DNA from: Tupaia tana
Taxonomy: Eukaryota; Chordata; Mammalia; Scandentia; Tupaiidae
Length of the DNA: 64,000 bases
Assembly (NCBI GenBank): GCA_026018925.1
Contig: JAKSZU010000018.1
Location: 4,000,920 to 4,064,919 of the forward strand
Direction: 5' to 3'
The notes under the pieces: model-generated
Seen by the model: the letters and a program-made list of their open reading frames with translations, nothing else
Database searches by the model: none
What the model was told of the DNA's origin: nothing
Shown here: piece after piece, positions 1-64,000 of the stretch
Layout: each line of letters opens with the position of its first letter
Position numbering within the stretch: the stretch's first letter is position 1
Program-made: the position numbers and the translations under genes

Positions 1-642
1 GATGGACTACATTTCCAAAGTCTCAGTGATCAGGGAACGTAGGAGCCTGTGGGAAGGGCAGGCCCTCAGGCCTAGGACTGCGCCCCGTCAGAGGTGGCCC
101 AGGCACCGGTGGTATTTCACTGCCAATGAGATTTGCACAAAGTGAAGCCTCAGTTTGTCATCACACTAGTCCTTGGGCGGTGCCAATGACGACGCAGACG
201 TCTCGGTCACCGCGGAAAGTTCCAGGATGGCTTCCCCAGCACAGCACTGGCCGTCACATGACTGGCGAGTTTCTTCCTGCGCTGGGTCCCGGTTTCCTCT
301 CCTGCAAAACGGGAGCTAATCTGCTCACCAGCACATACTTACCAAGTGCTCGCCACACCAGGTCCCCTCCGGGTGCCAAGGACACGGTGTTGAACAGCAT
401 TTTAAAACCCTGCCCCCCGTGGAGCCAGCCTCCTTGAGGAGGCAGCAGGAGCGCTGATCTCTAAGGGTTTTTGGAGGATTAAACAGGATTGAGAAGAAAA
501 GTATTTAACACGGTGCCTGCACCTTCCAAGTGTCCGTTGCTGTAATATAGAATATATTGTATAATATTATTCCTAGTAATCTGCCCAGCCCTAGCCCCCA
601 CAGGTGTGCTGCTCAGGATGGTAAACATAACCTGCCGGCCTC
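1..642. other. Intergenic, MIR-like remnants only
   Basis: No gene seen. GTTTCCTCTCCTGCAAAACG near 290-310 and a TATTTAACACGGTGCCTGCAC-like stretch near 500-520 resemble the middle and the 3' end of MIR on the + strand, heavily diverged. Confidence 0.45.
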
Positions 643-644
643 CC

Positions 645-686
645 CTTTCTTTCCCTTTCTTCCTTCCTTCCTTCCTTCCTTCCTTC

Positions 687-745
<59 letters not shown>

Positions 746-750
746 TTTTG
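645..750. repeat. (CCTT)n/(CTTT)n microsatellite
   Basis: About seven CCTT units followed by some fifteen CTTT units, running directly into the T-rich tail of the SINE at 751-1024. On the SINE's own strand this is poly(A) followed by GAAA/GGAA repeats, so the microsatellite probably grew from the SINE tail. Confidence 0.95.
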
Positions 751-893
751 AGAGAAATTTTTACTATAGGGCACATGCACTCACCAGAAAACCAGAAAGA
801 GAGAGACTGAAAGCAAGAAATCAACCCCCAGGGGGATGACCATGCCACAATCCCTTCCCTTCTCCATTCTCCTCTCGGATCTTGGGCGCACAC

Positions 894-929
<36 letters not shown>

Positions 930-1024
930 CTGGCATGAGTTTTAAGCCACCAGGTCCAGGACTGGAACTGCAGTCAGCTCCGCGGGAGTCCAGCGACGTA
1001 ACCACTACGCCATCTGCTGGTCCC
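751..1024 (-). mobile_element. tRNA-derived SINE, long form
   Basis: On the minus strand it reads GGACCAGCAGATGGCG..., the tRNA-like head, then the central GATCCGAGAGGAGAATGGAGAAGG-type body and a CTATAG-containing end before the A-rich tail. The family is shared with many copies in the window. A (CA)n expansion at about 890-927 sits inside the body. Confidence 0.88.
890..927. repeat. (CA)n dinucleotide repeat
   Basis: About 18 CA units with two G interruptions, expanded from the CACGCACGCACAC motif that is part of the SINE body. Confidence 0.93.
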
Positions 1025-3335
1025 GTGCCTGTCTCCCCTTTCTAACCCACATCCGTGCAGACAGCTGGTGGGTCACCACACACTGCTTCCCCGAGCTCAG
1101 GGGTGCCACGGGCTCCTGGAGGCAGAGCCCCAGGCAGCAGTGGCAGAAACAGCTCTCTAAACCCACCTCCGCCTCTTCAACGCCAGCCCCTGCCTTCCCC
1201 GAAAACTCCTGCGCCTTCCCGGCAGCGGGACCTCTTAGGCCCTGTCTGCAGAGTCCTCTCCTTAGGGAGACAGCCCGCCAAGGCCGGTACCTGGTCCACT
1301 GAGCAGCTGGTCCTGCGCTGGCCTGGGGGCCCTGGCTGCTGCCTGTAGAGCGGAGCGGAGGCCGGCTGTGCTCTCAGCAGGGCTCCCGGAGTTCCGATCA
1401 GCTCCTCTCCTTGATTAAAAAAAAACCAGATTGTTTCCGGGCAGACAGTCCCAGCCACAAAGGGCTGAGTGCCACCGAGCCCCTGCCTCTGAAGTGGGAG
1501 AGACAGAACATGAACACGCGTTGGCAATGCAGTGTGATAAGGGGTGGGCAGAGGCTGGCCCTGGGCTGTGGGAACCCGAGGGAGGGAAGAACAGGAGAAC
1601 GCAGGGTTCCGGGGAGTCTGCCCCGCAGAGGGACTGCCCACCCGGGGCTGCGCCTCCACCGCCTACAGCCGGACTCTGAACTCTTGTCCTGGTCCCTCTG
1701 CTCCCCACCGAGGGCAGTGCAGACCCTGGCCTGACCCGCAGGCCTGTGCTCTCAAATCTGCACCCTTTTGGCTTTGCTGGGTGCAGCCATTCAGTCACGT
1801 GTCCGGTACACGCGTGCCGGAGCAGCGGTGGTACTGCAGTCTGCCTCCCTGCACTCAGCAGCCTCTCTGAGCCTGTCCTGGGGTTGCTGAGGCCCCTTAC
1901 ACGGTAAGGGCGCAGCAGGTGACCGGGATGCTGAGGCAAGCGCCTAAGACAGGCTTGGGCTGCGGCCAGCCACACCACACACTCCCAGCTCTGTATCCCC
2001 GGATTTTTGCCGCTCACGCTGCGGGCGTAGTAAATTCCATGGCACCCTGGATGAAGCGTATTTGCTCACGACATAGAAATATTAGGAAGGGCCACTTGTG
2101 CTGTATTTGAGGAGGTAAGTGGGGCATCACCAGGCACCTGAGTCAGGAAGGGGGATCCCAGGCAGAGGGAACAGCGTGTGCGAAGGCCCAGAGGAGTGAA
2201 GCAGTATTCTGCGTCCAGGAAGGGCCAGGGATGGCACACGGGGTGCTTGCAGAGAACTGCGGCACACGGAGCAGGCACAGGTAAGCAGGCGAGCACGGAC
2301 CCCGGGAGGCGGGGCCCTCAGCCTTGCACAGGGGTATCAGGCTCAGGGTGCATCACGGACCTGGGGTCTGAGGTCCACATGCAGACCCTAGCTCGTCCCC
2401 ACCCTCAGTGCACATGTGCTGCGGGCCTCGATCCGATCCTGTCAGCAGCTCGAGTTCCTTACTATCACCCGGGCCCTGTGCAGGCTGCGCCCCACCCTGA
2501 GCTCTGGGCCCACTCCTCCTGCCATGGTTATCAGCGCCTTGGCAGGGGGTCGGCTTCTTATCCTGGAAACACCAGGAAGGTTGCAGGCCCCTCCCTTTAG
2601 GGGCAGCCTACAGCCACAGCTAACCAACAGCAGGGCATAAAGGCCTCAAGGCCGACAGGGGATGCGGTGGGGCTCTTCACGCCCAGGACCATCCGCCACT
2701 GGCTGGGCTAAGCCAGTCTCCAGCCCGGTCCTCTGGCCAGGCCTCCCCTGCTCTTCCCCTCACAGCGCCCTCCTCCACGATCCACTGCGGAAACCACATG
2801 GCCGCAGCTGGCCGAGCGGAAGAACCGGCCGGGCTGTGGCTGACCGGTGTTCTGTCCTAGTTCTGATAGAGCAGCAGCCCCAGCCCCAAGTCACAGAAGA
2901 TGGCCCTGCCCTTTGCCAGTCCCTTATCCTTAGTCTGGCTTCCCCCTAAAGCAGACCCTGAGGCCAGCGTTCAAGTTCAAGTGGGTGACTGGGCTGCGGC
3001 AGAGAAGGGAAAAGGTCCCAAAGCAGAGTCAAGTGGCTGGAGCTCCGGGCCACAGGCAGCTCTCCGACAGTGTGAGCGCACACCCGTCCCGCCCACGCCC
3101 ACGCCCACGCCCACGAGGGGAGCTGGGTACTTACACACTGGGCCTGCAGGGTGGCTGACAGCTGTGCAGGGTGGCACCTGGGAGGGCTATCTTCTGTGAA
3201 TTTGGGGGAAAGCCCTCCGGCCTAGAGATGCAGGTGCTGGTCAGAATAAGCAAGGCCTGCGAGCATGGCTGGGCCCTGACAGCACCTGCCGCGCCTTCCC
3301 TCAGGAGCTCTTCCTCCCCCACGGCCTTCTGAAAG
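1025..3335. other. Intergenic, no gene recognised
   Basis: GC-rich single-copy sequence. Reading frames on both strands are short and mutually overlapping, without splice-supported homology to anything I recognise. A (CCCACG)n run of about four units lies at 3090-3116. Confidence 0.5.
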
Positions 3336-3344
3336 TTTCTGTTG

Positions 3345-3587
3345 GGACCAGCAGTTGGCATAATGGCTATGTTGCTGGACTCCCATGTAGTCGACCGCGG
3401 TTTGAGTCCCAGACCCGGTGACCTAAATTTACGCCAGGCGCATGTGCGTGCGTGCCCCAGATCCCGAGAGGAGAATGGAGGAGAAAGGATCGTGGCATGG
3501 CCACCCCCCTGGGGGGATGATTTCTCACTTTCTGTCTCTCTGGCAAACGCACGTGCCCTATAGCAAAAACCTCTCAAAAAAAAAAAA
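3345..3587 (+). mobile_element. tRNA-derived SINE, long form, with target-site duplication
   Basis: Starts GGACCAGCAGTTGGCATAAT (A-box-like), has a B-box-like GGTTTGAGTCCC, and ends CCCTATAGCAAAAACCTCTC plus A12. It is flanked by TTTCTGTTG at 3336-3344 and 3588-3596. This is a good example for defining the family ends. Confidence 0.92.
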
Positions 3588-3680
3588 TTTCTGTTGAAGC
3601 TGCCAATCTTTGTTGAACCTGCCAATCTGAGCCCCCTCGCCCCTGCTGCAACATAACACAAGAGCGAACACATGGAGACC

Positions 3681-3933
3681 AGCATATGGTGAACGGTTAC
3701 ATCGCTGGACTCCCACATAGTTGATGTGGTTCAAGTCCCAGACCTAGCAGCTTAAAACTCACGCCGAGCACGTGTGCATGCGTGTATACCCCAAATCCCG
3801 AGAGGATACTGGAGGAGAAGGGATTGCGGTGTGGCTGTCTCTCTGCGGGGGTGGGGTGGGGTGTTGATTTCTCACTTTCTGTCTCTCACTCTCTCTGTCA
3901 CGTGCCCTATAGCAAAAATCTCTCTAAAAAAGA
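3681..3933 (+). mobile_element. tRNA-derived SINE, long form
   Basis: Same head-to-tail order (GACCAGCATATGG ... GGTTCAAGTCCC ... CCCTATAGCAAAAATCTC), about 95 bp after the previous copy. It is more diverged, with a G-rich interruption (GGGGTGGGGTGGGGTG) in the middle. Confidence 0.88.
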
Positions 3934-4385
3934 GGTGAACACATAACCCGGGTCTGGCCAATCATAGTTGCTCATTCCTTGCCTACCGTGATTGGTCCAA
4001 GAGGTGGACATGTCACTCAAGGAGGGCCAATCAGAATTCTTCTTGCTGGGAGGGGCTCCTCTCTTTTCTCTGCTATTAACTAAGAGTGGTGGAGACTGGA
4101 GGTCCTCTCGGCGGAAGCGGCTCCTCTGTGGTAGGAGTGCGTGTGGCCAGCACACGGAGGACCAGAGCTAAGGCCACCAAGATGGAGGGAGGGGGGAGGA
4201 AGGGGATGCCCTTTGGACGCCTGGCCCGACTGTACCTCTCATTTCCATGGGCCCACAAAGTCCCCATCCCTGTCCCACCACCCCTACAAAGCTGCTGGCT
4301 TAAGATGGTGTGGGGCCTGCTTCAGTAGGCCACGCACAAAGAAAGATGGCCGGTGCATGTCAGGGCAAATAAAGCACATCAAACG
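3934..4385. repeat. Old LTR-like interspersed repeat with several CCAAT boxes
   Basis: CTGGCCAATCATAG, GTGATTGGTCCAAG and GGGCCAATCAGAAT occur within 90 bp, followed by GAGACTGGAGGTCC-type sequence. The same order is seen at about 22550-22800, so it is a dispersed repeat. It resembles mammalian ERVL-type LTR relics, but I cannot name the family. No viral coding sequence is present. Confidence 0.5.
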
Positions 4386-4387
4386 CG

Positions 4388-4645
4388 TCTTTTATTTTAT
4401 TTTAGTTATGCCATTGGGCACGTGCACTTGCCAGAGAGACAGAGAAAGGGACGGTGAGAAAGCACCCTCGGGGAGACGGCCATGTCGTAGTCCCCTCTCT
4501 TCCATTCTCCTGTCAAGATTTTTGGACACTCATGCACACACATGCACCTGGCATGTTTTTCAAGCCACCAGGTCCAGGACTTGAACCACACAGTTGGCCA
4601 TACAGGATCCACCCGCCTTAACTACCACACCACTGGCTGGCCCGA
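4388..4645 (-). mobile_element. tRNA-derived SINE, long form
   Basis: T-rich start (TTTTATTTTATTTTAG), GGGCACGTGCACTTGCCAGAG, the body with CTCCTGTCAAGATTTTTGG, and a head ending CACTGGCTGGCCC, all reading on the minus strand. Confidence 0.87.
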
Positions 4646-4975
4646 CAGAAGACTTTAACGTGACTCCAACAGTAACAGGCCAAAGTCCTGCTTCACAGGA
4701 TGAGAAGCCCTCTGTGGCTTTCTGAGGCTCTCTCTCCGCTTTTCCCTACCCTTTCATTCTCTCTTTCTGTGACACGTCCTCTCTCCTTCCCTCTGTTACA
4801 TGTCCAAATATGGAACAGACGATTTTAAATTGATTATACTTTTTGACTCAAAGGGATTGTTCTCTGCTAAGCGAATGGTCTCTTCACTCACTGCATGCTG
4901 CCGTCACTGGCTGCCTTAAGACAAGAGAACCTTTCCTTTATCAGACGCTACAGAGAATTGGGGCGTTTTTTTTTA

Positions 4976-5147
4976 AGAATTGGTTTTATTTAACTTTATT
5001 TATTTTATTTATTTATTTTAATTTGACCAGAGAGAGAGAGAGAGAGAGAGATAGAAAGTGAGAAAACAAGCCTCCAGATCCGGGACTCGAACCGTGGTCA
5101 GCCATGTGGAAGTCTGGCACCATTAACCACCACACTACCTGCCAGGC
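4976..5147 (-). mobile_element. tRNA-derived SINE, short form
   Basis: A/T-rich tail, AATTTGACCAGAGAG(AG)n, GGGACTCGAACCGTGG (B box on the minus strand) and a head at the right end. It lacks the central GATCCCGAGAGGAGAATGG block of the long form. (GA)n spans 5031-5051. Confidence 0.87.
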
Positions 5148-5416
5148 TCTGTTTTTTTTTTTTTTTTCTTTTTAAGGCTTTTTGTCATAAGGCACATGCA
5201 CTCACCAGAGAGACAGAGACAGTGAGAAGGAAAGTGAAAAGTCACCCACCAGAGAGGAGCGCCCGGCCGCAATCCCTCCTCCTCCAGTCTCCTCTTGGGA
5301 TTTTGGGCATGCACATGTGCCCGGCGTCATTTTCAAGCTGCCGAGTCCGGGACTCAAACCACAGTAGGTCACGCGGGAGCCCAGCACCTTTTACTACCAC
5401 GCCGCCTGCCGGCCCT
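5148..5416 (-). mobile_element. tRNA-derived SINE, long form
   Basis: Poly(T) then TCATAAGGCACATGCACTCACCAG, the body, GGGACTCAAACCACAG and a head ending CCTGCCGGCCC. It directly abuts the short-form copy at 4976-5147. Confidence 0.88.
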
Positions 5417-5619
5417 GAGAATCGTGGCCTTTACGTGCACATCGTCCGCCTTGACTTCTCTCTGCACGTCCCCAGGTAATGCCTTTCCTTCTCCAAAGTG
5501 TAATAAACATCTCAGAAAAAAAAAGTGGTAAATGAACTTGAAATTGTATTTTAAGTGTTCCGGGGAAAATCACTGTTTAAATGACTTCTTTGACAGGTTG
5601 TGTTGCTGTTATCACTTTC

Positions 5620-5880
5620 TTTTCCCCTTTATTCGTGATAAAGCACATGCATGCCTGCGGGAGAGAATGAGACAGCAGAGAGGGCAGGGGAACAGCGCCC
5701 CCCAGGGCCGGGCCGCCGCCACCCCTCCTCCAGTCCTGCAGCCCGCCAGGTCTCGCGCACTCGCTCACGTGCCCAGCCTGTTCTGGGTGGACCAGGACAG
5801 GGATTCGAGCTGTGGCTGCCGTGTGGGAGCTGGTTTCTCCTGAGGGCACGTCACCACTGTGCCCGAGAGCTGGCCTGGCT
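5620..5880 (-). mobile_element. Degraded tRNA-derived SINE
   Basis: AAAGCACATGCATGCC, then an altered GC-rich body and GGGATTCGAGCTGTGG ... GTGTGGGAGCTGG. The order matches the long SINE, but divergence is high, so this is an older copy. Confidence 0.65.
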
Positions 5881-7000
5881 GGGCGACTTTTATTCTTCCC
5901 AGGGTTTGTGTTCGGTAAAGCTAAGAACCCGCTTTTCATGTATCCCCTTTGCTAAGTCAGCGAGCTTTACAAACTAGCCCCGGACCTTACAGCACCTTCC
6001 GGCCGACTCAGGGGACGTAGAAGAGACAGCTTTTATGGGTGCTCCCAAGACTGCTCTGACATGGCAGCGACAGAAGCTAAGTTAGGGTGGTGACAGTCAG
6101 TAGGCCAAGGCTGGGCTGCCAGCTCAGTCACCGTGGTCACACCACCCAGACGCTGCTGCTCAGAGGCCACCTGGAGGTCACCTAAACAGGTGGGTGCAGT
6201 GGTCCCACCCTGTCCTAGCCAGAGGGGACGCTGAGGCAGAAGGGTCTTGACATTGAGAGGTCCTGTCCAATATCAGCCTCTTCCTCTCTCTCGTAAATAA
6301 ATAAACCTAAGGGGGAACAACCCCACAAACTCTCGTGCGCCCTTGGCTGTGACGGGGAGCTCACTCCCTCACAGAGCAGCTCATTCGTCTCCAGGGAAGA
6401 ACGTCTCTGCTGAACCAGCACGGTCTCCCTGCAGCTGGTTTGCTCTGCTCTCTGGGGGCTCATGTGAGGCTCACCACCTGCCACAGGGCCCTCAGAATGG
6501 AGGGTTCCCATGTCTGTCCTCCACGCACGCATCTCTCCGGCAGGGTGAACCCACACACGGCCTCTCACCCCGCCGAGCACGGTCATAGCTCTCAACGTCT
6601 GGTCCGACCGCTGGCTCAGGGTTGAGCACTCTCGTCCTCCCCACGGCCCAGCAGGCTGTGCTCGGGATGTGGGGGACTGGGACGGCCTCGTCCCTGCAGG
6701 TTTTCACTCTCCGGCTCCCTGGTCAGTGGCCTCCAGCTGGGTCTGGCCAATGGGAGACACTGGTTTGGAGAGACTGGAGGGGAGAACCGAGAAACAGCTG
6801 GAGTATCTGTGCCCTTCTCTGGAGCAAACTTCTGTGCTCTGGGTTCTCTGGGAGACCCTGGCCTCTGACACCCCAGCTGCTAGTCTCTGCCATGGCCACG
6901 CCTGGGTGCCTGCTCCGCCCTGGCTCTCCCGTCACGGGGGCAGCCGGTGCTCCTAACTGTGCACACTTCTGAGCACACGTGTGCATGCACCTGTATGCGG
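5881..7000. other. Intergenic, no gene recognised
   Basis: Single-copy sequence with no convincing coding, RNA or repeat signal on either strand. Confidence 0.5.
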
Positions 7001-7122
7001 GGCTTCGAAAGTTCATAAAAAGGCATATCGTGAAGAAACTACTCATGGATTTCAAAATGTTTTGCACCAAAATGAACTCGTGCTGTAATTTTATTTTCCC
7101 ATTAACTTTAAAGTGCCCTCGT
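7001..7122. mobile_element. Mariner-like non-autonomous DNA transposon relic
   Basis: GGGGCTTCGAAAGTTCAT at the left and ACTTTAAAGTGCCCTCG at the right form imperfect inverted ends around an A/T-rich core with CATGGATTTCAAAATGTTTTG. Related elements are at 24429-24740 and 36552-36685. The Tc1/mariner assignment is by resemblance. Confidence 0.55.
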
Positions 7123-7254
7123 GGAAACACACTTGAATGTGTACCTATTTTTCCAGTGTGCCCGTGTTACTTGCCACAACACGGTCTGTTTTCCAGCATT
7201 GGAGTCTAGCCCCGGGCATCACTTGTAGCAATGCTATTAAAATTGCGTACAGAG

Positions 7255-7436
7255 GGGCCGGCACTGGGCGTGGTGGTTCAGGGCGCTGGACTCCCACATG
7301 GCTGACTGTGTTTTGAATCCTGGACCTGGCAGCTTGCTTTCTCGCTTTCCCTCTCTCTCTCCCCCTCTGGCCCTCTCTGGTCAAATTAAAAAATGAATAA
7401 ATAAATACAGTTAAATAAAACATTTTTTTAAAAATT
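7255..7436 (+). mobile_element. tRNA-derived SINE, short form
   Basis: GGGGCCGGCACTGGGCGTGG head, GTTTTGAATCCTGGACCTGG, then pyrimidine-rich CTTTCCCTCTCTCTCTCC, CTGGTCAAATTAAAAAATG and an A/T-rich tail. This is the cleanest + strand example of the short form. Confidence 0.88.
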
Positions 7437-7914
7437 GTGTAAATGCATTTGGGGGCCTGGCACTGAAAAATCATCCTTACACATTTTCACACACTATTTC
7501 CACGTGTGAGCCTCAAAAGGTCCTCTTGGGAGATACGTCATTTCACCAAAGAGGAAACTGAAGCTCAGGAAATGCTCGGTGGAGCCCGGGGGTGCCCAAA
7601 CCCTTAGGCCGTGGGCCACACCGCCCAGGCCGCGACCTGGACTCGCTCTGCCCCGGCTCATTGGCAGTGCAACCGCAGGTCCCTGAGGCCAGGGCCGCGC
7701 CCTGACAGCAGCGGCTCCCAGCTCACTTCTCGGAGCCTCGAGGAGCCTCTTCTCGGAGACCCGACAATCTGTGCGATCACTGTGGAGTCCATAAATATCA
7801 TTTTCTATAAATAGCCACTCCCTCAAGGCACGTGCTTCAGAATGATGAGTACCTTGCTGAGAAAAGCAAGTTTCAGGGTTATGTTTTATTCCATCTCTAA
7901 TTACAGCTGAGGCA

Positions 7915-7949
<35 letters not shown>

Positions 7950-8985
7950 TTTGTAGCCTGAGGAATATGTAGAAACCAGGATATTGACCTTAACATGTCT
8001 TTAAAGTTTTTGTCATGAAAGAAATCAAGCCCACGCAAAAATGATGTTCTTAAAAAGCCAGCACAGGTTTTTCTAGTTGTCTCAGAGCGTGGGTCTAGGT
8101 CTCCGAACCCCTTGGTGTGGAGGCCCCAAACCGCAGATCAGCCTGCCTGGGTGGAGACAGCCCCTCACCCAGGGCAGCGCCTGCTGGGGGTGAAGTGAGG
8201 AGGAGCTGGACACGCGTCAGGCGGCAGCCCTGTCTGGCACACAGGAAGACGTCGCTGTGTGACCGACGTGACGTCTAACTGAGTAATACACAGACTTCTC
8301 TAGCAACTCACGTCTTATACAATTTGATATGTATGCCACACATACATGATGCTACATGTTATCGTGTGTTATGCATGTGTAACATATTTAATACCTACCT
8401 TGCCTAGCTGGGCTGGCCATGGCGCTCCAAAGAGGCAAACAACATACCGGAGCTCACGAAGCTGGTCTCTGTGGTCTGCGTTTGTGTCCACTTCCGGGCC
8501 TGGAGCATGGGCACACGGTGCCTGTGGACTGCTCCGGCCCCACCGCCTGGCGGACCTCCTGCCCACCAGTGTCCTGGCCTGGGCCGACCTTGGCCGGTGC
8601 TAGCCAGTCCCTCTTGCTGGAATATCACTGCTCTCGGTGTCTTCCTCCCCTCCGAAAAGCCCTCCTTGGTCTCTGCGGGCTCCGTCTCCCTTCCCTGCCT
8701 GGGTCCTTTCTGCTCCGTCCCAAACCTCCTCCCACCCGAGCCTCCTTCCTGGGCCGTCTCAACCTCCCCGGCCTAACTGCAGCCTGAGGACCCGTGGCCC
8801 CAGATCCGTTATCTCTGACACAGTCTGTCCTGGTCTGGGCTGCGGGTCTGCCGCGTCTCCACTTCCCCGTCCTCGGGCAGCTCAAATAGCACCGATCCCA
8901 CGCGGAGAAGCGTGCTCACCTCCTCGCGTCAGGCACCTGCCCACCCAGAGGCTCAGGCCGCTCCAGGAGCTCTTCTCGCTCTTTG
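7437..8985. other. Intergenic, no gene; poly(T) and a MIR-like scrap
   Basis: A T run of about 29 lies at 7919-7947. AAAGAGGAAACTGAAGCTCAGG at 7549-7570 resembles antisense MIR. The rest, including the C-rich 8590-8900 stretch, gives no recognisable gene. Confidence 0.5.
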
Positions 8986-9239
8986 TTCTTTAGCTCAAAA
9001 ATATTTTAAGTGTACAATTCATGGATCTTTAGTGTGTTCACAAACTTGCACAACCGTCATCCCTATCTCCAGAACACTTCCATCAACGCTCAGAGAAGCT
9101 CGCAGTCTTCTGGGGCCCCTGGCCCTTCTCCTGCCCCTGGAACCACTGTCTGCTCCTGTCTCTGCGGACTGGCCTATTCTAGACCTTTCCCATCAGTGGG
9201 ATTATGCCACGTGTGGGTTTCAATGTCTGGCTTCTCTCT

Positions 9240-9516
9240 TTTTTCAAAATTTTTGCTGTACGGCATGTGCTCTTGCTGGAGACAAAGCAATTCAAAGAGA
9301 GACAGAGAAAGTTAGGAAACACCCCCACCCCGGGGGGATGGCCATACTGCCCCCCCACCCTGGGAGGATGGCCATGCCGCAATCCCTTCTCCTCCATTCT
9401 CCTCTCGGGATTTTGGGCACGCACGCAGTGTGTTTTCCCAGCCAGGTCTGAGACTTAAACCGTGTAGTCAGCACGTGGGATCCAGCTGCCTTAACCTCCG
9501 TGTCATCTGCTGCCCT
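9240..9516 (-). mobile_element. tRNA-derived SINE in L1
   Basis: Long form on the minus strand with a duplicated GGGGGGATGGCCAT/GGGAGGATGGCCAT stretch. It is flanked by GTCTGGCTTC copies (about 9225 and 9520), which are the target-site duplication. Confidence 0.88.
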
Positions 9517-9732
9517 AAGTCTGGCTTCCTTCACTTTGCAAAAGTTCGTGCATTTCTTTCGTTTTTGAAGTTTGTGCAGCTGTAGAATGAATCGATCCAT
9601 CATTCCTTCTTACGGCTAGTAATGTATTACACAGGTATGTCTCTTAGTTCATCCATTCGCTAGCTGGTGGTCATATAGGGTTCACTTTGTTGCTCTCTTC
9701 AGTAGTTATGCTATAAATATTCACGTGTCAGG

Positions 9733-9983
9733 CTTTTAATTGCCAGAGGGTGCGTGCACTCACCAGAGAGAGACAGAGAGAAGGAGAGAGAGAAGGAGCA
9801 ATAAAAGACCCCCAGTGGGGTGTGGTCTGGCCATAATTGCTCTCCATTTCTCCATTTTGTTGGGATTTTGGACACACACATGCACACACCTGGTGTGTTT
9901 TTTGAGCTGCCTGGGCTGGATCCAGACCGTACTTGATCACGTGAGATCTGGTGCCTTTAACGGCTAAGCCACAAGGCCAGCCC
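9733..9983 (-). mobile_element. tRNA-derived SINE in L1
   Basis: CAGAGGGTGCGTGCACTCACCAG at the tail side, a TTTTGGACACACACATGC body, and a head ending AAGGCCAGCCCC. Confidence 0.85.
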
Positions 9984-10006
9984 CACATGCAAGTTTTTAC
10001 ATGGAG

Positions 10007-10008
10007 AT

Positions 10009-10047
<39 letters not shown>

Positions 10048-10299
10048 TGCGGGGACAGATTTATGCTATAGGGTGCGTGTGCTCATCAGAAAGACAGAGA
10101 CAGACAGAAAGCAAGAAGTCACCCCCCCCAGGGGAGACAGCCATGCTGCAATCCCTTCTCCTCCGTTCTCCTCCTGGGATCTTGAGCACGCACACACACA
10201 CACCCCTGGTGTGAGTTTAAGCCACCAGGTTCAGGACTCGAACTGTAGTCAACTACATGGGAGTTCAGTGACATAGCCATTATGCCAACTGCTGGTCCC
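10007..10299 (-). mobile_element. tRNA-derived SINE in L1, with (ATTT)n tail
   Basis: The tail is an (ATTT)n array at about 10009-10048, then GCTATAGGGTGCGTGTGC, the body with CACACACACACACCCC, and CCAACTGCTGGTCCC. A short ACATGGA repeat flanks both sides. Confidence 0.9.
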
Positions 10300-10641
10300 A
10301 ACATGGATACTTGCTTTAATTTCTCTTGGGAATATTCTACCAGTGGCACTTGGGGTTATGTGTTAACTCTATGTTTTATATTTTGAGGAACTGCCAAAGT
10401 ATTTTTAACAGCAGTAGCACCATTTATATTCCCACTAGAAATACATGAAATTCCAGTTTCTCCACACCCTTACCGAGATTTATTATTGTCTATCTTGGTG
10501 GGTATGAAATAATATCTCATTGTGGTTTTGATTTAGTTTCCCTAATCACTAATGTTGAGTATTCGTACATCTTTGGAGAAGTGGCTCTTAAAATCCTTTT
10601 TTGGGGGGGAGGTAACTAGCTTTTCTATTGTTGAGTTGTGA

Positions 10642-10749
10642 GACTATATATATATATATATATACACACATGTATTCATTCTACAGACCATGCCCTTATC
10701 AGATAATACACATGGATTCATTCTACAGACCACGCCCTTATCAGATACA
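10642..10749. repeat. (TA)n run followed by a 42-bp tandem duplication
   Basis: (TA)n at about 10645-10664 is followed by two copies of a 42-bp unit (about 10666-10707 and 10708-10749) containing ATTCATTCTACAGACCA and GCCCTTATCAGATA. The second part is L1-derived. Confidence 0.85.
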
Positions 10750-11129
10750 GGATTTGCCCAGACTGCATATTATCTTTCACTTTCTGGATGGCATCCGCTG
10801 AATCACAAAATTCTTTATTTTCATGAAGCCAATTTATCTAATTTTTATCTTCTGTCACTTCTGCTTTCTGCGACATACTTGAGAAATCATTGCTTAATCC
10901 CAGAGCGGGAGGATGTATGCCTATCTTGTCATCTAAGAACACCTCTTGCATCTGTGTCTGGATCCATTCTGAGTTAGAGTTGTCAGCGGTGTGAGGTGGG
11001 GGTCTAACCTTATTCTTTTGCATGTGCTGTTCATCTGGTCCATTGCCATTTGTTGGAAACAGCTATTGCCTGATGGCACTGTCTTCGCACTCTTGGCCAA
11101 AGTCAACTGGCTCTGAGTGAGTTATTTCT

Positions 11130-11380
11130 TTCTTTTTTTTTTTTTTTTTTTGGAGAGGTTGCCAGACAGACAGAGAGAGAGACAGAGACACAGAAAGCGA
11201 GAAATCACCCTCTGGGGGGATGGCCATGCCACAATCCCTTCTCCTCTGTTCTCCTCTTGGGATCTTGGGCACGCACGCACACGTGCCCGGCGTGAGTTTT
11301 AAGCCACCGGGTCCGGGACACGAACTGCAGTCAACCACATGGGAGTCCAGCGACATAGCCATTACGCTAACTGCTGGTCC
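11130..11380 (-). mobile_element. tRNA-derived SINE in L1, with 17-bp target-site duplication
   Basis: Poly(T) start, GGAGAGGTTGCCAGACAGAC, the body, and a head ending CTAACTGCTGGTCC. CTGAGTGAGTTATTTCT occurs at 11113-11129 and again at 11381-11397, a perfect 17-bp duplication that marks a recent insertion. Confidence 0.93.
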
Positions 11381-11450
11381 CTGAGTGAGTTATTTCTGAA
11401 CTCTCAATTCTACTCCGTTGATATGGAAGTCCCTGCTTTGCTAGTGTCAT

Positions 11451-11969
11451 CTTCCTTGCCGGTTGTCCGCCTCCACCCTGCATTCGTCCATGCAGCAGCA
11501 GTGGCGGTGTGCCCGTCTGGAACTGGCCCTGCACACACCGCCAGCTCTCATAGGACACGTGCTTATTACCACAGTTTAGGAATCAGATTTGACAAAGGAA
11601 TCCAGTGTTGGCTTTTCTTACACAATCAGAAGGCTTGGCACTATTGTGGATGACAACTAGAGTGGGGCTGAGAATCAGTGCCCTCCTTCGGGTGGGGAAA
11701 CTGTTCTGAAGACGAAAAGGCAGAACAGAGGGTCGCCTTCTCCAGGACCCTTTCTTACGGGCCGGGTGCTTGTCTCATTTCCGTGACATGCCTGCCCCCT
11801 ACAGGCGAGTGTTTGTGAGCTCTTTGGACGTGTACCGGTCACAGGGCCAGGAAGGAGTGAACGACAGGCGAATGAATAAATGAATGAGTTTGTACAATTC
11901 CCTCAATTCTCAGCATGGAACAGAGTGCATGGTAAGTGTCAAATATTTCTGTCTCTTCTGAAGAACGTA
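11451..11969. other. Intergenic, no gene recognised
   Basis: Single-copy DNA. A short GAATGAATAAATGAATGAG run lies at about 11870-11888; nothing else was recognised. Confidence 0.5.
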
Positions 11970-12216
11970 AACTGGGGCCAGTCTGTGGTGGGGTAGTTTA
12001 GGCAGCTGGATCCTCCAGGCCAACTGTACCGTTCGAGTCTCAGACCAGTGGCTTGAAAACACGCCGATGCGTGTTCTGGCATGCCCAAAATCCCGCGAGG
12101 AGAATGGAGGAGAAGGGAGTGTGATGTGGCCATCCACCGGGGGTGATTTCTCATGCTCCCCCATCTCTGTCTCTCTCTAGGAAGCATGCACACTCTATAG
12201 CAAATGTTTTAAAAGA
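11970..12216 (+). mobile_element. tRNA-derived SINE, long form
   Basis: GGGGCCAGTCTGTGGTGGGG head, GTTCGAGTCTCAGACC, a body with GCGAGGAGAATGGAGGAG, and CACTCTATAGCAAATG before the A-rich end. Confidence 0.87.
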
Positions 12217-12891
12217 GAAAAATGAATTGACTTAGATTGCTTTTTATATTGTGTGGCTCTCCGTTTGAACAAACATTTACACATGGTATTTATTTTTGGT
12301 ATGCAGTTGATTTTTTCTGCCACAGCTGAACAAATTGGCAGTAAGGTGCCCAAGATCAGGGTTCTCTTTAAGCCAGTCCTTTACCCTTCAGTCCAGAAGA
12401 GGGCGAGCGTAACAGTGAATAGACAGCTACAACTGGGGGTGGAGGAGCACTGGGTTCCCAGTCACCAGCACACTCCCTAATGTTCCTCCAGTAACGCGGA
12501 ACCCTGGAGCCGTAAGGTCAGATGCAGTGTGGGAGCCTATTTTTCTGGCGGCAATTTAATATTCTTAATATACAATGCATTCACATGGCTCACAGATACA
12601 GTAAAATAAAGCGGTATGCATAGTGACATCTCTGTACCTCTCCTCTCACTCTCCGCCTGGCTTTCTGCTTCACTCCTCCACAACTACATCTGTTATTTTT
12701 CTTTGGTATGCTCTTCCAGAGGTTTTTATGAACATATAACAAATACAAACGTCCATTTATATTCTCCTCCTGTTAGCCCAAATATGATAGTGTTCTGAAC
12801 ACTCACTTCTCTACCTTGCTCTGTCTATTTACGATGTATTATCTCACAGAACATTCCATAGCAGTGTAGCGAGAGGTTCCGCATTCTTTCT

Positions 12892-13154
12892 TTCTTTTTT
12901 TTTGGAGAGTTTTTTTTTTTTTTTGCCATAGGGCACGTGTGCTTGCCAGACAGAGAGAGAGAGACAGAAAGCGAGAAATCACCTCCCAGGGGGGATGGCC
13001 ACACAGCAATCCCTTCTCCACTATCCTCTGGGGATCTTGGGCACGCGTGCACACACGCCTGGCGTGAGTTTTAAGCCACCGAGTCCGGGATGTGAACCGC
13101 AGTCGACTACATGGGAGTCCAGTGACATAGCCATTACGCTAACTGCTGGTCCCC
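12892..13154 (-). mobile_element. tRNA-derived SINE in L1
   Basis: Long form, T-rich start, head ending CTAACTGCTGGTCCC. CCGCATTCTTTCTTT flanks both sides (about 12879 and 13155), a clear target-site duplication. Confidence 0.92.
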
Positions 13155-13324
13155 CGCATTCTTTCTTTTATATCTACTTAATCTTGCATGGCATGCTAGT
13201 GTCATCCATTCATCCAATCCCCTACTGTTGGGCATTCAGGTTATTTCTGGCCTTCTGCTGTAAGAAATACAGCTCAATGAATAACCTTAAATATATCTTG
13301 CACATGTGCAAAACTATGTACAGC

Positions 13325-13400
13325 AGTGAGTCTCAGCCCTAACTGTACATAAACATCACCCAGAGAACTTTAAAAAATGCCAACACCCGGGCACAACTCA
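13325..13400 (+). mobile_element. MER5-like (hAT-Charlie) fragment
   Basis: AGTGAGTCTCAGCCCTAACTG ... CATCACCCAGAGAACTTT resembles the left half of MER5A (CAGTGGTTCTCAA ... ATCACCTGGAG). Short and diverged. Confidence 0.55.
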
Positions 13401-13655
13401 AAACAGTTACAGCCACTCTCTGAGCATGGGACCAGCGTCCTGAGGAGTCCTGTGTCCGGCCAGTGATGAGCACCACCTACCGCAAGGGAATTGATTGGTC
13501 AAGGGCTCAGAGATTGGTAAATTTGCCGGATACTGCCAAAGGGCTTCCATGAGGGTTTTATAAAAGGGCCTGGCTCGCCTTAGTCCTAGCAAAAGAGACT
13601 TCCCATATTTTGTTGTTGTTGTTACGGTCAACCTGCTAGTTTGTTGTTTTCTGTG

Positions 13656-13682
13656 GTGTGTGTGTGTGTGTGTGTGTGTGTC
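13656..13682. repeat. (GT)n dinucleotide repeat
   Basis: About 13 uninterrupted GT units. Confidence 0.95.
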
Positions 13683-13927
13683 TCAAATTTGCTTTGATTT
13701 GCAGTTCTCTTACTAGGGATAGTGGGGAGGGTCTTTTCATATGTTTGGTCACTCCTGTGCCCATTTTCTTTTCATTTCTTTTTTTTTTAAAGATTGAGCT
13801 CTCTATATGTTAGCAAAAGTTGATCTCTCTCTATGTGGTTTGAACTACAATGAATTTTTACTGCTTTGCCTTTTATTTTTACACTTTGCACGAGATGGTA
13901 GGTTGTCTTTTTCTTTGAAGAAAACTT

Positions 13928-14206
13928 AATTTTTTTATTTTTTATTTATTTATTTTTTTGGTAAAGGGCATGCACACTTACCAGAGAGAGAGAGAGACAG
14001 AGAGAGAGAAAGCACCCGTCCTCTCTGCCATGGAGAATGGCCACGCTGCAATCCCTTCTCCATTTATTCCTCTTTTGGGGATCTGTGAGCACACACCCAC
14101 TTGTCCTGGGTATGTTTTTCAAGCCATGGTCGGGGACTCAAACCGCATGGGCATGGTCAGCCTCTGGGATCCAGCTGCCTTCACCACCACACCACTGGAT
14201 GGCCCT
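13928..14206 (-). mobile_element. tRNA-derived SINE in L1
   Basis: (TTTA)-rich tail, GGGCATGCACACTTACCAGAGAG, GGGACTCAAACCGCATGG, head ending CACTGGATGGCCC. Confidence 0.85.
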
Positions 14207-14223
14207 AAGAAGACTTTCTATAT

Positions 14224-14487
14224 ATTTGTTTGTTTTTTGCTTTTAGAGAATTTTTTTTGTTTTGTCTTTTGTTTTTAGAGAGTTTTGTTTTGTTTTGTTT
14301 TCTTGTTTTTGCTATTGGGTGCACGTGCTCATTGGAGAGACAGAGAGAGTCAGAGAGACAGAAAGAGAGAAGTCACCCCCCTGGGGCGATGGCCACGCTG
14401 CAATCCCTTCTCCTCCCTTCTCTTCTCGGGATTTTGGGCACACATGGAAGTCCAGCGAGGTAACCATTATGCCATCTGCTGGCTCCA
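14224..14487 (-). mobile_element. tRNA-derived SINE in L1, internally truncated
   Basis: T/G-rich tail with (TTTTG)n, GCTATTGGGTGCACGTGC and the body, then CACATGGAAGTCCAGCGAGG. The segment carrying the B box is missing between the body and the head. Confidence 0.82.
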
Positions 14488-14750
14488 ACTTTTTATATAT
14501 TTGAATGCACCCATCATTTTATGACTTCTGGATCTTGAGTTATGATTAGAAAGACCTTTCCCATTTTATGTTTGTAAAAGAAGCTTCTTTTGTCCTCTTC
14601 TGGCACTTTTGTGGTCGCCTTTATTTGTATTTCGATCCCTGCTTTGTTAGCAATTTACCCTCATCAACGGAGTGAGGAATGGATACATCTTTATTTTTCT
14701 TTCCAAAGGCTGGTTATCCCACTTATCAAGGAGTGAAGTAGGAATCACTG

Positions 14751-15539
14751 GTGGCCGCATTACGCAGGCATATTTTTGTTCTGTCTTTTTATCTGTGGCA
14801 GCACATGCTCCTACTTTCTCGAACCTGGGGTCCTGTACCCCCACTCACTCCCCCACCAATCGATAGATAGATTCATTCCTTTTTGTTTGTTTGCAAGACT
14901 TCTTATATTAATTGGACATTGCTCCTGACCTCTTGGGTTTTAGTTCATTTATTTTAATTACATAATAACCAACACTGATGACATTTTATTGAATGCCTAA
15001 CATACTTGTTTACATGTATTATTGCAACTGAACTTTAAAACAAACCAATGATGGGGTTCTATTACTATTCCCTCTAGAAGACAACAACCTCGGAGACTTG
15101 GAGGTGTGGTGGTGAAGTGGGAGTGCCGTGCCGTCCAGGAGACTGGTCTCCAGGATCCCGCCTTTTTACGGCTTCACTGTAACTGGTCTTGGAATGTCTG
15201 GATGAAAAACTGAATGAATGAGTCAGGGATGGAATGAGGAAGACAGAGTGCGTCAGTTCTGGCTCAGTTCTGGCTCCAAGGAGCCCAGAGGGGGAGGAAA
15301 GATGTGAATGCAAATGACCAGGCACAGAGTAAACAGCAATCCCACCAGCACTTGGGAAGCAGTCCATTCTAACTTCTCCTACTTAAAATGCTTAAGTCTT
15401 TCCAATTCCTCCCCACCTAGAAACCTCAGAGCCAAAAACTGGGGTGGGGGCAGTGGCCTCCAGTTTCCCTAGGTTGATGCATGACGTCATCCACTTGGAG
15501 TCCCCTGCGGAGTTCTGCAGCCCTGCAGCTGGGGGGCAG
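14751..15539. other. Intergenic with an antisense MIR remnant
   Basis: TTTTATTGAATGCCTAACAT and TTACATGTATTATTGCAACTG at about 14980-15035 match antisense MIR. No gene or other element was seen between here and the purine-rich tract. Confidence 0.55.
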
Positions 15540-15905
15540 GGGTGGAGAGAATGAGGGAGGAGGGGACCTGGGGAGACCCAGGAGGAAGAGGGGACCGGAA
15601 GGACGGGGAGGGAAGAGGAAAGAAGTGAATCAGGGGAGCGGGGCAGGGAGGGAGAGAGGGGAGTAGGGAGCAGGGAGACGGGCTTCGGGAAGTGGAGGAG
15701 AAGGCGGAGGGAATAATGAGGGAAAACAAGGAGAGAGGACGAAGGAGAGAGAAGGAAAAGGAGAAACGGATTGGGGAGAAGAAATGGGGAGGGGAAGGGG
15801 TGGGGGGAGGGAGAATCAAGAAGAGGGTTGGGAGGAGCAGACGGAGTTGCAGGGGAAGAGGAGACGGACAGGATGGAGGGAGAAGGGAGCGGGAGGAGGG
15901 AAAAG
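15540..15905 (+). repeat. Purine-rich (GGA/GGGA) tract upstream of the promoter
   Basis: About 365 bp in which the + strand is almost entirely G and A (runs such as GGGAGGAGG, GGGGAAGGGG), with only scattered pyrimidines. Several closely spaced GGG/GGGG runs could fold as G-quadruplexes, and the mirror-like homopurine character could support triplex DNA. The long minus-strand reading frame here (Pro/Ser/Leu-rich) is a by-product of this composition. Confidence 0.85.
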
Positions 15906-15997
15906 CGCATCTTCAGCCCCCCAAAGCGGAGTTGCGCAACCCCCCAGGGCTGGGATTGGCCGGGGCGAGTAAAGACGCCCCACCCCCCGCTGCCCGG

Positions 15998-16080
15998 TGG
16001 CCAATGGTGAGGCGGGGCGGGGCGGGCCGCGGCCTGAGTGGCCAATGGCCGGGAGAAGGGGCGGGGCGGGCCGCGGCCTA
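15998..16080 (+). promoter_or_regulatory. Tandem CCAAT/GC-box promoter module
   Basis: Two adjacent modules, about 15998-16038 and 16039-16080. Each starts with GGCCAATGG and ends with GGGGCGGGGCGGGCCGCGGCCT, or the same motif shortened at its left end. CCAAT-to-CCAAT distance is 41 bp. The second copy has a few extra bases (CCGGGAGAAG) between the CCAAT and the GC box. This looks like a short tandem duplication of a promoter element. Confidence 0.75.
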
Positions 16081-16084
16081 GGGT

Positions 16085-16276
16085 CCCGGCGCTCTCGGTC
16101 TGCAATCCGAGCAGCCGTGGCGTTCCGAGCTCGCGGGCGCTGCAGTCGCTGTCGCGGTAGCTGCTGTCGGCTCGCCCGCCCGCTCTCGGCGCGTCCCTGC
16201 AGCCCTCGGATTCCTGCAGCCGGCCTGGGGCGCGCTCGGTCGCTCCGAGCAGTGTCCCCATTGCGGCCCCCGGACG
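16085..16276 (+). other. COTL1: Probable COTL1 5' UTR
   Basis: GC-rich sequence between the last GC box and the ATG. The transcription start cannot be fixed from sequence; with no TATA box, initiation is probably dispersed, starting around 16080-16130. No upstream ATG in a good context was noticed in this stretch. Confidence 0.6.
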
Positions 16277-16353
16277 ATGGCCACCAAGATCGACAAAGAG
16301 GCTTGCCGGGAGGCGTACAACCTGGTGCGCGACGACGGCTCGGCGGTGATCTG
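16277..16353 (+). CDS. COTL1: COTL1 coding exon 1
   Basis: Encodes residues 1-25 and the first two bases of W26 (ATGGCCACC ... GTGATCTG). The donor is CTG|GTGAGG. An intron shifted by one base would lack a GT, so the exon must end at 16353. It lies inside the CpG island and covers the first helix of the ADF-homology fold. Confidence 0.96.
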
Positions 16354-19300
16354 GTGAGGAACTTTTCATTGATCTCCAAGCCCCGCTCCCCGACCTCACG
16401 AGGAGCCTGGGGCGCAGAGTCGTGTTCCAAACGGGACGGATCGAGGGCCCGCCCTCGCTGTCTTCATCCTTATTCCAGGACAGCGTGGACAGCCAGCGCT
16501 GGCTGCTCCTAGCCAGAGCCTCAGTTAGATTGTCCTGCTGGGAGCGCTGCACCAGGCAACTACCAACGCTGATGTGTGTGTTTTTCTCTCCTTCCAACCC
16601 AAAGGGTGACTTTTAAATATGACGGCTCCACCATCGTCCCCGGCGAGCAGGGAGCGGAATACTCGCAGTTCATCCAACAGTGCACAGGTAGGGGGGCGCG
16701 CCTTGCAGGCTGCCCCTGTTCTGTGGGGGAGGTGTGGCCCGGCGAGGGGCAGAGGACAAACTGGGAGGGCCCGGTGGCCACTCTGGGCGCCGCTGGCGCT
16801 GGGGTTGGAAGAACCAGATTTGGGTGTTTTTAAGCCCCCAAATGCCGTGTCCCTGGACAGCCAGTGCTGTAGACTGACCTGCCTGCTCCCGGGCTCTCCC
16901 AGGACTCAATCCAGGAGAGGCAGCTCGTTTGTCCCCTGTGGTTCACTGGTTTCCCCAGTCAGCTCACGCAGTTCCAAACTCCAGCGGTCAGTCCTGCTCC
17001 CCGTCCCCTTTGAGGGGTCAGTAGACAAAATTAAAACAGCTTGGGGGCTGCTTGGGAGAGAGGCCACCAGCCCGTGCACAGTCATTGTCTGTGTGCTGGT
17101 TAAACACACACAACCGAGCCAGGTACAAAAGAGCTCACCGTCTGATCCCATTTACGTGGGATTCCAGACAAGGCAAAGCTGGCCCACCACGTGAAAAGCC
17201 CTCTCTGCTGGGGTGCACAGCCGCTGACCGGACGGGGCAGAGACGCCCGGTAGTTTGATCTCTACACAGGTGTGGACCTAAGAAAAGCATCCTCAAGCCG
17301 TGTTCCTAAGCTCTGTGTGCCTCACACGCTCCCCTGTGGTGTGTTGAACCGTGGATAGAAAGAGCACGTGGCCTGATAGCCACAAAACCCTCCATAGAGG
17401 CAGAGGGACCCTTGTCCAAGATTGGAAAATGGGGCGGGATGCTCTTTAGCTGGAAACTGGAACTTTCAGACAAAGGCAGCCGGAGGTTAGGGTGTGGATG
17501 CTGAGCCCACGGGGCTGGGCAGGGTTGGGCTGGGCTGCAGAGGTGTGGCATGGGCGGGATACTTAACCCCTGGGGGCCTAGGTTTCCTCACCTGCAGTCT
17601 CATAGGCTGCGTGAGGACAGTGAGTCCGTGTGCAAAATGCGTAGGACAGGGCCTGTGCAGGTCACAGGGTCTCAGGAAACAGAAAGTACAAAGTTACTCC
17701 GGGGGAATCATGTGCGTGCCTCTTTTCTTAACGACTTCCTTAATTATATTTTGCATTTAGTGTAATTCAAAGGACATTTAAGAAGTGTCTGTTAAGGGCT
17801 GGGTAGTAATACGATTGTATCTACAGAAGATTATCTATATAATCACATTCCCAACTGTCAATAACATATCTCCGTGAGGCCTGTCTCTAAAGATTCCTTT
17901 ATCGTTCTGTGTAAATAACTGGTGAAGCTCATTTACAGCAGCAGAAAGTACTCCGACATTCTCACTGGAAGGTGCCCAGGGCCACAGCAGGGAGGGTCCA
18001 TGGGGTGGGGATTGGAATCCAGGCCCGACTCAGGAGCCCAGTCCCACCATACCCCAGCCTGCTGCTTCTGTGCGGGTGCCCAGGGCCACAGCAGGGAGGG
18101 TCCATGGGGTGGGGATTGGAATCTAGGCCCCGACTCAGGAGCCCAGTCCCACCATACCCCAGCCTGCTGCTTCTGTGCTGAACGCTTTCCCACGTGGAGT
18201 AAAGGCAGGGGCTTACTGCCACCCCCAGCCCCCAGTTTGGTTCACAACCCGGGGGTGCAGCGTGTCTTTGCTCTGCCTGCCCTGAGGCCCAGCTTTGCAG
18301 GCCAGCCTCTCCTCCCTGAGTTGTCTGTCCTGGTCACCCCTCACCCCACCCCGCTGTTCTGTCCCTGAAGCTATTGTTCTCTCCAGGAGCAGGAGAAGGT
18401 GGCCCAGGGAGAACAGCACTTCCTGTCTGGAGATCCCTCGCAGATGCTCCTGGCCTTGGAGAGGCCAGCCCGCTCGGATGTGGCCGGATGTGGCCGGGAG
18501 CACTTCCTGCCTCCAGCAGGCCCGCTGCTTTGTGCCCAGACCTCTCCTCCCCCAGTGTACTGGGGCAGGAGTGAGAAGTCTGGCAGGGAGCTAAAAATGC
18601 CTCCCCTGCTGCTCGGTGATCCTGAAAATGGGCCTTGGGCTCCGAAGGCTCTGCCTGCTTCAGCAGCAATCTGCTCCCTCCCAGCCATCTGCTGGACAAA
18701 GGCGCAGGCAAGCTATGGTCCCTGCCCTTCCTTCCTGCCACCGTCCCGCAACCCAGTGGCAGCGTACTCAACACCAGCTGGTCGCCTCTCCCAGGCGGGC
18801 ACAGCGTCTGAGGTGCTCTACCCCAGACAGCGCTGCAGCAGGCACTCCCACAGACAGGACAGTGAAGCTCAGAGAGGCTGAGTGACTTGCCTGAGAGCAC
18901 GCAGCTGGGAGGAGAGCTGGGACCTGACCCCCGCACGTGGCCCCCGGGCCCATGTTCTTGCCCTCTAAGGAAGTGGCTTAGCGTCTCACCTCTGACGGTT
19001 CACAGGTTACAATGACATGTTTGCTAGGCAGGGAGGAAGCTCTGAGGCCCCACTTCCCGGCCAGGTGTCCTGCCAGGCTGAGAAGAAAGGCCCCCCTGCG
19101 AATGGGACCCAGCACTCTGGGGCCTTCCTGGGGGCCTTCTCTCCTCCCTGACACGCCCTCCCCTGGCTCTGGGGCATTCTCCCGAAGCCCCTCCCCCTCA
19201 GCTCCCGTCCCCCCCTCCCAGAATGGACTATGCCCTCCGCCCCAGGCTTGGCGTCTTCTCTCTGGAGCTGTTTTCCAGAAGGTCGCCAAGGTGTCCGGCT

Positions 19301-22300
19301 GCCTCGCGGCTGCCCTGCCTGGTCTCCTCCTGTTCTGTGGCGGCGTTTGGAGCCCTCTGTGCTCTGCCTGGTGCTCCCTGCCTCACCAGCCGCTCACCCC
19401 GCAGCCGGGACCTTCCGGGGCTGGGAGAGAAGGCACAGATTGGTTTGAGCAAAGCAGCCTTTGGGGACCAGCAGTTGGAAACTGCGGGGGAAGTGCCACC
19501 TGTGTGAGGGTGACCCGTGCCCCAAATACCACCACCTCCTTTGTCCCTTCCCTGGACAGCTGGGAAGGCCATCCCTGGGTGGTCATGAGGACGACATCAC
19601 CTGCCGGCTCTAAAGCCCCTGGGCCGAGCCGAGCCGTCGGGTGGAGACACGTGAGCCTCTGTGCCAGTGGTTTCGGAGGTTCCCAGACTGCCCGGCCTGG
19701 CCGAAGTCATGTGACTGCCCCAAACCAATCACTGGGGGCCGGTGCCCAGGCCACGTGCCTACCCCTCCAGCGGGGAAGCGGGCAGGAGAGGGTGGGGCGC
19801 GGCCGCCTGCGGGAGGAGTGGGTTGTTGCTCCCCTAAATGAGATGAACGGGAAGCAGGCCCACGGCCCCCAGCACCCCACGCGTCCCTTCACCTTTATTG
19901 CAACGGCCTCTGGGTTCTCCATGCTTCCTGCCCTGTGCCCCCGTGGCCGGAGTAGGTCTTCCTAAAGCACCGCCATTAGCCTTCCACGGCTCCCTCAGCC
20001 CCCGAATTAAGCACAGACTTCCTGGTTGGCGTCCCAGTGGCCCGTCCCCATCTGCGCCTCCTGTCTCCTGCGCGCACCTGCAGCCCGACCCTGCCCCCTC
20101 CAGCTGCGAACCCTTGTGTTCGGAGATCCCTCCCACGTGGGGTTTCCTGTCCCTCCTTTATTTCAGAATGCCTCACAGTCAGGAGAGTTCTAGATTCACC
20201 CCACCCTGCCTCCTACTTGCTGTGTGGCCTTGGACAAGGACACCTCTCCTGTGCGGCAGGTCTTCGGTCTGTAAGGGGGATTCTGGCAGCGCCTACCTCA
20301 GAAGGCCGCTGGGAGGTTATCAGAAATGAGGATCTGAATGAGAGCGTGGCCCCGGCACGCGTGGGCTGTCCTTACCATAGCGGCCCCGGTCTGCGTGGGC
20401 TGTCCTTACCATAGCGGCCCCGGTCTGCGTGGGCTGTCCTTACCATCCCGCCCCGGTACTCGTGGGCTGTCCTTACCATCATGGCCCTGGCAGGCGTGGG
20501 CTGTCCTTACCATCGGGCCCTGGTCTGCATGGGCTGTCTTCACCATCGCGGCCCCTGTCTACGTGGGCTGTCCTTACCATGGCGGCCCCAGTCTGCGTGG
20601 GCTGTCTTTACCATCGGGGCCCCGGTACTCGTGGGCTGTCCTTACCATGGTGGCCCCAGTCTGCGTGGGCTGTCCTTACCATCGCGGCCCTGGTCTGCGT
20701 GGGCTGTCTTTACCATCGCGGCCCCGGTACTCGTGGGCTGTCCTCACCATCGCGGCCCCGGCACGCGTGGGCTGTCCTCACCATCCCGGCCCCGGTCTGC
20801 GTGGGCTGTCCTCACCATCCCGGCCCCGGCACGCGTGGGCTGTCCTCACCATCGCGGCCCCGGCACGCTGGGCTGTCCTTACCATCACCTCGTACAGGGC
20901 TGCTTTTGCTCATGTAGCACTTATGGCGAGTGCGCTTTCCACTGGGGAGGTTTCAGGGTCCACCCAGTGCCCGGGAGGTGCCTGCCCCAGGCCACCATGT
21001 GGTCAGTGTCTGGCCGGGATGGGCCAGGCGTCAACCCCAGCCAGGGCGGGCTTGCACAGTGCACCAGGCGACCTGGGTTCAAACGCTGGCCTGGCATGTG
21101 ACCCGGACCAGGTGAGCGACCCACCTGGCAGCCCCTCTGCTGCAGTGGTCACTGGGCAGTGAAGGAAGCGAGTCTGCCGTCTGGGACGCACAGGTGCTCC
21201 ATGACGTCGAGGACCACGCTGGGCATTCTGCTCGTAGAATTGGCGCGGAAGTAGAGTTTGTGGCCGAGAAGTACCAGAAAGGTGGGAGGAGGGAGGGTGG
21301 AGGGGAGGAAACACTGCTGAGCCAGGCTGGGGGCTCTGGTTCACCCCTGGAACCAGCGGGAGTCAGGAGGAACCGGGGCTCAGCTGACAGGTCCAGGGAG
21401 AGGGGCCACTTGCCAGTCCCACTGGACACGAGATCTCCCCGGCCTCAGCAGAAAGGCTGACAGGTCACATGTGCGTGATCAGGCAGCCGCGCGCTCTGCT
21501 TTCTCACCGTACAAACAGCGTACGTTCCTTAAAGACTTTCCTGTGGCCACAGACTGAAAAAGAAGAGACTAGAAGCCAGGTATGGGTCAGATAGCGCTTT
21601 CCAGCTCGAGTCCACTCGTTCCTCCCTCCCCTCCCTCCCTCACTCAGTGTGCAGAGCAGCTACGGGGCTCTGTTCTCCCATCCAGGTTGGGAACGCATCC
21701 AGGTTGGGAACGGAAGCAGAGACGGCGCCGTCCTCTGAGCGAACATTTTGTTGTGACCATAGGGCATGGACCACTGCCCTTATTTTTATCTGTATTCTTG
21801 AAATATTGTTGCTATGTATTTTCTGTTACAAAGAGGGATGCACTGTGGATATTTAAAGCCATTCCCCCCAACTCTAACTCCTGGGCATCTGCAGTATCTT
21901 CTGCAGCACCCTTTAAAATGGCTACATAGTGTTCTGGCATATAATGTAACATTGTTTAACCGCCAGCAGCCGTAGTCCTGTGATGCAAGCAGTTTTACTT
22001 TGGAAAGAATCCAGGCATCTGGGACTGAATCCAGTTTTCCCTCGGTGTGGATTTCAGAGCTGGTTGGTGGAGAGCCTCGATGGTGAACCCAGAGTGTCCT
22101 GTCTTGAACCGGGCCTTGCTGTGCTCTGTGACTTGGGTCTCTGCTTCCTGTCTGTAAGACGAGGGCCCTGGATGCGCAGAACACCCAGGGTGGTTGTGTG
22201 GATAGACCCGTGGTGCATGTAGAGTAAACGTTCCCTAACGTGTTATTGTTACATATGGCGTTGTTGGAAGGTGTCTTAACCTTGAGACAACTTGCTGTAG

Positions 22301-25300
22301 GGGGAGTTACTGGAAACGGTGATTCGTGAGGGTATATAGTGAAGTGCTATTTGGAATAGGTGGTGTTGGCTGGAGGACGGTCCGGGTGGGATGATATTCC
22401 CATGATGCCCTGGTCAGCCTGTAGGGTTCGGCCTAAAGCGTCACTTCCTGAAAGGTACAGGGATTGATGTTTGTCTGTCCAGCATCGCAGCATCCCATCC
22501 TTTGGGGGGACCTCTCCCTTCCACTGCAGAATCATCCTGCCCAACCAATGCCGTTCCATTGGGACTGACCCTGCCCTGACCCACTGGGTACACACATGAC
22601 CCACGGCTGGCCAATCAGAGGAAGCCATCCTGTCTGCTGGATTATTGGTTCAGGACTGGGCTCATGTGGCTCGAGTTAAGCCAATCAGATTGGACCCTGA
22701 GAGTCTGGACAGTCGTTGGGGACGACCCCTTTCTCTTTCTCTGGGAGTGAGACTGGTAAAGATAAGGAGGGCACGGGGCTCACGGGGCCCCTCTGTCATT
22801 TGTAGAGAGAACCTGTCTAAGAACTCAGGAGCAGAGCCAAGGCTGGGGGTGGAGACCAGGGGAGTGGCGTAAACTCTTGGACCCAGCTTTCATTTGTAGA
22901 GAGAACTTGTCTAAGAACTCAGGAGCGGAGCCAAGGCTCGGGGTGGAGACCAGGGGAGTGGCGTAAACTCTTGGACCCAGCAGTGCCTGAAGCTTTCTCG
23001 GCTGTTCACTTTCACGGGCCAGTTTTCGCTATAGGGCGCGTGTGCTCACCAGAAAGACAGAGACAGAGAGACAGAAAGCGAGAAATCACCCCCCAGGGGG
23101 CATGGCCACGCCGCAATCCCTTCTCCTCCATTCTCCTCTTGGGATCTTGGGCACATACGCACACGCGCCCAGCGTGAGTTTAAGCCACCGGGTCCAGGAC
23201 TCGAACCGCCATTGACTACGTGGGAGTCCAGCGACATAGCCATTACGCCAACTGCTGGTCCCAGTTCATCCTTTTCTTAAACCAGCTTGAGTGGGTTTTC
23301 CACCTAAAAGGGTCTTGGCCATTGTCTGCAGGTGAAGGAGCTTAGCCAGCAGGGTAGTTCAGGCTGGGAGAGGGGTCTAAAACCTCTGGTGTGAGGATTG
23401 GTTGGGGAAACAGGGTGCGAAGAGGCGCCGGGGAGACGAGTGTGACCAGGGTGTGGCCATCAGGGCTCAGGGCTGTGTGGACGGCGGCCTCCTTCAGTGC
23501 TCCTGCCCCCACCCTAGCGCTGTGGTAAAGGGACTGACAGGATTCTGCAGGAATAGGTTTGGGTTGGCCCGGGGTGGAACTGTCCCCAAGTTAGAGTGGG
23601 CTGCCGTGGGGCTCCGGCGTACGTGAAGAGAGACTGCTAGCCACTCGGCAGGGGTGTTTACAGATGGCTTCGAGGCTGGCTCTTGGGCGGCTTCGCACTG
23701 TCCAGGAGAAGCCGCGCTCTGCGTGGTGACTGTCATTTGACCCCCCCAGCCCTGTCAGCCTGAATCACGCTGGGCAGTGAGTGCCCAGGGTCCAACAGCC
23801 TCGAGGACTGGGGTAGGGGATCGCTGCATCCCGAGGAGGCTGCTCCTCTCTCTCTCTCGCTCAGAGTGTGTGCATGCTCTGTCATGAAGAAAGAAAAAAA
23901 AAACTTAATAAAAGGGGTTGTGGTCCCCACCGTGGTGGCGCAGGAGAGGCACTGCTACGTGAAGGCTGAGGCCACGCTGGGGTCCTGGTCTCACCTGAGC
24001 AGGCTGGGCATGCGGGGTGGGGCGGGGCAGGGCAGGGCAGGGCAGGGCAGGGGTGGGCCTGTAGCCCCAGTGACTGGGAGGCTGGGGCGGGAGGGTCACA
24101 CCAGGAGACACTGTCAAACAGCTTCCTTCCCTCTTGCTCCTCCCTGTGTGCACACGGTCTTTCTTATTCAAAGAAAGAGAGAGAGAAAGAAAAAGAAAAG
24201 ACAGAAAGGGTTTAAAAGAAGCTGACCTTTGCTGGCCTCATTTTCTGGCCTGTCATCCTCCCAGGAAGGGTGACAAGTGTGGCGTGCCATTGTTCTGGGG
24301 CGGGTCAGCCCTCCCTGATGTGGGGAATGGAGAGTGGAGACGGCTGGTTCCTAGGAACTGGGTGTGGCCACCAGAAGAAGGCACATGGGATGCAAGGACA
24401 CAGGCCACTCACCGTCGTGGCCTCTGCACATCAAGGGACTTCAGAAAGTTCACAGACACATGGACTTAAAGCACGACTTTATTTTGCTGCAGAGGAATTT
24501 GAGACCCATGCATAGTTTTTTGTAATGCTAACTTTCATGACTTTTTTTTTTTTTAAAGACATGAATAGCATTTAAAATTTTTTTCCAGTCATTATTTTAA
24601 TTCAACCAGAGAGACAGAGAGAGAGAAAAAGTGGGAAAACGACCCGTGAGGTCCAGGACTTGAACCGTGGTTGGCCTTGTGGGAGTGTCCAGCGCCTTAA
24701 CCACCACGCCACCTGCTGGTCCCTTCATGAGCTTTTTGTATAGCGGTACAACACGCTTATAATTGGCAGCCCATAGCATGCTGTTTGCACGTGCGTGGTT
24801 TTCTCCGGCTGCACATACACATAAAGATTTCAGAATTTGGGGTGCAAGGGAAGGAGGGACGCGATGTGCAAAGGAAGCTTTGAATCTGAGGGTGCACTGA
24901 GACGTCGTACAGTGGTATCCAGAATGTCAGTTTTGCACTCGACGAACATTTACTGAGCACCTACTTTGTGCCGGAAACAGTGCTGGGCTGTCACTCTCGA
25001 GGGGCACCTGAAGGACGAAGCCTCTGTAGCCCCATGCAGTCTGCAGTCCCCATTGTCTCGTCCCCCACGCACCTGTTGCTGGGAGGCCCCATGCCACATG
25101 AAGTGGCTTATTTTGTGCCGTAAGGTGCACGGACTTCGCCAGCTCTTGCGGTCTACCACTGGATGAGACGCGTGCTGGCTTTTGTGTTCGTAGCCACGTC
25201 TCCTGTGGTGAAGGTGGGTAGACGTCCTTTCTCCTGAGAAGCAGGCTGCCCTTTGTTCAGAAAGGCTGTTCAGAAATATTGGTCGAACTGGGTTTCTCCT

Positions 25301-28300
25301 TGGAAACCCTCAGGAGGTGGTGCGGTGTTTGAAGCCTCGCTGTGAGTGTCGTGTCGTCGGCGTTGGTGCCACCTTTTCCTCGTCCACCTTTCTTTACCCA
25401 GCCACGCCGGTGCCGTCTCTGGCAGTGGTACCCTCGGTGGAGAGGCCCCACCTTCAGGGCCAGCTGACCTTCCAGCTCCAGGTTTAGTGACTGCTTCTTT
25501 GTCTGTGTCCCACTCTCCCTCTCTCCGGCCTCTGCCAGTGACCACCGTCCACAGCACCAGTCCTGTCCCGCCCTTCCGCACGGCCAGGCGCTCAGTTCTC
25601 CTTTTCCACCTTCTTCTCTGGTTCTCACTTCCTTCTGCGGCTTCGCCTTCCTCTTGCCCAGTGTGGGTGTTTCCTAGGGCCACACCCTTGACCACGGTCT
25701 CGTCCTGGGAGCACTTGGTGAACGGCATCTCGAGCACGTGGCTAAGGACCGAGTGGGCCCGCCCCGCCCCCAGTGACCTTTCCTGACTTCATGTGGTGCT
25801 GGCCCTCCCCGCCCGCGGGAGCCTCCGTCACTCTCTCCTATAAGGTCCCAGCGCTTAGATGTGACTTGGGACCCCTCCAGGGCAGGTGTGAGTCGGCTGA
25901 CTACCCACGTGTGTCCTCACACAGGTGACTCTGACACGTGGAGGCCCCAGGCCAGGCACTGTGGGGGATTTCACGTGGGTTATCACCTGATCCTTCTTGT
26001 CCCACCAGGAAGGATTGAGCACTGTGACACCTGCAGGTGGGGGTATCCCCACTTCACTCATGAGAAACCCCATGGTTTCCTGGGAAAACCAAGTTGTTTG
26101 CTCGAGGTGGTGTGGCCCGTGAAAGAAGTGGCTTTGGATCCAGATCCAAGTCCGACGTGTCCCGCTTTCCCTGTGCTGTGCCGCCCTGCCTCCTCTCCCC
26201 CACGCCTGCAGACAGTCCGCCCTTGGCCAGCGCAACAGCTTCCTTTTCCTTTCCTGGAGAGCTTCTCCCCACTCGTCGAGCCCCACCCAGCTCAGGGTGC
26301 CCCCTGCCCAGAAGCCACCCTCCTCGCCTTCGTGGTGCTGAGTCCCCACAGCGTGGTCAGCACTGGCAAAGGTGCCCGGCCTTTCGCATTGTTGGTTGCA
26401 TAGATGAATGAATGGCAGCCCCGGCGCGTTCGGGAGTCCCTGTCTCCTCTGCTGGCCTGTGTGAAGTCTGTGGGCCCCAGGCTCCCTGGCCACAGCTGCA
26501 GCCACGTGAGTGCTGTGTGGCTGTGTACACATCTGTTTCTTCAGCTCCTTGCTGAGAGGCTGGAGAGAGGACTCCGTCTCTGGCAGTGGTACCCTCGGTG
26601 GAGAGGCCCCACCTTCAGGGCCAGCTGGCCCCCGATCTCGTTTCTCCTTGAACAGGCCCATGGCGTGAGCTGTAGCCTGGGGGATGGGCCTTCTCCAACA
26701 AGTGTGGGTACCCGCCCTTTGCTGCTCACTTAGAGAAGAGAACCCCCATTGCTGGGTTCAATCTCAGCTCTACCTAGGAGCTATGTAACCCTGGGCAAGT
26801 CGTTTAGCCTCTCCGTGCCTCAGTATCCTTGAGTAAGAGCAGGCCTCTGCTCAGAAAGGCCCTGTCTCCACCTGCTATGCGTTCTCTTCTTGGCTCTGGT
26901 TTTGGGTGGGAGTCCTGAGGTCAGGTCTTAGGTGCAGGTAGGTGTGCTCGGACCCACAAAGCCACAGTGAATGTTCGAGGAGGGCGAGGCGAAAGGGAAA
27001 AGCGACAAAGGACGCATGAGCTCGCTGTCGTGGGCTCCTGGGCCCTAACTCCACAGGGAGCCTTGGAGTAATGAGTAAGGCGCAGACCTGGGAGGCCAGG
27101 AGGGAGGACACAGGCCCCCGTCTTGTGCTCCATTGGTTGAGGGGTTCCCTGGGGGCCTCTGCACTCCAGACTGCACCTCCGGGGGCCAAGCAGCTTCCAC
27201 GGTTCCCGAGTGAGGCCACGCAGAAACCCAGAGCCCTGCTGAGGCAGGGTGTCCTGGTGCGCCCCTGCCACTCCCCGAGAGCAGAGGTGGGCTGCGGGAA
27301 GGCGCTGGCAGAGGTCTGCCTGTGCACTCAGCGGGCCTGACACTGTGTCCAACGCGTGTCCATGTGCCCGCTTCTCCTGAGGCTCTGCTGCTGGGGCCTC
27401 TGCCCAGCGAGCCCCCTGCTGCGTGTTGGCACCCACACGGGTACTGGCCTTCCGTGGGCCGTTGGTTGCCCAGACAACTGAATGGCAGTCGCGGGACGTG
27501 TGGGAGCTGGGCGCGCACAGGATCCCCGTGTCCTCCCGAGTAACCGCTCGCTGGCCCACAGGGAGAGTCTGCAGGTGCCAGCGCTCTGGCCACCGCTGCG
27601 GCCACGTGATTGCTCTGGCCCTGGCCGGGCTCTTCCTCTAGAGCCCGCGTGGCTGCCTCGCCCTCCATTCTGTGCCCGTGGTTTCAGAGGCCTGCTTCTG
27701 AGGGCAGTGCCACCTCAGCGTCTTCCACTCGATCTCGTCAGAGCGTTTGGAAATGGCCTGCCGTGGACCCTGGTGTTAGGCCTGTGCTTGTTTTCCGTCG
27801 CCTCATTTCTCCTCCCCCGTGTTTGGTCTTGTCGGTATTGCGACGTTTTCTGGCCGGCAAGAACGACGTGACAAGGGCTCACACAGACCCGGACTGTGCC
27901 AGGCAGGCTGTAAGGGCAGCATCTTCGTCTCCCGGTGCTGCAGTGACACGAGCACGCAGACTGAGTGGCTTAAAGAGCACAGCTTATTCTCTTACGGTTC
28001 TGGGGGCCGGAAGTCCTCGTGCGTCTCCCCAGGCTGGCATCAAGGTGTGAGCAGGGCTGGCTCTTCCTGGAGGCGCCAGGGGGGCCTGCTCCTGACCGCG
28101 GCCGGCTTCTCGAGGTGCCCACGCCTAGGCTTAGTCTTAGGACGCCATCTCTCACACCCTGACCCTCCTGCCTCCTCCTTCATGTGAGGGCCCCTGTGAT
28201 TACACCAAGCCCGCCCAGATAATCCAGGGTATACCCCAGATCCTGGCTTCAGTCACAGCTGCAGTCTCTCTTACCACGTGAGGTGGCACGTTCCTGGGTT

Positions 28301-31300
28301 TCAGGTGAGGACAGTGAGGACGTGGATGTTTTGGGGGGCCAGTTTCAGTTCTGCCACTGCCTCCCCTGGTCAGACCTGCACTTCCCCGGGCTGGCTTGCC
28401 AACCACGCCTGCAGCCCAGCCCTGCTCTGCCCCCCACCTGGCCGCTCCCCTTGAGAGTGCTGTTCTCCCACGGCCCCCTCTTCCTAGTGATGGCTGCCAC
28501 TCCGCAGTGGCCTCCTTGTCATCAGCCCTGCCGTGCCAGGCCCAGACCCGAGGGTTTGGCTACTTCCCTGACTTTCAGGGCCCCTTCTGTTCCCACCAGA
28601 GTGAGGCCCACGGTGCAGCATCCCCCTGCACCCTCCTTCCCTCAGTTTCCATCGTCTTCACCCAGAGCCTGGCCCGGAGCTGCTCCTGTGCTTCCTGGCC
28701 TTGACACCCGGGCTGCCGGTGTCGGTCAGCAGGGAGTGCACTGACAGGAGACTCGGGGGTCAACGCGGGGCTGCTGGGTAACACCCACAGGGGAGCCAGC
28801 CGTGAACGCGGGGCTGCTGGGTAACACCCACAGGGGATGAACACCATGCGTGTGTCCTGCCTCCACTGCCCAGGGCCCTGAGACAGGGACGGAGAGGCCT
28901 TCCCAGCCCAGCGAGCTGGGGACTGGAGAGGGAAGCCTGGCACCCTTGCCCACAGTAGGAAAAAGGCACAGCTGGGCTTGAAGCCAGGCCTCCAGCTCTC
29001 CCCCAGCGGGTGCAGACACGCTCTCTGGAGCTACACACGTGGTGGCATGTGTGAAGGCGGAGAAGTGCCCACTCTGCAGGCCAGCCCTGCTCCTGTAGCC
29101 ACGGCGCTGTGGTCCATCCTTCCTGGGCAGGGCAGGTTCGTGGGGACTGTCCTCGTGGTGGCCGGTTCGTGGGACTGTCCTCGTGGTGGCCTGCCCGTGG
29201 GACTGTCCTCGTGGTGGCCTGTCTGTGGGACTGTCCTCATGGTGGCCGATTCGTGGGACTGTCCTCGTGGTGGCCTGTCCGTGGGACTGTCCTCATGGTG
29301 GCCTGTCCGTGGGACTGTCCTCGTGGTGGCCGGTTCGTGGGACTGTCCTCGTGGTGGCCTGTCCGTGGGACTGTCCTCGTGGTGGCCTGTCCGTGGGACT
29401 GTCCTCGTGGTGGCCTGTCCGTGGGACTGTCCTCGTGGTGGCCTGTCTGTGGGACTGTCCTCATGGTGGCCTGTCCGTGGGACTGTCCTCGTGGTGGCCT
29501 GTCTGTGGGACTGTCCTCGTGGGGGCCAGGTGCCTCTGCTCCTTCCTGCTCACCCTGCTCCCTGGGGCAGGGCTCCCACTACGGTTTGTCGGATGCACCC
29601 CCCACAGACCTGAACACAGCGGGAACTGGGAACCGGAAGGCCTTGGGAAGGGAAAGGTGGCAGCAGTGGCTCCTCATTTCTTCGGGAAGTGTTTATGGGG
29701 CACGTTTGAGTGTCGGGCTGTATCCGGAAGCCCGGATGTAACAGAAACAAGGGTCCGCCCTCCTGCAGGGCATGAGCGGGAAGTCGTTCTGAGCCTTTAA
29801 ACTACACCCAGTGGTAATAAGCTTAACTCCGGCCGTCTGGCAGTGGCATGTCAGAGACAGAGGAGGTCACGGAGGGAAGCGCCATGAACTTTCCGGTGGA
29901 AGCCCGTGCTTTATCTGGGGAGTTCTGTAGGATCTCTGTTTCAAGTCATTAACTCGAGCCCCTTTCGCCCTGACCCTGTCAGCTGAACGGACTCCACATT
30001 GTCCTTCAGGACCCAGATCGAACATCACCTCCTCTGGGAAGCCTGCCTTGATCATGACCCTACCTTGTCTTTGGCGTTCCGTATGGCCCAGTACCGGCTG
30101 AGCTGCAGGGTCAGTCTCACCGCCCCCGCACACCGTGTGTTGTCTGCCCCACTAGTTTGTGTATTCTTTGAAGGTTGGGATTGAGTCTTGTTCAGCAAAG
30201 GTCCTGGGGTACAGACTGTTATTAAGTGTTCGTCACATGAGCGACAGCCACCAGACAGGGCAGCTCTGGGCCCGAGCACAAGGACACGAGCGCATCGGGC
30301 TGCTTGGGGCTCCAAGGCCCGGGTGTCACTGTCACCACTGTGGTGAGGAGCTCGGCCTCAGGGCCTGCGATGTCCTGTCCCCTCAGCCGGGGAGGGGCAG
30401 GGTAACCCACTGACTTCCATTTAAGGAAGTAAAATACGATCGTTTTCTAAAGTGCGGTGCTTGGTCATGGGGAACCGCCAGCTGCCAGTGCAGTGCGTCC
30501 GGACCGGCTCACTCCCTGCGGGCCCACTGAAGTGCTGGTTTTGCCTGCCCGCCGGCTAGCCCCGTCCACCGCCACGTCTCATGTGCAGGGCAGGCCAGGA
30601 AAGCCAGGTCACTGGCTTTTAACGAAAATCGAGTCACCAGGACTCAGTGGAGACATCTGCTCTGGGGGTGGGCAGGGCGGGTGTCGAGGCCGAGCCGCAT
30701 GGACGGTGCTGCCTCGGATGTAGAGCCCACAGGCAGGTCTGTAGGGTCGACGAGAGCTCTGCCCTCCTCTGTGGGCAGGGGCCGTGTTTACAGGGCTCGT
30801 TTCCGAGGTCTAGGTTTTCTCTATGTGGTATACTTCTTAATATTTTCTAAAAAGTTTTTCAGTGGAACAGGAGGCTGCCCTTTGTTTTTATTTTTATTTT
30901 CACCAGAGGAAACGATAAAAGTTCTCTGTAAGAAGTCAGTGAGTGACATGGGACGTGAAGCATTGAGATGTCTCTTCGACACGGAGGAGGAACTGGCTCC
31001 CCCGCCCCAGGCTTCACCCCTTCCCTCCTGCAAACATAGGCGCCCGCTGAGCCCCACTGAGTCCTCCTTCCTCTTCGGCGGGGGAAGGCCACTCGCCCCC
31101 CACCCGTCGGCAGCCCGCCTGCAGCCGTGCCCTGGCTCCCAGCCGTCCCTGGCTCCCAGCAGCGGGATGTTGCCTTCCCTCACATTTCCTTTCCTACTCA
31201 CTGCAGGGAGCTCCCTCTGTGGAAGCTGACAGCTCAGCTTTTTGGTGTGTGGGTTGTTTTTTCCTTACTGAACCTTGTTTGCGTAACTTCTTAGGGGCCT

Positions 31301-34300
31301 ATATAAGGTAAGGTCAGCACCAGCGGGCTGCGGGCTGCAACCTTGTCCCGCTCTGGGGCAATTTCCTCTTCTTCCCCTTCCTCCTTTCTTTTGTCTTGCT
31401 CCGAATTCAGGGTTGGTTGGGTGGAAATTATGAAATCATTCTCTCGCTTTCTCTCATCTGTCTGCTGACCCACGGTCATTTATGGAGTGATCATGGTGGC
31501 CCGGCCCATGTGGTTGGTGCTGGGGTGTCAGGAGGTGAGAAGCTGGAGCGACCTGAAGTATGCATGCCGGACGCTGCCCCAGGCTAGAAAAGGTGGCGAT
31601 GCTGGACATAGCGCAGGGCCTCGGTCCTGAGTTTTGTCCTCCAGGCAGGCCTGTCTCTGGGGACAGCAATCTCCTCTGGGAGAAGGCAGAGTCTCCAATG
31701 TGGGTGTGTGTTGGGGACACCCCGGACGGGATTGATTGAAACTGCTCCCCAGTGATAGCTGGAACTGGGTGTTGAATTCAGGTTCCCTTTACCCACCTGT
31801 GGTCCCGTCTGGGTTTCAAGGTCTTGAGGGCTGCTTAGAGCTGGTGGGATTTGGGTGGTCCGGGATCAGTTGACAAAGAAAAGCCATTTCTGGGGCCAGC
31901 AGATGGCATAGCGGCTATGTTGCTGGGCCTCCCACATGGCCGACCATGGTTTGAGTCGGTGGCTTGGAAGCCATGCTGGGCACGTCTGCGTGTGTGCACG
32001 ACGCCCAAGATCCCAGGAGAATAGAGAAGGATTGTAATGTGGCCACCCCCTGGGGGGTGATTTCTCACTTTCCTTCTCACCGGCAAAAACCTCTTAAAAA
32101 AATAAAAGAAAGAAAAAGACAAAGAAAAGCCATTTCTGGGCTGCAGTGAGGTTTTCCACACCCACTGAAGGTCAAGTTCTTTGAGAACGAGTTAGAGCAA
32201 GGCCACGTGAGGCCGTGGAGGAAGGAGAGGGCGACGATGTCCCGAGAACGCCCGCGTGCAGCCAGCTTGGCCTGAGCGCCCTCACCAGCCCTCACCAGAG
32301 GGTAGTCCTCAGGAGGGGCTCCGGCCTTGCTGTGCCATGGCGGGCGTCTCTGAGCTGGGCTCCGTGCCACTGTGTGATGGCTGTCGGACCCTGGTTAATT
32401 ACCACGTCGTCAAAGGGAGTAGGAGGGACTGTGGTCGGGACTCGTTAGCAAGTAAGTGCCCAAGTGCCGCTCTTCCCTTCCTTGGCTGTGGGGTCCAGGG
32501 CAGTGGGAGTGGCTGGGGGCCAGTCCGGGAGGTCCCTGGTGCTCAGGAGCCACACCGAGGCGCCCCGATTCTGTACGCTCTCATGCTGAGAAGGCAGACC
32601 ATACAGGAAGCCCCTTTACGTGACCACTTCCTGGAAATAAAAGGTGTGGTGGGCAGGAGGGGCGGGCTGGGCTTGAGCACCTCTGCTCCTCTGCCTGCAG
32701 GCCATCGTCTGGCCCGAGCTGCCGGTGGGGCGCACAGGCCGTATCACTTCCTCCCCGCTCCTCTGTCTCTAATCAGTGGTTCTCAAGCTTCCGCAGCGGC
32801 CAGCACCTGGGGGCTCATTCAAGCACAATTTCCGGCCGGTCCCTAGAGTTTCTGAATCAGTAGGTCCAGGGTCCTGAGAACTCACATTTCTAGGAATCCT
32901 GGGTGCTGCTGCTCCGGGGACCACACTGAGGACTCCCTGCTTTCCAAAGGGAGGCCTCGGAGAGCTGGCTCTGTGCTTCCTTATCACAGCCTCTCCGAGC
33001 TGCAGTTTCTTCATCTGTGAGGGGCCGAGCAGACGACCTTAGAAGTTGGGAGGAGGGAGTGTGCGAATATGTGTAAATGTGGGCACGTGGCGAGCGAGCC
33101 AGGAACCCGACCTCAGCGACTTCTACACCAACTCTGTCTTACTGCCTCCCCCAGGCACACAGTAGGCCCTCAGGAAATACTCGCCAATGAATAACTCAGT
33201 GATGAGCTGTGTGCCCGAGGCCGTCCCCCCTTTGAAACCCAGAGGAGTGAGGAAGGTTTGCGGGTGCGGAAGGGCAGCCCACGCCTCAGCTGGGACAACC
33301 GAGGCTTGTGCTTTTTTGCCTATGAGATCCGGGCAGGCCTCTGTGCAGGATGGGGTTGGGCAGAGACGGGAGCTGGCCTGGGGCGAAGGACAAACCGTCC
33401 TTCTGTCCTGCCCAAGGCGAGGTCCAACCGGGCTCTGAACCTCCTTCGGGGTGAGCCAAGCGTGGAGCGAGGCCTCCATGGTGCTGACACAGGGCCTCGG
33501 TCAAGTGTGACGCCTCGCTGTGAAGTGACCAACACCTGTAAGCATAGCATGACTCGGGGACTTCCAAAACACGTCCGCCCGCAGCCTTGTTGACCGAGCC
33601 GTTGTCAGATAAGCGCTGAACCGTCAGGCAGCAAACCATGTCCTTCCTCGACCCCCGAGGTAATGGCGTCAGCCCGTGTCCCGGACACGCCAATGTCCTT
33701 GGGGTGGCGCGACTCACTTGCTGCATGTCTGTTTTGCACCAGGTCCTGGGCTGGGACTTGGGGTCAGGGTTCATGGGGGAATGGCTCCAGACAGGGACAG
33801 GGCTGCCCAACACACAGCTGGACGGGCTGAAGGAGGCAAGGAACAGGAGAGTCGGTGCAGGGGGCACGGCCCGGGCAGCCTGCAGAGAGGGTGGGCCCTG
33901 CGAGCTTGCTACAGTGGGAAGCCGGCCAGGCTGGTGACGTCCAGAGGACCGAGAAGCTGGGGCAGCTGATGCAGCCGGGAGGCTGGCACTTGGCTGCCTG
34001 GAGGGTCAGTGTCTTCAAGAAATGTGCCGGCCCAGTGTGGCAGCTCCAGCGGCTGTCCCACGTGGAGGCCTTGGCTGGGGACAGGCGGTTTGGGTCCAAA
34101 TGCACTCTGCAGCCCGAGCGAGCACCCAGGCTGAACAATGTGGAAATGGAACAGAGTGGTTACCATGGAAACGCTCACTGTTGCTTGTGACATCCAAGCG
34201 AGAGGCATGGGTCCGTCGGGTGTGTGGTCCTGCCTTCCACCAGGGCGAAGCTGAGGGTTAATGAAACGTCTCGGTGCTGCCTCTCCTCCACACCTCCAGA

Positions 34301-37300
34301 ACGCAGGCCGCACTTTCGGGCTGAAGGGATTCTCTGTGCTCTGGGACTCTCCGTGGCACGTGGTCGCATGCATTTCAGCTGGGAAGTTCCTTGGTTTCCC
34401 CAGCCTGTGAGTAGAAGCCACCCACAGCTTTGTCTGTGACGGCGACTTTAGGTAGGCCTGCCGTGTAGGGCTGGAGGGGTCTGGAGCTTTCACGTGAGTC
34501 TTCACGTGGACTGATGAGGGAGGTGTGAATTTGCCCCATTCTGGGGGCCACCTGGATGTCCGCCGAGCAAGGAAGAGACAGATGGATGTGGTCTGTCTAC
34601 GTGACGGGGTATTACTGTGCCGTCAGAAGGAAGGCCATGCCGGCACTCGCCGCCACACGGGTGAGCCTGAAAACGGGCTGTGGATTGCGAGAGCCGACCC
34701 AGGCAGGCTGCGTGCTCCGGCTCTGCGAACTCCGAGCCAGCGAACCCACGGCATAGGAAGGTGGGCTGGAGGCTGCCAGGGGCTGGGAGAGGGGCGTGAG
34801 AATCGGGAGCGTTTGCTGATGGAGACAGGTTTCTTTTTGGGGCGACAATGTCGTGGAGTTAGGTGGTGACAGCGGCTGCCAGCGCCGGTGGACTTTGTGC
34901 AGGGCTGGCGGCGGAGGCTCGAGTGTGGGAGCAGGCGAGTGCTCGCCTCCCATGTCCACGGGCCCCCGCCCCCCCCCCCCCCGCAGGGTTCCTCTTTGCT
35001 TGCCTCTCAGGTCTACCCTCTCGGGCCACCAAGCCCTGCACAGGATCTCCGAGGCCATCTTCCTCTGCCCCACTGACCCTGGGGGCAGCTCCCTGCAGTG
35101 TTGGGGGTGCTGGGCACCCACACCTTGGCCACATCATGTGACCTCAGGGCCACGTGCTTCCTCTCTCAAAGGATGTCAATGATGGGTTGACGGTGACGTC
35201 CCTTCATCATTCTGAAGCCCAAAGGAGAGCAGAATATAAGCATTTTTTTGAACAGGAAGGTGCTGTACCAGTTGGGGGGGCTCTGAGCTGTGTCCCTGAA
35301 GAAGTGTCGTGGGTCACCTGGCCCCGCGTGCAGTTTCAGTCGCCTGTTCGTGCATGCCCTGCCCAGCACTGCATGTTTTCTGGCCCCCGGGACATTCTGT
35401 GACCACAGCAGCCTGTGGTCCAAGGCGCGCTTCTTGGGGTTTGAGACAATTAGCAGGAAGTGAACTTTGTCAGCTCAAAGCCTGTGTCTCCTCCACGTGT
35501 CTGCGGCCTTGCTGGTGACGTCCCTGCTCTGTGGGCTTTGGCATGGGAATCTACAAACTCTCCAGGACATAAGGGCTCTGGAGTAATAAAGAGCAAAAAC
35601 CCGGGGCCAGCAGGTGGCATGCATGGTGGTTATGTCGCTGGACTCCCACATGGACAACAAGGGGTCGAGCCCAGACCTGGTGGCTTAGAACTCTGCCGGG
35701 CACGTGTGTATGCGTGCCCAAGATCCCAGGAGAGTGGAGGAGAAGGGATTGCAGCGTGGCCATCCCCCCACTTCCCCTCTCACTGTCTCTGTCTCTCTTT
35801 CTGGCAAGTGTATGCATCTTAAAGGAAAAAACTCTAAAAAATAATAATAATAAACAAACAAACAAACAAAAACACTCAAAATGTGGTCCTTTGGGCAGCC
35901 GCCTCAGTAGCACCTGGGAGCTTCGAGCATGCAGACCCTGGCCCAACCAGACCCGCTGCCTCAAAATCTGCATCTTGGGGAGATCCTCCAGGGGCTCCGG
36001 CCCACGCAGTGCCCAGAAAGCACACATGTTGCTGTATGGCGCCACCGGGCACCTGAGAAACCACAGCTGGCAGCCGTGAGCCCAGGGAGGTCCCAAGTGT
36101 CCGTGAGGTGGCTGGATAACTCGGAGCGGGGGCATCCCACACACCAGCTGTCACCTGTTAGGAACTGTGTCAAGATCCCACTGATAATGACATGAGCTGC
36201 GGATATCGGAACTGAGCCGAGGGAGGGTCTGTGATTGCCCGGCGAGCTCAGAACTCTGGTAGAAACACACCGGAAGCCCTGATTCCGCACACCCCTGAGC
36301 AGACCGAGGCTCTCACCTGGGGGTGGTTCTGCCCTGCTGGGGACCTCGGGCAACGCCCAGGGGCGTCTTTGCTTTGCTCACATGAGGGGTTCCTGGCATC
36401 CAGGGGTCCAGGCCAGGGATACTGCTCAGCACCTCCCAGCGCACAGGACGGCCCACCTCACGCAGTCAGGCCCCCATGTCAGCGCCGATGCTGAGAAGCC
36501 CACGGCACAGAGGTGCATGCCCTCCGCTCTAAAACCCAACATGAAATAATACTTGGGGACTTCAGAAAGTCACGGCAAGAGGGAGTCAACGATAGTTTTA
36601 TTTTGGTGCAAAGAGACCCAGTTGAAGTCCATGCATAGTTTTTTCATACTACGCATCTTCCGTGAATTTTTGGAAGACCTTTCATATCTTTTTAAAAGAA
36701 GAATTATTTTATTTAACTTATTCATTTATTTATTTTAATTTTACCAGAGAGGGACAGAGTGAGAGAGAGAGAGAGAGAAAGTGAGAAACCAAGCTGCCAG
36801 GTCCAGGACTTGAACTGTGGTCGTCCATGTGGGAGTCCAGCGCCCCTAACTGCCATGCCACCCACCGGCCCCTAAACCTTCATATTTCGATAACGTGGAG
36901 CAGTGGGGGACGGAGGAGCTTGGTGTGGTGGACTGGGGAAGGTTCCGAAGTGCGGGTGCTGAGAACAGCGTGGCAGGGAGTAAAGCCTGCGTGGGAACCT
37001 CTGGAACCACAGCCAGCAGCATTGTTTTCATTCTGTTTTTAGGCTTTTGCATAGGGTGTGGCCATTCCTCAGAGAGAGACAGAGAAAGTGAGGAATCACC
37101 CCCAGGGTAGATGGCCGCACCCCAATCCCTTCTCCATTCTCCTTGGGGGTACCTATGCACGTGCATCTGGCATGATTTTTAAGCCACTGGGTCTGGGACT
37201 CAAACCAGGGTCAGCCATGTGGGGAGTCCAGTGCCTTAACCATCATGCTGTCTCTGACCCTCAAAAGTCATTTTTAGTAAAAATGAGTGTATCATTTATA

Positions 37301-40300
37301 ACAAGCACAACACATCCAAGAGGAAAGTGCCCAGCGCCTGTTACTGGCCTGACTGTCCTGCCGGAGGCTAAACGTCCCGTGGGCCTCGGGCCGCGTCCCA
37401 GGCCAGGCTAAGGGCCACTCTCTCCCCTCGTCACCCCCCAGCATGGGTCTTGGCTGTCCACAAGGCGGCTGCCCCTTCCAAGCAGGACCTCAGACACTGA
37501 GTTACTCCTCAGTGACAAGTTGCCTGTCCCTGAATAAGATCCATAATCTGACCCTTGGCTGTATGAAGGTCATATGCCATGCAGCCAGGTTGTCCCTGGG
37601 TTCAAATCCCAAAATGACCTCAAACTGTCCACGTAACCTTGGGGCTGGCCTCCCTGGGCCTCCCTTTTCCATCTGGGACGCAGGCCAGTGCTGTCGTCGG
37701 GGCTGGGCGAGGAATGCGGCTTCCTTCCTGCTCCTCTCTCTGGCCGCACCTCCTGGCTGGTCCCGGGGCCGTGGCTCGCAGTGTGCCCTGACGCCGTGTT
37801 CTCTCTGCTCTTGGCCACAGATGACGTGCGGTTGTTCGCCTTCGTGCGCTTCACCACCGGGGACGCCATGAGCAAGAGGTCCAAGTTCGCCCTCATCACG
37901 TGGATCGGGGAGAACGTGAGCGGGCTGCAGCGGGCCAAAACCGGGACGGACAAGACCCTGGTGAAGGAGGTCGTCCAGGTAATCGTCCCCGTGTTCTCAG
38001 GGCCTGCGGGGCCGCCCCGTCCAGCAGGGACAGCGAAGGCTGCAGTTGACTCCTGGGTCTGGACCAGGACCTCTGGGGAAATGTTACCGGCCGTGTTCAG
38101 GGTGGGGGCAGGTGCCCTGTGTGCGGTCATGGCCATCACGCAGGGCCACGTGGCACTGCTGGGTACCTCTGTGGGTGGGACCACCCAAGTGGCAGCCCTG
38201 AGTCACACCAGGGTGACTTCCACTGTGGTGGTGAGGACCCAGTGGGAGAATGCTCTCTGTCCCGAGCAGTGCCACCCGTGGCAGTCCATGGCACGTGCTG
38301 ACTGTCACCCTGTAGAGGACAGCAGGCTGTCCTGGTTTTGGTGCCTGCAGACCAACAAAGGCTGCAGAGGTGGGTGCTGCCCACGGCCGGCATATGAGCG
38401 GCTTCAACCGTTCATGGAAAAGTCGATTGAAGTGCGAGTTTGTTTTGGGAAGCGTCGATGGCCAGGATGGTCTTCTCGCAGTGCACAGTTCCATGAACCT
38501 TCTTTGTCTCCTCATACACAGAGGGGAAGAGGCAGGGCACCCCTGCTTTATTCTCTGAGCCCCAGGACAGTCCTCTTCGGGGGCCTCCATTTTAAGGAAT
38601 TCTCCATCTGGCTGTTAAATTGACGCTCTCTGTGCCAGAAACCCCTGAGCCAAGGAACCCCGCCTCTCCCGGCGTGCTCAGGTGACCAGAGCTACTGCTG
38701 TGTGTCCTCAGCAGTCTGCCGTCACAGAGACTAGGCCCAGTGTCCCCTCCCCACCACAGGCACGTCGTTTTGGAGGTACATTAACAGTGGAGCAGCTGCA
38801 CAGCCTGGTCATTAAGGGAGCCCGATCCCCCGTGACTGAGCACGGTTCAGATGTCTGCCCTGGTGGGGGGAGGAACGTGCTGGGCACGCGTGCGCGCCTC
38901 CAGTCCAGACAGGACGGGAACGGAGACGAGGGATTGCGGAGTGACCACGCCCCACTGGGGGGGCTTCCTCGCCCTCCGGCAATTACAAACCAGTAATAGG
39001 ACACAAAGGTCTCACCGCCACCGCATTTTCGCGCTGTCCCCACCGGCTCCTCCGACGGGCGCTCTGGCGCCTTTCTGCGCTCTGCAGGTGCCTCTCACCG
39101 GCGACTTCCCTTTCTTTCCCCTTGTTTAGGTTAATACAATTCCGTAAGTTATGCGGCTGCATCGTGTTCATACTGAATGCCTTTCTGGTCGCCGGGTGTG
39201 CCGTTCCCCTAGTGTGCTCTAATGTACTGCATGTTCCCCTGTTCTTGGCCTCTCGTTGCTTCCAACTTTATTTTTGCAAACCATGTTCCAACCAGTGTTT
39301 CGCTACACGCGGCTTCTTTCTCTTTTAGTTCTCTAGAGTGTGTTCTCAGGAGGCGGGTTCCAGAGTTACAGATGGAGTGACATTTTTGAAAGGTGCCAGC
39401 TGTCAGAGTGCCTGGACCGAGCAAATGCTCACTAAATGTCACCCATTCCGTCGTCACCAGCACTACAGGGTAGCTCCGCTGTCTGCCCGCCGTCTGGCTC
39501 GGGAGCCCTGACTTTGGAAAGTCGTACCCAGCCCTGCAGGCCGCTTTTCTCCAGGCCTGTCGGGCTTTAATGGCTAACTAGCTTGGAGCGGTCACCTTTG
39601 GCAGCAGAACGGAAAGTGTGCACGGGCGTAGGTTCCACCAAGGTCTCCGGTTTCCTCCAGGGCCAGGCAGAGGGAGGACCTTGGGCGCGTGTGTGGGTGC
39701 GCTCGTTGGGCGCTGCCTTCCAGACCTTGCCATCGCTCTTCTCTTTCCATTAAAAGAAAGAGAAAAGGACTCGTCACTCCTGTCCAGTTCCAGAACTTTT
39801 CCGTCAGCACCAAAGGAAACCTTGTACCCGTGAAGCCCTCTCCAGAGCTTCTTTCAAGTCTAGAACTCTGTTTGGCTCGGTTACGTGGACAGACCTAGGT
39901 GACAGGCCCTCATGGGAGCCATCGGGTGGGAGCAGTGGGCATGCAAATTCAGCCTTTTTCATAAACTAGCAGTTCTGCCTGGCAAGGGTCCTTTGCCAGA
40001 CTCCGGCTCAGGTCCAAGCCCTCGGCCAGTTCCCCTTGGGGTCCCTGCCAAGCTCACCTGCCAGCCCCGGGCCTCCCGAAGCTCATGCCGTGACCTGTTG
40101 CAGGCTGCTTCACCTCCTTGAACCCCGATTTCCTCATCTGAGAAATCGGGGCTATAACCTGTGCCTCATGGGACTGTGGCAACTGAGTAGGCCCGTGTGG
40201 TAGATGCGCAGGGCTCCGTCTCGATGCTGTTCACGTAGTAGGCCAACTTCGTTGAGGGTGGAAGCAGCCTGGCGTTTACTGACAATGAACATCTTTGAGT

Positions 40301-43300
40301 ATATGTGTTGTCCTTAAAAAAAAATTCTGTTGATTTCTTTGGAAAGAATTCCAAACGTGGCCATAGCTGAGGAGCAGGGACTCCTGGGTGCTTTGACGGG
40401 AGAATAGGAGCCCTGAACGTGGACGTAATCTGCAGCTTGTCGGCTGAGCAACAGCAGCTATTCGGAGCTCTGGGTTAAGAGGGATTCTGAGGTTAAGCCT
40501 GGCAGTCAGTGGGGAAAGTGCCACAATTGATTTGTGATGTCTGCCGTGGACACTGGAGGAGAGGACTGTGTGTCCCACATTCTCGCCAAACCGGAGCCAG
40601 AGGGAGCATTTGTCAGAAGTCAGGCGAGGGGTTTGGTTCCAGGGCTTCTGTAAATATCTGTGGGTCAGACTCCAGGCCGTCGCCCACACTGGGTGGTCCT
40701 GCAGCGTTAGGGTTCCTGTACGGTTCTGGAGCAAACCCCCTCACGGCCTGCTTTCCTGCCACCCGTCCTCCTGTGCTCCCCTGAAATGTGGCCGTGCCCC
40801 TGTCTGTCCTTTGATCTCTCCCGAGTGAAGCAGGGTGGTCACTCCTGAGCTGCAAGGGGGCCCAGGTACGTTGTTCCCGAATCTGTTCAATGCTAGACCA
40901 CACGTCTTGGATCTGTTTTCTTTTTCCTTTTCACTCTGATGACTCATGCTTGTTACCAGAACCTGCTCTATGTGAGTAAATTACACCTTGCCATGGGTTT
41001 GAAAAGCCCTGATCCTGCAGGCACTTTAGAACAGTTGCAGGGGAAGGTGTGAGGGCCCCTGGAGGCTGGCGGCTAAACGGCTCAGCAGGTTTGAGGGCTG
41101 CGTTCTCATTCTTGGAGGCTGCAGGGTGCCGGGGACCAGCCACTTTTCTTCAGCACTCCAGGGTCTTTATGACTAGTCTTCACCCAACCCGGGATAAAGA
41201 CACATTACTGTGGCCAGAATGTCCCCTGTCTGCCTGCTGCCCACCTCATGCCTTTTGGAGGAGATTCTGTCCCTTGCACATTACTGCAAGGGTCTGGGGT
41301 GGACCCGAAGCCGACATGCAGCCTTCATCTGGAGAGGCGTGCTCCGATCCCAGCGTTGACTTTTCTGCACCTGTCTTTCCCTGGCCCCGCGATCCTGGCG
41401 TCTGCGGTAGAACCTTTTCCTGTGTCCGCGAGCTCCAGAGGCTTGAGTGTAGATCGTGGTAATGAGGGGTGGGAGGCAAGGCTTGGGGAGACCCTTTTGT
41501 TCAACTCTCCTGCTTTCCGAAGATGAAAACCGGGGCCTGGAGCCACTGAATGCTTCCTCCAGGGTCTTAGAGCCCTCCACATCCTTTTCACTCTCCTATC
41601 CTCAAAGAGACCCGTAAGCACCAGAAACTTGACGTCCCAAGATTTAGGAGAGCACAGCGTATGGGAAGTGTCCAATTAACACGTTTGTAGGAAGAATGCG
41701 TTCATTGGCTCCCTTCCTCTGGACATACGAAGGTCGCCACCCCCTGCACTCCTGACATCGCAGCGCTAACTGACAAGGACCCCTCCTCTTTCTCCCCAGA
41801 ACTCCCTGTGCACCCACATTCTCCATGTTGGGTAGGGTCATGACCACAGGGCGGGTGCTCTGGAAGACCTGATGCTTCTCCCCTCACAGCCTCCTAGCTA
41901 ACTCTGGGCCCAGCTTGGTTTTGCAGCCGGGTCTTTTCTCTGCGGGCGTGAGGTGATGCCAGTGTCACTGCCGTAGTGATCCGGGGTTCCCTTCATTGGA
42001 GGGAAATACTGGGAGGTGAGAGGGGGGAACCAGCCACCTCCTGTGTCTTCACTCTGAATAGTTTTATCTCAAAGTCCCCCAACACTCTTGAGAATAAAGG
42101 TGAACCCGTGATCATTTAAAATACGGCTAGTGATTGTCGAGCACGTGTTCTGTGCTGGGCACACTTAGTGAGTGTCCGAGTCCTCTGCACGCTTGTAAAA
42201 CCCTCCCACATCCCTAGGATCCCGGTGCTGCCAGTGCCCGTTTGCAGATGAGAAGACTAAGACTCAGCGAGGTTGAGTCCCTGGAGAGAGTCGGGCTTCT
42301 GGAGACCCAAATGGAAATCCGTCCCTAATTTTAAAAACTGGGGCCAGCAGTTAGTGTAATGGCTATGTCGCTGGACTCCCACGTAGTTGACCGTGGTTCG
42401 AGTCCCGGACCTGGTGGCTTAAAACTCATGCTGGGTGCGAATGCATGCGTGCCCAAGATCCTGAGAGGAGAATGGAGGAGAAGGGATTGCGGTAATGCCC
42501 TTCTAAAACCCTCCTTGCAAGCAGGCGCTCGACTGTACTGACCCTGGTCCCTACCTGCTGTCCCACGAGCATTGCCTCGCCCAGGAAAGCTGGCCAATGA
42601 GCCTCGCATCCTGGAGGCGTGAACACACGTGCACTTGAGAAGAGTCACGGGGACCGCGCTTGCCGCCAGCTGGTGGTGACATGCTTCCAGCCCACCCTGA
42701 TGGTGGCCTAAGCTGCTTGGAGTCACACGTAGCTGGGCGAGGCTTGCCCTCGGAAGCCTGTCTGGAAGCTCCGCGAGGAACACACTGCTGGACAGGACAA
42801 AGATCTCTCCAGAGCCCAGGTGGCAAGGTTCTGGACCGCACGTTTTGCCGTGAGGTCTCCGACAGGTTGCTTCGTCGGCCTCAGCGGCCTCAAGGCTGCT
42901 CAGGAGGGGTGGGCCACCTTCTGCAGCCCACAGAGGGGGTCATGGGGGAGAAGGCAGGGCCACGTCCCCAGGCTCCCCAGCATGACAGCGTGGTGTGCCC
43001 TAGGGCAAGTGGCTTCCCTTCTCTGGGCCTCCCTGTGGTTCTCTGTCAAATGAGAGACAGACGGTGAATTGTGAACGGCAGTTTCAAGGGCTCTTTTCTT
43101 TCAGCTCCACCCCCTCCCCATAACCAAAGTATAATTTACACAGAGGAGAATGCACACGCGTTGGTCAGGTAGCCTGATGCATTTTGTCATGCATGTTCAT
43201 GAGACTGCCGTATCGAGACACTGGCCCTGCTAGCCCCGCAGGCTCCCGTGGGCCCCTCTGCTGACTCAGATCAGCTCTAATGTGTTATGCTTTGCGACTT

Positions 43301-45616
43301 CCTCCTGGCTTAACCGAGTTCCTCTCACACTGCCTGCCCTGCCTAGCCCCGCACTGTCACCAGCCACCTGTGGGCACAGCGCACTCAGAGCGCACGCCAT
43401 CCACATGGCTGCTGTGCACCCAGGACGCTCGCTGGGCGGAGGCCGAGTGTGAAGACAGGAGTGTGCGAGACCTCTCGATAAATTGTGCATCGGTCACATG
43501 CTGAAATGACAATTTGGGATACATTGGGTTAGGTAAAATCGTATTAGAATTAAAATCGAGTTGGCCTGATAGAGGTTAAGGGAGTCAAATCTCACATTTC
43601 CGACCATAATTCGAGTCCTGGCCCCAGCAGCTTAGAAAACATGCCTGGTGTGTGTGCACCTGTGTCTGCTCAGAATCCCAGCAGGACGGGAGGCGGGGAA
43701 GGACTTGCAGCCCTTCATAGGTGCTTTCTCCCTCTTCTCTCTTCATTTTCCTGGGGTGAATATGCAAGCCCTTTGGCAAATGAAAAAAAAGTGTCACCTT
43801 TTCAACATGGCGATGAGAGAATGTAAAGGCCCATATGCATCAGCATCACTCCAGGCCCTAAAAGCCTCCTTCTGAGTGAAGACTTGCCTCACCCCCCCAC
43901 CCACCTCCTGCCACCTATCTCTGCCTCTTGTGGGTGTTCGGTGGCTCATGGAGGTGACTGAGGAGAGGCGAGGGTGACAGGAGGTGGCCATGGTCTGCCC
44001 AGTTGTGCTTGTGGGGTTTCAGTGTCAGCTGCTCCCACAGTCACTTTGTGGTGTCAGGCATGCCCCCGGCTGGGGTGCGTCTGCCCAGAGCCGTTTGTTT
44101 AGTTTCTGTCTGTTTTGGAAAACGTATGGTCCAGCCCGGTCCCCAGTAGCCTGGCGACTCCCTTGCCTGGCCCCCGGCCTGACCCAGTGAGCACTGCTGG
44201 CTGCGCAGAGGTGGAGGGCTTGAGGGACGGTCTGCTGAGCTGGTTTTCAGGCTGGTGGCTGAGGCGGACACTTGGGGGCATTTTACGGAGCCCACGTGCT
44301 GACTGGGAGGTGTTGACTCCTGCGGCGGGCCCTGGGCTGCCAGCATCCTGTGCGCGGGCCTGCTAAGACCGCAGTGGCCGCCTGCCACCTCCACCTGCTG
44401 TGGAGGTGGGAGGATGGAGAGCCGTTGAACCAGCCATGGGGTACTGCTTGCTGAGCCTCAGTTTCCCTTTCTGTGACTTGAAAGGTAAGGGAAGGTGACC
44501 TCTTTGGACTTTTCTACCCCTGCCATTTGTGATGTCACTGAGGATTTGTGATGTCAGACCAGAGGAAGCACATTCCTTATGTCATCCACAAACACCCTCT
44601 GCTACTCTTCGGAGCAGCAGGGCTGCAGCCAAGTCTGGGCCCTGCCCTTGGTGGTCACGTGGAGGGGTTCCTGGGCACGGAGGGCAACAGAGGCGAGTGC
44701 AGCAGCCACTGGCCATCAGCCAGGCTGCAGGTAGAGGGCCCCACAGGGCTCCTGTCTGAATCAAAGGTCATCGGCCCCCCTGAGCGGGCGTCAGGATTCT
44801 TCCACGGAGTTTGAGGTCGTCCTTATGGGTCCTGGGGCAGGGCCACAGCCTCTATAGCCTCAGAAATGTTTAAGCCGCCACCCTGGTCATTAGGAGAAAG
44901 AAGAATTTCAGTAGAAAACAAGGTGGGATTCTTAATGTTGTGCAATTAATTCTGTTGTTTCCATGAGCATAAAGGGAAGGGACATGTGAAGATAACGTAG
45001 GACTTGGAGATGAGAGCCAGTTTAAGTACTAAGACACTTGATCTGTGATGCTTTTCTTTATATAGTAATCGGATTGTTGGATGGCTTGTCTTCTAAGACC
45101 TTTCTAAGTAGCCACAAACAAAACATGTCTTTCGTCTTCCATTTTCTACTGAGACAGAGGGAAAGGACATCTGGCTGGTACAGAAAGGTTATCAAGTGCC
45201 TGCTGACCCAGATTATCTTGTTAGATTTGGTCTGCTTCTAATATCTTCAAAGGTCACATGGTTACTTTTCTGTATACTTTTGTGTTCACATGACTTGGGA
45301 TCTTTTTTTTTCCCCCTCTTACCTTTTGGTTTTAAACATGTCTGGTATATAGCAGAGTTTAGGCATTTTTTTTCTTTCCATTTTTGTTAGTTTGAGACTT
45401 AGCAGTGTTTTAGGTGTAATTTTGTTCATTTATATTTATTGTTGTTTTTAGTTAGTTTGGTTCATTTACATTTATTGTTATGTTTCACTAGATCCTGCTC
45501 TCTTGTTTGCTTATTTTGGTTGTCGTTTGATTTCCCATGTACCTGCACTTTTTGATGGATTGTGTCCAGCTCCAGGTACAGTTCGCCCTAGATTTCTTCT
45601 TCTTTTTTTTTTTTTA

Positions 45617-45649
<33 letters not shown>

Positions 45650-48600
45650 AGAGGTTTTCGCTATAGGGTGTGTGCACTCACCAGACAGACAGAGAGAGAT
45701 ATAGAGACAGAAAGTGAGAAATCACCCCCCGGGGGGATGGTCACGCCGCAATCCCTTCTCCTCCATTCTCCTCTCGGGATCTTGGGCACGCACGCACACG
45801 CACCCGGCGTGAGTTTTAAGCCACCAGGTCCGGGACTATGTGGGAGTCCAGCGACATAGCCATTATGCTAACTGCTGGTCCCCAGATTTCTTTAGACCTT
45901 ATCAGACTTACTTCTTAATCTTCTAATAGGTAAACTGACACAAATATCAAGTGCTTATTTCTTTAGATTGCCATATATAGCCATTACCACACAGAGGGAC
46001 TTTGGACTTCCTTCTATAGGCATCTAAAGCCAGCAGCTTCCTCCTCCCGGCGCTCTCTGCCCCTCTCCCATGCTGCTGGGCTCAGTGTTGAGAAACACGT
46101 TCATTCTCAATTCTCCTTTCTGGCTCTGAACCCAGCTTGCGTTCTCTCTTTGTGCTGATCACATGTATTCAGCAGCACAGTATGGAGACAGGGATGGAAA
46201 GAATCTGGGCCATGTTGTCATTCTGGGCAAGTCTCAACCTATGGCTCTTATCTGAAAATAAGTAAATAAAAAGCTAGTACACGGAGGAAGGATTAAATGC
46301 ACAATGCGTGAGGCTGTGCCGGGCACCTGCCAACTGTTCAATAAATATTAACCTCCCCTTCTCCCTTGCTGCTAGTGCTCTTAGTGGCTTTGTACACAAA
46401 TGGCTTGTCTCTGTTCTGTCACACCTGACCTTGAGGGTCCTCTGGCTAGTCATTCTTCCCCCTTGGTGGTATAGTAACTTTTTAGTTTTGTTTTTAAATT
46501 GAGGTGAGATTAGTTTAACATAGAATTAACTACTTAAAAACGTGCAGGTCAATGGCGTTTAGTACGTGGGCAGTGTGTGCAGTGCTGCCACTGTCTGGCT
46601 TCAAAACATTTCATCACCCCGGAGACGATGACTGTGAGCACGCCAGCTTCGGGCAAATGCTATCCTCTGTAGCCTTTGTTTGCTTGTGTTGAAGATGAAA
46701 ATAATATTCATCTTTTGCGTTGTCTTGGTTTTGGATTTTGCCACAGGACACTTTAGAGAGACAGAGAAGGGGGGATTACTTCTCCTCGGTCTTCTCTCAG
46801 GATTTTGGGCATGCATGCACATATGCCCCGAGTGATTTTCAAGCCACTGGTTCTGGGATTCTAACTGTGGTCAGCCATGTGGGAGTCCAGCACCTTAACC
46901 ACCGTGCTCCATGGGGACTGGCCCCATGGGGCTTTTTAAAAACACCTTTATTGGGGACCAGCAGTTAGTGTGATGGCTATGTCGCTGGACTCCCATGTAG
47001 TTGACCGCGGTTCGAGTCCTGGACCCGGTGGCTTAAACTCATGCTGGGTGTGTATGCATGCGTGCCCAAGATCCCGAGAGGCGAATGGAGGAGAAGGGAT
47101 TGCAGTATGGCCATCCGCCCTGGGTGATTTCTCGCTTTCTGTCTCTATGTCTCTCTGTTTCTTTGTCTTTCTGGCAAGCACATGCACCCTGTAGCAAAAA
47201 AAAAAAAAAGAAAAAAAGACCTCCAAAAAAAAAAAATCACCTTTATTGGGGTCAGCAGTTCAAGTCCTAGGCCCCATGGCTTGAAACTCATTAAGGGCAT
47301 ATGTGCGTGTGTGCCCAAGATCCTAGAAGGAGAATATAGAAGGGATTATGGCGGGCGTCGCCATCCCTTCCAGGGGGGCATTTTCTCACTTTTTCTCTCT
47401 CTGTCTCTGTCTCTGCCACCAGGGAATGCACATGCCCAAAGGCAATAGCTTCTTTAAAAAATTTTTAAAAAATAAAATAAAATAAAACACCTTTATTGAG
47501 ATAATTTATATACCACAAAATTACCTTATCCTAAGTGTGTAACTCGTGACTTTTGGTAACTTTGCAGAGCTGTGCAATTACCACCACAACCTGGCGTCCG
47601 GATGTCTCTGTCACGCCCTGTCCCGGCGCCGTGCCCATCCCTAGCCCCGGTCACCACTAACCTACTTTCTGTGTCCTTGGCTTGGCGATTGGGACGTTTT
47701 ATGTAAATGGAGCCGGGCAGGCCGGGCCTTTCCCGCTGGCTTCTCTCTGCAGCTGGTCCCTGTCGCTGCGCATCTGCACCTCCCTTTTCTGACTGAGTAG
47801 TACTCTGGGGGAGCAAGACCGTGCTCGGGTCCCCCACGTCTGTTGGCGGGTACCGGGCTTGTTTCCACCCCTCGGCTGACTCCGTCGCCACTCACACTGT
47901 GTGCAGGTGTGTGCGTGGCAGTGCGCGTTGTTTCCTGGGTAGCTCTCCCGGTGGGACTGCTGGGTCTCACTGGGCTCTGAGGGTTACCTTGCCGTGGTGC
48001 TTGTCTCTGTCGTAGCCTGTGCCTGGTGCCCACGAATGCTTCTCACTCTCGTTGCTTATGCTAATTCCACGTGGACTTTTAAAAAAAATATTATTTAATT
48101 TTATTTATCATTGCTAGTATTATTTTTTAATTTGACCAGAGAGAGAGAGAGAGGGAAAATGAGAAAGCAAGCTGCCAGGTCTGGGGCTCAAACTGCAGTC
48201 AGTTATGTGGGAGTCCAGCGCCTCAACCACCACGCTCCCTGCTGGCCTCCTCCACATACACTTTTATATGTGGATTATTTTCTGACCTTCAGACTTACTT
48301 GTATTTTTGGTAGCTTTCTCTGAACGCCTGTCACCACCTTGAACTTTTTTTGTTTATTAAAGTCTTATGATCCACACACTGAAATAACTGTTTATCTTTG
48401 TGATTTGGGGTTATCTGAGAAGCCGGGTCACTCGCTCCTCTCATTCATGCCCCACCACTTCCTGAATGCCGAGGTGTGTCAGGCCTGCGGGTTCTATGTG
48501 GGTAAAACCTTTGTACCCCAAGAGGAGACAGTGACTGCATCCATTTTGCCCATTTCTGTGACCCCATAACCTAGCATCTGTTTGTTGAATGAATGCAAAA

Positions 48601-49531
48601 CCTCAGTGGATACAGTTGGAAAGCCCACTGCATGCCCACGCTGGTCACTCAGAGCCAGGACACAAAGGAAGCCCGTGGTGGCTGGAGCTGGCTCATCCTA
48701 GCTCACGAGGGCCAGTCATGCCTGTCTCTCTTTCCATGGATGGTGACCTATATTGATTGCTTGAAATCAACCATTATGGGAATATTTACACCAAGGAAAT
48801 GGGCAAAAGCTACACATCAGAGCCTTCTCATTCGTTTTTTCTTTTTTGGACAGCCTGGTGTTAAATTTACCAGCACACCTGCCAGCCTTTCCAACTTCAT
48901 TTGCTGTTATTCTGACAAGACTTATTTTTTCTAAGTGTATTTTTTTATTTCGAGGTGGAGGGAGTCATGCCATGAACCGCTACCAGCCTCAGCCAGGTGG
49001 ATCGCAAGAATGTGTGTGGGCACCCTGTGTATACAGGGAGGACCTAGGACACGGACGCAGGACCTTCTGGGCTTGGTCCGTTACGTTACCACTGTACCAC
49101 CATTTGATCCATACGAGGATGTTTTCTGATGAGGAGGTCGAGACATGAAGTTGACAGGACCTGCCTAACAGCATACAGACATGGCAGAGCCAGGACTCAG
49201 CCCAGGCCTGACCGCGGCAACCTCCGTGGTTGTGGGATGACAGTCTCTCTTTCCCCACTCCGATATCAAGTCACGTGTTTCCTGCCAGCCACCTCTGCTG
49301 CCACGTCCTTGTGCTCAGTGGTGGGTGTGTCAGGGGCCCAGACTTCCCGGTGTGGCCTGAGCAGCGCTGAGCCCCCGCCTCCTTCCTAACGGCGACTTTG
49401 TGTGGCCCTTGTTTTCGCAGAATTTCGCTAAAGAGTTTGTGATCAGCGATCGGAAGGAGCTGGAGGAAGATTTCATCAAGAGCGAGCTGAAGAAGGCGGG
49501 GGGAGCCAATTACGACGCCCAGACGGAGTAA
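16277..49531 (+). CDS. COTL1: Coactosin-like protein, complete 4-exon coding region
   Basis: Joining 16277-16353, 16605-16687, 37821-37978 and 49421-49531 gives an open frame of 142 codons plus TAA. The product matches coactosin-like protein, a single ADF-homology domain (about residues 2-130) that binds F-actin without severing it and, from published work, also binds 5-lipoxygenase. It acts in the cytosol and on actin filaments. The family residues K75 (reported as needed for F-actin binding) and K131 (reported for 5-lipoxygenase binding) are both present, and the C-terminus ends in acidic NYDAQTE. The length equals that of the human protein. From memory, human has A12 and QH at 46-47 where this has E12 and SQ; this needs an alignment. 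The start ATG sits in GGACGATGG, a fair Kozak context with G at +4. All introns are GT-AG and phases agree across every junction. There is no frameshift or stop, so I read it as functional. Confidence 0.97.
16354..16604 (+). other. COTL1 intron 1
   Basis: 251 bp, GT-AG, no recognised repeat. It starts GTGAGGAAC and ends with a pyrimidine tract and AAAG. Confidence 0.9.
16605..16687 (+). CDS. COTL1: COTL1 coding exon 2
   Basis: Completes W26 and encodes V27 to T53 plus the first base of D54. The acceptor is a pyrimidine-rich stretch ending AACCCAAAG before GGTGAC; the donor is ACAG|GTAGGG. The intron before it is only 251 bp, so exons 1 and 2 sit within 411 bp of each other next to the promoter, while the next exon is 21.1 kb away. 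Confidence 0.96.
17560..17680 (+). mobile_element. MIR remnant
   Basis: GGGGGCCTAGGTTTCCTCACCTG ... GTGAGGACAGTGAG ... GGACAGGGCCTGTGC follows the order of the MIR middle and 3' part. Confidence 0.6.
17971..18178 (+). repeat. 104-bp tandem duplication
   Basis: Two adjacent copies starting GGTGCCCAGGGCCACAGCAG at 17971 and 18075, each ending CTGCTGCTTCTGTGC. They differ by about two positions (CCAGG/CTAGG and one extra C), so the event is recent. Confidence 0.95.
18855..18940 (-). mobile_element. MIR remnant
   Basis: GTGAAGCTCAGAGAGGCTGA and GTGACTTGCCTGAGAGCACG, then CAGCTGGGAGGAGAGCTGGG: the antisense MIR central region. Confidence 0.7.
20175..20370 (+). mobile_element. MIR whose 3' end runs into a minisatellite
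   Basis: ACTTGCTGTGTGGCCTTGGACAAGG and TACCTCAGAAGGCCGCTGGGAGG, then AATGAGAGCGTGGCCCCGGCACG, in MIR order. The CCCGGCACGCGTGGGCTGTC that should be the MIR tail (CCTGGCAC-TAGTAGGTGCTC) is also the first repeat unit of the next feature. Confidence 0.75.
20345..20886 (+). repeat. 34-bp-unit minisatellite (about 16 units)
   Basis: Unit of the type GTGGGCTGTCCTTACCATCG plus CGGCCCCGGTCTGC, repeated head to tail with substitutions, mainly CTTACC/CTCACC and GTCTGC/GTACTC/GCACGC. As 34 is not a multiple of three and the unit has no stop in these frames, all three + frames stay open and make long artefactual proteins with a 34-residue period. Confidence 0.95.
21725..21965 (-). mobile_element. Old antisense L1 scrap
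   Basis: TTGAAATATTGTTGCTATG, GGCTACATAGTGTTCTGGCATA and ATTGTTTAACCGCC echo antisense L1 order, strongly diverged. Confidence 0.5.
22545..22981. repeat. LTR-like repeat with CCAAT boxes and a 94-bp tandem duplication
   Basis: CTGGCCAATCAGAGG, ATTATTGGTTCAGG and AAGCCAATCAGATTGG occur as in the relic at 3934-4385. Its right part contains two 94-bp-spaced copies of CATTTGTAGAGAGAACCTGT ... CTCTTGGACCCAGC at 22797-22890 and 22891-22981, with few differences. Confidence 0.6.
23014..23262 (-). mobile_element. tRNA-derived SINE, long form
   Basis: CGCTATAGGGCGCGTGTGCTC, GAAATCACCCCCCAGGGGG, GGGACTCGAACCGCC and CCAACTGCTGGTCCC. It is one of the least diverged copies by eye. Confidence 0.93.
24016..24056 (+). 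repeat. (GGGCA)n short tandem repeat
   Basis: GGGGTGGGGCGGGGCAGGGC, then repeating GGCAG; about six units. It sits in a generally G-rich stretch (23990-24100). Confidence 0.9.
24429..24740. mobile_element. Mariner-like relic split by a short-form SINE
   Basis: Left end GGGACTTCAGAAAGTTCACAG. The core GACCCATGCATAGTTTTTTG matches that at 36552. The right end, CTTTCATGACTTTTT, is duplicated on either side of the SINE at 24590-24722 (again as CTTCATGAGCTTTTTG), which gives the target-site duplication. Confidence 0.6.
24590..24722 (-). mobile_element. tRNA-derived SINE, short form
   Basis: TTTTAATTCAACCAGAGAGAC, GTGGGAAAACGACC, GGACTTGAACCGTGG, and CCACCTGCTGGTCCC at the head. No central block. 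Confidence 0.87.
24935..25000 (-). mobile_element. MIR remnant
   Basis: GAACATTTACTGAGCACCTA and CTTTGTGCCGGAAACAGTGC: the antisense MIR 3' end. Confidence 0.7.
25413..25466 (+). repeat. Perfect 54-bp direct repeat, copy 1
   Basis: CCGTCTCTGGCAGTGGTACC to CAGGGCCAGCTG, identical to 26574-26627 with abrupt loss of similarity on both sides. Confidence 0.93.
25950..26110 (-). mobile_element. Probable MIR remnant
   Basis: GCCAGGCACTGTGGGGGATTTCACGTGG-type start followed by CCCCACTTCACTCATGAGAAACCCC, in antisense MIR order; diverged. Confidence 0.5.
26574..26627 (+). repeat. Perfect 54-bp direct repeat, copy 2
   Basis: Identical to 25413-25466, 1,161 bp away in the same orientation. Left flanks GCCGGTG and GAGGACT, and right flanks ACCTTCC and GCCCCCG, do not match. 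Confidence 0.93.
26748..26830 (+). mobile_element. MIR remnant
   Basis: TGCTGGGTTCAATCTCAGCTC, GCTATGTAACCCTGGGCAAG and CCTCTCCGTGCCTCAGTATCC, the core of MIR. Confidence 0.8.
27880..28352 (-). mobile_element. Solitary MaLR-type (MST/MLT1-like) LTR relic
   Basis: GACTGAGTGGCTTAAAGAGC, CTTACGGTTCTGGGGGCCGG, GGCATCAAGGTGTGAGCAGG, then GACGTGGATGTTTTGGGGGG and CAGTTTCAG are the antisense order of mammalian MaLR LTRs. There is no internal retroviral coding sequence, so it is a solitary, inert LTR. Confidence 0.75.
28762..28847 (+). repeat. 43-bp tandem duplication
   Basis: AACGCGGGGCTGCTGGGTAA begins at 28762 and again at 28805, both continuing CACCCACAGGGG. Confidence 0.93.
29128..29530 (+). 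repeat. 28-bp-unit minisatellite (about 14 units)
   Basis: Unit GTGGGACTGTCCTCGTGGTG plus GCCTGTCC (variants GCCGGTTC, CTCATGG), head to tail. Three units make 84 bp, hence a 28-residue periodicity in artefactual reading frames on both strands. Confidence 0.95.
29985..30235 (+). mobile_element. L2 3'-end remnant
   Basis: GTCCTTCAGGACCCAGATCG, ATCACCTCCTCTGGGAAGCC and TTTGAAGGTTGGGATTGAGTC follow the L2 3' end in order. Confidence 0.7.
31894..32117 (+). mobile_element. tRNA-derived SINE, long form, with ~21-bp target-site duplication
   Basis: GGGGCCAGCAGATGGCATAG head, body, CTCACCGGCAAAAACCTC and A-rich tail. The flanks GACAAAGAAAAGCCATTTCT at 31872 and 32118 are identical, a long clean duplication. 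Confidence 0.94.
32774..32930 (+). mobile_element. MER5A (hAT-Charlie) element
   Basis: CAGTGGTTCTCAAGCTTCC, GAGTTTCTGAATCAGTAGG, TCACATTTCTAGGAATCC and GGGGACCACAC, the MER5A order. Counterpart in copy B at 51977-52133. Confidence 0.88.
32995..33195 (+). mobile_element. MIR remnant
   Basis: GCAGTTTCTTCATCTGTGAGG and, at the end, CCAGGCACACAGTAGGCCCTC plus AATACTCGCCAATGAATAA. Counterpart at about 52199-52400. Confidence 0.7.
34500..34900 (+). mobile_element. GC-enriched sense L1 3' fragment
   Basis: GATGGATGTGGTCTGTCTACG, GGTATTACTGTGCCGTCAGAAGG, GCTGCCAGGGGCTGGGAGAGG, GTTTCTTTTTGGGGCGAC and GTGGAGTTAGGTGGTGACAG match, in order, the conserved 3' part of mammalian L1 with many A/T to G/C changes. 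Counterpart at about 53702-54105. Confidence 0.7.
34966..34984. repeat. Poly(C) run, length-variable between the two copies
   Basis: A C14 run sits here, broken from the flank by GC; copy B (about 54170-54190) has a longer uninterrupted run. This region is prone to sequencing and replication slippage. Confidence 0.85.
35603..35878 (+). mobile_element. tRNA-derived SINE, long form
   Basis: GGGGCCAGCAGGTGGCATGC head, TCGAGCCCAGACC, body, CTGGCAAGTGTATGCATC, then (AAT)n and (AAAC)n in the tail (35838-35870). Confidence 0.9.
35885..36000. mobile_element. MER5-like fragment
   Basis: GCAGACCCTGGCCCAACCAGACC and CTGCCTCAAAATCTGCATCTTGG resemble the antisense interior of a MER5-type hAT element. 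Diverged. Confidence 0.45.
36552..36685. mobile_element. Mariner-like non-autonomous element
   Basis: Left end GGGGACTTCAGAAAGTCACGG; right end CCGTGAATTTTTGGAAGACC, whose reverse complement matches the left end imperfectly. The core has TAGTTTTATTTTGGTGCAAAG. Counterpart at 55762-55895. Confidence 0.65.
36728..36872 (-). mobile_element. tRNA-derived SINE, short form
   Basis: ATTTTACCAGAGAGGGACAG, (GA)n, CCAGGTCCAGGACTTGAACTG, and CCACCCACCGGCCCC at the head. Confidence 0.88.
37037..37260 (-). mobile_element. tRNA-derived SINE, long form, diverged
   Basis: GCATAGGGTGTGGCCATTCC, GAGGAATCACCCCCAGGG, GGGACTCAAACCAGGG and CTTAACCATCATGCTGTC. Confidence 0.82.
37565..37690 (+). mobile_element. 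MIR remnant just upstream of exon 3
   Basis: TCCCTGGGTTCAAATCCC, ACGTAACCTTGGGGCTGGCC and CTTTTCCATCTGGGACG are in MIR order. It ends about 130 bp before the exon 3 acceptor. Confidence 0.75.
37821..37978 (+). CDS. COTL1: COTL1 coding exon 3
   Basis: 158 bp, encoding D54 (last two bases) to Q106. It contains the core of the ADF-homology domain, including RFTTGDAMSKRSKFALITW with actin-contact K75. The acceptor is CTTGGCCACAG|ATGACG and the donor is CCAG|GTAATC. An identical second copy exists at 57052-57209 beyond the assembly gap. This copy is taken as the real one because it lies between exons 2 and 4. Confidence 0.96.
38790..38995 (+). mobile_element. Old, partial tRNA-derived SINE
   Basis: GTCATTAAGGGAGCCCGATC, GAGCACGGTTCAGATGTCTG, GTGCTGGGCACGCGTGCGCG and GGGATTGCGGAGTGACCACG match the order of the long SINE with heavy change. 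Counterpart at 58011-58216. Confidence 0.65.
40085..40300 (+). mobile_element. MIR remnant
   Basis: GTGACCTGTTGCAGGCTGCTTC, CCGATTTCCTCATCTGAGAAATC, and CTATAACCTGTGCCTCATGG, then the 3' part. It contains a strong hairpin (40113-40151). Confidence 0.75.
42130..42290 (-). mobile_element. MIR remnant
   Basis: GAGCACGTGTTCTGTGCTGGG and CCGTTTGCAGATGAGAAGAC, then AGACTCAGCGAGGTTGAG, in antisense MIR order. Confidence 0.7.
42340..42497 (+). mobile_element. 3'-truncated tRNA-derived SINE
   Basis: Complete head GGGGCCAGCAGTTAGTGTAAT, GGTTCGAGTCCCGGACC and body to GGGATTGCGGTAATG, where it stops without the pyrimidine-rich part or an A tail. The head is intact enough to show A- and B-box matches. 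Confidence 0.88.
43105..43215 (-). mobile_element. Antisense L1 scrap
   Basis: CCCCATAACCAAAGTATAATTTACAC-type start, then GATGCATTTTGTCATGCATG, as in antisense L1 3' ends. Counterpart at about 62326-62436. Confidence 0.55.
43562..43790 (+). mobile_element. Old tRNA-derived SINE
   Basis: GAGGTTAAGGGAGTCAAATC, CATAATTCGAGTCCTGGCCC, GCTCAGAATCCCAGCAGGAC and GCCCTTTGGCAAATGAAAAAA keep the family order. Confidence 0.75.
45601..45882 (-). mobile_element. tRNA-derived SINE, long form, with target-site duplication
   Basis: Long poly(T), CGCTATAGGGTGTGTGCACTC, GAAATCACCCCCCGGGGGG and CTAACTGCTGGTCCCC. AGATTTCTT flanks both sides (about 45591 and 45884). The B-box stretch is missing between GGTCCGGGAC and TATGTGGGAG. 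Confidence 0.92.
46195..46365 (+). mobile_element. MIR remnant
   Basis: CTTATCTGAAAATAAGTAAATAAA, GGATTAAATGCACAATGCGTG and GTGCCGGGCACCTGCC plus CAATAAATATTAACC, the MIR 3' half. Confidence 0.75.
46490..46665 (-). mobile_element. Antisense L1 3'-end fragment
   Basis: TTAAATTGAGGTGAGATTAG, GGTCAATGGCGTTTAGTACG and CTTCAAAACATTTCATCACCCC follow antisense L1. Confidence 0.75.
46727..46925 (-). mobile_element. tRNA-derived SINE, partial
   Basis: GATTTTGCCACAGGACAC, GAGAGACAGAGAAGG, CTCAGGATTTTGGGCATGC, GGGATTCTAACTGTGG, GACTGGCCCC. Confidence 0.8.
46954..47237 (+). mobile_element. tRNA-derived SINE, long form, first of two at one target
   Basis: GGGGACCAGCAGTTAGTGTG, GGTTCGAGTCCTGGACC, body, and CACCCTGTAGC then an A-rich tail. 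The flanks CACCTTTATTG at 46943 and 47238 are its target-site duplication. Confidence 0.93.
47249..47487 (+). mobile_element. tRNA-derived SINE, 5'-deleted head, second at the same target
   Basis: GGGTCAGCAGTTCAAGTCCTAG (the interval between A and B boxes is missing), body, GCACATGCCCAAAGGC, tail with (AATAA)n. It is followed by a third CACCTTTATTG at 47488. Confidence 0.9.
47488..48065 (-). mobile_element. GC-enriched antisense L1 3'-end fragment
   Basis: CCTTTATTGAGATAATTTATATACC, then GCAATTACCACCACAACC, CACTAACCTACTTTCTGTG, TTTATGTAAATGGAGCC, GTTTCCACCCCTCGGCTG and GGTGGGACTGCTGGGTC, in antisense L1 order. Confidence 0.8.
48080..48248 (-). mobile_element. tRNA-derived SINE, short form
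   Basis: TTTTTTAATTTGACCAGAGAG, GAGAAAGCAAGCTGCCAGG, GGGGCTCAAACTGCAGTC, and a head ending CCCTGCTGGCC. Confidence 0.9.
49120..49230 (-). mobile_element. MIR remnant
   Basis: GATGAGGAGGTCGAGACATGA, GACAGGACCTGCCTAACAGC and GGCAGAGCCAGGACTCAGCC, antisense MIR core, about 190 bp upstream of the exon 4 acceptor. Confidence 0.7.
49421..49531 (+). CDS. COTL1: COTL1 coding exon 4 (terminal)
   Basis: Encodes N107 to E142 and the TAA stop. It contains the last helix (about 116-130, RKELEEDFIKSELKKA) with K131 and the short acidic tail. The acceptor CTTGTTTTCGCAG is strong. The frame follows directly from exon 3, which ends on a codon boundary. Confidence 0.96.
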   Translation, partial: NFAKEFVISDRKELEEDFIKSELKKAGGANYDAQTE

Positions 49532-50708
49532 CCCCGCTGCCCCGCCCCTGCCAAAGCCATCTGCCTGCTCCCCGGGGGAGGGGACCCGGCCTCAGCCACC
49601 AGCCCACCCGCCCACCAGGGAGAGGAGAAGGGATGAGAGGCAACACCCACTCCCCGCATCTGCAGCCCCGCCCCCCCCTCCTTCCCTCAGGCCTGCTGCG
49701 TCCCGTCTCGCGGAGCTCACAGACCATCTTTCTTTGATCCTTTTCTTTCCATCCCTTTTTTGTTGTAAAGAAAAATCATTTCGATGCCCAGGTCATGCGC
49801 GTCATTAGAGCTGAGGGGCCTCGCGCGGCGACACCTTTGCTGGCATTTCTCTCCTGCTCGGTGTGGCCTGCCTAGACCATCGCCCACGGCCTCCCGCTGC
49901 TTGCAGAGCCTGGGCTGGTGCCGCTGTCTTGGTTTTCTCTGGCACACCCTCCACTTGCCACTCGGGCAGCCATGCCGCTAGCCGAGCCCATGAACGGCAC
50001 CCTCCGAGCACACGCGCTCCTCCCGGAGTCTGCAGGCCCCGCCCCAGCCCCACTCGACGTGCCTAAGCTGCATGTCCGACCGAGACAGCATTGCTCGGGC
50101 GAAACCTTCAGGTCTGGCTCAGACTGAATCAGAAAAGAGACAATTTGCCTTAAAACTTGCCTGGCAGTGGCTTTGCCACATGATCTGAAATCCCTTGTTC
50201 CCGCCTTCTGACTGAAATCTCTTGGCATGGACAGGGGACAAAGGTCTGAGTCCAGATTTGATTGGGAGCAGGACTCCAGAGTTAGCTTCACGGGCTCCGA
50301 GTGACAGGGCATTAGGGAGACGGCGCAGGTGGGGAACGAGGACTGCAGTCGAACCGGGAGCCGGCTCTCCACTTCCAGGAGGGTCCCGGGCAGACAGCGA
50401 GAGTGCAGCCAGGAGGCCTGGCCCGCTGCCCCCGCTGTGTGCCAGGCAGGCACACTGGCTCTCGGCTCTCGCGGTGACCGGAGTCTGCGGTTTCAACCTT
50501 AGGTCTGCGCACCAATCTGAAAGGATCATTTTGCTTTGTTTTTAAAGAAAGATGAGATCGGCCTGGTTCTCCATGAGCACGTTTTGTACCGTTCTTTTTC
50601 GTTTTCCTTGCTCGTTCCATTTTGAGGAAGAAGCTGTGCTGTGTTGGGGTGTGAAGAACATCTCTGCGCTCAAACAGTTTACAGAAATAAATGTCTTTTG
50701 TTTTTCAA
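49532..50708 (+). other. COTL1: COTL1 3' UTR
   Basis: Non-coding sequence from the TAA to the inferred cleavage site, about 1.18 kb. No SINE or L1 insertion was recognised within it, unlike the flanking introns, which fits an mRNA segment. The exact end is inferred from the AATAAA at 50686 and the A-run at about 50708. Confidence 0.8.
50686..50691 (+). terminator. COTL1: Canonical polyadenylation signal AATAAA
   Basis: AATAAA in the context ACAGAAATAAATGTC. It is followed 15-20 bases later by an A-run and then by T/GT-rich sequence (TTTTCTGATTTGTCTTGGGG), the expected downstream element. This is the only well-placed signal seen between the stop codon and the gap. Confidence 0.85.
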
Positions 50709-51588
50709 AAAAAAGCTTGATTTTCTGATTTGTCTTGGGGCTTCCTTTTTAAATTTCTTCTTATTTTTTAAACCCGATAGTGCATTCACTTTCCACCGGT
50801 TTCTTTCTTTACTATAAAAACAAAGCGGTTGTCATCACCTTCAGCTGTAATAGGCATTTCTGGCGCCGTAGGGGGCCAGGCACGTTCATATTTAGTAGCT
50901 TATTTGATTGTTATTTTTTAATTGCCTGAAGGTACATGTGCTCTCCAGAGAGGGGGCCTGAAGGAAGAACGCACCCCAGCGGGGCGTGGCCACACTGCAG
51001 CCTCTGTCCTGTGGGGCTGTGGGGCACGCAGTACACCCGGCATGCTTTTCAAGTTGCCAGCGCCGGGGATTCAAACCACTGTCAGCGATGTGGGATCCAC
51101 TCCCTTCACAGTGGATATTAAGGCAACAGGTCGGTTATTTAATTAATAACCGGGAGGGACAGGTGCTGCTTTGTCCCATGGTGTGGAAGCTGAGGCTCAG
51201 AGAGGTTTGAACCGAGGTGTCCTAACATCCCTGGTGCTGCTGCGGTGAAGACAGTGGGGGTCCTGGATCTGAGTGACAACAGTGAGGCGCAGCCGGCCCC
51301 TCCGCTCAGGCACTTCAGGTAAAGCCAAGAGAAGGCCCCCGCCTGGCTTGGTGGCCACGCCCTTTCCGCCGCTGCTGATAAACTGGACTCCAGCGCGTGT
51401 CCGCGCCCGGACCCAGGCCAGCAGCCGGCGGGGAGGGGCGCAGGTGCGCGCGGAGCAGGAAGGGGTCCTCCCGGGTGTGTCCGGCCACGCCGGGCGGAAG
51501 GTCACCGCCATCCCCAATCCCAGCCCGCTCCAGCACGTCCGGGTTGCAGTGCCTGCTCACCTGCACAGCTGTGGCTTTTGGCCAGGTA
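50709..51588. other. COTL1 3' flank up to the gap
   Basis: T/A-rich just after the cleavage site, then a SINE at 50909-51112 and a weak MIR-like scrap (GGAAGCTGAGGCTCAGAGAGG at 51185). The last 250 bp are GC-rich single-copy DNA with no recognised gene. Confidence 0.6.
50909..51112 (-). mobile_element. tRNA-derived SINE, partial
   Basis: TTAATTGCCTGAAGGTACATG, CTCTCCAGAGAGG, GGCGTGGCCACACTGCAG, GGGGATTCAAACCACTG and ATGTGGGATCCACTCCC. The body has been shortened. Confidence 0.75.
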
Positions 51589-51688
51589 NNNNNNNNNNNN
51601 NNNNNNNNNNNNNNNNNNNNNNNNNNNNNNNNNNNNNNNNNNNNNNNNNNNNNNNNNNNNNNNNNNNNNNNNNNNNNNNNNNNNNNNN
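51589..51688. other. Assembly gap of 100 N
   Basis: Exactly 100 N, a conventional placeholder for a gap of unknown size. The sequence to its left is single-copy COTL1 3' flank. The sequence to its right restarts within what is otherwise COTL1 intron 2. The true distance and even the join itself are therefore uncertain. Confidence 0.98.
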
Positions 51689-54600
51689 GTGGGAGTGGCT
51701 GGGGGCCAGTCCGGGAGGTCCCTGGTGCTCAGGAGCCACACTGAGGCGCCCCGATTCTGTACGCTCTCATGCTGAGAAGGCAGACCATACAGGAAGCCCC
51801 TTTACGTGACCACTTCCTGGAAATAAAAGGTGTGGTGGGCAGGAGGGGCGGGCTGGGCTTGAGCACCTCAGCTCCTCTGCCTGCAGGCCATCGTCTGGCC
51901 CGAGCTGCCTGCCGGTGGGGGCTGCCGGTGGGGCGCACAGGCCGTATCACTTCCTCCCCGCTCCTCTGTCTCTAATCAGTGGTTCTCAAGCTTCCGCAGC
52001 GGCCAGCACCTGGGGGCTCATTCAAGCACAATTTCCGGCCCGGTCCCTAGAGTTTCTGAATCAGTAGGTCCAGGGTCCTGAGAACTCACATTTCTAGGAA
52101 TCCTGGGTGCTGCTGCTCCGGGGACCACACTGAGGACTCCCTGCTTTCCAAAGGGAGGCCTCGGAGAGCTGGCTCTGTGCTTCCTTATCACAGCCTCTCC
52201 GAGCTGCAGTTTCTTCATCTGTGAGGGGCCGAGCAGACGACCTTAGAAGTTGGGAGGAGGGGAGTGTGCGAATATGTGTAAATGTGGGCACGTGGCGAGC
52301 GAGCCAGGAACCCGACCTCAGCGACTTCTACACCCACTCTGTCTTACTGCCTCCCCCAGGCACACAGTAGGCCCTCAGGAAATACTCGCCAATGAATAAC
52401 TCAGTGATGAGCTGTGTGCCCGAGGGCCGTCCCCCCTTTGAAACCCAGAGGAGTGAGGAAGGTTTGCGGGTGCGGAAGGGCAGCCCACGCCTCAGCTGGG
52501 ACAACCGAGGCTTGTGCTTTTTTGCCTATGAGATCCGGGCAGGCCTCTGTGCAGGATGGGGTTGGGCAGAGACAGGAGCTGGCCTGGGGCGAAGGACAAA
52601 CCGTCCTTCTGTCCTGCCCAAGGCGAGGTCCAACCGGGCTCTGAACCTCCTTTGGGGGTGAGCCAAGCGTGGAGCGAGGCCTCCATGGTGCTGACACAGG
52701 GCCTCGGTCAAGTGTGACGCCTCGCTGTGAAGTGACCAACACCTGTAAGCATAGCATGACTCGGGGACTTCCAAAACACGTCCGCCCCGCAGCCTTGTTG
52801 ACCGAGCCGTTGTCAGATAAGCGCTGTCACACAGCAAACCATGTCCTTCCTCGACCCCCGAGGTAATGGCGTCAGCCCGTGTCCCGGACACGCCAATGTC
52901 CTTGGGGTGGTGCGGCTCACTTGCTGCATGTCTGTTTTGCACCAGGTCCTGGGCTGGGACTTGGGGTCAGGGTTCATGGGGGAATGGCTCCAGACAGGGA
53001 CAGGGCTGCCCAACACACAGCTGGATGGGCTGAAGGAGGCAAGGAACAGGAGAGTCTGTGCAGGGGGCACGGCCCGGGCAGCCTGCAGAGAGGGTGGGCC
53101 CTGCGAGCTTGCTACACTGGGAAGCCGGCCAGCTGGTGACGTCCAGAGGACCGAGAAGCTGGGGCAGCTGATGCAGCCGGGAGGCTGGCACTTGGCTGCC
53201 TGGAGGGTCAGTGTCTTCAAGAAATGTGCCGGCCCAGTGTGGCAGCTCCAGCGGCTGTCCCACGTGGAGGCCTTGGCTGGGGACAGGCGGTTTGGGTCCA
53301 AATGCACTCTGCAGCCCGAGCGAGCACCCAGGCTGAACAATGTGGAAATGGAACAGAGTGGTTACCATGGAAACGCTCACTGTTGCTTGTGACATCCAAG
53401 CGAGAGGCATGGGTCCGTCGGGTGTGTGGTCCTGCCTTCCACCAGGGCGAAGCTGAGGGTTAATGAAACGTCTCGGTGCTGCCCTCTCCTCCACACCTCC
53501 AGAACGCAGGCCGCACTTTCGGGCTGAAGGGATTCTCTGTGCTCTGGGACTCTCCGTGGCACGTGGTCGCATGCATTTCAGCTGGGAAGTTCCTTGGTTT
53601 CCCCAGCCTGTGAGTAGAAGCCACCCACAGCTTTGTCTGTGACGGCGACTTTAGGTAGGCCTGCCGTGTAGGGCTGGAGGGGTCTGGAGCTTTCACGTGA
53701 GTCTTCACGTGGACTGATGAGGGAGGTGTGAACTTGCCCCATTCTGGGGGCCACCTGGATGTCCGCCGAGCAAGGAAGAGACAGATGGATGTGGTCTGTC
53801 TACGTGACGGGGGTATTACTGTGCCGTCAGAAGGAAGGCCATGCCGGCACTCGCCGCCACACGGGTGAGCCTGAAAACGGGCTGTGGATTGCGAGAGCCG
53901 ACCCAGGCAGGCTGCGTGCCCCGGCTCTGCGAACTCCGAGCCAGCCAACCCACGGCATAGGAAGGTGGGCCGGAGGCTGCCAGGGGCTGGGAGAGGGGTG
54001 TGAGAATCGGGAGCGTTTGCTGATGGAGACAGGTTTCTTTTTGGGGCGACAGTGTCGTGGAGTTAGGTGGTGACAGCGGCTGCCAGCGCCGGTGGACTTT
54101 GTGCAGGGCTGGCGGCGGAGGCTCGAGTGTGGGAGCAGGCGAGTGCTCGCCTCCCATGTCCACGGGCCCCTGCCCCCCCCCCCCCCCCCGGGTTCCTCTT
54201 TGCTTGCCTCTCAGGTCTACCCTCTCGGGCCACCAAGCCCTGCACAGGATCTCCGAGGCCATCTTCCTCTGCCCCACTGACCCTGGGGGCAGCTCCCTGC
54301 GGTGTTGGGGGTGCTGGGCACCCACACCTTGGCCACATCATGTGACCTCAGGGCCACGTGCTTCCTCTCTCAAAGGATGTCAATGATGGGTTGACGGTGA
54401 CGTCCCTTCATCATTCTGAAGCCCAAAGGAGAGCAGAATATAAGCATTTTTTTGAATAGGAAGGTGCTGTACCAGTTGGGGGGGGCTCTGAGCTGTGTCC
54501 CTGAAGATGTGTCGTGGCCTGGCCCCGGTCACCTGGCCCCGCGTGCAGTTTCAGTCGCCTGCCCTGCCCAGCACTGCATGTTTTCTGGCCCCCGGGACAT

Positions 54601-54808
54601 TCTGTGACCACAGCAGCCTGTGGTCCAAGGCGCGCTTCTTGGGGTTTGAGACAATTAGCAGGAAGTGAACTTTGTCAGCTCAAAGCCTGTGTCTCCTCCA
54701 CGTGTCTGCGGGCCTTGCTGGTGACGTCCCTGCTCTGTGGGCTTTGGCATGGGAATCTACAAACTCTCCAGGACATAAGGGCTCTGGAGTAATAAAGAGC
54801 AAAAACCC

Positions 54809-55080
54809 GGGGCCAGCAGGTGGGCATGCATGGTGGTTATGTCGCTGGACTCCCACATGGACAACAAGGGGTCGAGCCCCAGACCTGGTGGCTTAGAACT
54901 CTGCCGGGCACGTGTGTATGCGTGGCCCAAGATCCCAGGAGAGTGGAGGAGAAGGGGTTGCAGCGTGGCCATCCCCCCACTTCCCCTCTCACTGTCTCTG
55001 TCTCTCTTTCTGGCAAGTGTATGCATCTTAAAGGAAAAAACTCTAAAAAATAGTAATAATAAACAAACAAACAAACAAAA
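54809..55080 (+). mobile_element. tRNA-derived SINE (copy B of 35603-35878)
   Basis: Same insertion as in copy A, differing by single-base length changes (GGTGGGCATG, GAGCCCCAGACC, GTGGCCCAAG). Confidence 0.9.
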
Positions 55081-55937
55081 ACACTCAAAACGTGGTCCTT
55101 TGGGCAGCCGCCTCAGTAGCACCTGGGAGCTTCGAGCATGCAGACCCTGGCCCAACCAGACCCGCTGCCTCAAAAATCTGCATCTTGGGGAGATCCTCCA
55201 GGGGCTCCGGCCCACGCAGTGCCCAGAAAGCACACATGTTGCTGTATGGCGCCACCGGGCACCTGAGAAACCACAGCTGGCAGCCGTGAGCCCAGGGAGG
55301 TCCCAAGTGTCCGTGAGGTGGCTGGATAACTCCGAGCGGGGGCATCCCATACACCAGCTGTCACCTGTTAGGAACTGTGTCAAGATCCCACTGATAATGA
55401 CATGAGCTGCGGATATCGGAACTGAGCCGAGGGAGGGTCTGTGATTGCCCGGCGAGCTCAGAACTCTGGTAGAAACACACCGGAAGCCCTGATTCCGCAC
55501 ACCCCTGAGCAGACCGAGGCTCTCACCTGGGGGTGGTTCTGCCCTGCTGGGGACCTCGGGCAACGCCCAGGGGCGTCTTTGCTTTGCTCACATGAGGGGT
55601 TCCTGGCATCCAGGGGTCCAGGCCAGGGATACTGCTCAGCACCTCCCAGCGCACAGGACGGCCCACCTCACGCAGTCAGGCCCCCATGTCAGCGCCGATG
55701 CTGAGAAGCCCACGGCACAGAGGTGCATGCCCTCCACTCTAAAACCCAACATGAAATAATACTTGGGGACTTCAGAAAGTCACGGCAAGAGGGAGTCAAC
55801 GATAGTTTTATTTTGGTGCAAAGAGACCCAGTTGAAGTCCATGCATAGTTTTTTCATACTACGCATCTTCCGTGAATTTTTGGAAGACCTTTCATATCTT
55901 TTTAAAAGAAGAATTATTTTATTTAACTTATTCATTT

Positions 55938-56082
55938 ATTTATTTTAATTTTACCAGAGAGGGACAGAGTGAGAGAGAGAGAGAGAGAAAGTGAGAAACC
56001 AAGCTGCCAGGTCCAGGACTTGAACTGTGGTCGTCCATGTGGGAGTCCAGTGCCCCTAACTGCCATGCCACCCACCGGCCCC
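55938..56082 (-). mobile_element. Short-form SINE (copy B of 36728-36872)
   Basis: Near-identical to copy A; one visible change is CCAGTGCCCC for CCAGCGCCCC. Confidence 0.88.
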
Positions 56083-56246
56083 TAAACCTTCATATTTCGA
56101 TAACGTGGAGCAGTGGGGGACGGAGGAGCTTGGTGTAGTGGACTGGGGAAGGTTCCGAAGTGCGGGTGCTGAGAACAGCGTGGCAGGGAGTTAAGCCTGC
56201 GTGGGAACCTCTGGAACCACAGCCAGCAGCGTTGTTTTCATTCTGT

Positions 56247-56470
56247 TTTTAGGCTTTTGCATAGGGTGTGGCCATTCCTCAGAGAGAGACAGAGAAAGTG
56301 AGAAATCACCCCCAGGATAGATGGCCGCACCCCAATCCCTTCTCCATTCTCCTTGGGGGTACCTATGCACGTGCATCTGGCATGATTTTTAAGCCACTGG
56401 GTCTGGGACTCAAACCAAGGTCAGCCACGTGGGGAGTCCAGCGCCTTAACCATCATGCTGTCTCTGACCC
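56247..56470 (-). mobile_element. Long-form SINE (copy B of 37037-37260)
   Basis: Same insertion as copy A with about five substitutions (for example GAGAAATCACC for GAGGAATCACC). Confidence 0.82.
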
Positions 56471-57051
56471 TCAAAAGTCATTTTTAGTAAAAATGAGTGT
56501 ATCATTTATAACAAGCACAACACATCCAAGAGGAAAGTGCCCAGCGCCTGTTACTGACCTGACTGTCCTGCCGGAGGCTAAACGTCCCGTGGGCCTCGGG
56601 CCACGTCCCAGGCCAGGCTAAGGGCCACTCTGTCCCCTCGTCACCCCCCAGCATGGGTCTTAGCTGTCCACAGGGCAGGACCCTTCCGAGCAGGACCTCA
56701 GACACTGAGGAGTAAGACTGACAAGTTGCCTGTCCCTGAATAAGATCCATAATCTGACCCTTGGCTGTATGAAGGTCATATGCCATGCAGCCAGGTTGTC
56801 CCTGGGTTCAAATCCCAACATGACCTCAAACTGCCCACGTAACCTTGGGGCTGGCCTCCCTGGGCCTCCCTTTTCCATCTGGGACGCAGGCCAGTGCTGT
56901 CGTCGGGGCTGGGCGAGGAATGCGGCTTCCTTCCTGCTCCTCTCTCTGGCTGGGCTGCTCTGGGGCGCTCTGGCCGCACCTCCTGGCTGGTCCTGGGGGC
57001 CGTGGCTCGCAGTGTGCCCTGACGCCGTGTTCTCTCTGCTCTTGGCCACAG

Positions 57052-57209
57052 ATGACGTGCGGTTGTTCGCCTTCGTGCGCTTCACCACCGGGGACGCCAT
57101 GAGCAAGAGGTCCAAGTTCGCCCTCATCACGTGGATCGGGGAGAACGTGAGCGGGCTGCAGCGGGCCAAAACCGGGACGGACAAGACCCTGGTGAAGGAG
57201 GTCGTCCAG
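57052..57209 (+). pseudogene. COTL1: Orphan second copy of COTL1 exon 3
   Basis: All 158 bases are identical to 37821-37978, with the same AG acceptor and GTAATC donor. It lies downstream of the COTL1 polyadenylation signal and beyond the gap, with no other COTL1 exon alongside in the window. It is therefore not part of the transcript as assembled. It is probably an allelic duplicate in the assembly rather than a genuine extra exon or partial gene copy. A gene predictor could wrongly build a second partial COTL1 here. Confidence 0.85.
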
Positions 57210-60200
57210 GTAATCGTCCCCGTGTTCTCAGGGCCTGTGGGGGCCGCCCCGTCCAGCAGGGACAGCGAAAGCTGCAGTTGACTCCTGGGTCTGGACCAGG
57301 ACCTCTGGGGAAATGTTTACCGGCCGTGTTCAGGGTGGGGGCAGGTGCCCTGTGTGCGGTCATGGCCATCACGCAGGGCCACGTGGCACTGCTGGGTACC
57401 TCTGTGGGTGGGACCACCCAAGTGGCAGCCCTGAGTCACACCAGGGTGACTTCCACTGTGGTGGTGAGGACCCAGTGGGAGAATGCTCTCTGTCCCGAGC
57501 AGTGCCACCCGTGGCAGTCCATGGCACGTGCTGACTGTCACCCTGTGGAGGACAGCAGGCTGTCCTGGTTTTGGTGCCTGCAGACCAACAAAGGCTGCAG
57601 AGGTGGGTGCTGCCCACGGCCGGCATATGAGCGGCTTCAACCGTTCATGGAAAAGTCGATTGAAGTGCGAGTTTGTTTTGGGAAACGTCGATGGCCAGGA
57701 TGGTCTTCTCGCAGTGCACAGTTCCATGAACCTTCTTTGTCTCCTCATACACAGAGGGGAAGAGGCAGGGCACCCCTGCTTTATTCTCTGAGCCCCAGGA
57801 CAGTCCTCCATTTTAAGGAATTCTCCATCTGGCTGTTAAATTGATGCTCTCTGTGCCAGAAACCCCTGAGCCAACGAACCCCGCCTCTCCCGGCGTGCTC
57901 AGGTGACCAGAGCTACTGCTGTGTGTCCTCAGCAGTCTGCCGTCACAGAGACTAGGCCCAGTGTCCCCTCCCCACCACAGGCACATCGTTTTGGAGGTAC
58001 ATTAACAGTGGAGTAGCTGCACAGCCTGGTCATTAAGGGAGCCCGATCCCCCGTGACTGAGCACGGTTCAGATGTCTGCCCTGGTGGGGGGAGGAACGTG
58101 CTGGGCACGCGTGCGCGCCTCCAGTCCAGACAGGACGGGAACGGAGACGAGGGATTGCGGAGTGACCACGCCCCACTGGGGGGGCTTCCTCGCCCTCCGG
58201 CAATTACAAACCAGTAATAGGACACAAAGGTCTCACCGCCACCGCATTTTCGCGCTGTCCCCACCGGCTCCTCCGACGAGCACTCTGGCGCCTTTCTGCG
58301 CTCTGCAGGTGCCTCTCACCGGCGACTTCCCTTTCTTTCCCCTTGTTTAGGTTAATACAATTCCGTAAGTTATGCGGCTGCATCGTGTTCATAGTGAATG
58401 CCTTTCTGGTCGCCGGGTGTGCCGTTCCCCTAGTGTGCTCTAATGTACTGCATGTTCCCCTGTTCTTGGCCTCTCGTTGCTTCCAACTTTATTTTTGCAA
58501 ACCATGTTCCAACCAGTGTTTTGCTACATGCGGCTTCTTTCTCTTTTAGTTCTCTAGAGTGTGTTCTCAGGAGGCGGGTTCCAGAGTTACAGATGGAGTG
58601 ACATTTTTGAAAGGTGCAAGCTGTCAGAGTGCCTGGACCGAGCAAATGCTCACTAAATGTCACCCATTCCGTCGTCACCAGCACTACAGGGTAGCTCCGC
58701 TGTCTGCCCGCCGTCTGGCTCGGGAGCCCTGACTTTGGAAAGTCGTACCCAGCCCTGCAGGCCGCTTTTCTCCAGGCCTGTCGGGCTTTAATGGCTAACT
58801 AGCTTGGAGCGGTCACCTTTGGCAGCAGAACGGAAAGTGTGCACGGGCGTAGGTTCCACCAAGGTCTCCGGTTTCCTCCAGGGCCAGGCAGAGGGAGGAC
58901 CTTGGGCGCGTGTGTGGGTGCGCTCGTTGGGCGCTGCCTTCCAGACCTTGCCATCGCTCTTCTCTTTCCATTAAAAGAAAGAGAAAAGGACTCGTCACTC
59001 CTGTCCAGTTCCAGAACTTTTCCGTCAGCACCAAAGGAAACCTTGTACCCGTGAAGCCCTCTCCAGAGCTTCTTTCAAGTCTAGAACTCTGTTTGGCTCG
59101 GTTACGTGGACAGACCTAGGTGACAGGCCCTCATGGGAGCCATCGGGTGGGAGCAGTGGGCATGCAAATTCAGCCTTTTTCATAAACTAGCAGTTCTGCC
59201 TGGCAAGGGTCCTTTGCCAGACTCCGGCTCAGGTCCAAGCCCTCGGCCAGTTCCCCTTGGGGTCCCTGCCAAGCTCACCTGCCAGCCCCGGGCCTCCCGA
59301 AGCTCATGCCGTGACCTGTTGCAGGCTGCTTCACCTCCTTGAGCCCCGATTTCCTCATCTGAGAAATCGGGGCTATAACCTGTGCCTCATGGGACTGTGG
59401 CAACTGAGTAGGCCCGTGTGGTAGATGCGCAGGGCTCCGTCTCGATGCTGTTCACGTAGTAGGCCAACTTCGTTGAGGGTGGAAGCAGCCTGGCGTTTAC
59501 TGACAATGAACATCTTTGAGTGTATGTGTTGTCCTTAAAAAAAAATTCTGTTGATTTCTTTGGAAAGAATTCCAAACGTGGCCATAGCTGAGGAGCAGGG
59601 ACTCCTGGGCGCTTTGACGGGAGAGTAGGAGCCCTGAACGTGGACGTAATCTGCAGCTTGTCGGCTGAGCAACAGCAGCTATTCGGAGCTCTGGGTTAAG
59701 AAGGATTCTGAGGTTAAGCCTGGCAGTCAGTGGGGAAAGTGCCACAATTGATTTGTGATGTCTGCCGTGGACACTGGAGGAGAGGACTGTGTGTCCCACA
59801 TTCTCGCCAAACCGGAGCCAGAGGGAGCATTTGTCAGAAGTCAGGCGAGGGGTTTGGTTCCAGGGCTTCTGTAAATATCTGTGGGTCAGACTCCAGGCTG
59901 TCGCCCACACTGGGTGGTCCTGCAGCGTTAGGGTTCCTGTACGGTTCTGGAGCAAACCCCCTCACGGCCTGCTTTCCTGCCACCCGTCCTCCTGTGCTCC
60001 CCTGAAATGTGGCCGTGCCCCTGTCTGTCCTTTGATCTCTCCCGAGTGAAGCAGGGTGGCTCACTCCTGAGCTGCAAGGGGGCCCAGGTACGTTGTTCTC
60101 GAATCTGTTCAATGCTAGACCACACGTCTTGGATCTGTTTTTTTTTCCTTTTCACTCTGATGACTCATGCTTGTTACCAGAACCTGCTCTGTGTGAGTAA

Positions 60201-61559
60201 ATTACACCTTGCCATGGGTTTGAAAAGCCCTGATCCTGCAGGCACTTTAGAACAGTTGCAGGGGAAGGTGTGAGGGCCCCGGGAGGCTGGCGGCTAAACG
60301 GCTCAGCAGGTTTGAGGGCTGCGTTCTCATTCTTGGAGGCTGCAGGGTGCCCGGGACCAGCCACTTTTCTTCAGCACTCCAGGGTCTTTATGACTAGTCT
60401 TCACCCACCCGGGATAAAGACATTACTGTGGCCAGAATGTCCCCTGTCTGCCTGCTGCCCACCTCATGCCTTTTGGAGGAGATTCCGTCCCCTGCACGTT
60501 ACTGCAAGGGTCTGGGGTGGACCCGAAGCCGACACGCAGCCTTCATCTGGAGAGGCGTGCTCCGATCCCAGCGTTGACTTTTCTGCGCCTGTCTTTCCCT
60601 GGCCCCGCGATCCTGGCGTCTGCGGTAGAACCTTTTCCTGTGTCCGCGAGCTCCAGAGGCTTGAGTGTAGATCGTGGTAATGAGGGGTGGGAGGCAAGGT
60701 TTGGGGAGACCCTTTTGTTCAACTCTCCTCCTTTCCGAAGATGAAAACCGGGGCCTGGAGCCACTGAATGCTTCCTCCAGGGTCTTAGAGCCCTCCACAT
60801 CCTTTTCACTCTCCTATCCTCAAAGAGACCCGTAAGCACCAGAAACTTGACGTCCCAAGATTTAGGAGAGCACAGCGTATGGGAAGTGTCCAATTAACAC
60901 GTTTGTAGGAAGAATGCGTTCATTGGCTCCCATCCTCTGGACATACGAAGGTCGCCACCCCCTGCACTCCTGACATCGCAGCGCTAACTGACAAGGACCC
61001 CTCCTCTTTCTCCCCAGAACTCCCTGTGCACCCACATTCTCCATGTTGGGTAGGGTCATGACCACAGGGCGGGTGCTCTGGAAGACCTGATGCTTCTCCC
61101 CTCACAGCCCTCCTAGCTAACTCTGGGCCCAGCTTGGTTTTGCAGCCTGGTCTTTTCTCTGCGGGCGTGAGGTGATGCCAGTGTCACTGCCATAGTGATC
61201 CGGGGTTCCCTTCATTGGAGGGAAATACTGGGAGGTGAGAGGGGGGAACCAGCCACCTCCTGTGTCTTCATTCTGAATAGTTTTATCTCAAAGTCCCCCA
61301 ACACTCTTGAGAATAAAGGTGAAACCTGTGATCATTTAAAATACGGCTAGTGATTGTCGAGCACGTGTTCTGTGCTGGGCACACTTAGTGAGTGTCCGAG
61401 TCCTCTGCACGCTTGTAAAACCCTCCCACATCCCTAGGATCCCGGTGCTGCCAGTGCCCGTTTGCAGATGAGAAGACTAAGACTCAGCGAGGTTGAGTCC
61501 CTGGAGAGAGTTGGGCTTCTGGAGACCCAAATGGAAATCTGTCCCTAATTTTAAAAACT

Positions 61560-61717
61560 GGGGCCAGCAGTTAGTGTAATGGCTATGTCGCTGGACTCCC
61601 ACGTAGTTGACCGTGGTTCGAGTCCCGGACCTGGTGGCTTAAAACTCATGCTGGGCGCGAATGCATGCGTGCCCAAGATCCTGAGAGGAGAATGGAGGAG
61701 AAGGGACTGCGGTAATG
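61560..61717 (+). mobile_element. Truncated SINE (copy B of 42340-42497)
   Basis: Same truncated insertion; GGGCGCGAATG replaces GGGTGCGAATG and GGGACTGCGG replaces GGGATTGCGG. Confidence 0.88.
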
Positions 61718-62782
61718 CCCTTCTAAAACCCTCCTTGCAAGCAGGTGCTCGACTGTACTGACCCTGGTCCCTACCTGCTGTCCCACGAGCATTGCCTCGC
61801 CCAGGAAAGCTGGCCAGTGAGCCTCGCATCCTGGAGGCGTGAACACACGTGCCCTTGAGAAGAGTCACGGGGACCGCGCTTGCCGCCAGCTGGTGGTGAC
61901 ATGCTTCCAGCCCACCCTGATGGTGGCCTAAGTTGCTTGGAGTCACACATAGCTGGGCGAGGCTTGCCCTCGGAAGCCTGTCTGGAAGCTCCGCGAGGAA
62001 CACACTGCTGGACAGGGCAAAGATCTCTCCAGAGCCCAGGTGGCAAGGTTCCGGACCGCACGTTTTGCCGTGAGGTCTCCGACAGGTTGCTTCGTCGGCC
62101 TCAGCGGCCTCAAGGCTGCTCAGGAGGGGTGGGCCACCTTCTGCAGCCCACAGAGGGGGGTCATGGGGGAGAAGGCAGGGCCACGTCCCCAGGCTCCCCA
62201 GCATGACAGCGTGGTGTGCCCTAGGGCAAGTGGCTTCCCTTCTCTGGGCCTCCCTGTGGTTCTCTGTCAAACGAGAGACAGACGGTGAATTGTGAACGGC
62301 AGTTTCAAGGGCTCTCTTCTTTCAGCTCCACCCCCTCCCCATAACCAAAGTATAATTTACACAGAGGAGAATGCACACGCGTTGGCCAGGTAGCCTGATG
62401 CATTTTGTCATGCATGTTCATGAGACTGCCGTATCAAGACACTGGCCCTGCTAGCCCCGCAGGCTCCCGTGGGCCCCTCTGCTGACTCAGATCAGCTCTA
62501 ATGTGTTATGTTTTGCGACTTCCTCCTGGCTTAACCGAGTTCCCCTCACACTGCCTGCCCTGCCTAGCCCCGCACTGTCACCAGCCACCTGTGGGCACAG
62601 CGCACTCAGAGCGCACGCCATCCACATGGCTGCTGTGCACCCAGGACGCTCGCTGGGCGGAGGCCGAGTGTGAAGACAGGAGTGTGCGAGACCTCTCGAT
62701 AAATTGTGCATCGGTCACATGCTGAAATGACAATTTGGGATACATTGGGTTAGGTAAAATCGTATTAGAATTAAAATCGAGT

Positions 62783-63011
62783 TGGCCCGATAGAGGTTAA
62801 GGGAGTCAAATCTCACATTTCCGACCATAATTCGAGTCCTGGCCCCAGCAGCTTAGAAAACATGCCTGGTGTGTGTGCACCTGTGTCTGCTCAGAATCCC
62901 AGCAGGACGGGAGGCGGGGAAGGACTTGCAGCCCTTCATAGGTGCTTTCTCCCTCTTCTCTCTTCATTTTCCTGGGGTGAATATGCAAGCCCTTTGGCAA
63001 ATGAAAAAAAA
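62783..63011 (+). mobile_element. Old SINE (copy B of 43562-43790)
   Basis: Near-identical to copy A; GGCCCGATAGAGG replaces GGCCTGATAGAGG. Confidence 0.75.
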
Positions 63012-64000
63012 GTGTCACCTTTTCAACATGGCGATGAGAGAATGTAAAGGCCCATATGCATCAGCATCACTCCAGGCCCTAAAAGCCTCCTTCTGAGTGA
63101 AGACTTGCCTCACCCCCCCACCCACCTCCTGCCACCTATCTCTGCCTCTTGTGGGTGTTCGGTGGCTCATGGAGGTGACTGAGGAGAGGCGAGGGTGACA
63201 GGAGGTGGCCGTGGTCTGCCCGGTTGTGCTTGTGGGGTTTCAGTGTCAGCTGCTCCCACAGTCACTTTGTGGTGTCAGGCATGCCCCCGGTTGGGGTGCG
63301 TCTGCCCAGAGCCGTTTGTTTAGTTTCTGTCTGTTTTGGAAAACGTATGGTCCAGCCCAGTCCCCAGTGGCCTGGCGACTCCCTTGCCTGGCCCCCGGCC
63401 TGACCCAGTGAGCACTGCTGGCTGCGCAGAGGTGGAGGGCTTGAGGGAGGGTCTGCTGAGCTGGTTTTCAGGCTGGTGGCTGAGGCGGACACTTGGGGGC
63501 ATTTTACAGAGCCCACGTGCTGACTGGGAGGTGTTGACTCCTGCGGCGGGCCCTGGGCTGCCAGCATCCTGTGCGCGGGCCTGCTAAGACCGCAGTGGCC
63601 GCCTGCCACCTCCACCTGCTGTGGAGGTGGAAGGATGGAGAGCCGTTGAACCAGCCATGGGGTACTGCTTGCTGAGCCTCAGTTTCCCTTTCTGTGACTT
63701 GAAAGGTAAGGGAAGGTGACCTCTTTGGACTTTTCTACCCCTGCCATTTGTGATGTCACTGAGGATTTGTGATGTCAGACCAGAGGAAGCACATTCCTTA
63801 TGTCATCCACAAACACCCTCTGCTACTCTTCGGAGCAGCAGGGCTGCAGCCAAGTCTGGGCCCTGCCCTTGGTGGTCACGTGGAGGGGTTCCTGGGCACG
63901 GAGGGCAGCAGAGGCGAGTGCAGCAGCCACTGGCCATCAGCCAGGCTGCAGATAGAGGGCCCCACAGGGCTCCTGTCTGAATCAAAGGTCATCGGCCCCC

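Follow-up and report, generated by a model that had tools for sequence, protein, structure and literature searches.

Unmerged overlapping contig ends as the probable origin of a 19.1-kb repeat in and beyond COTL1 in a Tupaia tana genome assembly

A long direct repeat flanking an assembly gap in and beyond the gene for coactosin-like protein (COTL1) is very probably an assembly artefact, in which the overlapping ends of two haplotype contigs were left unmerged and the last part of COTL1 was falsely doubled. The repeat was studied in a window of 64,000 nucleotides (the whole stretch of DNA analysed; C297:4000920-4064919 of a 70.86-Mb scaffold, in an assembly of 2.948 Gb and 1,198 sequences). Additionally, a 264-kb stretch consisting of the window with 30 kb to its left and 170 kb to its right was compared with itself. 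In the proposed course of events, a polymorphic region that includes part of COTL1 and the sequence downstream of it would have been assembled from different haplotypes on the two sides of the gap, one giving the left contig and the other the right. The assembler would have failed to see that 19.1 kb at the end of the left contig and 19.1 kb at the start of the right contig represent the same locus, and the scaffolder would then have placed the contigs end to end with what is presumably a default gap of 100 N. The animal itself would carry a single locus per haploid genome, of which the two copies would be alleles.

Self-blastn of the window revealed one long match on the same strand, between 32503-44779 (12,277 bases) and 51689-64000, with 12,348 columns and 98.16% identity, far above chance level. 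The initial annotation had described a copy that repeats the first block in order and orientation, begins immediately after a 100-N gap and still matches at the window end, and all of this was borne out: the gap, the sole run of N in the window, occupies 51589-51688, copy B starts at 51689, and the flanking sequence shows that the match continues beyond 64000. The length of 12.3 kb given there was set by the window end and has to be corrected to approximately 19.1 kb. Specifically, the final 19,086 bases of the contig to the left of the gap (copy A, 32503-51588, plus strand) correspond to the first 19,114 bases of the contig to its right. Copy B, also on the plus strand, thus extends past the window to position 70802 in window numbering (G000:C297:4071721), and the same end was found in a genome-wide probe search.

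The two contigs therefore overlap as a dovetail. Copy A aligns with the right contig from the first base of the latter, over the full overlap and in the same orientation, and the match of copy B stops at the counterpart of 51588, where the left contig ends, and its own contig runs on unbroken from there. Both ends of the overlap coincide with the gap edges to the last base in the 264-kb self-comparison, and the 100 N lie between the two copies on one scaffold, C297. A dovetail with a gap at the junction is, by construction, the expected product of overlapping contigs that were not merged. The suggestion in the initial annotation of a retained alternative haplotype beside a gap is hence supported as the best reading, refined from a contained haplotig to a dovetail whose ends lie at the gap edges.

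A comparison of the left flank of copy A with the last kilobase before the gap gave a longest match of only 29 bp. The gap is therefore not located inside a repeat unit, and a gap within a longer tandem unit was ruled out. For the sequence following copy B, of which 30 kb were tested, no long second copy was found in the 264 kb; the longest non-self match was 351 bp among the five longest matches. The best 40 matches above 400 bp within the 264 kb comprised the two pieces of the duplication, and all the rest fell into one satellite array. This array of approximately 4 kb lies outside the window at G000:C297:4176908-4180858, some 4.18 Mb into the scaffold. Repeated TTAGGG/TTAGG telomere-like motifs are present in the 262 bases that were read at its beginning, and it is possibly an interstitial telomere-like array.

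The number of copies in the whole genome was assessed with three probes. The probe 44780-45780 matched copies A and B alone (two of two candidates). For 50389-51588 (1,200 bases) and 37601-39100 (1,500 bases), A and B were the sole long, near-identical places among the best 40 of 295 and the best 40 of 107 candidates, respectively, and with either probe the remaining 38 of the 40 scored matches were shorter than 230 bases. A repeat with at least three copies or a dispersed repeat was rejected, as the three probes, two of them judged on their best 40 matches, match only A and B at length. A search for tRNAs returned no genes.

The gene was identified as COTL1 by tblastn with the human protein, and its exons, all on the plus strand, were delimited by splice sites and reading frame. 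Judged by COTL1 and the repeats, the window has the character of mammalian DNA. The coding part of exon 1 (16277-16353) and exon 2 (16605-16687) occur once in the window. Exon 3 of copy A (37821-37978) comprises 158 bp with AG/GT splice sites, and exon 4 is coding from 49421 to the stop codon at 49531, with an AATAAA motif at 50686. On the left contig the four coding exons join into a complete reading frame of 142 residues. Copy B restarts within intron 2, and a second exon 3 lies downstream of the gene (57052-57209), identical to copy A in all 158 bases and with the same AG/GT splice sites. This identity is uninformative, since the chance of finding no change in 162 bases at 0.94% divergence is about 0.22. 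Exon 3 has a length not divisible by three, and splicing in both copies would break the frame. Intron 1 (16354-16604) measures only 251 bp in the assembly and has GT/AG ends. Intron 2 harbors two minisatellites, one with a 34-bp unit in approximately 16 copies (20348-20886) and one with a 28-bp unit in approximately 14 copies with 92% matches (29143-29527). Furthermore, a 94-bp unit is present in two tandem copies with 96% matches at 22796-22981.

The only serious rival is a real, recent tandem duplication of 19 kb, reaching from COTL1 intron 2 to beyond the gene end, whose assembly would have stopped precisely where the two units join. Recent tandem segmental duplications share the colinearity, the common orientation, the identity above 98% and the length above 10 kb observed here, their units likewise lack transposon-sized differences, and assemblers can break at repeat boundaries. 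In this case, however, the junction is the gap and both unit boundaries are contig ends. The contig break would have to fall exactly on the junction, with zero bases of the second unit left on the left contig, and what is absent is precisely the contiguous junction by which a real tandem duplication could be established. Moreover, Ko et al. (PMC9516828) describe gaps between false duplicates that share a scaffold and did not find them at true duplications. A real duplication is accordingly considered improbable.

The substitutions between the copies resemble mutations. In the blocks within the window, global alignment gave 115 substitutions among 12,237 paired bases (0.94%), in agreement with the divergence of about 1% estimated by eye in the initial annotation, together with 34 indels that amount to 115 indel bases. 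Over the full overlap, leaving out 88 columns that read N, 148 substitutions were counted among 18,939 paired bases (0.78%) with 54 indels, the largest of 24 bp. The figures vary slightly with the aligner; MAFFT yielded 158 substitutions and 50 indels for the full overlap. Among the 148 substitutions, 108 are transitions and 40 transversions (Ts/Tv 2.7), and 56 are CpG transitions, with CpG accounting for 7.7% of sites. Such a spectrum reflects mutational divergence rather than read error and favors two alleles over a pure read-error duplicate, although true paralogues would show allele-like differences of this kind as well. Substitution density is uneven: the 19 full kilobases contain between 0 and 19 substitutions each (variance/mean 2.7), a pattern that two haplotypes would produce but that is not diagnostic of them. 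Five indels measure between 10 and 24 bp, and all of them fall within 6.1 kb of the start of the block. As no indel exceeds 24 bp, no transposon-sized insertion is confined to one copy; the naming of the shared repeats as SINE, MIR and DNA transposons comes from the initial annotation only.

If the copies are alleles, the 0.78% (0.94% in the window) would be a high heterozygosity compared with many mammals and counts against the allelic reading. Heterozygosities of 0.22, 0.34, and 0.95% are given for three VGP genomes in the report on false duplications in these assemblies (PMC9516828), and the local value of 0.78% is therefore not extraordinary.

Single-base indels are distributed differently along the overlap. 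In its left half, the extra base was found in copy B in 18 cases and in copy A in 3, and in the right half in B in 4 and in A in 11 (n = 36; Fisher p 0.0005, Mann-Whitney p 0.0001), the test having been devised after the pattern was seen. The MAFFT alignment gave 18 extras in B and 3 in A in the left half and 3 and 10 in the right half (n = 34). Of the 22 single-base indels no more than 4 kb away from a contig end, a cut likewise chosen after inspection, 20 had the extra base in the contig that ends there (MAFFT). Indels longer than 1 bp showed no trend, neither in the global alignment (n = 18; 5 extras in B and 6 in A, then 4 and 3; p 1.0) nor under MAFFT (n = 16; 3 and 6, then 4 and 3; p 0.61). 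With all 54 indels pooled, the extras numbered 23 in B and 9 in A in the left half and 8 and 14 in the right half (p 0.013). A generally poorer copy A, as the single-base indels of the window taken alone might indicate (20 bases missing in A and 3 in B), was discarded, as the sign flips along the full overlap.

The polarized extras are read as consensus errors of the insertion type, made where the contigs thin out. Their accumulation toward the broken end of the contig that carries them suggests low-quality, decaying contig ends on both sides of the gap; a real tandem duplication whose assembly stopped at the junction would look the same in sequence and might also have contig ends of poor quality. 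The end of the left contig is rich in G+C (71% in its final 300 bases, 51289-51588), a possible cause of weak coverage.

End-clustered extras would also arise if a single haplotype had been assembled twice at a contig boundary, every difference between the copies being a read error. For such homotype duplications, the VGP authors describe dovetails at contig boundaries that are often about as long as one corrected read, look like tandem repeats with a scaffolding gap and carry apparent errors at their ends (PMC8081667); a long read of 19 kb is plausible. Unlike a pure homotype case, the copies here also carry CpG-rich, transition-rich substitutions. They are thus not identical apart from sequencing errors, even though the single-base extras look like errors; the Ts/Tv of 2.7, the strong excess of CpG transitions and the five indels of 10 to 24 bp are unlike read error. 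A pure read-error duplicate was set aside on the substitution spectrum and is very unlikely, and a mixture of two haplotypes with errors at the contig ends fits better. Finally, a duplication with both copies on a single chromosome of the animal is least credible of all, as the allele-specific tandem duplication mentioned by Ko et al. is described as lying in one contig without a gap (PMC9516828), in contrast to the gap at the junction here.

Artefacts of the kind favored here, with overlapping contigs of two haplotypes left unmerged, are already known and ordinary. Kelley and Salzberg (2010; PMC2864568) described "duplicated overlapping contigs" (DOC), and their counts of contigs mis-assembled in this way include 5,698 in the chicken, 13,159 in the chimpanzee, 1,094 in the cow and 8 in the dog assembly. 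As in the present case, neighboring contigs overlap at their ends, heterozygous sequence is split between two contigs, each of which continues into different sequence on its far side, and exons can be repeated by the false duplication; in their SCPEP1 example, the identity was 98.6% and the contig overlapped over its full length. In contrast to the DOC set out there, the overlap in the COTL1 region comprises 19.1 kb in a 70.9-Mb scaffold, and DOC calls rest on mate pairs, whereas the present assignment uses sequence only. The VGP authors described heterotype duplications of a "flanking contigs" pattern (PMC8081667), which were quantified by Ko et al. (PMC9516828). There, too, the copies share a scaffold but are separated by a gap, the 5' side is joined to one haplotype and the 3' side to the other, and the differences look like mutations. 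Half coverage and haplotype k-mers are part of the VGP case in these two reports, whereas the COTL1 repeat was classified from the assembled bases alone.

The importance of the finding lies mainly in assembly hygiene. Taken at face value, the locus would enter the annotation as a 19-kb segmental duplication of recent origin and a partial COTL1 paralogue, and read mapping would be ambiguous over 38 kb. The polarization of single-base indels, which longer indels do not share, may help to spot unmerged overlaps in FASTA files without reads, although a single case is no validation. There is a slight chance that the 3' part of the COTL1 locus has undergone a real, young tandem duplication. If so, a copy beginning in intron 2 would lie downstream of an intact COTL1 and could alter 3'-end processing or yield frame-shifted transcripts with a duplicated exon 3.
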